Position numbers and translations under genes: made by a program. A model generated the notes under the pieces. That model was not told where the DNA came from. It searched no databases and was given only the letters and a program-made list of their open reading frames with translations. From Auricularia sp. M13 (Eukaryota; Basidiomycota; Agaricomycetes; Auriculariales; Auriculariaceae): DNA of 64,000 nt. Below are positions 1-64,000 of this stretch, in pieces (positions within the stretch are counted from its first letter, which is position 1; the number at the start of each line of letters is the position of its first letter). The stretch covers positions 3,906,001 through 3,970,000 of the forward strand of contig CM073197.1 of the NCBI GenBank assembly GCA_037042915.1. The letters are read 5' to 3'.

Positions 1-516
1 GAGGTCAACCCAGGTCATTTCTGCCTCCGAACGATCTCCGCGAAACCGGCGAACGTCCGAGCGCATTGCCATACTTATCTCTTGGATGACGACGCGAGCA
101 AAGCGGACCGTTCGGCTGTCTCCGAAAGGCGGCCTACCTGCCTACCTCGTCAACAGAGGGGCGTTGACGAATCGTAGCGTATGGTATACCCTGCGGAGTG
201 CGCACATCTAAAGGTATTTTATTTTTTGGACTCATTTGAACTGCACGATCTCATTTGTTGCTGCGTCCAAGCATGCCATCTGTGGACAATCGACATGCGC
301 GAAACATTTGAATCAAAGGGATTGAGAAAGACGAGTCACGTAGACACCTAAACGAAGAGGGACTGGCAATGGACGCTTCGACGACCTGTTTTGATTTCTT
401 GACGAGAGATATTTGCATTGCCATGGGAGTCAGATCCAGACACAATCAAAGAGAGCATTGCACTAGCGCGATAGCATAGCACGAAAACAGAATGGGCAGC
501 GAGAAAAGTTGGACCA
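1..516. other. Intergenic; 3' flank of kinase-like copy A
   Basis: No gene is visible in 1-330. From about 330 to 516 the sequence is the reverse complement of 9041-9230, the 3' flank of kinase-like copy B, with many point differences. This part is therefore duplicated kinase-gene flank and not unique DNA. Short open frames here are the same in both copies but have no recognisable domain and no conservation pattern expected of coding sequence. Confidence 0.6.
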
Positions 517-1999
517 TTAAGATAGCGATTGCGAGGGGCGAAGCGGCGCTGCATCCGGATATGCCTGAGGATCGCCGTCAGTGTTGCCTGCATGAGTTCC
601 CGAGCCGTTCTTCGGGGTCGAGCGTGTGCGCACTCGCCGCGCTCGCCATAGACCGGACACAATGTCGGTAAGTTTTCGCGGCGGTCGACGCGCGGGGACG
701 TTCCCTAAAATATACTCAATGAAATCATAACTGCGAATATGCTGCGGGGACGCCTTCAGCAGGCGCGGGGAAAGGGAGCGGCGTATCACATCGAACGCTT
801 CGACGACTTGCTGTGCGGTCGGTCGCTCGTTCGGATTTTCGCGCATCATGTGCTCTGCGAGTGGGCGGATGAACTCGACGTTGCGGTATGCCTGACGAAT
901 GTTTGGCGTCAATACGAAGCGAAGCAAGGAGAGTGCGCGTACGTTGAGGAGGTGGATCAGGATCATGTTGCCGATACAGTAAATATCAAGCTTAAAAGGG
1001 TCGTACGGCTCGGGCGATCGCTCTTCTGGTACCGAGTCGTCCTGCCCATATTGACGTCGCACGAGACGCCGCGCTGTCGCGTCGCTGAAGCGGATAGACT
1101 GATCGAAGTCGATGAAACAATATTTGATAGGCCGCGTAGCCTCGTGTCTGTGGATATGTCGAGCCTTGCCCTCTCCGGATGCCTTGCATTCTGGTCTGCA
1201 TGGGTGGTTGGGTTCGAGAAATAAATGGAGGCCGTCCATCATAACATTGCTCCAGGAGGCATCACTTCAAAGCTCGTATTAGCTTGAGCAAGAGCGAAAA
1301 CAGTAGCGATGTGACATACAGGTGAGCGACATTGTTTTCGTGCATGAATGCGATGCCCTGGCCCAATATGAGCACAGACGGAAAACCATGTAATGACGGT
1401 GCAAGTACTGTACCTCGAATAACTGGCCCAAGAAGTCGACGATTTCATCCACGCGTCGGAAAGGCCAGATATCCCAAGGAACCAGCCGAGGTTGCACCAT
1501 TATCACGTATGTGGGATAATCGTCTGGTCTGAGCAGCTCCAGAAGGGGGATGCAGTGATTTCGCGCATCCATTCGGCGGCTCTCTTCCGAGAAGTATTGC
1601 ATCATGGGAAGGGAGGACTTGTCGTTGTCAAGGTCGATAAGTTTCATGATGACGGGAGCGCCGTCTTTGACCCGTATTGCGTCCAATACATTATCTCTCT
1701 TCGGCCATGTCAATACTTTGATATACTCCAAAGCCGTAAATTGCGTACGATGGGCCAGATTCCGTCTTCGCACATGAGGGGAATGAGAATTTTTGGATCA
1801 TTGACCCAAGATCCAACCCAATCTTAGAGCATACAGCTTCAGCAAACCTGGCATGCACGTATATAACTGTATCCATACCGGGATGGTAACGCGGTCGCAT
1901 CCTGTAACCGTGTCGCTCGAAAAAATTGTGCAGATGCACCCAAATCATCTCGCCCTTGAGCCGTTCATTGAGAGGGTCTGGCTTGTCCGAGCTCGCCAT
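517..1999 (-). CDS. Kinase-like protein, copy A
   Basis: This is a protein-kinase-like fold protein of an expanded Agaricomycete family, split by about five short introns. The start is the ATG at 1999 (MASSDKPDP), aligned with the starts of copies B and C. Visible kinase landmarks are a beta-3 lysine in APVIMKLI, a catalytic-loop equivalent HLDASWSN (the H-x-D and the later N are kept), and YFIDFDQS in place of the usual DFG, so the motif reads DFD. A late conserved helix PNERPTAQQVVEAF matches the kinase subdomain XI region. No glycine-rich loop is evident. The C-terminal tail after about residue 350 is Ser/Arg-rich and ends in SQSLS. It is very close to copies B and C and lies head-to-head with a Ser/Pro-rich gene. 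Whether it phosphorylates anything cannot be told from sequence. Confidence 0.85.
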
Positions 2000-2336
2000 G
2001 TTATGCATCTGTGACCAGACAAGTCGGTCCAACTGGAGTGCCCGAGGTCAAGAAAGCCGACGCTGTGTCGGCCCGGCCCGATGATGCCAGATTGTTATAC
2101 ATCTCCGAACTTCGCCAGAAGAACCCACCGTGGCAACCTGGTGCATTGCACGTGCTTTCCGGGCCGCTTTACATTAGTATGGAACATTCTGGAAGAGGGC
2201 CGCGTAATCTCACCTCCTGGTATAAATGTTTCCTGGAACGCCTGGGTACTCATCATTACCATCTCGCGCCTGACCGGCCTGACCGCCCCATCTCCCGCCG
2301 CCAGGATGTCTTCTCTGGTTGCCAATATTGTCTACA
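2000..2336. promoter_or_regulatory. Divergent promoter region, kinase A / Ser-Pro-rich gene A
   Basis: This 337-bp stretch separates two divergent genes. A TATA-like TTTATAC on the minus strand near 2225, followed by a tract containing CCCTCTTCCAGAATGTTC, is also found at about 9380-9430 upstream of kinase copy C. This conserved segment is therefore probably the core promoter of the A/B/C kinase group. Confidence 0.45.
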
Positions 2337-3377
2337 ATGTCACTGCGCGTTACAAGGGGTCGTCCTCTCTTTTATCGGCGACTAGAACGGTGGCACCTGG
2401 ACTCAATCAACGCCGCGCTCAGGCTGGCGTCTCCGACCAACGACGAGCAAACGGCGCTCTGGGAGGCGCTCAACGACAAGTACACTCAGTACGGACATGA
2501 TACCTTAGAAATTATTCTCGCCTCTTGATACATCCACCCAGATATGAGAGACAGTTCGAAAAGCTGATACACGTCAACACTGACACCGAACCGGCGGTCA
2601 AGCGGCTCCATGGAGCAGTCACAAAGTTTAGAAACGAAATAGTGGTAAGATTTACCGTGTCTAAGGTTGGTCTGAAGTATCATGCTGAGTGTCGGGTCCT
2701 GTAGACGAAGTCGAAAAGGTTGAATTTCAACGTACCGCTCCCAAGCAGCTTGTGGCAGCATTTGTCTCGGGTACCGGGTTCGTGCAGCTTTGTATCGTTG
2801 ATTTGAACACGATGACAAGCCTTGAATAGATGAATCGAGTGCATTTGCGTCGGAGTCATACGTCCCAGAGCAGATCACCTCCGACCATGGTCTGCCTCGC
2901 AGACTTGCAGGACCAGCGGGGGCGCTTTCGTATCAGGGACACGTGCCTAGACATTCTCAATCTTTGACTTTCAATCCCTCGTCGTTCGCGCCTATCCTTG
3001 AAGAGAGTGCTCCAGTTGCGTTGGGCTCGCCTCACAGACCGCGACCAGCGGCGCAGGCATTCCACGCTGCCAATCCATCCATTTCCTCATCTTTTAGTGA
3101 ATCTCACCACGCCGCTCAACCGTCACACGGCCATAGTTTCTCTATCACTTCGGCTCAGACTTTCGGTCACGCTCAACAGGCTCTTCCCACGGCCAGGCAT
3201 TCTGCGGAGTCTCAGTCTAGCCGATCTTCTGGTTCTACTGGCGACTCGTATTCCGCTTATATAGAAAGCAGCATTCGGCAGAAGTACCCTGCTTGGACCG
3301 ATGCGCAAGTAGCTCAGGCGGTACAACAATATGAGCTCGCTAGCCAACAGCAGGGACATTCGTCTCGCTTCCAGTGA
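2337..3377 (+). CDS. Ser/Pro-rich protein of unknown function, copy A (model uncertain)
   Basis: I do not recognise this family. Coding segments seen are an N-terminal helical part starting MSLRVTRGR, a second exon with PPRYERQFEKLIHV, a third with VEKVEFQRTAPKQL, and a long Ser/Gln/Ala-rich last exon starting near 2830 and ending in QQQGHSSRFQ. Good splice sites join the later exons (GTAAGA near 2644; GTACCG...AATAG ending near 2830). Between about 2500 and 2530 the reading frame changes with no intron of normal size to explain it, so the copy may be damaged or the model wrong. The architecture (short helical N-terminus followed by a long low-complexity tail) is shared with copies B and C. 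It is transcribed away from kinase A and towards the TTL gene. Confidence 0.5.
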
Positions 3378-4232
3378 ACGAGGCAGGACAATGCCTTCGC
3401 TCACATGCGTACTTCCTTACATCGGCTTCCGACCGCTACCATTTCTCCCAGCGCCTCTATGCCCCTCATATCTCTTCCAACCCGATCTGGCATCGACTTG
3501 CGACGTTCCACTCAAACAGCCTCTCGAGAAAAACAATCAAAAAAACAACAAAAACGACGAAACCGCCCAAAAACAGTGTTTGATTTGATTTTCTTTCCCT
3601 ATGCCTCGTCTCGTCTCGTCCGTCTCGTCTCTGTCATCTCACCGCTCGATTCCCTCTCTTGCGACCGCCTGTGACTGGCTCCACTCCTCGGTGCTCGTGC
3701 GCACCATGCGCAACTTGGAGCCTGCCTTTGTCGTGTCATCTCTCCGTGCCTCGATCTCGAATGCTCACGACCACTGACGACTGAATCCCGCCTACGTACC
3801 GCAACGTGACTCAATGCGCAGTGCATCGCGCATGCTAAGCTTCTTCAATCAAAGGTTCTTGTTCACGGGCCCGGCGCCGATCGAATCGGATCGATACTGC
3901 TTCTCGGTATCTCGCCATTGTGTTTCCTGTATTCATTGTTCTCGCCTCGCGCTCGAGGCTGTACCGGTGCTGTCTGTTGTACTCGTTCTGCCTGTAGCAT
4001 TACACCATTGTTGTAGGATTAGCTGTACCTTCTACCCAATACTTGAGGTATTGCCTTATCTTCCCTGACAGTCTGAGAAACCTCATGAACAAAAAGATCT
4101 GCGAACGGGCGGACGAAATCATTGAGAAACAATGTCACGGTGCGGGCCCGCCGAAAGAACATCCATGCTTCTACGCTGAGAAGCTACAAACGCACACAAG
4201 GCTGCAGCGTGCTGCGCACGTTCTCCAAAAAA
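3378..4232. repeat. Duplicated 3' flank of Ser/Pro-rich gene A
   Basis: There is no gene here. The stretch is the shared 3' flank of the Ser/Pro-rich gene: an A-rich tract at 3525-3580 ending near CCAAAAACAGTGT, a run of CTCGT pentamers at 3604-3635, and a segment at 3870-4230 that matches 11830-12260 (inverted) and in part 45840-46260. The part next to 4233 also matches the 3' flank of the TTL pseudogene at 11836-12060. It is good evidence that whole blocks were duplicated, and not only the genes. Confidence 0.7.
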
Positions 4233-5592
4233 TTACCAGGCGCCGTGGCCGCGCACTTGGACCTCGAGACACTTCACGAGCCCGAAGCGCTCTTCTCCCA
4301 CGGGCCATGCTTCCGCGTCCTTCTCACTAGCATCGCCACCAGCACCAGGTCCGAAGAACGGAACGACGCACGCGCGCACGACGCCCTCGAACATCCTGTC
4401 CAGCGTCCACTTGAGCCGCTCGCCGGTGAGGTGCACGGCGGGCTCGGCGTTGAGTTCGAGCAGCACGACGCGCCCGTCCTCGCGCACGAGCAGGTCCGCG
4501 CCGAACAGCTCGAACGCGTTCGGCAAAGGCTGGAAGTGCGCGGCTCCCCCGTCCAGCACCGCGCCGAACGTCTCTGCAAGCAGCACCCGTGTCTGCTCCA
4601 CGATGCTGCTGTGGGATATGTGCGGCGGCAGGGGAAGCTCGGAGAGCAGGCGCACGGAGTCCGTGTGTGTTGAAGCGTCCTTTTGGAGCGCCGTGTTCGT
4701 TAGGTGGACCGAGAGGTCGATGTCGGATTCGGAGGAGGACGAGGGTGATGTGTAGGGTTTTGAGGAGAAGAGGGCGAGGATGTGAGGGGAGAGATAGAGC
4801 GTGAGTGCACCGCTGGCGATGCAGTATGCACGCAGGTGGAACTTGCGAGGCTCCAGGACAGCGGGAGGAATCGATCCCTCGATTGAGACGACGCGCGGGT
4901 CTATGAGAAGCGGGTCGGGGATGTAATCCTGAAATTTCATGAGCAGTATATCGCATGCCGAGTGAACGGCGCACCTGAATGACAAAATGGCGGAGCTGAG
5001 ACGCGACGACATTCGTATCGTCGCCCTCTTCCTCCTCCTCCTCCCCTTCCTCGAAGCTCTCCAAAATCTCACGCAGACCCTCCTTGGAAGAGAACAGTCG
5101 TATGCCCATCCCCCGGTCCGCCATGCCAGGCTTGAGGATGAACCACCTCTCCCGCTGCTCATTCGCATCGAGCAGCAGGCCAAGCTCGTACAAATCATCG
5201 CTCCACATCTCATCGAGCTCGTCCGCCCACGAGATGTCGACGTCCCAGCTCTGCGGCGTCCCGAGACCGGGCTTGAGCGCCGAGTCCGGGTGCTTCGCGA
5301 CGTGCACTGCGACGAGGCGGTGGAGGAAGTGCTTCCGGATGAGGCTCTTGCGGATGGTGTAGCTGCTCGCGAGCACCGTGCGCGGGCGCGCGAGCGTCAG
5401 CTCGTGCCGCGTGTCGTCGTAGGCCGTCCATTGCAGCAGGCGAGTGGACTGCGGAAGTTCTGCTGGCAGGGGAATCTCTGACCCGATCGCTAGCGATGGA
5501 CCGTAGACTGCATGCAGAGCGCGTGTGGCGAGGTCTTGAGTATATGCGGCAGAAGGGTACGAAACAATCGTTATATCCGGCGGCGTGAGCAT
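4233..5592 (-). CDS. Tubulin-tyrosine ligase (TTL) family protein, Pby1-like
   Basis: This is an ATP-grasp enzyme of the TTL family; fungal members resemble yeast Pby1. Two exons are separated by an intron at 4929-4974 and encode about 440 residues. TTL signatures in order are WFILKPGMADRGMGIRLFSS (ATP-binding lysine), KFHLRAYCIASGALTLYL, the segment LTNTALQ, FQPLPNAFELFGADLLV, and VVLLELNAEPAVHLTGERL near the C-terminus, which carries the metal-binding E and N. I chose the ATG at 5592 (MLTPPD) because a methionine at this place is also present in the pseudogene copy at 11431; an ATG eight codons upstream at 5616 is possible. An acidic run of glutamates lies near residue 185. The family ligates amino acids to tubulin or other C-termini; the substrate here is unknown. 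Confidence 0.88.
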
Positions 5593-5616
5593 GCTTGAGT
5601 CCAAGTCACAGTTCAA

Positions 5617-6211
5617 CGTTCAAGGTCCGCTTTAATGCGTTGTACACGGAGATGGGGGACAAATGATAATGATGGGAATCAGTGAGATCAAGATCATGGT
5701 CTTCACGAACCGAGCATTCATACTTTGCTTGGAGAAATATGATACTCCGAGAATTGCAGGAAATTCGAACTCACTGTAAGCGCGAGCCGACACCTCTGGT
5801 CGTTTCAAGTCCAGCAGGGTCCCGAAGCCCTCGTACAAAGATACTTTAGCTTTCCAAAGGTGATGGGGGTTCTTCCCGGCTATGGGGTCTGGTCGCAAAA
5901 CTCTGCACTTTTCCGATGGTCAGGATTATGGCAGGTCTGTACTCCTCCCCCAGCATCATGATTTTCAGGCTTGGTTAAAGTTGATGTATCGTAGACCAGC
6001 TGAACGAAAACCGAGTCCGGCACAAATCGCGTTCCAACCAACTAAAGAGCAAAGTAACTGGTGAGACAAGAATCCGCGGTTAAAATGTATCTACGGTGTA
6101 CACTGCGCCTGAACGACAGCAGCGAGGAGGAGAGAAGAGCGTCATGGTAGTCGTGGATAATAGACAGGGGATGCATACATATACCAAGGCAAGCAAGCGA
6201 CAGCGACCCTC
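5617..6211. repeat. Intergenic with relic of kinase-gene flank (5710-5885)
   Basis: Read on the minus strand, 5885-5735 matches 9207-9355, the interval between kinase copies B and C. In this block the relic leads straight into the TTL gene, whereas in the other block a whole kinase gene lies between relic and TTL. The rest (5900-6211) is the 3' flank of the Rab5 gene, with nothing recognisable. Confidence 0.55.
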
Positions 6212-7083
6212 CTAACAGTTGCACGCGTTCTTTGGTGTCTGCGCATTGTTGTCGAGGTTGACGTTTCCGCCGGAGCCAGAGCCTGCTGCTGCGCCAGCAC
6301 GGTTTCCTGTGCCACCGCGGGTGGAGGCGAGGATGTGCTCAATCGGGATCTTCTTTGCGATTTCGGTGAAGAGCTCGACGATGCCCTCGCCCGTCTTGGC
6401 GCTCGTCTCGAAGAACAGCAGGCCAGCCTCGCTTGCGTATGCTTGCGCCTCGTCGCGCGGAACGGCGCGCAGACTCTCGGGCCCGCCGGCGGCGTGTGCG
6501 AGCTCGCCGGGCGTGGCGGTCGCGTCGTCGGGCTCGTCCTCGCTGGCCGCGGCGTCGTCACCGGAACTCGACGACGCCGACGGCGAAACGAGGTCAACCT
6601 TGTTGCCGGCGAGCGCGATGACAATGTGCGGGTTCGCCTGGCGCTGCAGCTCCTTGACCCAGGACTTGGCCTTGTCGAGCGACGCGGCCTTGGTCACGTC
6701 GTAGACGACGACGGCGGCCTGGGCGTTGCGGTAGTACATGGGCGCGAGCGAGTGGAAGCGTTCCTGGCCGGCCGTGTCCCAGATTTCGTACCGCAGCACG
6801 CGGTCCTCCAGCCGGCATTTTTGCGTCAGGAATGCGGCGCCAATGGTGGGCTCCTTGTTCGCCTGGAACTCGTTCGAAACCTGGAGAGGGCGTTAATTTA
6901 CTGCATTTCTTGTAGATGCGCAGCGACGACGCTCACAAAACGCAATACGACCGACGACTTGCCAACGGCCGCCTCGCCTGAATCACGAGTCAGCGCTGAA
7001 AACGGACTTTGCGGACGGGGCGCACCTAGTAAGACCAGCTTAACCTGAATAGACTTGTCTGCTGTTGCTGCTGCGTCCGACAT
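6212..7083 (-). CDS. Rab5/Ypt5-type small GTPase
   Basis: This is a Rab GTPase of the Rab5 (Vps21/Ypt5) class, which controls early-endosome fusion on the cytosolic membrane face. Three exons are joined by introns at 6881-6936 and 6978-7025; the ATG at 7083 gives [16 protein letters not shown]. Visible G-box motifs are GEAAVGKSS (G1, split by the first intron), PTIGAAF (switch I, effector threonine), [20 protein letters not shown] (G3 and switch II, Rab5-like), GNKVDL (G4) and ETSAKTGE (G5). The protein ends CNC, a prenylation-type terminus. A Ser/Asp/Glu-rich insertion of roughly 45 residues follows NKVDL between G4 and G5; such insertions occur in fungal Rab5 proteins. The gene is single copy and unrelated to its duplicated neighbours. 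Confidence 0.93.
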
Positions 7084-7542
7084 GGCTCTCGAGCTCTCGC
7101 AATGGTTGGGTGGCTCGGACGGGGCGGGTGACGCAGGCAAGGGGTTTGAGACTCCGACGTTTGCCGCCCGGCTCTCGACCCCCCACTAGGCACAACCACG
7201 GTTTTCAGCTTAGCCAGGTTGATAGTGCAAACGGATTTACCGTCCGGGTAGCGAAGCTGCTGCTTAACTCACTTCCCTGAATTCTTTACTTTGCTATCCC
7301 GCCCGTCACCTCATACACCGCCCTTGCTCTGACAGCTGCATCCGTGCGTTTCCAAAGACTCCACAGCAAATCGTTACCAAGGAGGGCTTACACTCCCAAG
7401 TTTCAGAGAACTGAGTGTGTGCGAAGGTTGAATTTCGTCCACGACATTAATTCATGTGTCCCAGCCTACATCGACAGCTCGAACCGCGCCTCTTGCTCTT
7501 CCTGAAACTCTCTCGTACCAACCTGTCTTTTTACAGCGTAGC
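7084..7542. other. Divergent promoter region, Rab5 / kinase copy B
   Basis: This is 459 bp between two divergent starts. A C/T-rich tract near 7260-7320 could serve as a fungal core promoter. From about 7480 the sequence resembles 9560-9610 upstream of kinase copy C, including CTCTCGTACCAACC and a TTACAGCGTAGC motif just before the ATG that may be a 5'-UTR splice acceptor. Nothing else stands out. Confidence 0.4.
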
Positions 7543-9038
7543 ATGGGGCACTCGGACGATCCAGATATTCTCAACAAACGGCTCAAAAGCGAGATGATTT
7601 GGGTGCAGCTGCACGGTTTTCTCGAGCGAAACGGCTACAAGATGCGGCCGCGTTACCAACCGGGTACGCGTATTGTTCTTGTTCTTGCAATCCAGAATCT
7701 GCAACTGAATGTCGAATTGTAAGATTGGGTGGGATCTTGGGTTAATAACCCCAAGGCGCGGATCCCCCTCCTATGCGAAGACGGACTCTGGCCCATTGTA
7801 CGCCGTTTTTCTCTTCACCCAGTATGTATGCATGACTTATTTTTTGGGAAGAGAATGAATGTCTTGGACGCTATACGGGTCAAAGACGGCGCTCCTGTCA
7901 TGATGAAACTGATCAACCTTGACAACGACAAGTCCTCCCTTTCCATGATGCAGTATTTCTCGCAAGAGAGCCGCCGACTGGACGCGCGAAATCATTGCAT
8001 TCCCCTGCTGGAGCTACTCAGACCGGAAGAGTATCCCAGGTCTGTGATAATGATCCAACCGCGGCTTGTTCCTTGGGATGTTTGGCCTTTCCGACGTGTG
8101 GGTGAAATCGTCGACTTCTTGGGCCAGTTATTCGAGGTACAGCGGTTTCATGCTCCTTACATGGTTTTACGTTGGCGCTCATACTGTATCGGACCAGGGG
8201 CTCGCATACATGCACGAAAACAATGTGGCTCACCTGTATGTCGCATCATTACCGTCTCTGCCCTTGCTGAGGCTAATACGAGTTTTAAAGTGACGCCTCC
8301 TGGGGAAACGTCATGATGGACGGCCTCCATTTATTTCTCGAACCCAATCACCCATGCAGGCCAAAATATACGGCGTCCGGAGAGGGCGAGGCTCGACATA
8401 TCAACAGACACGAGTCCACGCGGCCTATCAAATATTATTTCATCGACTTCGATCAGTCAATCCGTTTCAGCGACGCGACAGCGCGGCGTCTCGTGCGGCG
8501 TCGATATGGACAGGACGACTCGGTACCAGAAGAGCAATCGCCCAAGCCGTACGACCCTTTCAAGGTTGATATTTACTGCATCGGCAACATGATCCTGATC
8601 CACCTCCTCAACGTACGCGCACTCTCCTTGCTTCGCTCTGTATTGACGCCGAGGTTTCATTAGGCTTACCGCAACGTCGAGTTCATCCGCCCACTCGCAG
8701 AGCACATGATGCGCGAAAATCCAAACGAACGACCGACCGCGCAGCAAGTCGTCGAAGCATTCGATGCGATACGCCTCTCCCTTTCCCCGCGCCAGCTGAA
8801 GGCGTCCCCCCAGCATATTCGCAGTTATGATTTCATTGAGTATATTCTGGGAAACATCCCTGCTCGGCGACCGCCGCGAAGACTTACCGACATTGTCTCC
8901 GGTCTATGGCGAGCGCGCCAATTGCGCCCACGCTCGACCCCGAAGAACGGCTCGGGAACTCATGCAGGCAACACTGACGGCGATCCTCAGGCATATCCGG
9001 ATGAAGCGCCGCTTCGCCCCTCGCAATCGCTATCTTAA
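7543..9038 (+). CDS. Kinase-like protein, copy B
   Basis: This is a close paralogue of copies A and C with the same intron layout. The start at 7543 (MGHSDDPDILN) aligns with copy C, where the equivalent upstream frame is closed by a stop. After the first intron the protein reads DWVGSWVNNPKARIP; the next intron starts at GTACGC after GLWPI and ends before RMNVLDAIR. Motifs are APVMMKLI (beta-3 lysine), HLDASWGN (catalytic loop) and YFIDFDQS (DFD in place of DFG). The C-terminal part ends RPSQSLS. The kinase core is open in all exons I could follow. Confidence 0.85.
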
Positions 9039-9610
9039 TGGTCCAACTTTTCTCGCTCTCCATTCGGTTGTCGTCCGATGCTATCGCGCTAGTGCAATGC
9101 ACTCTTTGATTGTGTCTGGATCTGAATCCCATGGCAATGCAAATATCTCTCGTCAAGAAATCGAAACAGGTCGTCGAAGCGTCCATTGCCAGTCCCTCTT
9201 CGTGAAGAACCCCCATCACCATTGGAAAGCTGAAGTACCTTTGTACTGACGAGGGCTTTGGGACCCTGCTGGGCTTGAAATGGCCAGAAGTGTCGGCTCG
9301 CGCTTACAGTGAGTTCGAGTTTCCTGCAATTCTCGGAGTATCATATTTCTCCCCAAAGTATAGCCCGGCTGCAGGCGATATTTATACTTGGCGGAGAGCT
9401 TACGCGTCCCTCTTCCAGAATGTTCTATCATATACCAAGCGGCGCGAAGAGCCCACGAGAACGTCGCCAAGTTGGAGCCAGACTGGATTCTTCTGAAGAA
9501 GTGAGTCGGAGACCACATGTCAACCGGCGAGTCGTCGGACTGGGCCGACGGTTGCGCCCGCGTTTCTTCCTGAACCTCTCTCGTACCAACCGGTCTGTTT
9601 ACAGCGTAGC
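9039..9610. promoter_or_regulatory. 3' flank of kinase B and promoter of kinase C
   Basis: 9039-9230 matches the flank of kinase A (330-516), and 9207-9355 matches the relic at 5735-5885. At 9380 there is TTTATAC, a TATA-like box, followed by a tract shared with 2170-2250 (promoter of kinase A). The C/T-rich leader with CTCTCGTACCAACCGG and TTACAG at 9598-9603 may hold a 5'-UTR intron ending just before the ATG. Confidence 0.5.
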
Positions 9611-11079
9611 ATGGAGAGCTCGGGCGCGCCAGATCCTCTCAATGAACGGCTCAAGAGCGAAATGATTTGGGTACATCTGCACGATTTTCTCGAGCGACAC
9701 GGCTACAAGATGCGGCCACGTTACCAACCGGGTACGCGTATTGTTCTTGCAACGCCGAGTCTGCCGCTGAATGTTGAGTTCTAAGATTGGGTTGGCTCTT
9801 GGGTCAATAACCCCAAGGCCCGCATTCCCCTCCTTTGCGAAGACGGAATTTGGCCCATTGTTCGCCGTTTTCTCTCTTCGCCCAGTGTCCATGACTTATT
9901 TGTGCGGAGAGAATCAATGTTTTGGACGCTATAAGGGTTAAAGATGGCGCCCCCGTCATCATGAAACTTATCGACCTTGACGACGACAAATCGTCCGTTT
10001 CCCAGATGCAATATTTCTCGGAAGAAAGCCGCCGCTTGGACCCGCGAAATCATTGCATTCCCCTGCTGGAGCTGCTCAGACCGGATGAGTACCCCACGTA
10101 CGTTATAATGATTCAACCGCGGCTGGTTCCTTGGGATGTCTGGCCTTTCCGACGCGTGGATGAAATAGTCGACTTCTTGGGCCAGTTATTCGAGGTACAG
10201 TACCGTCATGCTCCTTACAAAGTTTTCCATCGGTGCTCATGTTGGGCCAGGGCCTCGCATTCATGCACGAAAACAATGTCGCTCACCTGTATGTCGCATC
10301 GCTACTGTTTCCGCTCCTGCTCAAGCTAATTCGAGCTTTAAAGTGATGCCTCCTGGAGTAACGTCATGATGGACGGCCTACATTTGTTTCTCGAACCCAA
10401 CCACCCATGCAGACCGGAATGCACGGCGTCTGGAACAGGCGAGGCTCGACATATCAACAGACACGAGGCTACGCGGCATATCAAATATTATTTCATCGAC
10501 TTCGATCAGTCCATCCGTTTCAGGGACGCGACAGCGCGGCGTCTCGTGCGGCGTCAATACGGGCAGGACAATTCGGCGCCAGAAGAACGATCGCCTGAGC
10601 CGTACGATCCTTTTAAGCTTGATATTTACTGCATCGGCAACATGATTCTTGTCCACCTTCTCAACGTACGCGCTGTCTCCTTGCTTTGCTCCGTATTGAC
10701 GCCGAGAATTCGTCAGGCCTACCGCAACGTCGAGTTCATCCGCCCGCTTGCAGAGCACATGATGCGCGAAAATCCTAACGAACGACCGACCGCACAACAA
10801 GTCGTCGAAGCGTTCGATGTGATACGCCGCTCCCTTTCCCCGCGCCAGCTGAAGTCGTCCCCGCAGCACATCCGCAGTTATGATTTCATCGAGTATATTC
10901 TGGGAAACATCCCTGCTCGTCGGCCGCCGCGAAAACTTGCCGACATGGTGTCCAGTCTGTGGCGAGCGCGTCGCTCGGCCCCGAAGAACGGCTCGGGAAC
11001 TCCAGCAGGCGGCCCTTCTGGCGGTTCTCAGGCATATCCGGATGCGGCGCCGCTTCGCCTCTCGCAGTCGCTATCGTAA
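9611..11079 (+). CDS. Kinase-like protein, copy C
   Basis: The start at 9611 gives MESSGAPDPLNERLKSEM. Exons read MRPRYQP / DWVGSWVNNPKARIP, then GIWPI / RINVLDAIRVKDGAP, then QLFE / GLAFMHENNVAHL / DASWSNVMMDGLHLF and LLN / AYRNVEFIRPLAEHM, all with GT-AG introns of about 50-65 nt. Catalytic-type residues are the lysine of VIMKLI, the D and N of HLDASWSN, and DFD in YFIDFDQSIRF. It is tandem to copy B (570-bp gap) and followed in the same direction by a TTL pseudogene. The tail differs slightly from A and B (GGPSGGSQAYPD). Confidence 0.85.
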
Positions 11080-11430
11080 TTGCCCAACCTTTTTTTCGCT
11101 CTCCAGTCGGTTGTCGTGCTGTGCTATCGCGCTAGTGCAATGCTTTCTCCAACTTTATCCAGATCCGACTTCCTCAGCTATGCTTATTCTTTGTCCGGAA
11201 ATCGAAATAGATCGGCAAAGCGTTCATGTTCACCAAATGTTCACTGTTCGTCGCCGGCGGCCGTACAACAACGCTTCGTCAAGCCCTTCGGAATTGGCCA
11301 AGCGCCCCAAATGTGCGAGTAGCGAATTCTGTCTGCCAACGTTGACCATTGTCCGTATACCTGTCCGTCATGGCATAGATGCTGTGAACACTGTCAACGT
11401 GTTGAGGTGGACCTTGAACCGTGAAACTCA
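11080..11430. other. Intergenic, kinase C 3' flank
   Basis: 11080-11230 is a diverged copy of the kinase 3' flank seen at 9039-9190 (TGCTATCGCGCTAGTGCAATG is shared). 11230-11430 has no recognisable gene or repeat. Confidence 0.4.
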
Positions 11431-11835
11431 AAGCATGCTCATTGCTCACCCCGCCGGATATAATGCCATGATTGTTGCGTACCCAACTGCCGCATACAAT
11501 CAGGACCTCGCTCCACGGCCCATCGCTGACGATTGAGTCAGAGATCCCCCTTCAAGCTGGACGGTCTGCGACGACACGCGGCACGAGCTGAAGCTCACGC
11601 GCCCGTACATGGTGCTCGCGAGCACTGAGCATCGTGGATCAAAGTTCAAACTCGCATTTTGCTGGCAGAGACGTTCGGCGCGGCGCTGGGCGGGGGCGCG
11701 CCGCGCACTTTGGAACTTCCAGCCGCTGCCGAACGCCTGTGAAGGACGCATGGCCGGTGGGAGAAGAGCGTTTCGGGCTCGTGAAGTGTCTGGAGGTTCA
11801 AGTGCGTGGCTAGGGCGGCTGGTAATTTTCCGGAG
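11431..11835 (+). pseudogene. TTL pseudogene, copy B
   Basis: This is a decayed copy of the TTL gene at 4233-5592. The N-terminus is still readable (MLIAHPAGYNAMIVAYPTAA, compare ITIVSYPSAAYTQDL), followed by pieces equal to SEIPL and DDTRHELTLARP in shifting frames. It then jumps directly to the part equal to AETFGAVLDGG, so the whole middle with the ATP-binding region and the first intron is missing. The 3' end keeps the equivalent of GLVKCLEVQV, and the homology runs on into the downstream flank. The copy has several frame changes plus at least two large internal deletions, so it is not expected to be functional. Confidence 0.8.
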
Positions 11836-12766
11836 AACATGCGCGGCGCACGGACACGCTGCGACCTCGTGTGCGTGCGCGGCTTCTCCGCACAGAAGCC
11901 ATGTTCTTCGAATTCTCGCAGGGCCTTGGCCGGGCCCGCGCATTGTTTCTCACTGATTTCGTCAGCGCCTTCGCTGCCGAACAGTGCATTTGCTCACGCA
12001 AGTTCTCAGGCTGTCAGGGCAGATAATGCAATACGTCGAGTATTGGGTAGCAAGTAGAGATGATACTACAACAATGGTGCAATGCTACAGGCAGTACCAG
12101 TACAACCTCGAGCGCGAGGAGAGAACAATGAATACAACAATCACAATGTCCGGAAATCGAGCAGCAGGATCGACCGGCGCCGGGCCGGGGAACATGACGA
12201 GGAACGGAGCGTCGCGCGCTGCGCATGGAGTCAGATTGAGGCAAGGAACGCGGTAGTCAATGGTAGAGGTCGTGAGTTTGGCGAAAAGACTGTTAGGCGC
12301 ATCCCGCATCGAGTCTGGATGACTCGGGTGCGGGACGCCATAGTCCGTCGTGGGTAATCGTGAGTCGTGAGTTAGACGAGACGAGATGGGGCATATGTGA
12401 GTACCAGAGAGAACGAGTCGAGACGAGCGGAGAGGAACCGGACACTGTTTTTGCGCCCCGGCCGGCCGGGGGAGTTTCTTGATTTTGTGATTTTGTAGAT
12501 TGTTTCTTGAGGGTTTCTTGACGCAGCCAGTTTCATAACAGGAAAGATCAGAAGCATAGGCGGGAGAGAGAGATACGACCGGGAACGCAGTTCAGGGACG
12601 TGGCAAAGAAGACGATAGAGACGAGGCCGAGAGTTGAGGACGTGAGAGATGATGAGCGCTTAGAGTGGCAGCCGGATGAGCGAATGGACCGAGACGAGAT
12701 GACGACGTTCAAAGCATCCGAAAAAACCGAACTTGAGGCGGGTCGCAAGTCGACGCAGACATCAAA
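11836..12766. repeat. Shared 3' flanks of TTL and Ser/Pro-rich genes
   Basis: This is the inverted counterpart of 3378-4232. It holds the TTL 3' flank (11810-12060), a shared segment at 12060-12260 containing CAATGGTGCAATGCTACAGG, a GACGA-type tract near 12375-12390 (CTCGT pentamers on the other strand), and the T-rich complement of the conserved A-rich tract at 12470-12520. No gene is seen. The dense GAGACGA/GACGAG-like sequence at 12370-12720 resembles the pyrimidine-rich 3' flanks of the other copies. Confidence 0.6.
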
Positions 12767-14345
12767 TCACTCAGGCCGCTTAGCCTTGGGGGCGAGATTG
12801 TTCACGTAGCTGCCAAAGTTCGGTGTATAAGGCTGTTGCGAAGACCCGGCGGTCGAGGGATCAGCAGCAGCATGTGAAGAACGAAACTGGGCACCAGCGA
12901 ACGGCGACTGCATCGCCGGGGTCAGCGCCACAGATGGTGTCGACTGCCCTCCGGGCACCTGGTTCAGCGGAAGTGATTGCGGAGGCACGCTTGCTCGGGG
13001 AATACCTGGTTGAAGGGGCTGCGTCGGATACAGCGTAGGATGCGGCGGCGGTGGGACAGGGTTGGACAAAACCTGCGGGTGGCCGAGCCCTTGGGTTGGA
13101 GACGGAGCAACTGGGTGGTACGGCGACGAGACAGTAAGCGAGCTCATGCTCTGGGCAAGATGGACAGTCGCTGGGTCGCCCGCAAGCCCCGACCGCAGAT
13201 ACGAGCCACCACTGGGAGCCGATGTGCGCTGCGAGTAGCCACTGCCCCCGGAAATGTTTGAATCTATCGACTGGCGTGCGGAGGCGTAATGACTGGCTGA
13301 TGTGGACACTCCGGAATCCATTGACGCACGGAAGCTTGCGCCAGAGCCAGAGCTATAAACAGACCCAGACCCAGAGCTTGACGAATGACTCTGTTGCGAT
13401 CCATGACCAAAGGCCGACGTACCGATCGATCTGACTGACGCTGTCTCCGCAGGTGCTCCTGCGCCGGGGAACACTCCTGTTGCAGGCATACCTCCTACAA
13501 TAGACGCTGCGTCGGCCATGGACGAGCTAGTTGCCGTCGCGGGCTTCCGAGGTGGAGGGGGCGACAACTGCGTCGGCGTGTGGAATTCGTTGGGATCCAA
13601 TTCCCGGTACGACGTTGAGTCGATGCTGATGCGTGACTGGGAGCTCAGAGCCTGTGCTCCGTGGTGGCTATGGTGCTGCACAACTGGTGCTACCGGAGGC
13701 GGATTTGGGCGACGCTGCGGAGGAATAAGAAAATGCACGAATACGCCTCGGTGATACATACCATAGGTCCTGTCTCCACGAGAGGCTTTGTACCTTCGAA
13801 TTCAATGTCAAATTTTTCATCATGGTCAGCTAATCAAAGAGACGCACTTGTAACCGTCACTGCTAGGTCGTATGAGAGGCCCAACATTCTCACGGCCGCA
13901 GTTTGTTTCTGGATCAAAAGTGTCATCAGCATCGACCCTGACGAGAACGATGAGACTTGCCGAAAGCTCCACCCGCCACGTAAAGATGTCCACCAATACT
14001 TTGTCGACGTTCTCGAAATCCGGAGATTTGCAGGTTTTGAGCAGCCGAACGAATCTGAGCGTCCGTTAGCACAAGAGTCTGGGCGTGGATCCACGAATCC
14101 ACGCACTTGTTATTCTGCGCAGCAGCCTCGTTGTAGACACGTAACGCTGGTTCTGAGTACTCGAGCTCCGCGATTCGTGCAGGCCAATCATCCACAAGGC
14201 TCTCCTGGACCGTGCGCATCTGCGCCTCGCACTCCTTGTACTTCGCTTCTTTAGAGTAAATGCGCCACTTTGCGACCATGACCTTGATGATGCCGTTCGA
14301 GATTTTGGTCTTTAATGTCCTCTCGGGGGGAGATAGCGACTGCAT
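12767..14345 (-). CDS. Ser/Pro-rich protein of unknown function, copy B
   Basis: The family is not recognised. The start is the ATG at 14345 (MQSLSPPERTLKTKISNG). The first exon is helical and polar (IARIAELEYSEP-like pattern, ending RVYNEAAAQNNK), then a GTGCGT...CTCAG intron leads to FVRLLKTCKSPDFENVDKVL. A later segment reads DDTFDPETNCGRENVGP. The last large exon, from about 13759 to 12767, is very rich in Ser, Pro, Gly and Gln, with patches such as SSSSGSGSVYSSGSGAS, and ends NFGSYVNNLAPKAKRPE. That ending is related to NFPTYSNNINRGM in copy C. The layout suggests a folded N-terminal domain with a long disordered tail. It is divergent from kinase copy D. Confidence 0.7.
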
Positions 14346-14780
14346 GGCGGAAGGCGAATGGGGATCTGAGGGGAATGGCCATGGCACCCTGCATAGACGC
14401 GGAGATTTATAACAGGAGGCAGGCTGGCGAGTCAGAATATTCGAGAAACGATGACGCGTATGTCCATCGATATCGATAGCATACTGCGCAATCGATAGCC
14501 GCCACATTCTTTGAATTTTCAGGGAGACCGCCAGAAGTGTCCAAACCGAGCATCGATGGAGCGGCTGATTGGCCATTATGATTGATTACGGGCCTAGAGC
14601 TGGGAAGGCCACTGTCTGAGTCGCCGGGCCAAAAAGGACGAGAAGCCTCGAGACGCGGTGAGGCCAGGGGCCTTGAACTGACGAGGTGACATGCTGTGCC
14701 CGTCGACAACACTGCGAAGTTAAGGTGGTAAGATCGGCAAAGGCCGAAACAGTTTTCGCAGTCTGCGACAGACCGACCAC
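14346..14780. promoter_or_regulatory. Divergent promoter region, Ser/Pro-rich gene B / kinase D
   Basis: This 435-bp interval lies between two divergent starts, the same arrangement as 2000-2336 and, before transposon insertion, 35525-43884. No TATA box or repeat is obvious. A direct CGATATCGAT-like stretch lies near 14465-14475. It contains no supported gene. Confidence 0.35.
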
Positions 14781-16230
14781 ATGCAAGACGAGCGCCCAGA
14801 CGCAGACCGGTTTTGGGGTGATCGCAGCGCGACTGAAATGGTGTGGGTGGACCTTAATGGACCACTTAAAGCGCATGGTTACCGCTTGCGTCCCCGCTAC
14901 CAACCAGGTTGTAGTTTTCGTCCATGCAAACCGCAGACGTCGATGACTGACAATTTCTAGATTGGGTACCATCCTGGCAGTCATCAATCGATGTGTCTTC
15001 AGCCCCGCCATTATTTTATCAAGACTATGAAGACGGCCTTTCATTTATGGTGAGGCTTTGCCTAGCATTCTATCGTTAACTAACGCCGATATGCTGAGCG
15101 CTGGAATGTTGTCGACGCTGTTCGCGAGGCAGACGGGCTACCGGTAATGCTGAAGATCATATTTGACGTCGACGTGAACTCGGTTCCATTTGCGAAGTAC
15201 TTCTCCCAGGAACCTCGAAGGTCGGATTATCGTAATCACTGCGCGCCGCTTCTGGACGTCCTGTGGTTTCAAGAATATCCAAGCAACCTGTTCTTGGTTC
15301 ACCCTCGTTACCTACCCTGGACGATCTGGCCTTTTGTTCGGGTGGGCGAGGTTGTGGATTTCCTTTCCCAGATCTTTGAGGTGCGTACAGTATATCACCG
15401 GGTAACGTGCGCTCACTCGAATTAATCGCATCGTAGGGGTTGTCCTTTATGCACGAAAACTACGCAGTACATCTGTATGTTTATCCAATGTTGCCACTGC
15501 CGCGATCTCTTCTGATATAACCGCTGCTCAGCGACGCCGGATTCACAAACATTATGATGGATGGCTTACACCTTCTCAAGGAACCAAATCACCCCGCCAA
15601 ACCTTCGCTCAAGGCCTGTGCTCAGGGCGTTGCTGAGCACTGGGAACGGCACGAATCTGCGAAACCTGTGAAGTACTACTTCATCGATTTCGACCAGTCC
15701 ATGCGTTTCCCCAATAAAAATTCCATCGTTCCGATTCGGCGAAAGGCTGGCCAGGATCATGACGCGCCCGAGCTGTGCTCGCCCCCCTACGACCCGTTCC
15801 GACTTGACGTTTTCTGCATTGGAAATATGATTCTCACTTATATTCTCAATGTCAGTTGTTACCAGATCTCTCTCGAGGGAATGCCGCTAACGCAGTCGTC
15901 TCACAGGCATATGAGAACGTTGAATTTGTGCGTCCGCTCGCCATGGACATGACGCATCCCGACCCAGCCAAGCGACCGACGGCTCGCGAGGTCGTCGCAC
16001 GCTTTGAGAAAATCCGCCAATTATTGTTTCCCACGGAGCTAGATCAGCTGCCTGGGTTCATTGGTGACCAGCACTGGTATCCCATAGGCGTCGTCGATGT
16101 TCGTGACCCGCCACTCAGGCGACGCGCAACGGTATCCGGGACGCGGTTCCCTCCAGGTCCTTTCGATTCGAATGCTTCTCCCGACTCCTCTCATTCTCAA
16201 TCGCATTCACGCTCTTACTCCCAGTTCTGA
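14781..16230 (+). CDS. Kinase-like protein, copy D
   Basis: The start at 14781 (MQDERPDADRFWGDRSATEM) is supported by an open exon that aligns with the other copies up to RLRPRYQP. Later exons read DWVPSWQSS, EDGLSFM / RWNVVDAVREADGLPVMLKI, VDFLSQIFE / GLSFMHENYAVHL / DAGFTNIMMDGLHL and ILN / AYENVEFVRPLAMDM. Kinase-type residues are the lysine of VMLKII, HLDAGFTN in the catalytic loop, and YFIDFDQS with DFD. This copy is intermediate between the A/B/C group and the E/F group. The tail is Ser/His-rich, ending SQSHSRSYSQF. Confidence 0.85.
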
Positions 16231-16371
16231 CTCTGACGTCGTGCTATCGCATGCTATGACTTTTGCTGTGCATGGATCGTGTTCTCCGCTTGCTGTACTG
16301 TAAATATCTTCAACTCGGATCTTCAAACTGTGATTCATTCGAATTGCAAGTATTTCTAACCTCATCCTAGT
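16231..16371. other. 3' flank of kinase D
   Basis: This is a short 3' flank. The last part, with CCTCATCCTAGTGCCG, begins a homology to 35640-35736 that continues into the next feature. There is no gene. Confidence 0.35.
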
Positions 16372-16870
16372 GCCGCGGACGGTCCCGGCGCGTCGCACGC
16401 GCGTTTTTCGGCGACCCGCGGCTGCACTTCACATGCCAGTATTGTCGGCGACCGTTCACGTGTACTAGCAGCTTCTGAGCCACTCTCACGCCGGTGACTC
16501 ACGGCTCCCCGTTTCGTCGCCCCCTGTCGCCCCGTCTTCTCACACAAAATATTTAGGCGCTCCGTTCGGGCTTCTGTCATCGATCCCGCATCGATTTCCC
16601 TGAGAGGTGCCAATCTCTCCTAGATCAGTACCAATCGAGCACATCCCGTAACGTTCTGCGTCGCCTCGCCTCGTCTTACTAACGACCTTCACGACTAACT
16701 CCCCACTCTAATAAACCTGATGCTGTTCAACGCGCAGCCGTGTGTCGTGTCCGCTTCTCTTCTTCCCCGTGTTCTTTGGCCTGGGGCCGATCGATCCAGC
16801 ATGACTGTTTCCCCGAAGCGCCGCGGCTGTATCATCAGCAAACTTTGTACTGGTACTGCCTGTAGTGTTG
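16372..16870 (+). repeat. Gene-less scar of a Ser/Pro-rich locus (5' flank joined to 3' flank)
   Basis: 16372-16442 matches 35664-35736, and 16441-16640 matches 43651-43790, the promoter side of Ser/Pro-rich copy C. From about 16640 the sequence instead matches 45984-46200, the 3' flank of that same gene, including GACGCGCAGCCGTGTGTCGT-type sequence and GATCCAGCATGA. The coding part and the A-rich tract are absent. It therefore looks like a fourth block copy that lost the gene body by deletion. It also preserves the undisturbed version of the transposon target site at 16435-16448 (GCCAGTATTGTCGG). Confidence 0.75.
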
Positions 16871-16879
16871 GATCCTGCA

Positions 16880-17032
16880 ATGGTCCAGCTCTACCACTTC
16901 AGCACGGTCGACCATCTCTACACAATCGACGAGGCGGAGCGCAATAATGCCATTGCTTCGGGGAAGTATGTGTATGAAGGCATCGCCGCGTGGGTGTGGC
17001 CGACGTGCGACATTCAGCCGTGCAGCCCATGA
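16880..17032 (+). pseudogene. DUF5648-like C-terminal fragment
   Basis: A 50-codon open frame, too short for most gene callers, encodes VQLYHFSTVDHLYTIDEAER, followed by NNAIASGKYVYEGIAAWVW and a stop. This matches the repeat typical of DUF5648 proteins, often secreted fungal or bacterial proteins (pattern LYHF..T.DHLYT....E...A...GYVYEGIA..V). Only one repeat with its C-terminus is present. Directly upstream lies the duplicated Ser/Pro-rich 3' flank, so the 5' part of the gene has been replaced. It could be a last exon used by some transcript, but a truncated relic is more likely. Confidence 0.6.
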
Positions 17033-17943
17033 GTCCGTGTGGTTGTACTGTTGTATGCAAGGCACGTTTGGAATGAGTCCTGCCAGTGTATCGGTCACTG
17101 CTGAAAAGTCTGTGATCGAGTCTCATCACGATATGCATATCGGTTCAAACGTCGACGAGACCGCGAGAAGACCACGCCCGCCAGATGTTCCCTTCGCGTC
17201 TGCGAACCCAGTTGACCCGCATTGCTCATCCAGATCTGCAGATCAATGAAAGGCGGGAGAGAGTGAACTCCTGGAGAACCGTCCTTTCCAGAGCCGATGC
17301 AGTACCACCAGCCCGAGGCCTGAGCGCGCAGTGAGCGCCCAGTATTCGAGCGAGCGCCGTTTCATCTCATAATTTTCATAAAATAATACCTGTTGCAATA
17401 TCTGAACTCTTGATATTGCGCGCACGACGCGGCATTGTCGCACGTACCGTTCGCTGCACACCCGGCCGCACGAGCGCCAAGATCGAATGAACCCAGCAGA
17501 ACATGGCTTCGAAAGCTGCAAGCGAAACTTCGGCCGACTTGTGATTAAAGTGACTTCGCTTCAAAGCAGAGGACTTTCCCGCGCTGACCGATGCGGCGAG
17601 TGCAATGCTAGGCCGGGTAATGTATAGGAATATGAGTGAGTACACGGTATAGAACGGACAAATAGAAGGGAATAGAACGCGCGCCGTTGTCAGGCACGCG
17701 GCGCTGGTCGCTGACACGCCGGGCGCGTAGGTCAAGCGCTGGGGCGTCAGTCTGCCGCAGGTGCGCGTGCAGACGAGGACCGCACCACGATGGGAGGCAC
17801 TGACAGGCGGCATGTACTGCGCGGCTGCAGAATTGAATGGCACGCCGGTTATGAGCACTCAGCACAATTCCATGGGCATACCGGGGTCTTCCTCTGCTAT
17901 AAAGTAGAGTGTGACTGAGTCAGTCAACCGTACTAGGCAGATT
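17033..17943. other. Intergenic, nothing recognised
   Basis: No supported gene. A minus-strand open frame at 17376-17858 has a hydrophobic stretch but no start context, domain or paralogue, and I leave it out. The region near 17880-17943 is the 3' flank of the F-box gene. Confidence 0.3.
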
Positions 17944-19431
17944 TCATGAAGAGCGGGACATACCATCGTACGCAGGGCAGTGCGGCGCATGGTCCGTCCA
18001 GGGGTTGCAACCGGTTCGACGAATGAGGCATCGCGCGAAATGGGCGTCCGTCCAGCCTTCCACACGAACATTGTTGAGCTGGATTCTGAATTGACCAAGC
18101 ACGCGCTTCGGCAGCGCGCGCTCAATGACGGTGACCACGTCGTCCGCCTCGAGAACGACCTCCTTCCCGCCGTCGAGCCCCGAATCGAGGAGGAAGCGGC
18201 GCAGCTTCGGCGCGCCGGCCAGAGGCTGTTCGACGTCGTACAGCTCGTCGTAAACGCGCACCACGAGGTCGCGCAGGTTGTTCATGGGTGGAAATGTCGC
18301 ACACATGTACGACAGGTACATCGCGCCGATGCACACCGCCGTCACGCGCTGCAGCGCCCCGACGGCGAGCGCGGCGACGAGCGGCGGGCGCAAGACACAG
18401 ACTTCGCTCGAGTATATCATCTTGCGAATGCGCATACGCTCGGCCTCGGGCCCAGGGAGCAGCGGTAGCGTAGGCGAGACGTAGCGCGCCTCCATGAAGT
18501 TAGCGAACTGGTGGTGCCCCGCGTACGAGTCGATGGCGAAGACCAGGTCGCCTTCAAGCTGCGCGACGATGGTGGGCACGATGCGCAGGTCGGGCTCGTA
18601 AATCGAGATCTTGTTCACGTTTTTCGTCTCGCGCCATTCGAATAGGTGCTTTGGCGGTGAGCTCCAGAAGTGAAGACGTAAAAGGCGCATGAATCCTGCA
18701 GACATCCGCAGCGTGGGCTGCTTCGGGATGGAGTAGAACGGGTACGAGTTGAGCTCCAGCTGCACCAGGTTGGGGAAGACGCCGAATATGTGGTCAGGGA
18801 ACTCCGGGTGGTCGACCGTCGTCCCGCTGGCGGTTTTTTCGTGCAACGACGCCACAGCCAGCTCGGGGAGGTGTTGAATCTGAGGAATGGGCGTTTGCGG
18901 TACATGGATGTTGCGCACGGCCAGGTGGTTTAGCTGAGGAGCATGGCCACCAAGAAAATCGAGTTGCAGGGCCGCATCCGCAGTGCCGAAGAGCTCCAGG
19001 GCCAATGTTTGCATAAGCGGCGCAGGTCGGCCCAACGTTTGTAACATCTTGGAGGCGTAGCTGGCCTCTAATTGGAGGCTGAGGTCGTTTATGCGGCCCA
19101 AGTTGCAGCCGATGATGTCCAGCAGCTTGTCGGCGGCGGCGTGCACGCCGTGCATCACAACGGCAACAGATATGGGCTGCGCAGTCGAGCGTTCGAGCTG
19201 AGCGCATGCAAGCTCAATCGAGGCCAGTACTAGCCTTGCCGGCCGGGTTGCGCGTTCATCGCTGACATATATCTGGCTCCAATACAGGCGGTGCTGGACC
19301 GCGATATCCCGCCAGCGCCGTGACACCAACGAGCAGCGCACCAGATCCGCCAGTTCTATGGAGTCGAAGACATAGCCGAGCGTCTCCGCAGGCAGGAGCC
19401 AGGTTAGGTCGAGGTCGCGGTCCATGGTCAA
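17944..19431 (-). CDS. F-box-type protein 1
   Basis: This is a single long exon of about 495 residues. The N-terminus (LLPAETLGYVFDSIELADLV then RCSLVSRRWRDIAVQHRLYW) is an F-box, the Skp1-binding motif of SCF ubiquitin ligases. The remainder has spaced leucine-rich segments (LVQLELNSYP, MRLLRLHFWSS, LRDLVVRVYDEL) as in the substrate-recognition half of Agaricomycete F-box proteins. Either of the first two methionines (19431 or 19425) may be the start. It is paralogous to the F-box gene at 51656-52993: both have an F-box, then YWSQI, then a stretch of alternating helices with LAQLSRS/CAQLERS. The target is unknown. Confidence 0.8.
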   Translation of the reverse strand: MTMDRDLDLTWLLPAETLGYVFDSIELADLVRCSLVSRRWRDIAVQHRLYWSQIYVSDERATRPARLVLASIELACAQLERSTAQPISVAVVMHGVHAAADKLLDIIGCNLGRINDLSLQLEASYASKMLQTLGRPAPLMQTLALELFGTADAALQLDFLGGHAPQLNHLAVRNIHVPQTPIPQIQHLPELAVASLHEKTASGTTVDHPEFPDHIFGVFPNLVQLELNSYPFYSIPKQPTLRMSAGFMRLLRLHFWSSPPKHLFEWRETKNVNKISIYEPDLRIVPTIVAQLEGDLVFAIDSYAGHHQFANFMEARYVSPTLPLLPGPEAERMRIRKMIYSSEVCVLRPPLVAALAVGALQRVTAVCIGAMYLSYMCATFPPMNNLRDLVVRVYDELYDVEQPLAGAPKLRRFLLDSGLDGGKEVVLEADDVVTVIERALPKRVLGQFRIQLNNVRVEGWTDAHFARCLIRRTGCNPWTDHAPHCPAYDGMSRSS

Positions 19432-20213
19432 GGAGAATCCGCGATTTCCCGATCCGCACTTGTGAATGGTATCGTTCCGTTTCCTCTCCGAAGGGGTTTC
19501 AGTAATTCGAGACGCCCACAGAAGGCGGCCTCGGAACCGTAGGATGACTGTGAGCCACTAATCGGGCAGGAATAACAATTGACTTTCTGCCGGATATGCA
19601 AACCGATATGATCCGGCTTCTTCAGGTTGTGCTGTCGCTACAACCTCCGCAAGCAGCATTTTGTCTACCCCCTGATGATGAGTTGAGATCTCGGACAAGA
19701 TCACGCGATCTTCAGTGTGAAGAGGAGGCAAGAACGCTTAAATCTCTCGCCAACCAACTATGAAATCAGTACATGACTACATCCAATTCCTACGCATGAT
19801 CAATGCTCCTATATGAGAATCTATTACATGGTCTGCTACAGTTGAGACTCTATCTACGTTATTCTGCTCTAAAAGATTCAAAAGCGCAGACGGCTCTTAG
19901 ACGCCGCGGCACTTTAAGTACTTCCGGTACTACCATTTTGTTCCAATAAAAATAGAAATAAATTTGTAATGCTGACACCAATTGATTTAATACTCTTGTA
20001 TTTTTACTGAATGAGGTTCTGCTGAAGTCACGTTGAATTATCTCGCGCAAAGAGTCGCTATCGGAGTCGGAGCTTAAATGCGTTCCATCCTTGATGCTTG
20101 ACCTTGTGCGCGCGTCAGAGCTCAACGCCTGCCTACAACGGCCATAATGGGACGCGTCTTACGGGATTAGCAGGCGCGATATGCTACTTGGGCCTGCTTC
20201 TATCGCCTAGCTA
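19432..20213. other. Intergenic, AT-richer stretch
   Basis: There is no gene here. 19740-20010 is clearly richer in A and T than the surroundings, with several short poly-A/poly-T tracts. No repeat partner was found in the window. Confidence 0.3.
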
Positions 20214-21030
20214 ATGTTCAACGGCGCCGACGCTGTTGCTGCTTTGCACAATATCAGATCTCCGTATCGCCATCCTTACCGTTCTCGCTATCGCAGCTGG
20301 ACGATCAATACGGCACAAGCTGGTACGATTTTCAGTCGCGTGCTTGCATCTGTGCCTGTGCATCTGGTGGCCGAAGAACGCGTGATCCTGGCTATGCGCG
20401 TCTTCCGGCACTGGCGACAACTCATAGACCGCGATGGCTCTAGTAGTAATGAACCGCGGCCCAGCCCAAGACACACTACGACTGCTTAATCCCTCGGAAG
20501 ACCCGGATCGAGGTCAAGTCGTACGGCAGCAAGCTGAGTTCATTGGGTAGCTCTTGGACTTGTTGTCTGCGCCCCCCGGCTCGACCTTGAGGGGTACGGC
20601 GCGTCAGGCGATTATCTGCCATGCTGGACGACTCTGTTGCTGCATACCCGTTGATTTACCCCGGCCTTCGGCTCCTGTCAGCATTTCGAGTGTTTGTGAC
20701 TGCTTGACGTCGCTGTCTATCGCTGGGCCAGGCGTTCTACCCGAGTGGATGCAACCCCTGCCATTGCTGACAAGGCTGAGAGCAATCTCCCACAAACCGG
20801 CTACTCGGATATGGCAGCTATTCTTCGACCTCCCGGGCCTTGAAGAGCTGCACCTTCCTCGCAAGGAAGACCTGGCTACAGTCACTGTTCCCCCCGGGCT
20901 TGTCGCATCGTCTGCTGTCGCTCATCCTCGGAAAATACGCACCTGCCTTCGTTTTACCTGGCCGGGACGTTCAAATGATTGATCCTACCCTGGAGGACCA
21001 TTTCCAAGGGACCTCTGCAGGCATATAGGC
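20214..21030 (+). pseudogene. Decayed F-box/LRR-like gene (tentative)
   Basis: Two plus-strand open stretches (20214-20489 and 20554-20982) lie close together. The second contains leucine-rich segments, LTSLSIAGPGVLPEWMQPL and LFFDLPGLEELHLP, of the sort found in the C-terminal half of fungal F-box proteins. The frame from about 20430 reads open into the second part except for one stop near 20545. No F-box motif, clean start or terminus was found. This may be a relic of an F-box-type gene. The evidence is composition and pattern only. Confidence 0.35.
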
Positions 21031-21798
21031 GTCATCCCCGAACTTGGAAATCGACAGCTGTGCGTTGGGTTGCGTTCAAAATTGATGAGCGAGGTTTCCA
21101 TCGAGATTTCACGATTTATCAACGTAGTCCGGCGTCTTCGCGGGCACTCGCAACATCGTTGGATTGGCCGCCGCCCTGAGACTGGCCTCCTCCGGACTAC
21201 TTCTGGAAGCTGCTCGCATGTTCCCTGGGGTTGACGACTGATCTCCCATGTCTCCACAACAAGACAACGAGGTTGATGACCAGGATGGAAGTACCCAGTC
21301 CACTGCTCGCTGTGTGTCATCCTTTGCTTCATTCTTTGCTTATTTAAATCGACAGAGGATGAATGACAGAGAAAGGCCAATCGACAAGCTCTTCATTAGA
21401 TGACAACCAGGCATGTAAAGTCGGCTCGGGCTTCATGTCCTCGACGATGGGTCCCTCAACCTCAACCATAGGACTCTGGAAGCACTGCACCTCAATGAGT
21501 CAAGTACCTCATGAACTCCAATTGGTCTGATGGTTCGAAACAAGGATAGTGGTTGGTATTCTGCTGCATATATATATTCATGGTGACTGTGTCGGCTGCT
21601 TGATAACATTCCCAGAGGTCAGGTGATCAGAGTTTGGGATGGGTCCACCCGGTTCCTGTACTCAGTCTTAATAGTGACTTGTCATTTATTTTATACCTCT
21701 ATCGAATGCAGTAGTTCGAAGAGGACCCATATCAGAGATCGTCATACGAAGCGCCAGCGCTTGAGCAGTGTTCGCCCTGAACTGCCCGAGATTGTGAT
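21031..21798. other. Intergenic, nothing recognised
   Basis: I see no gene or repeat here. A short (AT)n-like run TATATATATTC lies near 21568. Confidence 0.3.
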
Positions 21799-21872
21799 GG
21801 GATCAACGGGATCGAACTCCGGAACGGCCGTGCTGTCACGGTACTGCTTAGCCCAGCTCCACTACCTATCCC
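21799..21872 (-). tRNA. tRNA-like sequence with A and B boxes (probably a relic)
   Basis: Read on the minus strand this 74-nt segment starts GGGAT and ends ATCCC, which pair. It has a perfect RNA polymerase III A box (TAGTGGAGCTGG) and B box (AGTTCGATCCC) about 46 nt apart, as in a tRNA gene. The T-arm stem has two or three mispairs, and no convincing 7-nt anticodon loop can be drawn, so I give no amino acid. It is either a tRNA pseudogene or the head of a tRNA-derived SINE; no poly-T terminator follows closely. It lies just upstream of the CNH/GYF gene on the opposite strand. Confidence 0.3.
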
Positions 21873-21908
21873 TGCCGTTGGTCAGCTCCTTTTTTTCTCG
21901 TGTCCCCT

Positions 21909-24900
21909 ATGGCGACGCGAGTCGCTGCGGCAGCGCCAGAGGACGCGCTGCGTGCCCCCAGTCACCCGGACGACGATGTTGCAAGCACCGGTGCCAGCGG
22001 TTCTATGGCTGCCCTCATACCACCGCGAACGAGCAATGTCGACGGCAGCGGGCCCGTACCAGACATTCAAATCACTGGGTCGTCGCCAACGAGCACCACG
22101 CCGAATGGGCCTTCAAGGCGGCCAGGCGTCAATCGACGCGCCAGCCAACTACGCCGGTCGGCAATGGACGTGAGCGGCACCCGATTTTTCAGCTTGAGTT
22201 TTGCATTGCTGAAGTAATCTTTACAGAACAGGGCTGGCAATAGACTCTCAGGATTTTTCTCTAATTTATTTCATGGTCCCGCCAGCGGCGCGACTACTAG
22301 CGGCAAAGATTTCGAGTCTGAATCGCCTCAGCCAACATCAAGGCCTTCGACTCCGCCGCCACCGGCATTACCTCCACCTACGCTGGAGGACCTGGGTCTC
22401 AGTCTCAGCGCAATTACAAGCGAATTGTACGCCGGAGCGCCAGCCAGCGGCACCTTCATTGCGCCGCATTTCATATTGCTATGCCACACGCACGGCCTGG
22501 ACGTTCTTCCCTTGGCTGGTCCAGTAGCAAGCGCTGCTACGCCACTGCCGTTGATACGACGGGTGGCTTTCAAAAGCGTTGTTGTCATGGAGGAGCGCGG
22601 CGTTTTGGTGGCCATTGCTGGCAGGCGCGACGCCGTGCGCGTCTACGCGCTCGAAGAGATCCGACGGCTTATTGACTGGCGCATTGATGTCGAGGCGCGC
22701 AAGATGCACCGCAGCGCCCGGAGTGCGTCCTCTGCTAAGCGCTCGACTTTCGCGCTGCCGAGCCCGCCGCCGCCGCTGCCCAACCGTTCTGCTGCTCGCG
22801 CCCACGCTGGACAACCTAAGGAGGACCCACCTGCCTATAGCCCGCCCGTTCCTGCGTTGCGGATCTCCAGAAGTAATCAGAGCATGAGTATGACTGAACG
22901 ACCCGGACCGCCCGTTTCAGTCCAACGTCCATCCACATCCCACGGCGCCAGCGCTAGCAACTCGAATACAAGCGCTACGCCTACCATTGGACGCTCTACA
23001 ACAGCATCCAGCTTGTCTGCAGCGCTCGCCCCGCGGCAACGGCACCCGAGCGTCTCGACCATTGTCGCGCCCAGGATGACGTCTGGTGCCCACATGCCGC
23101 CACCGCCACTGCCCACGGGATCCGAGTCAGGTTCCGTAAACGCAGACGCGCGACACCGCGCGGACGACAACGACGAGAACAAGCGCGGTGGTGACTGGAT
23201 GGAGGATCCCAATTCGGACGAGGAGGCGCTTGTTGCAGCAGGCCCTTCGGGCAGCGCCGCACTCGACGAGCGTACCAGTGCTGCAGCACGGGGGCCCAGC
23301 ATGGACTCCACAGTCACGAGCGGTACGAGCACTGGTTTAGACTCGGCGCGACCCTCAATTTCGAGTGCGCCTACGACTACGACTATTACCACGACAACGA
23401 CGACCAATGGACACGGGAGGACAATGAGCGCTACGATGACTCGGCCGCGACGACCGAGTAATTTAGACCTCTCAGCGGCCCATGCGCAGAACGGCAACGC
23501 GACGACAGCCCAAGGCGCCGAGCCGCCCAGCCCGGCGCCGACGCTTTTGACATTACAACAGGCTTTACAACATACTCTCTCCGCTCAGCGAGCACAACAT
23601 ACGCGCTCCCGGCCATCCGTTTCGTCAGGTGCCGGCGTGCGCGGCATCCACGTCAGCGAGGACGGCGGCGTTCCATCTGACGACGCTGAAGCGGACCCCG
23701 ACGTCGAAGACCTCGATGAGGGCGATGACACCGACATGGAGTCCACGCGTCCCGGGCGCCGACGCGAGCCCATCACGCTCGCGCAGGCGCTCGCAGAGAG
23801 CCGCATCCCCGGCGCGCCGCCGCTGGGCAGCCGCTCAGGACCGACTACCAGCGGGCTCCCACCGCATCCTGCAGTCGTCCCGCCCGTACCACAACGGAGA
23901 CGCTGGAGCGTCGACCAACGACAGGCGCCTGCGCCCGTCGTTGCGGCGCAGTTCCAGCATTCGCCGTCCACACCGCCGCCGGTGCCGCGTGAAGCGTCGC
24001 CGGTGCCCAGTCCCTCGCGCGCCAGCTCGATGCACGACAGGCCGCAGCGGCATCGATTCTTGCCGCGCATTATCACTGCGGCGTTCAGAGGGTCGAGCGA
24101 TGTGCCTCGCGCGGGCCGCGCCAGCGAGGCGGACGTCGCGGGCGAGGAGAGCGACGCGGACAAGGGCTTCACTAGCACGCAGTTCTCCGGCGCCGCCGGT
24201 GCCGCGCCCAAACTCGACTTTGTCAAGCTGCCCGGGACGAAAGGCGCCGTGCTCGTCAAGGCCGTCGAGACGGCGCGCAAGAGGTGCGTTTCGTTTCGGT
24301 TTGTGTTATGAGCAACCCGCACCTGACCATATGTGACTTGCAGCTTCTTGGCGATATTGTGCGGCGACGCGGGCGAAAAGGTCGAGCTGTTTGCGGGGAC
24401 GTACAAGACGGCGCTCGGGCTGAGCAGGACGTTCATCCTGCCCGACTCGCCGCGCAGCTTGGAGCTGCAGCTCCAGGGAGACGACCTTGTCGAGATCTTT
24501 TTGGTTTTTGGGCAGAATGTGTTTGGGTTGGAACCGGCGACGGTCCGCGTACGCGAGGTATGCTATTTCCTTTGGCCACTTCCATTCGTATATTGACCTG
24601 CATACGCAGGTACGTATAGGACGCGCAGAGAGGAGAGCGAGAAGACGCGCACGACAACAGCGCGAAGACGGTGACGAGGAAGTGGGTGTCAGCGTCACCG
24701 TTGCTGTCGAAGGCAGCGACGAGAATGGCGGTACCGGGGCTGCTTCGAACGCGCCGCCAACACCGGCATCCGAGACGCCCAATGCAACGGGATCCACGAC
24801 AACTGCGACCGCATCGCTCACGAACACTCCCACGAACGTATCGGACGAGGACGAGCAGATGGGACCGTACACCACGTTCCAGCAGCTCAGCTTTGCACCG

Positions 24901-26011
24901 GCGTTCCCGCTGGGCACTATTGCGGACGAGTGCATCATTCCGCCGAGCTATCCCGAGTTCATCCAATACAAGACGACGTACGAGGCGGACCAGGCTTCGA
25001 CCGACACTCATCTGGACGTCGGCGTTGACGCGACTGGACTGAGCCCACCGGGTTTGCCGACACCACCTTCGATGCCGCCCTCACGGTGGTATTACCGGGA
25101 TCCCAAGGGTGTCGTGCAAGGTGTGTTTGGGTCAGCACCGGTTGCAACGTCGTGCTCATAAGCGGATAGGGCCGTTCAAGGGCGCCATGATGCAAGGCTG
25201 GTTCAAGGATGGGTATCTGCCGCTGGACTTGCCCGTGCGACGTGAAGGCGAGACGGATTACATCCTGCTGCGAGATCTGCGCGCACAGAGCGTGGATCCC
25301 ACGCAGCCATTCCGCCCCCCGCCTCCGCCGCTCACACCGCCCCTGGCGGACCCGCCGGCGCCGCGTGTCATACCGAGCAACCCAAAGCCGCTGCTACAGC
25401 CTGTGTCTTTGCTCAAGCAGCCGCGACATTTCGGGCCACCGGCGCTGTTCTTCTCCAGCCGCGGCGGACACAGCACGAGCATCGTCGATGCGCGCGGCAA
25501 GAGCGTGCTCAAGGGCCGGCTGCACTGGAGCGCACCAGTCTCGCTCGCGGGCGAAGTGCGCCGGATCGAGGCGTTCGACGTCCGCGACCGCGCCGTTGTC
25601 GTAGCTCTTCGCCGGTCTGCCCTCGAGGCCGTCGACGTGGGCGACGCGCTGTTGTGTCCCGGCGACGAGAGCAGGATGCTGCTTCCCGATTACACCGTGC
25701 CGGCGACGTCGACGAGCCGGCGATCGCCTTTCGTGTGGCGCATCGGGGCGCCGCTCAATCCGCCTGCGCAGGGTCATCTGCGCAGCGAGAGCACGCCGAA
25801 CCTGGTCGGTCTTCCGCGGGGAAAGAAGGAGAGGTCCGAGTGGGTGAGCCTGATGGAGAACGACCTGAGCGGCGATTCTGGCGCGGCCGCCGGCAGTAGC
25901 AAGCACGCGTCGCAGGAGGAGGTGCTGTTTCTGGGGAGAGAAGGCGACAACGTCTTCTTTTGCGAAAAGGGCGCGGGCTACTTTCGCGTGCTGCGTCTCG
26001 CGCCGTCCTAG
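21909..26011 (+). CDS. CNH-domain protein with an internal GYF domain
   Basis: This large protein has about 1,200 residues. An N-terminal CNH-type propeller part (SELYAGAP..., LLCHTHGLDVLPLAG, LIRRVAFKSVVVMEERGVL, RRDAVRVYALEEIRRLI) is followed by some 500 disordered Ser/Pro/Thr-rich residues. CNH then resumes at LAILCGDAGEKVELFAGTYK and FILPDSPRSLELQLQGDDLV. A GYF domain follows (WYYRDPKGVVQGPFKGAMMQ, then GWFKDGYLPLDLPVRR), and a last CNH-like piece (VRRIEAFDVRDRAVVVALRR) ends at RLAPS. Introns are clear at 24284-24344, 24558-24609 and 25121-25169. The first exon (ATG 21909, MATRVAAAAPEDAL) is likely but the first intron's phase does not close cleanly, so the start is less sure. GYF domains bind proline-rich peptides; CNH domains bind small GTPases or membranes. 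Confidence 0.72.
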
Positions 26012-27007
26012 CCTTATTAATTTCCTTGGATGGAGGGTGGAATGCGCGCTTTTTCCTGCTTTACTATTATGTTGTGTGTAGATTGCATTGCCTGCTCTTC
26101 GTTGTAGCTTTTCTCGCACACTATACCTCGCCCTACCCGCGGCGTAATGCTTTTCACCCTCGCAAGCCGTGCTGATCGTTTCGACATTTTTCGGTCAGCT
26201 TTGGCTCAAACATAACAAACAATCTACAGAAACTGCATGTACTGTACACCTCGCTCCCAAGCCTCTCGGGAAGCCGGATTCTCGCCCACTTTTGCTCATG
26301 AAATTGTGGTCATCATGGTGGCACGTCCCGGAGCTTACCGTTGAACTCCTTGACCTTCTACCTCTACGTGCTGGACATAATTATCGCAGACTTCTGCCAC
26401 TGAAAGGATGCAAGTCTCCTGTTGAATGGGATGTCTTTTCCGTCGGTCCAGCCACCGTCAGAGTTCAGGCAGCTTCGGCGGTGCTTTGATCTCGTTGCGC
26501 ATACACCCATTACATGCTCTGTCGTGCACTCCTAGGCTTTCCATGTGCGAATTGATTTTGCATGGGTCACAGCTTGCTTCTGAGAGAGACGGCCAGCTCA
26601 GGCTCTAGTTTTGGAACTCGATGAACAGCATTCTTGGCACCTCTGGACGCAGCGACAACCGGAATCGCAGATATACCGTCTTCCAAGGGCCGTCCTTCAC
26701 GAGCAATGCGTGTTTGCAGAAGCGCTCCCAGCCATTGTGTCGCGCTATGCCTCACGAAAACCCATATCGTTATTTTTCTTACATTCGGCCGTACACCTCC
26801 ATCTATCCTACCGTAGCGGCCCGCATCCTTCGCCTCTCACACCTTTTCTTGTGCATTATAACTGCGGTTACGATGATCACGTCTACGCTGGGCGCCAACA
26901 CTCCCGAACTTATGCTTATGCGAAAGTCGTCTATGCCAACCCGTATGCACCGCGCCAAAACATGAGGCACTCCTTCAAGAGTCATCTGAAGCGTCGGGGA
27001 AACGCAG
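26012..27007. other. Intergenic, nothing recognised
   Basis: The first 150 bp look like the 3' flank of the CNH/GYF gene. The overlapping open frames of 60-140 codons between 26420 and 27030 have no domain, no paralogue in the window and no consistent splice pattern, so I do not call a gene. Confidence 0.3.
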
Positions 27008-27459
27008 TCAGTCGCCAGCCGCTGTAATTCCAAATAACCTTGCCTCCAGATCGCTATTCTTCACGTCCGTCCATCTGTAAGTCAGCCCGTCGTGAGAGAA
27101 CGTCCTCGATCTGCCATTGCAGATCAGCCAAGAGCCCCCGCGAGCGCAGGCATCACTCACTGAGAATACCATTTAGGCTTGCACAAATATTTGTCCACCT
27201 CCATCTCGCGTCCATCGAGACGAATCGTACTCGGATAGAGCTTTCGCCAGTCGATCTCCGCGAGCGACTCAAACTCGTCCGCACGCGCGCCCGCCGCCCG
27301 TTTCTCAATAACTGTCCTCGTTAGAGGTCGCCGCCTGCCTTCGCCTTTGTTCTTTGGCAAAAGTTGCGTCGTGACGCGAATCGTGGCGGCCGTGCTGGCG
27401 GAACTGCACAGTAATTGCTCATTCGGAGCGCAGTTCTTCGTCGTGGTCGTGAACTCCAT
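27008..27459 (-). CDS. Small uncharacterised protein, two exons
   Basis: Exon 1 runs from 27459 to 27161 and exon 2 from 27074 to 27008, joined by a GTGAGTG...TTACAG intron (27075-27160). Splicing turns KPKWYSQ* into KPKWYS followed by WTDVKNSDLEARLFGITAAG and D, and then stop. The joined C-terminal half (ESLAEIDWRKLYPSTIRLDG then REMEVDKYLCKPKWY) has the dense conserved look of a real protein, about 121 residues in total. I do not recognise the family. A start at 27501 (MAAQRPNPRR) is also possible. It is convergent with nothing and lies 316 bp downstream of the Hsp104 stop. Confidence 0.6.
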
Positions 27460-27774
27460 TGCAGGCGCGTCGCGGCGGGGGTTCGGGCGCTGTGCCGCCA
27501 CAGGGGAAGTGCTCCTTTATACTTACCTGCGCCCGGGCGGTGCTGCACGGACGCCGCACAGCTTGAGGCGATCCTATGTTTAGCAGCTTCTCCCGCGAGT
27601 CTATTGCTTCTGTGATTTCAAATGATAGAACGGACACCCGAGCACCCCAGGACGGCGCAATCACGACCTTTGGTTGAGAAAGCGAACATGAAGATATGCT
27701 ATTGATATTGTACATAATGCAATCTAAGGCACAGGAAGTCCTGGAACTAAGGGTCTACTCTACTCCGCACCCGC
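27460..27774. other. Intergenic between small gene and Hsp104
   Basis: This interval should hold the promoter of the small minus-strand gene and the 3' flank of Hsp104. No clear element is seen. Confidence 0.3.
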
Positions 27775-30700
27775 TTACTCCTCCATCTCGATGATTTGGG
27801 GCTCGTCGTCGTCCCACTCATCGCCGTCCACATCCATCGCGGCGCCGTCACCCTCGTGATTCGGCACCACGACGAGCCGGTTGTGCGTCTTGTCAGCGGT
27901 GACGCGGACCGTCTCGCCGTTGCGCACCCGCTCGCCGAGGATGAGCACGCTGAGCGGGTTGAGCAGCTCGCTCTGGATGGCGCGCTGCAGCGGCCGCGCG
28001 CCGTACGCCGGCGAGTATCCGCGCACGGCGAGGTAGTCGCGCGCCTTCGCGTCGACGTCGAGCACGATCTTCCGGTCCGCCAGACGCTCCTGCACCTCTT
28101 TCAAGCGCAGGTCGACGATCTTGGCGACGCTCGCGCGGCCCAGCGGGCGGAAGACGATGATCTCGTCGATGCGGTTGATGAACTCGGGCGGGAAGTGCGC
28201 CTGGATCGAGCCGATGACGTTCTGCTTCACGGCGGGCGGGACGGGCCCGTCGGTCGCGTTCTCGTTGAGGTACGCTGCGCCGAGGTTGGACGTCATGATG
28301 ATGACCGTGTTGCGGAAGTCTACGACGCGGCCCTGGCCGTCTGTCAGGCGGCCGTCGTCCAGCACTTGCAGGAAGAGCGTGACGAATTCGCGCGAGGCTT
28401 TCTCGATCCTGGTGTGATGTTAGCAAGGTGTCGACAGGGTGCATGAGGGCGGGCACCACTTACTCGTCAATGAGGACGATGCAGAACGGCTTGCGGCGGA
28501 CGTATTCCGTGAGCTGGCCGCCTTGGTCGTGCCCGACGTAACCCGGAGGTGCACCGATGAGTCTTGAGACAGAATGCTTCTCGGAGTACTCAGAGCCGTC
28601 GATGCGAATCATCGCGTCGGGAGAGTCGAACAGAAGTTGTGCGAGCTACGAGTCTCGTCAGTACCGAATCAGTCATTCCAGAACAAAAGCGACATACCGT
28701 CTTGCTCATGAGCGTCTTGCCCGTACCACTCGGACCGGCCATGAGGAAGCTTGCGATGGGGCGGCCAGCATTTCTCAGGCCCGAGCGCGACAGCCGGATG
28801 GCGTTCGCGACGGCCTTGACCGCCTCGGGCTGCCCGACGACCGACTCGCCAATGATCTTCTCCATCTTGAGCAGCTTCTCCTTCTCGCTCGCGACCAGTC
28901 TTGTCACGGGGATGCCCGTCCAGCGGCTGACGATCTCGGCGATGGCTTCAGGCGTGACGACGTCCGTGCCGCCAGTCTCGCCCTCCTCGGCGGCCTTGCG
29001 CGCCTCGAGCTGCTCGAGCTTCTTCTGCAGGTCGGGGATGGCGTAGTAGCGCAGGTCGGAGACCGTCGCGAGGTCGTAGCGGCGCTCGGCGTCGTCTGCC
29101 TTCGCCTTGAGCTCGTCGATGCGCCGGCGCACGTTGGCGATTTCGTCGCCGCGCTTCTTCTGGGCTTCGTACGCGGCCTTGAGCGGGCGCAGCTGCTCGT
29201 CGAGGTCCGCGCGCGCCTTGCGGGACGCGGCGAGCCGGTCCTTGGACGCGGCGTCCTTCTCGCGCTCCAGCGCGTGGATCTCGACGTCCAGCTCGAGCTT
29301 GCGCCGCTCGAGTTTGTCGATCGCTTCGGGCGCCGTCTCGCGCGTTACGCGAACGCTGAAAAGCGCAAGTTAGCAAACTCGCCTTCACACAGATCGAAGA
29401 GATGTAGACGTACCTTGCGCACGCCTCGTCGACGAGGTCAATCGCGGCATCGGGAAGACGTCTCGCCGTGAGGTACCGCTTGGCCAGTGTTGCAGCCGCG
29501 ACGAGCGCGCCGTCCATGATGCGGACCGCATGGAACAGCTCGTACTTCTCGCGCAGGCCACGAAGGATGGACAGCGTCTCGGCGGGGCTCGGCTCGTTGA
29601 CGATGACCTGCGCGAACCGCCGCTCGAGCGCCTGGTCGGTCTCGATGTACTTGCGGTACTCCGCGAGCGTCGTCGCGCCGATGCAGCGCAGCTTGCCGCG
29701 CGCGAGGAGGGGCTTGAACAGGTTGGCGGCGTCCATGCCGCCGCCCTCGCCGCCGCGGCCGGCCATGAGGAGGTGCATTTCGTCGATGAAGAGGATGACC
29801 GGGGTGCCTTGCTCTGCGGACTTTTCAACCTCTGAAAGTAACATCAGTTGATTTGCTCATTGACGAAGTGCACGAAGGCGACATACCGTCCAACAGAGAC
29901 TTGACACGCTCTTCATATTCGCCCTTGTACTTGGCGCCGGCCATGAGCGCGCCCATGTCGACCGAGAAGAGCTTGCAGATGAGCGACGCGGGCACGTCGC
30001 GCTTGATAATACGCTGCGCCAGTCCTTCTGCGATGGCCGTCTTGCCGACACCAGGCTCGCCGATGAGGACAGGGTTGTTCTTGGTGCGCCGCGAGAGGAT
30101 ACGAATGACGCGGCGGATCTCGTTGTCGCGGCCGATAACGGGATCCAACTTGCCCTCTTCGGCGAGTGCAGTCAGGTCTTGAGCGTATCTAATAAATACG
30201 GTCAGCACTCAAGTTCATTGTAACCAAGCAAGAGATAAATCTACGCACTTGTTCAACGCATCGAAGCCAGATTCCGCGTTCTTGCTGTCGACGCGCTTGC
30301 CGCCCCGCGTCTGCTCAATGGCCGACTTGAGTGCTGTCTCCGAGAGCGAGCACGACTTGAAGACATCGGCCATGTTGGGGTCCTTGAGCAGCGCGAGCAG
30401 CAGATGGTCCTGGGCGATGTACGAGTCGTGCATGGATTTTTGCAGTGACTGGGCCTCGCGGAGGAGACGCAGCATCGCAGGACCAAGGGAGGTCTCCTCG
30501 GGCGCTGGCTCTTGCGCCGGCAAACGGACGATGAGCTTCTGGATGGCTCGTTGAACAGCGGCCTATCAAGACAATGAGCAACAAAGAAATAAAGAAAACT
30601 AAAAAAGAAAAGACGTACGGTGTCGCCGCCTGCTTTCTGAATGGCACCAGCGAAGATGGAGTGTTGCTGGGTGTGAGCAGGGCCACCTTGAGCGCCGTTG

Positions 30701-30831
30701 CCGCCCTCATTCAAGAGGGCAGACGCGAGGTGCGCAGGGTGGACCTGGGCGTTGTGGTGGTCGCGGGCGAGTTGAATAGCAGTCGCCAGCGACTCCTGCG
30801 CCTTGTCGGTGAATTCAAAGTTAGAAGCCAT
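27775..30831 (-). CDS. HSP104: Hsp104/ClpB protein disaggregase
   Basis: This is the AAA+ disaggregase that, with Hsp70/Hsp40, threads aggregated proteins through its hexamer pore in the cytosol. The start [15 protein letters not shown] opens the N-terminal Clp repeat domain. The first AAA domain has GEPGVGKT (Walker A), [11 protein letters not shown] (pore-loop region) and [10 protein letters not shown] (Walker B). A middle coiled-coil domain follows ([20 protein letters not shown], with many charged heptads). The second AAA domain has [21 protein letters not shown] (pore loop 2, GYVG) and IVLIDE. Sensor-2 type [10 protein letters not shown] lies near the C-terminus, which ends in an acidic tail, PQIIEMEE. 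About six short introns interrupt it; total length (about 890 residues) is normal. A heat-shock element lies upstream. Confidence 0.95.
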
Positions 30832-30901
30832 GGTGGAAATGTAGTTGTCGTGTAAGGGGTATCGTATTAGCTGGGGAGCGGAGTGACATCGCTGCGCCTG
30901 C

Positions 30902-30910
30902 TATATAAGG
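30902..30910 (-). promoter_or_regulatory. TATA box of Hsp104
   Basis: TATATA (CCTTATATAG on the minus strand) lies about 70 bp upstream of the Hsp104 ATG and 50 bp from the heat-shock element, a normal spacing. Confidence 0.6.
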
Positions 30911-30956
30911 CCTCATGGAGTTTTCGAGAACACCGGATGACGTCCAGGATAGTTGC

Positions 30957-30981
30957 GGAAGGTTCCAGAAATTCCGCGAAC
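30957..30981 (-). promoter_or_regulatory. Heat-shock element upstream of Hsp104
   Basis: Five adjacent 5-bp units alternate in orientation: GGAAG, GTTCC, AGAAA, TTCCG, CGAAC. Four fit nGAAn/nTTCn exactly and the fourth has one mismatch, which is the classic binding array for heat-shock factor (HSF1). It lies about 125-150 bp before the start codon. A further inverted pair, TTTCGAGAAC, at 30922-30931 could extend the site. Heat induction of the downstream gene is expected from this. Confidence 0.85.
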
Positions 30982-31251
30982 ACGGTACAAAGTCCGACAA
31001 CTTGGGCGCCCACTCGTGAGGAAGATAGTATCTCGAGCCACAATCGCTCCAGAAATCAATGCAAAAACTCAGGGAAACATATTCGAATTATTTCCAGCTC
31101 TCGAAACGACTTGTGCGTTGTCGAAATCACCTCTTCCGACGTTGTGCTTTCCGACGGGATGGTGATACCAGTCACATAATATGAATGAAAATGAGGGTAT
31201 AGGATTGCGCAAGTAAGAAATTAGATAAGTTAAGCTTCCCCCGCTGGGGGA
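30982..31251. other. Distal Hsp104 promoter / 3' flank of F-box gene 2
   Basis: This stretch is not coding. Scattered GAA/TTC units (for example ATTCGAAT at 31082-31089 and TCGAAA near 31108) may be weaker heat-shock sites. The stop of F-box gene 2 follows at 31252. Confidence 0.35.
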
Positions 31252-33177
31252 CTAGAAATACCGATCATAAGCAAAGTTCCTCAACGGAATGACAGCCACC
31301 CTGAGCGTGTTCGGGAGCACCTTGTTCCGCGTCGCGGCCATCTCGTTGGCGATGGTGCTGAGTGCCAGGTCAGCTACCCAGGATCTGTAAATGGGCCTGT
31401 CCATCGACTCCTGCGAGCTGCTCTCCTCTTGAGTCTGCACGATGTCCGCGTCAACACCGACCTCGGACATCTGGGTGCCCTGGAGTCCGAGCAGGCTACG
31501 AGAGACCTCGTCCACAGACATCTGCGAGCCCGTGCGGAAGCTGACGTTCATCGAGCTCTGGCGAGTGAGTGCGCTGGCGGCGAACGGCGGGACTTCCTCG
31601 ACGACCATCTCTTCCAGCGCAGCTCTGACGTTGGTCAGATCCGGCTCAGACAGCGAGAGGAGGGTGTTCAGCCGCGAGAGCTTGGCATCTGCCTCCGGGT
31701 GAGAGCTCTGCCAGAACGCGTCGTCAAGCTGCATGGGGTGCGAGTCGGGCTCGGTCGGTGTCCCGATATCCGAGCACCAGTCACGGTCGTCCACGGTTTG
31801 ACTCGAAGCATTCTGAGACTGCTCCGCGTCTATCTGCGACTGCGAATCGACCTGGCTGCTGACGAGAGACTGAGACTCAGACCCTTGATCGCCTCTAGAC
31901 CGAGATGAGTATCCAAACGTAAATCTCACGAGCTCAGGACAGATAGCGGGGTCCGTCAGTGCGCTCTGCAGATACTCGCGATAGAAGTTCTCCCAGGTGT
32001 TATGCAGGAACTGGACATGCAGACGCCGCAGGCCCGTCAACGGCGCCAACAGCCGGCGCAGCGCGTACGTCGCTGTGAACGAGGGGTTCACGAGGCGGAT
32101 GATGAGGCACTCGAGGCTGCGCCACGATTCGGTGAAGGTCGGCAGCGCGAGCCACCGGGCATGCTCCGTCATGTCGACGTCCTGCAGCAAAGCACGCTGC
32201 AGGTTCGGCGCGGAGAAGAGCTGCATGAGCCGGCGCATGTTTCTGTTGTCTAACCAGATTAAGCTCAGGTCCGTCAGATGCGGCAGCAGGACGGGCGGGG
32301 GAGGCGGGGGACCATTCGTCGGTGTGATCAGATTGGTCCACCACCTCCCGAGGCGCAGCGTCTCCAGCGTGCCAGAGACGTTCTGCAGGAGCGCGTGCAT
32401 GGAAAGGACGTCGAGATTGCCAAGCGCTTCCACGTCGACTGCAGTATCGGGATAATCGGGATCACGGACGTGGAAGTAGAGGTCGAGCGAGCGGAGAGAT
32501 TTGAAGGAGGTCCAGTCCCATGAGATGTCCTTCAGAGGAATGAAGTTGAGCGTGAAGCTGCGCAGAGTCGAAGGAAAGGGGAATTGAGTCTGCGGGAAGG
32601 GACACTTCTTTGGCTCTTTCGTGAGTGTATTCGTGTAGCAGACAGCCGCGAAGCTCTCGACAGTCTCATCCAGGGCGGGAAGAGAAGGATACAGTCTGCA
32701 GAGCACGCCATTCCACTCCGAAACAGAGCCCTGGATGCGGATGTCGTTGCAACGAGAGAAAATGGAAGGTCCAGTGGAGTCGTCGACAAGCATCCAGATT
32801 AAATCCTTGAGCTTGCTCAGGTACTCGTGTCTGAGAGAGCTGTCGAAGTCACGGCCGGCAGGGAGAACATGGATCTCGAGTCTGAGATTGGCAGTCGTCG
32901 CGTAGCGTTTGAGGTGAGCAGCAGAGTAGCGGAGCTTTTCCAGTTGCCAGTTCAAGCATTGGAAATGACGGATAGCAAGCACGTAGACAGTCCTCCACAA
33001 ACGAGGGCCCGGTCGGCCATGCATAACGCGACGCCATTGCCTGCAAACAGTTCCGAGGCTGAGGACGTTCGTGAGCCAGAGAATGTAGCCACAGCGAGCC
33101 TCGGACACGGCGGAAGCGACTGCGAGATCAAAGACATGGAGCAGGATCTCGTTGGGCAGGAGCTCTTTCGCATTCAC
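31252..33177 (-). CDS. F-box-type protein 2
   Basis: This is one uninterrupted exon of 641 codons. The N-terminus LLPNEILLHVFDLAVASAVS and, after an insertion, GTVCRQWRRVMHGRPGPRLW form an F-box. The middle has LRR-like spacing (LRSLDLYFHV, LPHLTDLSLIWLD, LRRLHVQFLHN). The last 200 residues are rich in Ser, Gln and Asp (SESQSLVSSQVDSQSQ) and probably disordered. It is not closely similar to F-box proteins 1 and 3 outside the motif. The predicted role is substrate recognition in an SCF ubiquitin ligase; the target is unknown. Confidence 0.75.
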   Translation of the reverse strand: MNAKELLPNEILLHVFDLAVASAVSEARCGYILWLTNVLSLGTVCRQWRRVMHGRPGPRLWRTVYVLAIRHFQCLNWQLEKLRYSAAHLKRYATTANLRLEIHVLPAGRDFDSSLRHEYLSKLKDLIWMLVDDSTGPSIFSRCNDIRIQGSVSEWNGVLCRLYPSLPALDETVESFAAVCYTNTLTKEPKKCPFPQTQFPFPSTLRSFTLNFIPLKDISWDWTSFKSLRSLDLYFHVRDPDYPDTAVDVEALGNLDVLSMHALLQNVSGTLETLRLGRWWTNLITPTNGPPPPPPVLLPHLTDLSLIWLDNRNMRRLMQLFSAPNLQRALLQDVDMTEHARWLALPTFTESWRSLECLIIRLVNPSFTATYALRRLLAPLTGLRRLHVQFLHNTWENFYREYLQSALTDPAICPELVRFTFGYSSRSRGDQGSESQSLVSSQVDSQSQIDAEQSQNASSQTVDDRDWCSDIGTPTEPDSHPMQLDDAFWQSSHPEADAKLSRLNTLLSLSEPDLTNVRAALEEMVVEEVPPFAASALTRQSSMNVSFRTGSQMSVDEVSRSLLGLQGTQMSEVGVDADIVQTQEESSSQESMDRPIYRSWVADLALSTIANEMAATRNKVLPNTLRVAVIPLRNFAYDRYF

Positions 33178-34120
33178 TTTGGGACGGTGTAGTAGCTGAC
33201 CGGCCTTACAGATGGATGAGCGGTTCGTTCCTCAAGGAAATAGCGTCCACGCACAGCTTTACTTTCAGGCGTACCCGGAGGCGTCGATAACCCAGGCCAT
33301 GCAGAAAAGCGCAGTTCAGGTGCTATTTCGCGCTGAAGAGCAGTCAGACTCTGGTCAACAATGCGGCATGTGATCTCGTACCACATTCGGGCGGGGTGTA
33401 AGCTCCATTGTCGTAGAATAGATCAAGTGGTGAGTGGAAGACGCAATTGCAGCAACGGTCCAGCCGAGGGAGCGAGGAAAGAACGAGTCAGGGTGATTTG
33501 GAGTGGACCTTAATGACATGCCGCTGCAGCCTTTTTGTAGCCCTGGCATGTTTGGATGTCCATTGTGCCAGGTGTGTAGCAGGGAGTCCTGTGAATGTCG
33601 ACAGCGGCTAGAGTTCCGCCATTGTGACCTAATCGGCGGGTGATACACAGGACTTGAGCTGCTGATATCGCGGCGCTTGCGAGTGGGTTCCGCATTGTGT
33701 TCTCGCGGAACTGTGTATGGCGCGGCACAGGAGGCAGGACGGCGGTAACAAGAGGAAGCACGCCGGAAGGAAACGCTGCGTAAAGGTGCCGTAAATAGCG
33801 GGAACAGATCTAGTTGTCCCAAAACCCTGGAGCCTAGAGACTGAAAGCAATTCCGGTACATGGCTCAACAGGGGTTGTGTCAGTGCGTAGAAGGGACTGC
33901 AAGCGCAACGGAGCACTACGTCTTGCGTACCTCGCTTCACCTCGCACTAAACGAATGAGGCTCTGAGTTGGGTTATCACTCTTCAAGGCGCTCAAGGGCT
34001 GGATGGTATTCTTGCCCGAAGTCTTGAACAGATGAATACTCAATAAAACGATGTATTGGGCGATCCTGTCGCGTACGCACATCAAGGGAAAGCAAGCTTC
34101 ACAGCGCGAGGGAGAGTGTG
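33178..34120. other. Intergenic, nothing recognised
   Basis: I find no supported gene. 34050-34120 (ATCAAGGGAAAGCAAGC) is shared with 46920-46970 downstream of kinase copy F, so it is duplicated 3' flank of the E/F kinase pair. Confidence 0.4.
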
Positions 34121-35524
34121 TCAGAGCAAAATTGACTGAGAGCGAGTGTGCGACGATAATTGAAGTTGAAGTTCGGATTGGGTCCCAGAAAAGGACGACC
34201 GGCGCTTGGCGGGCACCTCGCGCGCGGGGGACTCTCCGAAGAAAAAGGGGCACCACTCGTAGCTGGGAATGAACCCGGGAGATGCCTCCAATTCTGTACG
34301 AAACAGCGTACGGCGGATTTCTGCAAACCGAGAGACGATTTGCTGCGCCGTCGGCCGTTGGGCGGGATCGGGATGGATCATGTCGGTCACGATCGGACGC
34401 ACAAATTCCACGTTGTCGTATGCCTGAGGTAACTTTAGCGATGCGTACAATGGCAAACCGAAGCCATCGACATTTACGTTTAGGATGTGCGTGAAGATCA
34501 CGTTTCCGAGGCAGAAAACATCCAGCTTGAACGCGTCGTAGGGGGGCGAGCGAAGTTCCGGAGCCTGGTATACCTGGCCCTTCGCCCGGCGCATTGGACG
34601 TATCGCGGCTGCATCGCTGAAGCGAACTGACTGGTCGAAGTCAATGAAATAGTACTTCACGGGTCGCGCGCTCTCAAAGCGTTCCCAATGCTGGGCGTCG
34701 CCTTGTGCATCGGCCCTAAGCCTTGGATTTGCCGGGTGACACGGCTCTTTGAAGAGGTGCAGGCCGTCCATCATAATGTTCACATGCGAAATGTCGCTGC
34801 AAAGCTTGTGAGCACAGAAGTGGGACGTACACCTATCGAAACATACAGATGGGCTGCGTGATGCTCATGCATGAAAGCCAGTCCCTGCGGGTGCATAAGC
34901 CAGGACTCGAATGACGAGGAGCGATGCGAACCTCAAATATCTGCTCCAGAAAGTCGACAACCTCGCCGACCTGAACGAAAGGCCAGATAGCCCAATCCAC
35001 ATACCGAGGGAGTACCTGAGCTACAAATCCTCGAAATACGTCCTGTGGAACCGGAACTATGCCAAGCAGAGGCGCGCAATGATTGCGAGGGTCCGATCTC
35101 CGTGGCTCATAGCAGAAATAGGATGCGTAAGGAACCGAATTTAGGTCATCATCGTGAATGAGCTTGAGCATCACCGGCAAGCCATCTGCGCGCATGGCGT
35201 CCACAATATTCCAATTCTGTAGATATGTGAATACGCAGGATAAGAAAACGCTCGAAACCCACTGAGAAAGACAATCCGTCTTCAAATTTTTTCCAATAGC
35301 AGGGCCCTATGGTACGCCGGAGGTCTTCTCCCATGGGAAACCAGGAAGGCACCCAGTCTACATATGCGGCTCAAAAAGCGGTTTGGCACGCCCGTTCTGT
35401 CCGTACCTGGCCGGTAGCGTACGCGAAGTTGATATCCCTGTGCTAGAAGGGCTCCATAGATGTCGGCCCACTCCCTCTCGTTTCCGAGTCGGTCTCCTGG
35501 AAACCTACTCGAACGGGACGCCAT
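34121..35524 (-). CDS. Kinase-like protein, copy E
   Basis: The start at 35524 (MASRSSRFPGDRLGNEREWA) aligns with copy F (MESRSNRFPG). Exons read QLRVRYRP / DWVPSWFPMG, EDGLSFS / NWNIVDAMRADGLPVMLKLI, FLEQIFE / GLAFMHEHHAAHL / DISHVNIMMDGLHLFKEP and ILN / AYDNVEFVRPIVTDM. The catalytic-loop equivalent is HLDISHVN and the DFG site is again DFD (YFIDFDQSVRF). The tail ends SHTRSQSILL. It is closest to copy F. Its 5' side originally faced Ser/Pro-rich gene C; the Plavaka element now separates them by about 8 kb. Confidence 0.85.
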
Positions 35525-35736
35525 GGTGGTTGAAGGCAAATTTTCAAACACCGAAAGCCGGTCCCGTCCCGGGTCATCAATAGTCCAATCTTTTCATAGG
35601 TATCTCGTTACGCAGATTGTCAGACTGGGTAAAGCCGTGACCCTTTCAAAACTGACCTCATGCTACTGCCGTGGACGGCCCCAGCGCGTCGCAGGACCGT
35701 TTTTGGCTACTCCGGCTGCTTCGCCGACGCCAGTAT
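35525..35736. repeat. Kinase E 5' flank up to the transposon, matching 16372-16442
   Basis: 35664-35736 is a diverged copy of 16372-16442 (for example GGACGG.CCC.GCGCGTCGCA), ending at the transposon's left target AT (35735-35736). The remaining part should contain the promoter of kinase E; no TATA box is evident. Confidence 0.6.
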
Positions 35737-35754
35737 CATCACGAAATCCGGCCG
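35737..35754 (+). repeat. Left terminal inverted repeat
   Basis: The 18-bp CATCACGAAATCCGGCCG is an exact inverse of 43633-43650. The match stops after this point. Confidence 0.9.
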
Positions 35755-36009
35755 AACCTGGTACCGCGTTGCGGACTTGATAAGATTCCGATCAGGCTTG
35801 CGTCATCTTGCAACGCATTGCCAGCCATCGCAGGATCCTCGCCAGACTTGCGACGGCCTTGTAACACAGTAAACTCTTGTGTCTGCATTGTAGTCCATGA
35901 TAATGTCTTGAGAAGTATTGCCCGACTTTACAATTCCCCTGAAAGGCTTAAGGTCGGATTGCCGCCACTTTTATTGCAGCTGATTTGAGACGGTTCAACA
36001 GCTACTGCA

Positions 36010-39000
36010 TCATACAAAGTAATCCAAATCATACATGTCGTCCTCCATGGCCATGTCATCGCCATCCTCCGAATCCTCGTGCTCTGAATCGTCGTCGGCG
36101 TTACTATCCTCCGGCTGGTCAGAATCGTCATCGACTATATCAGCATCGACAACGGTCTCCGTTTCATCGTCCACAGGCTCTCCGAACTGAGGTTGTTCGC
36201 GTCGCTGCCTGGTGTCTGAGCCTGCTGGGGCTTCGAGCGCCGGTTCTTGGGTTACGGTCGACCTTCGTACAACACCAGACGTCTGAACGGCGGTATTCAC
36301 AATCGAGGTGTGCCCTATGCCGCCGCCTCGGTATCTCATAAATAGGTCCCTATCCGACCATCTGCTAGTTGGTCAGAGCAGCAAAGGTGCGTTGAATCTG
36401 GCTGCGGCTTACCTCATGACATAATACCATTTCCAGTCTCGCGCAACATTTCGCAGGAGGCTGACTGGTGCGCGGGGCACATCATGCGCGAAGGCTGGCA
36501 CGATGTGGCAAGCCCTGAGGACGTGGCGTGGATCTACGAACCCGAACTCCGTGTCCTTATCCCAGCCGAGGCGCGTGAGACGCGGGGGGCCATTCCGCTC
36601 GTTGTTGCTGAGATCGCGGCCAAACCAGCGCACGTGTAAGAACACCATGCGATGAGGTGTTGACGGCGAGCCGAGCATGGAGTGATATGCTTTGACGTGG
36701 TAAATGCCAAGCACTCGAGCGTACCAGTATGGATGCTTGTCCGCGGAATCGTCCTCGCGGGAAAGGAGCATGATGTCGCAGCGATCGGTATTAGTGCGAA
36801 TGAAGTCGTCCCCTTGGCGAACATCGTAGGAGGTGTACTTGATGTGAAGGTCGTGATGTTCGTACATGCGCCTATCGACAATGATGACCTTTGCGCGCTC
36901 TTGATCAGAGTACTGTGTCTCGTCGCCGTCGTACTCTGCATTGAGTAACCTGCCCAGCAGGTGGTTTCGCAACTTGGTCGTGAAGTCCTGCGACAGATAG
37001 AAGTGATTGTTCAGTACTGCTGTTGTAACTGAAACGTACCTGCACTTCTCGCCGACCTGCTCGCTTTTTTACCCATTCCCCGATGATTTGTGGCTCCTTT
37101 TCTCGTAGAGATACCGTATACGACGCCGGTGGGTCTCCTCTGGACTGGGCTGGAGGAGCCGAGGGAACCTCGTCGTGAGAACCGAACGTCGTATCGGCAT
37201 TTCGAGAGCATTCGAGGCTCCTCTCAGCGCGCTCGATAATCCTGCGGGTATTAGATTGGATACGTTCCATTTCTCCCATCTGTGCGGTGGCGTTTCGCTT
37301 ATTACTGCGCCGATAGCGCTCTTTGAGCTCAGGGTGGGTGTTCTCAGTCTAGAAAATTAGCAAGGGAATGCCTATCAGCAAGACAGACATACCAGGAGCG
37401 TCGAATATGACTCCGTTGTGCCATACTCCTCGATCGTAGGCGCATAGTCGCCGAGCGCGTGCATCTTGTAGGTGTTCATGTTGAAAGACTTTTCCTTGGG
37501 CCCTTTAGACGCAACTTGGGCCGCTCCTTGCGCCGCCTCGCGTGATTCACGGCGATCCCGGGATGCCTTTTCGCGCGGCAGCTCCGTCGTCTTGAACGCG
37601 ATGCATGTTTCGGCCACAAAGAACCTTAGCTGGGCGCCGAGATTGCGTGTTGTATCACGCAACGCTTGCAGCGTGTCGTCCGTGTGTATGCGCAGCTTTG
37701 CAAGCGTGTGCCATTCGGCAAGGATGTAGAGCAAGGTCAGAATGATCGTGTTGTGCGGCTCCGGTAACAAGCCTTCGAACGCGGGGATTGCGCACTGGGG
37801 ACATAATTAAAATGAACGAAACAGTTCGGAGAGTGTCATACCTGAAGGATGTCCTCAAAGTTATGCGCAGCTAGCTGTTTTAACTCGGAAACGTTGTTCT
37901 TGAAGCGCCGTATGGAAAATCGCGCAAAAACAGGAATTTGACGAAATCTGACGTGGGGACGTGTCATGCTGTGGCATGTCTGCGGTATTCAGGACACGCA
38001 CCTTCGATCGAGCTCCTCCAGCAGGTGAGGGTCGTGTGCTTGGAGTATGCGCAGTAGATGCATTAGCAGCGCCTTCCACACGCCAAGCTCTACCTCGTGC
38101 AGGAGGTCGACGGTGAAAAGCTTGAACACCGAAAATGATGGATCGATTGCCTTGAGTGCTGAGAATGCATTCTAGGAATGAGGTGAGATTTTGGGCTGCA
38201 TCGCGTTATCCTGAAATACCTTGGTGGCAACGTGCGACAGCGGCTTCAGGATGTTCTCCGCGGCAACGCTCTTGAGACCGCATACTCCCTTTCGAATCCA
38301 TCTGTTGACTTTGGCAATGGCGTTCATCCAAAAACTGCTATGTTCGCGTGCACGGGCCGTCCGGAGCTCGTCGTCCAATGCGGTGCCGAGGTTGTGTATC
38401 TCATCTTTCTTTACGGTGCAGCGTGGACAAGGGCAATCTCCATTGTCACGGAGAGTTGCTAGCAGCATTCTGGAACGTTTGAGGCACTGGATTCCCACAA
38501 GAGAACGCAACTTACTTTTCAGGATAATCCGCGATATACGAAAAGAAACGGGGATAGAAACGCCGTGTTACGCCATCTTGGCACCGCACCAGGAAGCCGT
38601 GTGCATAGGCGTGCTTGAAATCGTCATCCAGTATATACTGCCAGCAGCCGTGCATAAGCTCGCGGCGGAGATGGGCGAGGAGGTTGCGCTTCGCGGTTTT
38701 CGGGATGTTCATTTCGTTGATCGTGTCGTTTATTGAGTCGGGAAGCTGAATGGAAATGAGAATTTATATTTCCAGTTTCAAATGCGTACCTTTGGGAAAG
38801 ATGCGAAGTGGTGCATAGCATGTGCGCCCTTCTGGAGACGAGTATTCTTGCTCTGATTGCCACATCCGGTGTATCCAGGCCACCCGCTTGCGGTTCCAAA
38901 TTGAGCCAGATGTGTGCCGTCTGACCCCTGCATAAGCAGCAAGACGCAGCGCTCCACATCATCGCCAGGGTCGCGCGGAAGTTGCTGTACTTCATCGTGA

Positions 39001-40119
39001 AGCTTTTGCGCGCGCAGCGAATGATAAGCCTCGCCGTAGGTACGGACCTCCCGACCATCAGGCATGCGATACATTAGCTGAGACGGTGTCCAAGTCCAGT
39101 TCTGAGCATCTGGATTATTCTCAATCTCCTTCTTCCAGAGCGGAATGAGTGGGCGCCGCTGGAAGCCGTCGATTGGCACAGTGACCGGTGACTTGTCTTT
39201 CCCGCCCGGAATCGTAACATTGACCGAATGAGAGATCCAACCATCACCGAATTGGCCCAAGTCGCCAGCAGCTTCACGGTCAACCTGTTTCCAATTGACG
39301 TCGCGGAGGTCATCCAGGGAGAAACTAGGGTCCAGGATGAGGTCGAGCAGGGTCTTTCGACTGTCGCGAGTCTTTACTGAGCCGTCATTCCAGAACCAGT
39401 GATTGAACAAGGCGGCGTTGCGATTGGGATAAGGATAGTAAGATACCGGTCCGTCTTGGACCTTACTACCGTGTGCTGCAGTTCCCGTTTGGTCTGGATC
39501 ATGCTGGGGCTGACGGCGAAAGACGCGAAAAAGACCAAAAGCATTCACGGCGGTGCGAAAAGGCTCGTATACATTCAGAAGTAGACGCCTGACACCAGAC
39601 GGAGCAGGTTCAGCAGGTGCCAGAGGTTCGGGTGCAAGATCTCGGAACTTGCGTGGCACGTGGTGCTGCGTGCGGTGACGAGGCGCAAGCACTTCAGGCG
39701 TGGGATCAACGGCAGCAGTAGAAGACACAGTTGCCATGCCCGGAAGAGGGCCAAAGTCCGAGTCTGACGTGGGCTGTTGAAAGCCGTTGTTGAAGGCGTC
39801 AATCTGCGATCGGTTAGATTTGCACAGTACGTACAAACACTTAATGTCTAAACGAAGTACTCACAGAGTCGACATCCATAGCCGCATAGTCCACTGTAGA
39901 AGAGCCACTTGAACCCGCTGATGAGGCCACAGGAACAGCAGCAGGCGCCAGCGCCTGGGTGGTGCGGGCCCGCTTTGCAGCTCGAGCAGCGGACACACCT
40001 GTTTGCGTAGCGCGCTTGTTCAGGAGTTCCTGACGGTGCAGCTTATGAGGAGCACACGTCTGCTGATGCCCCTTCAAGTGTCCTGCATCGAAATCTCGGC
40101 CGCATTTGCATTTCGGCAT
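36010..40119 (-). CDS. Plavaka transposase
   Basis: This is a DDE-type transposase of the fungal Plavaka group (CACTA-related). The start at 40119 gives a zinc-finger-like N-terminus, MPKCKCGRDFDAGHLKGHQQ followed by TC. Family hallmarks in order are PYPNRNAALFNHWFWNDG, LRDVNWKQVD, MQGSDGTHLAQFG (first catalytic Asp), RRFYPRFFSYIADYPEK, CPCPRCTVKKDEIHNLG, FTVDLLHEVELGVWKALL (Asp and Glu), LLPEPHN and YGTTESYST. A C-terminal part (ARVLGIYHVKAYH, FLHVRWFGRD) and an acidic tail ending DDMYDLDYFV follow. About nine short introns with good GT-AG sites keep the frame open throughout, so the gene looks intact. The protein should bind the terminal repeats and cut and paste the element. Confidence 0.88.
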
Positions 40120-40393
40120 GCTGGGGTTGAAGCAGAACACGACACGAGCGGATATGAGACGCGGCCGGTATATCCCGAAACCGCGTCACCGCGTCATCCC
40201 CGCTCTGGTGCTCATGCCGGGCACCTGCGGAGGCACTGGCTAATACCGGTGTTGTGTGCGTGTGTACCCCTCACGTGCATTTGCCCGGCATTTGCCTCAG
40301 ACTCAGCTGCTCGCCGAGTATAAAAGGCTCGTTGCTCTCGCAGGCATTAACCCACTGCCTCCCCTCGCGAGCGCATTCCAGCACCAAAGCCCC
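40120..40393. promoter_or_regulatory. Bidirectional promoter between transposase and DUF6698 gene
   Basis: This 274-bp interval separates the two start codons. TATAAAAGG at 40319-40327 is well placed (67 bp) for the plus-strand DUF6698 gene. No equally good TATA box is seen for the transposase. Confidence 0.6.
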
Positions 40394-41836
40394 ATGCCAT
40401 CCTCTGCCTCTACCACCACATCGACTGCTCCATCCGGAGCACAGAGCAACGGCGCCAGTGCACGCAAGCGTGTTGCGCCTGAGCTCACACGTAGTGGCAA
40501 GAGGAAGAAGTGCGTGTATTTACGCGTCTTTACGCGTCTTTACGTGTTCTAACATAGTTTGCATGTTCTCAGAGCTGATACCAGTCTGTGGGTTGACTAC
40601 GGTCGCATCTACGGGCGCGCGTACAATTTTCTGGACCCAGCGGGATTCATCTTCGACCTCGGGATGGAGATTTCTATTGATCGCGCATCGGCAGAGGAGG
40701 CCTGCGAGGACTACGAAGTAGATGAGTGGTGTGTTCTGACTTATATCCTATGCCATCTCTAATTGCCGCGAAAGTGATCGCCGTATTGAAGTCGCGTTCA
40801 TCGCGCTTGAGAAAGAGCTGAGGGCCAAAGCGCCTGAGGCCCTTAAAGACATGGACCTGGCGGCAAAGATCACCTTGCAGGTTCGTCATGATTAGTTACA
40901 ATGCGCTGAGCCTCACCGATGTCTTGTGCAGATCGACGACGGTGTCAGCAGGGCCAAGACCGACGACACCCACTCCCTCAAATTGGCCATCGTGGACTGG
41001 CTCCCCCGCATCGATGGCGCCCCTCAGCTCTCGAGAACTAATAAAGCCGGCCGTGGGTTTAATCACCCTGCAACAGGCCGCTTGCTCATTCCAGCCGGTG
41101 TGGTTTGGACCACGGAGTACGTGTCTGCTCGAATTTGCGTCTCCTCATCGATTTTTACATGGTCTCAGGCTTCAAAAGAAGATCCAGGATGGCGAGCTAT
41201 CCTTTACTGGTGAGGAATGGCCCAATCTCATGTTCAAGGACGAGAAGTACAACCCAGAAGATCCTTGGGACGGCTTCGGCAAGAACGAGTACGCCGTAAA
41301 GGTTAGTTATTTTTTTTTTTTCTCCTCATTCGCACTCATTGACATTGACTCTAGTCGTTTAAGCATTTTTTCACTAGCCCCTCGTCTGTCGAAAAGGAGA
41401 ACGACGGGGGGAGTGGAACATCGCGCAAGGGCAACGCCGAAATCCACGGTTATGACGCGGTCACAGTCGGTGCTCTGTGTTATGTTCATTCTCATGTGCG
41501 TCTCATTCATCTCTCCCTTGAATTAGTATTTATCATGCATGGCTGTAGCTCAAATTCGCACTTTCCTCCTCTTCCACCTTCTCGAAGACGGATAGCACGA
41601 AGAATGGCGATCTTGCGGCGTTTTATGGCTCACTTTACGAGTTGCTGACAGATCCAGAGGAGAAGGAGAACGTTGACGAGCTGCTCAAGTGGTGGAACAA
41701 GCGCATTTTCCCTTCAGCGCGCCGCACGCGCGAACACTCCGCAAAGAGCACCCGCGAGCAGTTCCGCCGTGTACGCGAGGCACGTGCGGCTGCTGCCCAG
41801 GAAGAGAACGCTCAGGAGGAGGATGCAGATGAATAG
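40394..41836 (+). CDS. DUF6698 protein carried by the transposon
   Basis: This is a protein with the Agaricomycete domain DUF6698, function unknown. The ATG at 40394 (MPSSASTTTSTAPSGAQ) lies just downstream of a TATA box. Spliced exons read RKK / ADTSLWVDYGRIYGRAYNFL, VDE / CDRRIEVAFIALEKEL, ITLQ / IDDGVSRAKTDDTHSLK, then GRGFNHPATGRLLIPAGVVW, FTGEEWPNLMFKDEKYNPED, SFKHFFTSPSSVEKEN, and LKFALSSSSTFSKTD, ending with LLKWWNKRIFPSARR and an acidic C-terminus. Family signatures are RGFNH..TGRLL.P, W..........FTSPSSVEKE and FALS....F.......WWN..IFP. All introns are 45-80 nt and in phase, so the gene seems intact. It is divergent from the transposase inside the same terminal repeats, so it is cargo or a partner of transposition. 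Confidence 0.82.
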
Positions 41837-43632
41837 TCTTGATATCGCACCTGGATTTGCCTCAGTGGCCCAGATTGTAACCTGTCCATACAAAATATTA
41901 AATATTACAAGACTCAGCCTCGCGACGCTTCGGCACAATGAGGGGAAAGGCTGAAAATACGATGATTAGACTGCGTTGGAGTATGAGAGAACGGCAGAGC
42001 ACAGGTTATTCAAGCGTGGCGGCGGTGGGAAATACTATCGTCTCGGGCGCGTAGAGCAGAGGTAGAGACTTGGTCAATATGCCCCCAACACTAATCGCCT
42101 CAGTGAAAATACTAATTCTGAGCAACTAGTGAGATCAGCTGTACTTTTATGTTTGAACCAAGATGAATCGTACATGGTAGTATTGGCGTGACAGCTTTCA
42201 GATACGTCGAGGACACCACTACGGCAGCGGTATTTACCTCAGTTACTGCAGCTGTGAGACACCGGAGACGGACGGACCTACGATACCGCTTGGGCCGTGG
42301 ATGGTCATGAGTCAGAGCTTGGACCAGCTGGGTCAGTTGTGTATATAAGACAGCGGTAGTGAGAGCGGCCCCACCGTCGGTCCTAGAGCAGACTAAGAAC
42401 ACAAACCAGAATTCCTAATGTTCGTCATATGGTTAATATAAGGGTAATCGCACTGGAATGTCCGGACTTGCTCATACTTCGCCAAAAAATGCATTTACCT
42501 TATACATTTCTATTCCCATAGGTATTTTTGCTTACGTTTGACTCCCTGACTGGGCTATCCTATGTGGGACTGTCGGGCGATGCGGGAGAACGCCGGCATC
42601 AATCTCCTCCGCAGCGGTTGAGTCGGACCTTGAATCGTTGCTCTCCTCCACTCCACTCGCTCCCACTTACCCCCACGCCATTCAGGCCGCACCTGGTGTC
42701 GCCCTAGCTCCTTGCTGGGGAACTACTGCTGCCCACTGCCGTTTGGTGCTCTGTATGGCCCTGGGACCTTCGGCTTGCATCTGCTCTGGTTCGGCTCCGG
42801 CGAACTGTCTGCAAGCTATTGTCTTGTCTCTAGGCTCCTGCGTGCCGCGGTCTTGCTATGCTGGCTCTGAGTCTTGTGCTTCTGCCGGCTGTGTGGCGTG
42901 CTTTGGGTGCTTCGGGATCTGGCGCGCTGCTAGGCGTTTGGGTACTGACACTTTTTTTTTCCAGAATTCGACCGCTTTTCTCGAAGGCATCCCGCGGGAA
43001 CGCACGCGTGCACTGCACAGGTAGCCAGAAATGCTCATGCTTACACAGTCCTGACCCTTGCTGTTAGATTCCTCGCTCTCGCTGTCAAGCAGCAGTTCAC
43101 GCCTCAAAGGTCATCCCTCGGGCAGCCGCGTCGTCAAAGCCGGTGAGTCGCATCAGCGCGCATCTCGCATCGTATGCTCACGATAACATGGACTCGGCAG
43201 ATACAAGTTGTGCTTGCCAGCATCTCGCCCCCGCAGGGCATTCGCGGCGCCGCAGCTTCCTGGGGTCGTCGAGGCACGTGGTATGTGGTCCGTGCAGGCA
43301 TGTACCTAGCTGTTGTATTATGCGGAATACACTGCTTTACATTTACTTGATGTGTCCGTGCTGCCGTGAGCGCGAGGAAGTGGAACGTGCGTCGCACTGG
43401 TATCTAAACCTACAGCCTAATCGTGCATTTGCAAGCCATTACAAGATACGAGAACAAGTGTAAAGATTGGCAAAGCACGAAATCATTGCGTCACTTGGCA
43501 AACCATCACAAGGCTGGTGGGACCTTGGCAATCCCGACCGGGCAGCGTAAGGCATCACAAGATCCGCCACAAGACTTGTGGTGCTTACAACGAATGTGAA
43601 CATTATAATCCGTGGCAACAAGTTGTACGATC
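41837..43632. other. Gene-less right part of the Plavaka element
   Basis: The first part is the 3' flank of the DUF6698 gene. No open frame here shows domains or spliceable exons. TATATAAG at 42341-42348 could be a promoter box with no visible gene behind it. 43435-43632 is the right subterminal region with repeated CACAAG/CATTACAAG and TTGCCA-like motifs (inverse of motifs at the left end), probably transposase-binding sites. Confidence 0.5.
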
Positions 43633-43650
43633 CGGCCGGATTTCGTGATG
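43633..43650 (-). repeat. Right terminal inverted repeat
   Basis: CGGCCGGATTTCGTGATG is an exact inverse of 35737-35754. It is followed by the target AT and by sequence homologous to 16441 onward. Confidence 0.9.
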
Positions 43651-43652
43651 AT

Positions 43653-43884
43653 TGTCGGTGACTATGCACGTGTACACCTCACATCTTTCCAGGCGCTCCG
43701 TTCGCGCTTCTGCCATCGATCTCATGAGTCATCGATTTTTCTGGGAGGCGTCAATCTCTCCTACATCTGTGCCAATCGAGGACGATCAGTTGAGTTCGGC
43801 GAGTACGGGAGCTTTCCCGGTCTATCGTATAAATTTCTACGCCCCCGTGTCGCTTGACCCACCATTCTTACCCTTCTCGAGGCC
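43653..43884. promoter_or_regulatory. Promoter region of Ser/Pro-rich gene C
   Basis: It matches 16441-16640 (GGCGCTCCGTTCG.GCTTCTG, CAATCTCTCCTA). CGTATAAAT at 43825-43833 is a good TATA box, 52-60 bp before the ATG. The transposon inserted just upstream (43650), leaving about 230 bp of promoter. Confidence 0.6.
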
Positions 43885-45619
43885 ATGTCTAAACCCGGCA
43901 AATCTCCCTCGGCAAAAACTGGCCCTTCTGCATTAGGCAAGGCAATGAACTCCTTGTCTAATGCGGGGTCATCGTTCAAGGCGACCTTCGAGACCGATGA
44001 AGACCTACGCGCAGACACATCAGGCCAGTTGAGCGCGGCATACAGCTATCTAGTCGACAAGATGAGAGACCGTGCCGTCACCGCGGAAAAGGTCCAAATC
44101 TACAACACGAAAGTTCGTGAATACAACGAGTGCGTCCAGACGACCACCATCACATAATCGACATCCCGGCTGACGACATCATCGCGTAGCTACGTGGATG
44201 AATACTTTAAATGCAAGGTGGCCGACCTCTATGGCATCCAACAACTTTACGACGAAGTTAGTTCTTGGCGGCTTACCATGGCAGTTCGTTGGTCTCGTTT
44301 CGTCTTGCTTCACTTATGCTGATGGATGTCGCTTAGAACCGGTCCGTGACCGACGGTCTACTACAAGACGGGGAGTTTGCGTACAGGCACAACGCCGTCC
44401 TCAAAAGTACTCTTACTCTCTCGGAATGTAACTTACGCTTGTTGCTGATACAATGTTAGCGACCGCCGATCCTAAGCGTTTGGAAGAGAAAGTACTGGTT
44501 CGTGCCCGCATCCCACGATTACTCAACAATCGCTAATAATCAGTAGGCCGTTCCTCAAACGACGGCTGGGAGCGGATTGTCAACGGCTCCTAGTGGATTT
44601 TCAACGACGGCTCCGAGTGCGTCGTCGGCGGCGCCGTTTACTAGCTACCACCACAACGTTCTTGACCGATGGCCCGGACCGGAGCCGGCGCCGTCGTACA
44701 ATCCTGTACCGCGCAGTGCTCAATATCTGCCAGTCTCACCGTCCGCAATGCCCGCCGTTCAGTCTCCAGCGCAGGGACACCCGTTGTCGGGCAGTGCGTC
44801 GGCGACATACTCGTCTTACTCGACCACGACACGACCGGTCGACACGACATCTCTGAGGTCCATGCAGAGCGCAGGCTCAGGAAGCAGCCATAATCCAGGC
44901 GGTGCTGATTCGTTCAACACCTTCGGGGCTTCTGCCGAGGATGATCGTGGCTCTGACGAATCAAGGGGAAACCAGGGCGGGAGGGCGGGCATGGTGACGA
45001 AGGGGCGGAAGTCGGGGTCGTGCTTGCCCGTCGCGTCGCGCCAGGTCGGTATGGAACGCCCCGTGAATCCTTTGACTCGCAGCAGCACGCTGCTTACCTC
45101 AGCCGCTCCGCGCAGCCGTCTGTCTATGCGAACTCTCAGCTTGGGAGGAGCAGCGCCTCTCTTCTCGCTGGGTATCCTGGAGGCTTGCCCCAGCAAGGCA
45201 TGGGCTATATGCAATCTCCGCAAACTCAGGCTGGGCATGCTAACCCCCGGTCCGCGGACTGGTATCAGCTGAATCCCCAAGGTGCTTCCCTCTACGCTGG
45301 GCCTCCGCCGCACGGTGGGCAGCCGGCCCATTATGGGCATCATCCTCATTTCGCGCAACAGACCGTTCCCGCACCGCAGACTACCCACGCTTCTCCGAGT
45401 CAGAATCCGCAACTCGTAGGCTCCGGGCAGGCGACCTCACCTGCAGGAAGACTCTGGCCACAGGTTCCGATGATCAATCCACTGGCTGGCGCGCAGCCCC
45501 GTTCTTCGCAGGGCGGTGCTGCTAATCCTTCTGCTCACGGTGACCAGCCGTCTTCTTCCTCTCAGTCGTCCCAGCGCAATTTCCCGACCTACTCTAACAA
45601 CATCAACCGCGGAATGTGA
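43885..45619 (+). CDS. Ser/Pro-rich protein of unknown function, copy C
   Basis: The start at 43885 (MSKPGKSPSAKTGPSALGKA) follows a TATA box. The N-terminal exon is helical (LSAAYSYLVDKMRDRAVTAE, VQIYNTKVREYNE). Later exons read YVDEYFKCK / VADLYGIQQLYDEV and NRSVTDGLLQDGEFAYRHNA. From about 44560 a long Ser/Pro/Gln-rich exon follows. Near 45000 the coding signal moves to another frame (from AEDDRGSDESRGN to RYGTPRESFDSQQHAAYL); a small intron or a frameshift must lie there, and I could not find a splice pair that fits. It ends NFPTYSNNINRGM, related to copy B. The family is not recognised; the architecture suggests a helical N-terminal domain with a disordered tail. Confidence 0.6.
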
Positions 45620-46394
45620 GCTTAGAGGCTCTGTCGTTAAGCTTCCCATCCCTGTCTCTTTCTTGGCTCGACGTACAGATCGTGTGCTCCCTCAGCTTCG
45701 CTCTCTCCATTGCCTCTGACGTCTCACTATCTCGCGCTGCTCCGGAGTGTCTGCTCTTTTTCTTGACTGCGTTTCTGGCTGTGCCAGGCTCTATGCCCTC
45801 ATCTGTTCCTGCCTGATCTCTCCCGCGATGTGCACTTGCACTTCACCTCCTCAAGTGTCGTCAAGAAAACTTCAAGAAAACAATCTACAAAACGAGCAAA
45901 ACGAAGAAACCCCAAAAACAGTGTCTGATTTCCTGTCTCGTCTCGTCTCGTCTCGTCTCCATTCTGCCGCGCACCTCTGCGCACCGTTCCGTAACGTCTG
46001 CGTCGCATCGCCTCGTCTTACTAATGACCTTTATGACTGACTCCCCACTCCGAACTCGAAGCCATTCGACGCGCAGCCGTGTGTCGTGTCCGCTTCTCTT
46101 CTTCCCCATGCTCTTCGGCCCGCGACTGGTCGATCCAGCATGATTGTTGTTTTTCCGAAGCGCTCGCGGGTTCGTACCGGTACTGCCTGTAGCGTTGTCG
46201 GATCCTGTAGTAGTAGTAGTGGTATCCTCCAATACTCGATGTATTGCCTTATATCTTGAGCGACGTGCGTGAGCAAAACCCTGCAGCCATTGCGGACCAT
46301 GTAGGCGAGTGCCACAAACCAGACACAAAGTGAGAACAATGCGCGATCGATATCGATCGCGGCGACCGGGGAAATCTGTGCAATGACAAAATGC
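45620..46394. repeat. 3' flank of Ser/Pro-rich gene C (A-rich tract, CTCGT repeat)
   Basis: This is a conserved flank of the duplicated block. It holds the A-rich tract at 45863-45925 ending CCAAAAACAGTGT, CTCGT pentamers at 45936-45960, the segment 45984-46200 shared with 16640-16870, a short GTA trinucleotide run at 46203-46217, and GTATTGCCTTAT shared with 4050 and (inverted) 12030. There is no gene. Confidence 0.65.
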
Positions 46395-46800
46395 GAAGCC
46401 AGGTGTTTACGGGACACCCGCAGTTTTGGTTCCCGTGTTTGCCCGGGCACGCGCATCTGGACCCCCTACCACGCCACGAAGAACGCTCTTTTCCCACCAT
46501 CGATGCTTCGGTCCGACTCGGCACAGAAGAACAGAGTGAGTCACGCCAGCAGTCGGACGCCCTCGAACATCGAAGATCTTGTCCAGCGTCCACTTGAGCC
46601 GATCTCCGAGTCCAGTGATGTGCACGACAAAGGGCTCGGCCGCGGCGTTGAGCTCGAGTAGCCACGACCGTCCTTGCGCACCGCATAGCGGTGGCTGTAC
46701 TGTCTCTGCAGTACTTGCCAGCAACATGCAGATCTGCTGTGCGAGATGAGCAGGAGTAGCAGTGGCTCGGGCGGAGTCAACGGCTCCAGGTCTCTCCGAA
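46395..46800 (-). pseudogene. TTL pseudogene, copy C
   Basis: This is a remnant of the C-terminal third of the TTL gene. Readable pieces include SWLLELNAAAEPFVVHITGL and RLKWTLDKIFDV, equal to VLLELNAEPAVHLTGERLKW in the intact gene, followed in another frame by a VGPKHRWWEKSVLRG-like piece equal to the WPVGEERFG end. The N-terminal two thirds, including the ATP-binding lysine region, are gone, and the frame is broken several times. It lies between Ser/Pro-rich gene C and kinase F, in the block order seen elsewhere. Confidence 0.7.
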
Positions 46801-46970
46801 TTAAAGCTACAATGTTGATTCGCCTGAGTGCTTCTCAACAGTTAGGCGTTCCATGAAATCCTTGCCCGAAATCTCAACAGATGCATTACTTAGTAAAGGG
46901 ATGCATTGGGCGATCTTGCCGCGTACGCACATCAAGGGAAAGCAAGCATCAAAGCACGGCGGAGAGAGCG
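46801..46970. other. 3' flank of kinase F
   Basis: 46918-46945 (CGTACGCACATCAAGGGAAA) is shared with 34070-34098, the 3' flank of kinase E. There is no gene. Confidence 0.45.
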
Positions 46971-48409
46971 TCAGAGCAAAATAGAATGAGGGCGGGTGCG
47001 CGACGAGAACTGAAGTTGGGATGGGGTGCCGGAAAAGGATGATCGGCGCCTGACGGGCACCTCGCGCGCGGGAGCCTGTCCCAGGAAAAACTCGCACCAA
47101 TCATAACTGGAAATGAACCCGGGGCACGCCTCCAAATCCACACGAAACAACGTGCGACGGATTTCAGCAAACCGAGAGACCACTTGCTGCGCTGTCGGCC
47201 GTTGGGCCGGGTCGGGATGGATCATGTCGGACACGATTGGACGGACAAATTCCACGTTGTCGTATGCCTGCAAAAAACGTTAACGGTGCGCAGAAGCTCG
47301 GAACGGCGATGGGTACTCACGTTCAAGATGTGGGTCAAGATCACGAATCCGAGACAGAAGATGTCATACTTGAACGCGTCGTAGGGCGGCGAGCGAAGTT
47401 CGGGCGCCTGCGTCACCTGGCCCTTCTCCGGGTTGACGAGATATATCGAGGCCGCATCGCGGAAGCGGACTGACTGGTCGAAGTCGATGAAATAATACTT
47501 CACGGGTCGCGTGCTTTCGAAGCGTTCCCAATGCTGGGCTTCCCCCCGTGCATCGGACCTAAGCCTTGGATCTGCCGGGTGACACGGCTCCTTAAAGAGG
47601 TGCAGGCCATCCATCATGATGTTCGCATGCGAAATATCGCTGCAAGGCTTGTGAGCATATCAGCGGTCCCTATTACACCGATCAGGACATACAGATGGGC
47701 TGCAAGGTGCTCATGCATGAAAGCCAGTCCCTGTGGGCGCGCAAGTCAGGATCATTTTGAACAATCATGTGTAGCTGTGAAGTAAACCTCAAATAATTGC
47801 CCCAGAAAATCGACAACCTCGCCGACCTGAACGAACGGCCAGACGGCCCAATCCACATACCGCGGGAGTACGAGCGCCACACGTCCCGGATGCACGTCCT
47901 GTGGGATTGGGAGGACATCGAGTAGAGGGGCGCAGTGGTTGCGAGGGTCCGATCTCCGAGGCTCGCAGCAGAAATAGGACGCGAAGGGTATGGAGAGCAT
48001 GTCGTATCCAGGATTAATGATCTTGAGCATCACGGGCAGGCCGTCCGCGCGTGTGGCGTCCAGGATGTTCCATTTCTGTGGACGCCGACATGTGAATACA
48101 TATGCAGAGCAAGAAAATGCTCAGTTTCAAAACTCACCGAGAAGGACAGTCCATCTTCGAAGTCCTGCCAATAGAAGAGCCGATGTTTGCGCTCGAATTC
48201 TTCCCGCATCGGGAGCCAGGAAGCTACCCAATCTATAGCACGAGATTATTTCAGAGGCAGACTTGGTGCACCTTGGGTCCTTGACTAGTACCTGGATGGT
48301 AGCGTGGTCGCAGTTGATATCCCTGAGCCAGAAGAGCTTCATAGATGTCGGCCCATTTTCTTTCGACGCTGCCCAGGTCGCCCGGGAACCTGTTGGACCG
48401 CGATTCCAT
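46971..48409 (-). CDS. Kinase-like protein, copy F
   Basis: The start at 48409 (MESRSNRFPGDLGSVERKWA) aligns with copy E. Exons read QLRPRYHP / DWVASWLPMREEFERKHR, EDGLSFS / KWNILDATRADGLPVMLKII, FLGQLFE / GLAFMHEHLAAHL, a DISHANIMMDGLHLFKEP exon and ILN / AYDNVEFVRPIVSDM. The DFG site is DFD (YFIDFDQSVRF) and the catalytic-loop Asp and Asn are present (HLDISHAN). Differences from E include VILTHILN and a VNPEKGQV segment. The tail ends SSRTRPHSILL. It is tandem with the LIM gene on the same strand. Confidence 0.83.
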
Positions 48410-48686
48410 ATCAGTCCCGGCCAGGAGAGTTGAAGGCAATTTTTTCAAACACCGAAAGTCAGTCTCGACGAGTCGAAATGGCAAGAGCAGCGTTCTTTGA
48501 CTTTCAATGCTCGACGAGGTGGCACGAATCGGGCCAATCAAAGGGGAGTGAATGTCAACGTGAAACATGATCATCATAACCGGCCACTACAAGCACACAT
48601 CACATACCAACATCACTTCAGAGAGCGAGAACTGAGCAGAAAAATGCAAGAGCGTGACAAAAAGAAAGCATCGACGAAATATGGAA
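48410..48686. other. 5' flank of kinase F
   Basis: This stretch should contain the promoter of kinase F. Nothing distinctive is seen except A-rich DNA at 48640-48670. Confidence 0.3.
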
Positions 48687-48913
48687 GCAGCGTCCACCAT
48701 CCGGCGCCTAGCGTCCACCGGGCAGCATCCAGCGTCCAGCGTCCACCATGCAGCGTCCACTGTGCGGCTTCCACCGCCCAGCGTCACTAGACAGCATCCA
48801 CCGCCCAGCGTCACTAGACAGCGTCCACCGCCCAGCGTCCACCGCCCAGCATCCACCGCCCAGCGTCCACCATCCACCGCCCAGCATCCACCGCCCAGCA
48901 TCCACAACCCAAC
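48687..48913. repeat. Minisatellite, about 14-bp units
   Basis: Imperfect tandem units of the type AGCRTCCACCGCCC occur about 14 times, with interspersed variants (AGCGTCACTAGACAGC twice). The unit is short and degenerate, and there are no spacers. The array ends 8 bp before the stop codon of the LIM gene, so it lies in that gene's 3' UTR or flank. Confidence 0.85.
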
Positions 48914-48920
48914 GCCGAAC

Positions 48921-51229
48921 CTATCCCGCACCAGCACCCGTAAGCTGCCTAACAAGCATCATCCCGCGGCCCACACTCGCGCTCGACTTGTGCTTCAGGC
49001 TATGCGTGATGCCCAGCTGCTTCACCGGACTGCCCGGGCGCGAGCCGGTATTCTGCCGGCTCAGCAGGCCCAGTCCCACCGCCGACCCGCCCGTCATCTG
49101 CCGCGAAAGAGACATGCCCAACGCGCCGGTGGACGCCGCCGCGGCGCGCGACGACCAGATGCCCGAGGCGGACATGCCGGTGAACGTCGGGCTGAGCGGC
49201 GAGGCCTGCGGCGAGCGCGGCAGCAGCATCTGCGTGTCGAGTAGTTAGTAAATTCAGCAAAAAAAAAAATAGAGCGGGGAGGGGAGGGGGAGGACGCACC
49301 CAGCACTCGCGACAAAACGCCGTCCCGCCCTCATCGCACCGCGCGCCGCTATCAAGTTTCTTGCCGCACCCCGGCCTGCCGTCCGTCCTGCGGGCGCTGG
49401 CGCCCTTCCCGCCGCACACGAGACACGTCGCGTGCCACCGGCTGCCGCTCGGCCCCTGGACGACGCCGCGCTCCATCGGCGCGACGCCCACGCCGCAGCC
49501 CGGGCACGTCTGCCGCCCGAATGCCGGCGGCGAGCGCAGGCCCGCCGTCACGTCCGTCGTCGAGGGCGAGCGGAATGACGCGCCGAGCGAGCTGGTCTTG
49601 TGCGACTGCGACACGTCTACCGATTGCGCGCGCGCTTTGTGCGCTTGGAACGTTGTCTTTGCCGGCGGCGGGGGCATTGCGCACTGTCAATTTAAGCGAA
49701 TTGAGTGTGAGAGTTGCGTGGGGAGGAGAGCGGACGCAGACGAACCTCAACATGCACCCGCCCGCGCCCGTCCGACGCGCGCACGAACATCGCCTGCCCG
49801 CGCCCGTCCTCCTCGAAGGGCCGCTTGCAGCGCTCGCACGTGAAGCACGCCGCGTGGAACGCCTCGCCGTCGACGCGGACGATGCGCCCGCCGCCCGCGA
49901 CGGAGAACAGCGCGCGCCGGCACGTCGCGCACCTGGCGTCCTCGTCGGGCGGCGTCGGCGCCATACCGCGCGTGGGTGACGGTGAAGGCGAAGGCGAGCC
50001 GAAGAGCCGCGTGGGCGACGACGAGCCGGGCGGTGGGGGCGTCTTGCGGCTCCAGGAGAACAGCCCGGGCGACTTGCTGGGCGTCGTGGGTTTGCTGGCC
50101 GGTTTGGTCGGCGTGGTGTCGAGCGAGGGCGTCGAGCGCGAGCGGTGCATCAGCGGGCTGGTGAAGCGCGCGGAACTGCGCTCGCGTTTCTGCGCGCTGC
50201 TGTCGGGCTGCGGGCTGCCGTCGCGCGGCGGCGTGCTCTTGATCCCGAGTTTCGCGTGCAGCTCGTCGATGGCGGGCGACCCTTCGCGACTGCGCGAGCC
50301 AGCAGGCTTCATGCCTCCCGGGTTACCCGGGGCCTTGGTTGGTGTCTTTGTAGGCGTCACCGGCGCCTTTGGTTTGAGACAGGACTCGAAACATTCAGGG
50401 CAGCTCGGCCGGCCCAACAGGTCGACCATGGGCTTTGCGCTGACGTCCTTGTGGCAGGACACGCAGCGGAAGCAGCGCCGGTGCCACACGCGGCCGGCGC
50501 TCTCGATGAAGCCTCCCTCGTTCGCCAGCCCGAGCACGACGCGGCCGCAGGACGCACAGTCGCCCTTAGAGCCCCCGTTCTTCGTGTAGCAGGAGCGGCA
50601 GACAAATGACCGGGCGGTAGCAGCGGCCGTAGGGTCGGGGAAGATGGTTTCGTCCGGCAAGAACGGCGAGGCACAGTGCGCGCAGGAATGCAGCTTGAGC
50701 GTCTCTCGTGGCTGCAGCACGGAGCCATAGACCTTGGAGAGTGCGGCGGAGCTGTCTGGCGCGCGGAGGATGCCGTCCGCGGGGAGGTTCTCGGCGTCGT
50801 CGGCGAACGACTGTTTCAGGGGCGACGTCGGCCGCGGCGCCGTCGACGCTGCGATGTGCGCGTTGACCGCCGCGTTCAGGCGGGGCGCCGGCCGCGGGAA
50901 CGCGCGGTTCAGCTTCTTCAGCGCCGAGCTCAGCGGCTGCGAGCTGGGCGCCGCACTAGGTTGGGCCGGCTCCTTGCTCGTGTACCTGCAATGGGGCTCG
51001 TGAGTTGCGTTGGCCGCCGCGCAGCCTGTGAGACGCACATTTGGGTCCATCGATCCGGGCTGCGCTCCTTCTTATCGCTGCCCAGCTGGACGACCGGCGC
51101 TGCTCGCTGGTCAGCACAAAGACCGCAAGCGCTTGCGACTACGCAGCCAGCAGACGCACCTACGGGCAGGCCACCACACCTGCAGCGCGGCCCGTGCACG
51201 ATATCGCCGCAGCGCCTGCAGAAGCCCAT
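48921..51229 (-). CDS. LIM-domain protein with four zinc-finger modules
   Basis: The start at 51229 gives a small Cys cluster, MGFCRRCGDIVHGPRCRCGG. A first intron (about 50990-51042) joins DRWTQM to YTSKEPAQPS. LIM modules: CAHCASPFLPDE...CRSCYTKNGG; CASCGRVVLGLANEGG...WHRRCFRCVSCHKD...CPECF; CATCRRALFSVAGG...FHAACFTCERCKRPF...VECAMPP; and CPGCGVGVAPMERG...WHATCLVCGGKG...CRECW. Between the second and third lies a Ser/Pro/Thr-rich linker of about 150 residues. The C-terminus after CRECW is Ser/Gly-rich and ends LTGAGAG. The exon joins at CRECW/MLLPRSP and HVE/CAMPPP complete the zinc ligands. LIM domains mediate protein contacts, often with the cytoskeleton; the partner is unknown. Confidence 0.85.
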
Positions 51230-51655
51230 GGTCGGCGCGCTGTGAGTGTTGGAGGAAACGAGGCGGAAGAGGACACGTGACCGCGAACTGCCGAACCACA
51301 CCGGAGTTGGAAATCACACACTAAACTAGGCAGGGGATCGAACACTGCTCTAAGCACAGCGCTTGTGGCTTGAAGCAGTGGGAATTAAGGTTGGGATAAT
51401 CTTGTATGCTGAAAATTCGAGAGGGTCAGTGGTGAAGAAAGAGCGCTCATGAACGACCCTAGCCACGCCTAGACTGTTCCCGACTCAAACCGAGAGCGAG
51501 TAGAGAATATGCTTCAAGCCGTACTCTTTTTGATTGTGTGCCAGCAGCGATACACTGCGCGGAATAATCGAACGGTCGGCCCTTTCATACGGGAAATAAC
51601 ATAAGTAATGGTGAGATTATGTGGCAGCAGAACGAAGTTGCTGGTACACAACGTA
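51230..51655. other. Intergenic, LIM promoter and F-box 3 3' flank
   Basis: There is no gene. No clear TATA box upstream of the LIM start. Confidence 0.3.
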
Positions 51656-52993
51656 TCATATCTCCGTGAAAACATGTCGAAGCCGCTCACGCCAGACGCC
51701 CCGTTCAATATCCCGCAGTTCCAAACGGACCGGTTCGCGGTCACCCCGCAGATCCAGGAGGTCTTCAGTAAACTCCAGCAGACCATCGCCATCGACAGCA
51801 TCGACGCCCGCGCCGCCGGTAATCGTCAGCGTCTGCAGCGCCGGGGCGTACATCGACGGGATGCGGTGTCCGTTCTTCAGGACGATGTGCATGAACGGCT
51901 CGTCCAGCCGAATCGTGATGTGCCGCAGGCGCGGCGGGTCGCCGACGGCGCACGCGGCCTCCTCCCAGCTGCTGGCGGGCAGCGCGAGCGCGACGAGCTG
52001 CGGCGCGAGCTTGCACAGCTGCGCGACGTGCGGCAGCCACACCCAGTCCCCGAAGTCCAGCACGCGCGTGCGCCCCGCCGCCGGCTGCGCGACGGTCATC
52101 GGCTGCCGCGGGAAGGCGTAGCGCTCGAGGTCCAGCACGATGTCCCCGCACAAGTCGAAGTGCCGCAGCAGCGCGTCCGCGAGCTGTATGTCGGGGTTGT
52201 CGACGCGGATCGTGGCGATGGGCGCGAGCGCCGCCCAGGACGCGATGGGCTCCAGACTGACGCGGTGTAGGTTCAGATAGTGCAGATTGCTGAGCCAGTC
52301 CGGCAACGAAGGCGCGATTGGGTCTTGCTGCGTGAGTGGGAATTCTAGCTGCTTCCCGCGATGGATGAACGTGCGCGCGTTGGGGAATTTGGAAGCGAGG
52401 GCGGCGGCGTCGAGAGCTGTGCTGCCGTGCAAAGAGAGGTCGGAGACATTGGGGAATGTTTCCTGGTCATCGTCGTGCACAGTGAATCGACTGAGGTGCA
52501 ATGTACGCAGACGCGGAGCACGCGAAGCGAGACCCGGGGCAAGAGCGCGAGGTAATTCCCAGCTGACGCGCGGTGCTGCCAGATCCAAGTGCTCTAACAG
52601 CGGGGCATCCACAGACACGAACGAACGAAGCCTCTGGTGATATTTCTTGGGCAGCCGCACCCTCAAGTCCCTGATTCGATGCAAGTTGTCTTGGATAGTC
52701 TCCACGACGTCGTCTATCCACGGCCACGAATGATAAAGCACGACGCGGACATCCACAGGCGAGGCAGAAGAGCGCGACAATTGCGCAAGAGCAAGCTCTG
52801 CGTCCGCCGCGCAGGCTTTCGCGTTGTTGGTTTCGATCAAGGAAATCTGGCTCCAGTAATTCTTGTGCTCGAACGATACGCGGCGCCAGCGGCGGCAAAC
52901 CAGCGAGGCCCGCACGATGTCAGGTAGCGATGCATGGTCGAGCACGGACCATAGCAGCTCGGTTGGAAGGCGCAGAGAGAGGTCCAGGGTGTG
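51656..52993 (-). CDS. F-box-type protein 3 (start unresolved)
   Basis: This open frame encodes an F-box (LRLPTELLWSVLDHASLPDI then VRASLVCRRWRRVSFEHKNY), followed by WSQISLIETNN and LRR-like segments (LEHLDLAAPRVSWE, LRTLHLSRFTVHD, VSDLSLHGSTALD). It is a paralogue of F-box protein 1. There is no ATG in frame before the motif; the frame is closed by TAG at 52994-52996. A small first exon with ATG at 53141 (MRLHMQ) and an intron from 53123 to about 52994 ending CATAG would restore an in-phase start, but this is a guess; alternatively the copy is decaying at its 5' end. Confidence 0.68.
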   Translation of the reverse strand, partial: HTLDLSLRLPTELLWSVLDHASLPDIVRASLVCRRWRRVSFEHKNYWSQISLIETNNAKACAADAELALAQLSRSSASPVDVRVVLYHSWPWIDDVVETIQDNLHRIRDLRVRLPKKYHQRLRSFVSVDAPLLEHLDLAAPRVSWELPRALAPGLASRAPRLRTLHLSRFTVHDDDQETFPNVSDLSLHGSTALDAAALASKFPNARTFIHRGKQLEFPLTQQDPIAPSLPDWLSNLHYLNLHRVSLEPIASWAALAPIATIRVDNPDIQLADALLRHFDLCGDIVLDLERYAFPRQPMTVAQPAAGRTRVLDFGDWVWLPHVAQLCKLAPQLVALALPASSWEEAACAVGDPPRLRHITIRLDEPFMHIVLKNGHRIPSMYAPALQTLTITGGAGVDAVDGDGLLEFTEDLLDLRGDREPVRLELRDIERGVWRERLRHVFTEI

Positions 52994-54523
52994 CTATGCC
53001 GCGTGGATGTGGCGGATGTGGCGGCGGGCAGTGGAGAAGGAATCCAGGTCGGATGTATCGAATCGGCGTAAAAAAACGTGGCTGATTTCCTCGGAATCAA
53101 AAGGCGGATAGTCAATCACTGACTTGCATATGTAGACGCATCTGAGAGAGCTAGCTGCATTGGCGGGCATCGAGTAGCACAGTAGGATTTCTCAGTTGCA
53201 GGTGTAAGCATGCCTGCGTACGCTCGTGGATCTATTGAATTCGAACAACACAGTTTCCAAGCTCAAGCTATTGCTGCCGATTTACTGCTTCGCAAGAGGG
53301 GACCCTTCCCGCGGAGTCGAAAATGACGCCAGACTGCGCGGAGTAAGTACAGTTGAAGACTGCAGCTGCGCGATTGGAGAGTCCAGAGCCTGTGCCTGCT
53401 CATCCGTAACGGTATCAGAGGGTTCCTGGCCCTCCCATCACAAGATAGTCTTTCTCTAAAAGTGAGTTCAAAAGCCAGCGGGGAATCGTCGGGGGCCTCG
53501 ACAAGCAAACGGTGCTGTGCTCTCTCTAGCACGAGGGACGAGATGGGCGTCACCGTCGACACCGCTGCAACGGTGAACAAAATCACTGCTAACATAGACT
53601 GTGCGTCGTTTTCGACAGGCCGAGACGTTTATGACGAGTGACAGTGACAATGGCACGGAGATCACGGGCGCGCATCGTTCAATTGAATATCGACTTCGTG
53701 AGAATAAGAATCCCGCTGTCTTTGAGAAGCTGTCAGGGCTGGAGAGGCTGACTGACAGGTCAGACATATCAGATTCTGAGAGTCTGATGCTTTGTGAACG
53801 CGCCAGGCGAGGTTCACGCAGGAAAACAGCTGTTCTCAAGCAAATCGTCTGCGACAATGCTGAGTTTGTCGCTCATACGCGTCATCTCAGCAACTAAGGA
53901 GACATAAGCCAGCCAACAGAAGGCGCTCCGTGCAGCCATTGAGTTCTGGCTACGTCATAGCACTTCTCATTGACGATACGAAAAGGGAATGCTCTCGAGG
54001 ATCCTGACAGGCCCGCTAGCTCGTTTCAGTTGCAATGAGGTGCAGAAAGCAATGAGCTGTGTAGACTCCTTGCTGGCAGAGCTCAGGAGGCTAAAGGTCA
54101 CTGTTTATATGCATGACGGAGAAGGGAAGGCGCCCAACACTGTCTGCGGTCGAATTAGGCGAGGGAAGTTGAGCGTGGGAAATCCGGAGTGAACTGTTGC
54201 GGCTCGCAGAGAGAGCAGGTCTCTTTTCTCGTGGATACGGAAAGTAGAGGATGCGCTGCGCTTGCACTTGTCTATCGTGAACGAGAACAAGAAAGGACAA
54301 GAGCGGGACGAATGCTTCCGCCGCTGGTTGCCACGCGAAGCACCGGCTGTCGTACCTGGCAACCGATCCCGAACTTGTGCAAGTGCGGGTTCCGAAGGTG
54401 AGCACGGGCGCGATGAATTGGTCGTAGCATCAGCAGCACTCTTCTTCGTTTCCCCCTCCCACCGTCTCGCAGACCGTCGTCGCAGCCGCAGCCGCCTTGG
54501 GTCGCGAGGTCGCCGCCGGTCCG
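52994..54523. other. Intergenic (possible small first exon of F-box 3 at 53124-53141)
   Basis: Apart from the possible first exon, no gene is supported. A 98-codon plus-strand frame at 53601-53897 is polar and charged but has no domain, paralogue or clear promoter, so it is left out. 54400-54523 is probably the 5' UTR of the membrane-protein gene. Confidence 0.3.
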
Positions 54524-57245
54524 ATGTTGTCTGGCACAGCGCGGTACAGCGCAACCGCCGTCCAATGCCTCAACAACCAGTTTCTGTCGCTGAGCGATAA
54601 TGTCGCAGTCGAGGCGCTCCTGCAGGACATTCCTTTCTTTGCTATAGGGCTCCTCGGCTTTGGCGTAGCCACGATAATGTTCGTCTGCCGCAGGATGGTC
54701 AGGTAAGAGCTGTGCGGATGAGCACGCCGGAATATCCCAATCCAACTGACACTGACGGCGCGCGCAGACCTGGCATCTTTATAGTTATTTCTATCGTCCT
54801 GGCCTTCGTCGCTGCGACTCTGGACCTCTTCCGCATCCTGTACGAAATCAACAGCGCGGACGACGCCAGGCTCGGCGCGCTGTTCATCGCGCGCGAAGTC
54901 TGCATCTCGCTCGGCCAGGGCGCGCGTTTCTTATTCTTCTGGGACTATGCTTCGCGCTCTCCGATTCCCTCCAAGACGCGCTGGAGCGGCGCGCGCATGC
55001 TGCTTGAGGGCGCAATAATAGGCGGCTCCGTCGGCATCGCGGTGCTCCAGACTATTTGGCGTTTGGCTCCCACCGGCGTCAAGCAGGGGCCCGTCTACCT
55101 CGCAGACACCATAACCGAGCTCGTCCTCGGCGCCGTCCTCGGGGTCAAGATCCTGCGGTACTTCTTCCTGTCTCCACCGATCACCTATATTCGCCGAAGC
55201 ATTCCTCTCGTTGGCGGCTTGGCCATCGCGATGGGCATTACGGTCGGGGACCTTTTCATTTGTGAGTTGCATTCCATCCGAGATGCCCGCCCGCCATTGA
55301 ATGGGATCCGCTAGACGACTTTGAGGACACCATGCTTGGCCGCTTCCTCCAGGCCATCGAGCTCTACATCATCGTGCTCGTCGTGCTGGTTGCCAGCATG
55401 GATTCGGGCACGAGCGAGCAGCTTCCTGGCGGCGGCGCGAGCAACGAAACGCTTCCTACGCGTAGATCTTCTTTCATGGCCCTCGCCATCCGCAACAGCC
55501 TATCGCCCTTCCGCGCCGCCCCTGGGCCAGGGAACGCGTCAACGGACAGCTCAGGCCGCCGGCCCTCGCTCTCGCGGCTGCCGACCATCGACCGCCTCTC
55601 GCAGTGGATCACGACGCGCATGTCCGCGCGCGCGGGCGACCCGCAGGCGTCGGTGCGGCTGTGGGAGCGGCCGGACGAGAAGGACCTCGAGCAGGCGTCG
55701 GCCCAGGTCGTCACGGTGGACGAGAAGTCCGCGTTCGCCGTGGAGACCGCCGGGCTGGACGCGTCCCCGGGCCTGGGTGGCGACCGCGAGCAGAAGGTGC
55801 TGGCGACGTGGCGCGACCCCGTGTACACCGCGGTGGCCAATGGCGCGCTGACGCCGACGACCGCGCAGACCGCGCAGTTCTCGCCGCCCGCGCGCCCGGA
55901 CTCGTACCTCATCATGCCCTCCACGCCCGCCTCGGCGAACACGAAGGCGGCCCGGCGCGCGAGCATTGCGACCAGTGTTATTATTGTCCCGGCCCCGTCA
56001 CCGCCCCGCCGGAGCTCGTCCACGAGCAGTTCGCGTTTCGGGCGGCCGCGCAGCACCACCGATAGTCCCGTCTTTGGGCTGGAGGGCATCATCCGCAACC
56101 TGGGTCTCAAGCCCCCGACGCCGCGTGCGTCCACCGCTGCGCCAAAAGCGCAAGCACCAAGTCCACCCCCGAGCGCAGGGATGTCTAATCTCCTGCAACG
56201 ACAGGAGGCGCTGGAGAGCTCCATGGCCCGGCTCGAATCTTTCTTCCCGGAGGAGAAACGGCGGTCATTGCGCCAGCGCCCGACGACGATGACCACGACC
56301 CAGTCAGAATCCAATGCCTCTGATTTCTCTGCTCAGCCGTCGTCTTACAAGAGCGACCTCAGCCTGTCGTCGTTCCCTGCGCCGCCGGAGATGGGTCTGG
56401 TCGTGGACGACGTGCCCTTCGACCTCGTCCCACCACCGGGATTCGGGTCGCGCGTGTTGAGCGGCTACCCAGAGACGACATCCAGCACCGGCTCGCTACT
56501 GGCAGATTACTACACCGGCGCGATGAGCGAGGGCCGCCCGAGCGTCGAGGCCTTCGCCCGCGGCCGCGCGACGCAGCTGGACGTGACGAGCTTCATCGGC
56601 GACCTGACGACGCCGCGGCCGCAGGGCAGCGAGCCGGGCACGCCGCTCAGCGCCATCCTGCTCGACATCGGGCGCAACATCGAGCGCGCGCAGCCGAGCC
56701 CGCTCGGCCGCGTGAGCCCCACGACGCCGCAGACGACGCCCCGGCCGGCAAACCCGCCGGCAGCGATGACCCGCGGGCCCGCGCCCCTGCGCGCGTCGCC
56801 GGTGATCAAGATCCCCGACCCCGCGGTCGTGTCGCCGCTCAGCATACGCAACAAGGGCCCGGGCGTCACGTCGCCCGTCGCGCGCATGGGCTCGCGCGAC
56901 GATATCCGCGCGTCGCCCGTTGTGGCCCGTATGGCCTCCCGCGATGATATTCGCGCGTCGCCGGTTGTGTCGCGCGAGGACATGCGCAGCCCCACGGGTG
57001 CACAGCAGCAGGACAGCGCGCCGGCCCCCGTGCCCGCGCGCGTCGTCGCCGCCGCCCGCGAGGAACTGCGCTCGCCGTCGTCCCGTGAAGACCTGCGCGC
57101 GACGCCCTCGCTGCGCCGCCCCGCCGCCGGCGCCGTGCGCACGCTGCCCATCAGCGGCCCGATCTCGCGCACGTCCGTCACGGTGCCGCGCTCGGACGCC
57201 TTTGAACGCCCGCGCGCGGCGCCCGCGCCCGGGAATGGGAACTAA
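54524..57245 (+). CDS. Seven-helix membrane protein with long disordered tail
   Basis: Three exons are joined by introns at 54703-54767 and 55262-55314. Seven hydrophobic helices are seen: IPFFAIGLLGFGVATIMFV, IFIVISIVLAFVAATLDLF, CISLGQGARFLFFW, AIIGGSVGIAVLQTIW, ITELVLGAVLGVKILRYFF, VGGLAIAMGITVGDLFIY and LQAIELYIIVLVVLVASM. About 590 hydrophilic residues follow, rich in Ser, Pro, Thr and Arg, probably cytoplasmic. Near the end, RDDIRASPVVARMASRDDIR and related RASPVV/REDMRSP units repeat. The layout resembles fungal receptor-like 7TM proteins, but I do not recognise a named GPCR class. The start ATG at 54524 (MLSGTARYSATAV) is the first in frame. Confidence 0.75.
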
Positions 57246-57949
57246 GCTTTCCCTGCGCCGCTTGTTGTGCTCTTTCGCATTCTTGCTTCGTTGTCGTGGC
57301 CGCCAAATACATTGCCCCTATACCTCATGACACCCCGCCCGCCCACCCCCTCCTCCACCGCCAAGCATCCCTGAAATAAGTCCCTGTTGTTTTTTTGCGA
57401 CGTCTCACACAGCTGGCTCTCACCTCGTCGTGCCATTCGTTCGTTCGTCCATCCACTCTACGCCTTGTATTCGTGTCATCCCTAGCACTCGGTTGCAAGT
57501 ATCTGTACTCTCTGGCGAATCACCAGCGCTCCATAGTCACTCACGGACAAGTAACAAATATCACTTGCCAGAACAACTGCAGCGTAAGATCGCTAAGTTA
57601 ACTGCTGCCTTGAGGACGGTGTCAGCGATCCCGTGACTTTGCGGCCTTCAATCTGCGCCGTCATTGCTCAGCAAACCTCCCTGCCGACTCACGAGTAAGC
57701 ACTCGAGTCTTGAGATTTTACGTTCGCATGTAAGTCACACTGTATTAGCCTCGATAATCCAGGCCCTTTGTTTGGCGCGTGTTTGGTCGGACATCGGCAC
57801 GCGCCACAAAGGGCCTGGAGCATTTTGGATGAGCCGGGCCCCGTGTGCTTCCGTTCCGCATACCTTGTATCCTACCAACTCGTATCTCCTCGTAATCCAC
57901 CCGTATCACCTCGTAATTTCGCACGGACGCGTGCAAGACGCGTCCGCTC
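57246..57949. other. Intergenic with a hairpin, upstream of helicase
   Basis: 57246-57640 is the pyrimidine-rich 3' flank of the membrane-protein gene. Nothing is recognised in 57640-57758. An inverted repeat follows at 57759-57818 (separate entry). The helicase start is at 57950. Confidence 0.35.
57759..57818. repeat. Inverted repeat (long hairpin)
   Basis: Left arm CCAGGCCCTTTG plus TTTGGCGCGTG (57759-57781) and right arm CACGCGCCA plus CAAAGGGCCTGG (57798-57818) are complementary over 21 bp, with two extra T in the left arm. The loop is 16 nt. Such a stem this close to perfect is unlikely by chance. It lies 130 bp before the helicase start. Confidence 0.7.
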
Positions 57950-60585
57950 ATGTCCGTGTGGGCGTGGGACCCCGCAAGAATGCAGGGCCCCAACTGGGAA
58001 GGATACCGCGAGCCTGCTGTATTCTACGCAGACTACGACACGGACAGCGACGACGCGGCAACAGTGGACGTCCTGGAACGCTTGCGCGCCCACCAGCAGG
58101 GTATCCGAGCGCGTGCCCCGTACTTAGACGCGTCGGTGCCAGGTCCGTTGCCGCTGCGGGACGTGCTGCGCATGAACTGCGAGCTACGCACCGGCGGCGT
58201 CGTTCCTCGCGATTTTCAGCTCGACGTGGCCGAGGCTATTCACGCTGGGCGCGACGTCGTTCTCCAGGCCTTTACTGGCGCTGGAAAGACTCTTGCTATG
58301 GTTATTCTGTTATTCACATTTCCCGACAAATTCGTTATCATCGCCTCTCCCTTGAACGTCCTTGAAGACGATATGGTGAGTGCTTTCTGCATTCAGAACC
58401 AGCATCATGACATGATATCCTAGGTTTCTGCTCTTCGGAAATGAGGTCTTGTAGCGTACGCATATAATTCGGAGGTTCGCACGCCTGAGTTGGACAAGGT
58501 GCGCCGCATCGTTTCCTACAATATATGCTCTACTCAGCGTCTGTGCAGGCTATCAGACAGCGAAAGTTTCAGGTTCTGGCCACCTCGCCAGAGCGCCTCA
58601 CTGATCCAGGTGGTCTTCGTCCCCATCTTACGAATCCTGACTGGTCTGGCGACTGCCTCGCGCTTGACTGCGACGAGGCGCACCTGATAATTGACTGGGG
58701 CATATCCGGATTTCGTCCTGCCTTTGCTAAACTGAGCCTGCTACGTTCCTTCTTCGACGGCGTGCCTATCGTCTGTGTTTCCGCGACGCTCTCTCCGGCT
58801 TCCATCCAAATTCTGTCGAACTGTCTGCATATGCGCCCCAACTGTCTGCATCTGAACCTCGGAAACGTCAGGGATAACATTTTCTACGAGGTCCGTGTCG
58901 TTCCTGCAGGCAAGAAGACTGCGACGCCGTACCTTCGGTTTCTGCTGCCGACGAAGACGACTCTTGAAAACGTTCGTGCTATTCCGTCGACAATTGTCTT
59001 TGTACCGGACCGTGCTTCTGCAGGTCGCGTTGCACACGCGCTACGACAGCATCTCCCAGATTCGCTACAACTGGAGACCGTCATACCACTGCACGCCAAG
59101 TCACGGCAGCGGCACCGCGATCGCACTCTCGAGCTTTTCGACAGCGGCCGTGCGCGCATTCTCGTCAGTATGACACTCACTGGCTTGGGCAGAGACTTTC
59201 GGAGTGTGACTCGTATCGTGATCTACATGCTGCCTGAGAATCTCGAGTCCCTTGTCCAGGAAGCTGGCCGTGGCGCACGAGCTCCGCACATGAAGTGCCA
59301 CACGACCGTGCTTGTCCCGCAGAGCGCTATGGTGAAGAGGAGAGCAGCAGCCGTCGATTCATCTTCGTCTGACAGTGATGCTGAGGACATGGACGGTGCA
59401 GCTGTGAGCTTTGCCACGGCCATGGAACACATCCAGACCGACGCCTATGTGACTAAGATGACGCCGCACCTCCGAGCTTTCGTCGCACCCCTTGACTCGT
59501 TTGGGCCACAAGATCTCTGCCGCTGCCAGATCTTGGCTGGCTACTTCGACAATCCAGCTGTAATGACTCAGCTGTGCGACGTCTGCCGTTCACGCCACGA
59601 CCCTGGCTCTCCTGCGTTGTCGACCATGCCGCCTTTTATCCCTGATCTCACGCTGCCCTCTGACGCTCGTCCGCGCGCTGATACACAGCCTGCTGTCAAA
59701 CCTCGTGCACCACCGTCTCGCATCGGGGCTCGATATGAAGCTGCGCTGACGGAGCTGCAACGTTGGCGTTTGGTGAATTGGGCTGTTTTCTGGCAGGACA
59801 CGAACGCGCGGCTGACAGACGTCGTTGCCGATTCTGTTCTTGAGGCTATAGCGCGGTGTCCGACGATCTACACGCTCGAGGATCTCGCTCGCATCGTACC
59901 GCGAGCCACAATGCAGCGCTTCGGCGAGGAACTGCTTGACGTTGTGCTTGAAGTCAAGGGTGTCGAAGCCGCTGCACAGGAGGCTGCCCGCGCTGAGCGC
60001 GACCGCGGTAAACAAGAGCTGTTGGACGCGAAGGAGGCCGAACGTGCGCGCAAGCTTGCGGAGAAGGAGGAAGAGCGTACGCGCAAGCTTGCAGAGAAGG
60101 AGGCCGAACGTTCGCGCAAGCTTGCGGAGAAGGCGCAGGCTGCGGAGGAGCGTGCGCGAAAGGCTGTGGAGAAGCAGCTTGAGAAGGACCGCAAAGCGGA
60201 GGCCAAGGTGCGACTTCCGGCTGCACGGTCTAACAAACAGGCTGCACAGACCACTCCTACGACGCGTATCACGCGCAGCAGCGCAGTCAAACTCGAGCCG
60301 CCCCCTTCTCCACCTCAATCAACGGCTGTTCTCGCTGAGCGGACAAATTCCCCTCCCAAAGCCGGTCCTTCACGCATCCCTTTGGATGCTCCTCTCCCCT
60401 CGTTCAATCTGCCGAATCTGTCTGCTTCCCGTCCTCCACCATCTTTGCTCGCTTTGAACATACCTTCTGACCTGTTCCCTTCCGCTCCTTTCAATCGGGG
60501 CTCTGCTGCACGACTTCCTACGCCTTATCCTTACGCTGCTGCTCTATTGCCTCCGTTTACACCCAAACCACCTCCCGATGCTTGA
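57950..60585 (+). pseudogene. RecQ-like DNA helicase with one in-frame stop
   Basis: This is a superfamily-2 helicase of the RecQ type. Motifs: FTGAGKTLAMV (I), IIASPLNVLEDDM (Ia), LDCDEAHLIIDWG (II, DEAH), VCVSATLSP (III), STIVFVPDRASAGRVAHAL (IV), RILVSMTLTGLGRDF (V) and QEAGRGARAP (VI). After a Cys-rich stretch (CRCQILAGYF...CDVCRSRH, a RecQ-type zinc region) come a long KLAEKEAER-type coiled coil and a Pro-rich tail. Introns 58376-58423 and 58499-58548 fit, but the exon between them carries a TGA at 58442-58444 (SALRK* GLVAYAYNSEVRT). Everything else is open, so it is a very young pseudogene, a read-through case or a sequence error. It converges on the DUF6589 gene 72 bp away. Confidence 0.78.
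60045..60140 (+). repeat. Internal coding repeat (KLAEKE heptads)
   Basis: Within the helicase, a unit of about 30-36 bp encoding RKLAEKE(A/E)ER is repeated three times at DNA level (CGCAAGCTTGCGGAGAAGG and near copies). It lengthens the coiled coil before the Pro-rich tail. Confidence 0.65.
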
Positions 60586-60657
60586 TACAACCACTCACCC
60601 ACTCATTATTATGATTTTTGACGATGTCCTAGATACATGAGAATGAAAAGAATATGC

Positions 60658-61964
60658 TTATGACTTCGATGAATCGTCCAGAGACATAGAAGAGAATGAC
60701 TTCAGACAGTCCTCAACATCCAGACCAAGTGGGTCTCCCAGCCGCTCCGCAGTCGACCTGTGCTTGCGGAAAATCTCTCTCTCATCCTTCCAGACCTTGA
60801 GTGTGTCCTTGTTCTGCAGGAGATCGCTGCCAATGGCCATGCAATCCTTGACCCGCGCTCCAATTTGAGTAACCTCTCGGCCTTCGACAAACTGCAAGAC
60901 CCGACGCTTGTGCAGCCGTTTCAGCATGGCCTTAACATCCGTCGTCGCGTCGGGAGTATGGTGCACACGTGAGCGATACGGTAAGGTGAAGTTTTTGGAC
61001 ATGTGGTCGATGGAAGCGGCGAAGGTTGGAATGAGCGGCGACATCTTCTTGATGTACTCGAGCGAGAGATTTGCGCCGGCGCGCTCTTGCCAATCCTGCG
61101 GAGGTGGTTAGACGACAGAACTTAGAATGCGAGGGATAACGGACACGCTGGGCCTTATTGTTATGTTCCTGCAACAGGTCAAAGGGCAAGAACGAATCCT
61201 GCCGCCCCTGCGTGTTGACCAGCCAGCAGTTGTCCCGTACAACCTCGCTGCAGTTACTCTGTAAGATTAAAATAATCTTCGGAGCTGTGGGAGATGTACC
61301 GCATCCCTGGTGCAGCTTCATGACGAAGCCATTGTAGCTGTTCAAGCATCTCATTCCCGTAGCCGCCATGCCCACCGCCCTTGAAGAATATTGCTAGAAC
61401 CGGTATGAGCAGCTCCATCAGGCCAACGTCGCCGTTCTTGACAGCGTATCGTAGGATCTCGCGAAGATTCAGGTCTCTGTTGAGCTTGATGCGCGATTCG
61501 AGGAGATCGTCGCGAAACGAAGAAAGATCTTGCGGCGGTGTTTTGCGTTTGCGGCCTCGCTGCGCTGGAGCTTGTTGCACAACGCTGTCCGTTTCCGTTC
61601 GTCTCCGCTTGGTAGCAGCATTATTGTCGACCTCTTCTCCATCGTCAGCTTCGGGCTCCAGGGACTCCTCTTTGACTGCAGACTGATCAGCTGGGACATC
61701 GGAGGACATTGCCGGCTGAGCGAGACGCCGGGCCTGCAGCTCGAGGTGCTCAAGGCCCACACTAGACTGCCGCATACGCATGATTCTACCCGCGAAGACA
61801 CGCAGGTGAGCAGGATCCTGAGCATGGACCCATTTGACGAGATCGGGAAGCGTCTCGCAGCCACTGACCCAGAGCCAGCAATCCAGTGTCGAAGCAACAA
61901 AATGGTGGTGCAAGAACTCATCCAGTGCATGGTATTCGGGTGACTCCTTGGTATAAGGCTGCAA
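60658..61964 (-). CDS. DUF6589-domain protein, short form
   Basis: This contains the basidiomycete domain DUF6589, function unknown. Conserved stretches in order are NLREILRYAVKNGDVGLMEL, FFKGGGHGGYGNEMLEQLQW, VVRDNCWLVNTQGRQDSFLP, FDLLQEHNNKAQ, DWQERAGANLSLEYIKKMSP and SRVHHTPDATTDV. Introns near 61202-61253 (GTACAT...CTGCAG) and 61095-61146 (GTCCGT...CCGCAG) keep the frame. The start is taken at 61964 (MQPYTKESPEYHALDEFLHH). At about 400 residues it is shorter than many family members (often over 700), so the N-terminal region may be missing. A basic KRRRTETD...RGRKRK stretch could be a nuclear signal. It converges on the RecQ-like helicase. Confidence 0.78.
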
Positions 61965-62530
61965 CTAATTTAATTAAATACTAAGTATCCATTCGTATAG
62001 TTACCCAAACCCCCTCTAACTGTCAAACTCGGACCTAATATCCTTTTCTGGACACACGCTGCGCTGGCAAGCTCCTCGCTTTTATACTGATCGCACTTGC
62101 ACTTGAGACTGTCTCAAGCCCGATGAAACTGTGTAAGACAGTCACATCCCATGTCTCACTACAAGCAGAACGCTTGCAGGTCGCTGAACGGTCAGTGTCC
62201 GCTGATTTGAGTTCGCGCCGGCCGCGCGCTGGACGCGCTCGGAGATGCGGCTCTTCGCGCTGCTGCATACGGCGGAGGACGTGACTGCGCGCGGGAGCCC
62301 GGTCTGCGACACGGGCTGAACACGCTAAACTGGAAGCGCTTGGAAGCCCCATCTGCGACACGGGCTCAACATTCCGCAGGATGTGCCCGCGCGTGGCAGC
62401 CCGGTCTTCGACCTAGCCGCGGAATTCTGTCCCGTGGTCTCAATCTGACTGCAGAAGCGTCGTTGCCAATGTGAACCTGCAATGAGGGATACCTTCATCT
62501 GAAACAGTCTCAGTCCCTTCATTTGAAACT
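61965..62530. other. Intergenic, start of repeat-rich right end
   Basis: There is no gene. AT-rich TTAATTTAATTAAAT at 61967-61980. Short diverged repeats of a GAAGCCCCATCTGCGACACGG kind occur in 62290-62400, where phrases such as GCGACACGGGCT are used twice. Confidence 0.4.
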
Positions 62531-62885
62531 GTCTCAGTCTCACCGACACAGTCTAAGACAGTCTCACAATCCTCGCGCCACAGCGTGTCCCGCCACTGTG
62601 TCTCCCCGCGGTTCGTTGCACGTGCCGCTGTCTCACTCTGCGAATGGCCTCGGAGTCTCAGTCTCCGTGACACAGCCTGAGACAGTCTCGGAATCCTCGC
62701 GCTACAGTGTCTCCCTCACGCAGTCTCACATTGCACGTGCCGCTGTCTCACTCCGCGACTGGTCACGGGGTCTCAGTCTCCATGACACAGTCTCAGACAG
62801 TCTCGGAATCCTTGCGCGACAGTGTCTCCCTCACAAACTTTCTGAATCAGTTTCGGAAGCCTTGCGTCACAGTGTCTTGCGCTGG
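62531..62885. repeat. Tandem repeat, three units of about 115-125 bp
   Basis: Units start with GTCTCAGTCTC at 62531, 62655 and 62770. Each contains GACACAG..TGAGACAGTCTC, AATCC.CGCG..ACAG.GT, CCCTCAC-like and GCACGTGCCGCTGTCTCACT segments, the last weak in unit 3. The sequence is rich in GTCTC/GAGAC, and frames read through it without a domain, so it is non-coding satellite-type DNA. Confidence 0.8.
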
Positions 62886-63068
62886 TTTCACGTATATCCC
62901 GAAATGTGCGCGTAGGATGCGCAAACCCCTTCGAGCCGTCGCGCGGTAGTCAGATCGCGCGGTAGTCAGACCAAGATCCAATATTGGCGCGAGCGCCGAA
63001 TCAAATGTATAGAGGTCACTGCAACATTGCGGCGTACAGTGCGCGTTCTGCGGCGTACAGTGCGTGTT
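62886..63068. repeat. Intergenic with a 21-bp direct repeat
   Basis: TGCGGCGTACAGTGCG.GTTC occurs twice in tandem (63028-63069), with one extra partial copy just before. No gene. Confidence 0.5.
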
Positions 63069-63482
63069 CTAAGGCTCTTTGTCGCGCTTGGGAATAACAG
63101 CGAGAGAAGTTACTGAGATCAGCCTAACCCCATATTCAATGTCGAACGCGTTTCCTTTCACTCGCACGTCGTCTCCACGTCCGGCAGACCGCAGCCGTTC
63201 CGCGTCTGTGCCCCGAACAATGAGGATAGGACTCTTTTCGTCTGTGAAAATGGTTAGGACGGACAACTAAGGTACGAATGTCAGCTTACAGAGGCGGAAA
63301 GTTGTAACGAAGATGGCTACGGCATCGGACTCGCGCGTAGGGCAGTCTATTGGTGACCAGTGCAGGATGCATTTGGCCGGCAGCTCAAACTCCGTAATAA
63401 TGCTCCCATCGCTGTTGCAGTCCTCGGGAGGCGGGAGCGACGGATCGTCGAGGTCTTCGAGCACGAGCCGGATGGGTACCAT
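63069..63482 (-). CDS. Small uncharacterised protein, two exons
   Basis: Exon 1 (63482-63290, MVPIRLVLEDLDDPSLPPPE) and exon 2 (63241-63069) are joined by a 48-nt GTAAGC...CACAG intron at 63242-63289, giving TTFRLY/EKSPILIVRGTDAERLR. Total about 121 residues, ending AVIPKRDKEP. I do not recognise a family; the pattern of alternating short beta-type segments suggests a small folded protein. No hydrophobic signal or helix is present. Confidence 0.55.
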
Positions 63483-64000
63483 ATGTAGCTGAACTGTGTG
63501 ACTGGATGTGAAAGTATTTTATAGACATCGCACCTGGGAACTCGGGGATGGCGGTATGCCTACCCCGCAGATCAGTCTGAGATCTCTCGCTGGCAAATCT
63601 CAGGCGATGAACTAGATATGATGGGTGAGTGAGAGAGGAAACGGTGACATCGTGAGCAACGTTGGTATGGTGAGACGATGTCAGTTGTGTCTTGCGCGAC
63701 GAACTGTGAGGACTCACCTTGCGTTCCTCGCAGCCAATGTCGTCATTGTCTCATACTAAATCAGTCTGAGATGAGAGAGAGAGTTCGCGCGCCCAACTCG
63801 GTGATCCTTCCTCCAGCGTTCGCAGGTGTGAGACTGCGAACTTGCACTCCAGCGCTCGTAGTGAGACTGCGGACTTGCTACGATCAGCTTCAGAGAGGGT
63901 CCGGCGGCCTATAAAAGGCGCGCTTTTCCTCCCACTGTTGCACAGGCGTGGGTGAGAGCAGCGATGACCGCTCTCCTCATCATAGGCTATTTGGCATTGT
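63483..64000. other. Promoter region of a gene beyond the right edge (tentative)
   Basis: TATAAAAGG at 63910-63918 on the plus strand is a good TATA box, so a plus-strand gene may begin close to or beyond 64000; the short frame ATGACCGCTCTCCTC at 63964 could be its start. Upstream, GTGAGACTGCGAACTTGC-like repeats (63825-63880) occur twice. No other gene is seen. Confidence 0.4.

Follow-up and report, generated by a model that had tools for sequence, protein, structure and literature searches.

Yeast Pby1, to which the TTL gene treated here is related, has an N-terminal SurE-like domain too, according to the excerpted text of PMC8984151. The excerpt of PMC12730594 gives CATCA..TGATG ends and a 2-3 bp target duplication as the marks of PlavakaB transposons, and that of PMC3937382 describes FslK as protein kinases expanded in agaricomycetes. 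The locus presented here contains sequences comparable to each of these, together with Ser/Pro-rich genes. The original prediction for the 64-kb window (the whole stretch of DNA that was analysed) was that a block of one kinase-like, one Ser/Pro-rich and one TTL gene had been duplicated. The features of the locus are as follows:

-1363..72, minus strand: kinase-like G, six-exon open model, locus L038 joined to the window (exon-1 start at 1..72 of the window, start codon at 72)
517..2008, minus strand: kinase-like A, 407 aa, 6 exons
2283..3374, plus strand: SP1, Ser-rich ORFs flanked by A and TTL1 (tentative gene model)
3530..4232, no strand: SP1/TTL1 convergent 3' intergenic region, with homology to parts of 11661-12276 and 45877-45978
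4233..5592, minus strand: TTL1, intact, PBY1-like, 437 aa, exons 4975-5592 and 4233-4928
5720..5878, minus strand: repeat X upstream of TTL1, 90% match to 9361-9201
7543..9038, plus strand: kinase-like B, 404 aa, 6 exons
9201..9361, plus strand: second copy of repeat X, between units B and C
9611..11079, plus strand: kinase-like C, 400 aa, 6 exons
~11395..11810, plus strand: TTL2 relic, 5' end fused to 3' end, middle of the gene absent
12767..14342, minus strand: SP2, the Ser/Pro-rich gene in block 2; its N-terminal exon falls within 13929-14342 and its last exon within 12770-13801, splicing approximate
14781..16230, plus strand: kinase-like D, 392 aa, 6 exons
16356..16884, plus strand: fourth relic, with kinase-E upstream flank, empty transposon site at 16435-16453 and SP 5' flank fused to SP 3' flank
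34121..35524, minus strand: kinase-like E, 385 aa, 6 exons
35737..43650, minus strand: PlavakaB-type DNA transposon
43858..45619, plus strand: SP3, Ser/Pro-rich gene of block 3, splicing approximate
45877..46214, no strand: SP3/TTL3 3' intergenic region, with homology to 16646-16884
46443..46681, minus strand: TTL3 relic, C-terminal coding fragment
46971..48409, minus strand: kinase-like F, 384 aa, 6 exons

The copies and their limits are directly visible when 94 kb of contiguous sequence are compared with themselves. The neighbourhood at the 3' ends of the Ser/Pro-rich and TTL genes occurs four times, at ~3.5-5.6, 11.4-12.8, 43.7-46.7 and 16.36-16.88 kb. Positions 3764-4404 match 12276-11661 in inverted orientation with 69.5% identity (E 1e-86), mostly in non-coding DNA, while 16646-16884 and 45989-46214 are 76% identical (E 3e-42), as are 34003-35566 and 46853-48467 (76%). 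The presence of such non-coding matches beyond the exons agrees with the proposal that the duplicated unit was genomic and not an mRNA, and the same comparison bears out that one copy is inverted and that the copies decayed unequally. The predicted number of at least three block copies is better given as four Ser/Pro-rich/TTL relics, with the kinase duplications counted separately. That an assembly artefact or uncollapsed alleles produced this picture is hardly credible: there is no sequence sign in favour, the copies are merely ~55-90% alike, with differing orientations and different insertions and deletions, and contig C5 measures 4.4 Mb. Judged by title and the start of the abstract, the arrangement is absent among the literature matches listed for segmental duplication of TTL and kinase genes in basidiomycetes.

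As predicted, one of the three TTL genes is open (4233-4928 and 4975-5592, minus strand) and two are pseudogenes, represented by the relics at ~11395-11810 (plus strand) and 46443-46681 (minus strand). TTL1 matches the Pfam family TTL (PF03133) with an E-value of 4e-37 and 128.3 bits against a curated cut-off of 20.1, and its residues 9-406 align to yeast PBY1 (PDB 6y3z; E 3.5e-61). In this alignment, and as the single TTL found in the genome, it resembles PBY1 and fungal TTL-domain proteins (PDB 6y3z, 6y3p). Unlike yeast Pby1 as portrayed in the excerpt of PMC8984151, the 437-aa TTL1 model lacks a SurE-like domain and yields TTL and weak ATP-grasp matches only. When the 52-Mb genome was searched with the TTL Pfam model, both scored candidates matched and proved to be the two exons of TTL1; a DNA search with the TTL region returned seven matches, all of them at the locus and one of them the query itself. 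Neither search thus found TTL or TTL-flank DNA beyond this locus. Since the intact TTL gene is the only copy found, it is probably maintained by selection too.

The Ser/Pro-rich genes are less uniform. SP2 and SP3 are demonstrably related at the sequence level, as they share a recognisable C-terminus for which none of 1000 shuffles scored as high. Protein similarity of SP1 to SP2 and SP3 was not detectable over the C-terminal 120 residues, where 127 and 164 of 1000 shuffles equalled the score. What the block-1 gene has in common with the other two is its position and its 3' flank only. A genome search with SP2 recovered only SP2 itself; it says little, because its sensitivity was too low to recover even SP3. 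The DNA search with the SP3 region gave 11 matches: the query itself, four at the transposon end elsewhere, four at the locus, and two brief segments from within SP3 that recur on C8 and C4.

The transposon that had been predicted inside the third block was located at 35737-43650. It is 7.9 kb long, has 18-bp perfect terminal inverted repeats, ends in CATCA..TGATG and is flanked by an AT target duplication. Plavaka transposase exons lie on the minus strand and DUF6698 exons on the plus strand; the transposase domain scores 38.8 bits at 38515-38763 and 24.6 bits, slightly below the cut-off of 26.3, at 38781-39860. Ends, 2-bp target duplication and transposase agree with PlavakaB as characterised in the excerpt of PMC12730594, from which the element differs by its DUF6698 exons and by the lack of a dioxygenase match in the seven element ORFs scanned. 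In the fourth relic, sequences matching 35652-35736, 43651-43801 and 45981-46214 follow one another in collinear order, and both the transposon and the Ser/Pro-rich gene are absent. The relic is directly seen to carry the empty site of the transposon residing in the third relic's block, and transposon entry therefore postdates the split of the third and fourth relics. The Ser/Pro-rich 'empty scar' of the original prediction is likewise real; its joint lies at ~16639-16660 and belongs to this fourth relic (16356-16884).

Seven kinase-like genes, six in the window and G across its left edge, have directly readable open six-exon frames, so that the six open copies claimed for the window are all present. 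The models rest on a manual choice of GT-AG sites and not on transcripts; for A, B and C, the intron-2 acceptor was placed at the frame-keeping AG 2 bases off the one first chosen, which led to stops. Of the spliced products, C and E were scanned with Pfam. E matched Pkinase (PF00069) with 35.8 bits (E-value 7.5e-9), above the cut-off of 31.7, and C reached 29.3 bits, slightly below it. For Pkinase, no single-exon ORF of A, B, C or E exceeded 17.4 bits, and the two largest of A matched no Pfam family. K90, H177-L-D179, N184, D230-F-D232, P257-E258 and R307 (G numbering) are invariant in five aligned copies and present in all seven; we take them to represent the catalytic Lys, HxD...N, DFx and PE motifs. 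HLD replaces HRD and DFD replaces DFG, and a Gly-rich loop was not seen by eye. In being kinase-like, fungal, multi-copy and locally duplicated, these genes resemble FslK, as far as the excerpt of PMC3937382 describes it, and also FunK1. FunK1 (PF17667) was rejected as their family: the two spliced copies scanned, C and E, had no match at E <= 1, and all four PF17667 matches in the genome lie elsewhere.

Further members of the kinase family reside on C8 (many), C1 and C7. A branch (80/79) recovered in 83% of 200 bootstrap trees has all seven locus copies on the same side, which lends modest support to a single origin. Within the locus, one clade consists of A, B and C, the other of D+G and E+F. 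Contrary to the original prediction, kinase A is thus not the block-1 counterpart of D and E; it groups with B and C, and the partner of D is G, with a product of 393 aa. The closest pairs are under purifying selection. In the five of them NG86 dN/dS is 0.17-0.27, with none of 500 bootstraps reaching 1 in any pair, and not near 1, the value against which the original prediction proposed to check these genes. Its suggestion that selection acts on the kinases only is correct with regard to the kinases, but the 'only' is not supported, given that TTL1 is PBY1-like and the sole TTL found in the genome and that SP2 and SP3 share a C-terminus.

The non-coding DNA also argues against one common three-gene block. 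The four Ser/Pro-rich/TTL flanks pair as (1,2) and (3,4), with 480 of 695 and 186 of 226 identical aligned bases, while the four cross pairs share 55-58% identity. The intergenic regions between the Ser/Pro-rich and TTL genes of the D and G blocks are 69% identical (K about 0.40) and look younger than D and G themselves, with a dS of 1.18 and introns at noise level. Because of this mismatch, either D and G took no part in the copying of those regions, or constraint or conversion has acted on the 3' flanks. The two copies of repeat X are 90% alike against 65-72% for the adjoining TTL pieces, which calls for an extra copy or conversion event. A tRNA-Phe prediction at 9243-9334 was discarded as a landmark; it is probably spurious, given its location inside repeat X and the absence of any Rfam match at gathering scores within the 64-kb window. 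Kinase tree (A with B and C) and non-coding divergences do not share a single history, and since the pieces differ in age the locus is best described as a mosaic of several events, with the caveat that gene conversion could mask common ancestry of the block genes.

Such conversion is the core of an explanation that we regard as doubtful, though not without appeal: a single duplication of the three-gene block, followed by conversion of A with B/C and of E with F, which blurred the tree. A, B and C, as well as E and F, are close neighbours and alike across their whole units, flanks included; G shares 3' flank sequence with A and B, and the pairing of G with D is found where it would be expected. 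On the other hand, conversion would have to span introns and flanks of entire 1.6-1.9-kb units, and the C unit (~9361-11227) is flanked by repeat X and the TTL2 5' end, in a position that in block 1 is without a kinase.

The original prediction called the link between the three families unfamiliar. One explanation for such a link would be a functional module of a kinase, a Ser/Pro-rich partner or substrate and a PBY1-like enzyme, duplicated whole and dismantled later. Order and orientation are alike in three places, the kinases are constrained and the C-terminus of SP2 and SP3 is still recognisable. We nevertheless consider the module improbable, as the partner in the block is not kinase A, two of the three TTL copies are dead next to open kinases, and the searches for TTL and TTL-flank DNA gave nothing outside the locus, although the kinase family is multi-copy. 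The latter finding makes it preferable to read the link as neighbours that were copied together and not as a functional cluster.

We therefore favour, as the likely history, an old, local segmental duplication in multiple steps, in a fungus whose genes point to a probable agaricomycete. The ancestral neighbourhood would have comprised a conserved PBY1-like TTL gene, a rapidly evolving Ser/Pro-rich gene convergent with it and one member of a multi-copy kinase-like family, and the three families would meet at one locus because they were the original neighbours. Ectopic recombination may have generated partial copies at least three times, one of them inverted. The TTL duplicates would have decayed afterwards, because a single copy suffices, one Ser/Pro-rich gene was presumably lost by a deletion whose joint has short homology, and the PlavakaB transposon would have entered one copy; the losses need not have occurred in this order. 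A, B, C and the E/F pair appear to have been duplicated separately as 1.6-1.9-kb units that include their flanks, either later than the Ser/Pro-rich/TTL copies or independently of them, and the C unit, now beside the 5' end of TTL2, may have aided the inactivation of that gene. It is conceivable, but very improbable, that the kinases copy as compact 1.6-1.9-kb units independently of the block, flanks included, and are kept at a locus under rearrangement because their variety is of use, for instance to tell self from non-self, and that the Ser/Pro-rich proteins act as rapidly changing partners.

On the favoured reading of neighbours copied together in several steps, the events are of an ordinary kind and do not imply a new biological system. 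The locus is a compact record of copying, inversion, invasion and erosion, in which genes met unequal fates: a single-copy TTL gene drops its duplicates, while the adjoining multi-copy kinases retain theirs.

The original prediction of a kinase-like/Ser/Pro-rich/TTL block copied repeatedly within the window (contig C5, 3906001-3970000, in a genome of 52.1 Mb and 14 contigs) held up for the most part, and what was duplicated is genomic DNA. The brevity of the introns, together with a Plavaka element and DUF6698, suggests that this genome is that of an agaricomycete. The features of the locus are as follows; SP denotes the Ser/Pro-rich genes, and negative coordinates lie left of the window.

Features of the locus
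-1363 to 72 (-), kinase G, seventh copy, mostly outside the window
517-2008 (-), kinase A, open six-exon model
7543-9038 (+), kinase B, open six-exon model
9611-11079 (+), kinase C, open six-exon model
14781-16230 (+), kinase D, open six-exon model
34121-35524 (-), kinase E, open six-exon model
46971-48409 (-), kinase F, open six-exon model
3.5-4.4 kb, SP/TTL 3' neighbourhood, copy 1
11.7-12.5 kb, SP/TTL 3' neighbourhood, copy 2, inverted
45.9-46.7 kb, SP/TTL 3' neighbourhood, copy 3
16.6-16.9 kb, SP/TTL 3' neighbourhood, copy 4
40896-41210 and 41549-41833, DUF6698 exons within a PlavakaB-type transposon
17944-19431, F-box protein, right of relic 4
51656-52945, F-box protein, right of block 3
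25109-26011, GYF-domain ORF
49692-51050, LIM-domain ORF
58525-60585, helicase-C ORF

The kinase models are predictions built by hand, and the intron 2 acceptor in A, B and C was picked to keep the frame open. Scans of two spliced products out of the seven placed E above the Pfam Pkinase cut-off and C just under it. All seven copies have the residues presumed to be catalytic (Lys, Asp, Asn, Asp and Glu), with HLD in place of HRD and DFD in place of DFG. Matches of a five-copy profile to solved kinases (14 distinct sequences, E ≤ 0.01) spanned just 30-43 residues or so. The proposal that the kinase genes are under selection was borne out by NG86 dN/dS ratios of 0.17-0.27 in the five closest pairs (A/B 0.27, A/C 0.18, B/C 0.20, D/G 0.17, E/F 0.21; the other 16 of 21 pairs had dS of at least 1.9 or were not computable). 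None of 500 bootstraps per pair reached 1. These pairs are thus under purifying selection.

The further suggestion, that the kinases alone are under selection, lacks support, since a single TTL gene, the intact copy, was found in the genome. This gene, TTL1, has two exons encoding 437 aa, matches Pfam TTL with an E-value of 4e-37 and has yeast PBY1 as its closest solved relative (E 3.5e-61). Pby1 is described in PMC8984151 as a decapping activator carrying a SurE-like N-terminal domain, whereas no such domain was found in the TTL1 model. A six-frame search of the whole genome found no TTL beyond TTL1, both scored candidates being its two exons, and a DNA search with 3500-5900 as query gave seven matches, all at this locus and including the query itself. 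Of the relics, TTL2 has kept both its 5' and 3' ends and lost the middle, and TTL3 has kept a C-terminal fragment.

The kinases have a history of their own. In a tree of 19 rows from the same genome (seven locus copies and 12 others, three pieces scoring below 90 being left out; two non-locus rows have very long branches, one of them only 37% filled), all locus kinases fell on one side of a branch (support 80/79; 83% of 200 bootstrap trees). They grouped as (A,B,C) and ((D,G),(E,F)), each with 100/100; support was 94/88 for D+G and 100/100 for E+F. Contrary to the original assumption, kinase A of block 1 is therefore not the counterpart of the block 2 and 3 kinases; the partner of D is G. In self-comparison, kinases A, B and C align pairwise along 1.7-1.9 kb, introns and flanks included (81.6-86%), and E matches F over 1.6 kb (76%). 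The start of the C unit falls no more than about 10 bases from where repeat X ends (9361 in one comparison, 9372 in another). In block 1 this repeat is found some 130 bp upstream of the start codon of TTL1; block 2 thus carries a kinase unit between repeat X and the TTL2 5' end. ARAGORN (bacterial code) called a tRNA-Phe at 9243-9334 within repeat X, probably falsely.

Aligned SP/TTL flanks share 480/695 identical bases in copies 1-2 and 186/226 in copies 3-4. The four cross pairs are 55-58% identical, and no significance is claimed for them from this alignment. Shuffled values for the flank pairs (0.61-0.77) were obtained by another alignment method, and those for relic 4 pairs also from sequences differing in length; several exceed the identities of the cross pairs, so blastn E-values were preferred there. 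A single block event cannot account for the ages of the parts, unless conversion or constraint affected some of them, because these conflict: the SP-TTL flank of blocks 1 and 2 has 69% aligned identity (K about 0.40, E 1e-86), D/G, the best kinase pair for these blocks, has a dS of 1.18 with introns barely better than shuffled (0.606 versus 0.587), and repeat X has 90% identity across the two blocks.

Relic 4 (16356-16884) runs unbroken across sequence that is interrupted twice in block 3. The first interruption (35737-43650) is a transposon. Its 18-bp inverted repeats are perfect, it is accompanied by an AT duplication, and its empty site is readable at 16435-16453. The CATCA..TGATG termini and the 2-bp duplication agree with the description of PlavakaB in PMC12730594. 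Five other sites in the genome match the left end of the element and four match its right end, and the DUF6698 exons are apparently cargo. The second interruption is the SP gene, which relic 4 lacks; the joint there shows a short overlap. Deletion is more likely than insertion, since the other blocks have an SP-like gene there.

SP2 and SP3, of blocks 2 and 3, are homologous judging from their C-terminal 120 residues (score 101, shuffled mean 47.5, 0/1000 shuffles equal or higher; 9/1000 as high for the N-terminal parts). SP1 of block 1 did not exceed chance against SP2 and SP3, either at its C-terminus (127/1000 and 164/1000 shuffles as high) or in N-terminal pieces (288/1000 and 970/1000). 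In SP2 and SP3 the stop codon lies about 240 bp from the common 3' flank; in SP1 the distance is about 150 bp. Either the SP genes evolve fast or SP1 is of a different nature. A genome search with SP2 (E ≤ 10) returned the self-match alone and was insensitive, missing even SP3. Within SP3, 44976-45048 matches C8:1798135-1798210 (91%), and part of it C4:4424748-4424802 (84%).

The two F-box proteins (about 30% identical) may belong to the copied neighbourhood, or may be members of a larger family that lie there by chance. Short direct repeats (81-84% identity) lie at 62531-62834. Left of the window, -19930 to -5002 (loci L039 and L038) is dense in inverted and direct repeats, which reach 3.2 kb with 81% identity; a Pfam scan of five ORFs from these loci gave nothing at E ≤ 0.01.

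The locus is best read as the product of local duplication in several steps around a single-copy PBY1-like gene, in which redundant TTL copies and one SP gene would have been lost, one transposon inserted and the kinase genes expanded separately. The link between the three families is explained by their neighbourhood. What is unusual here is how neat the record of events is and that all seven kinases have been kept.
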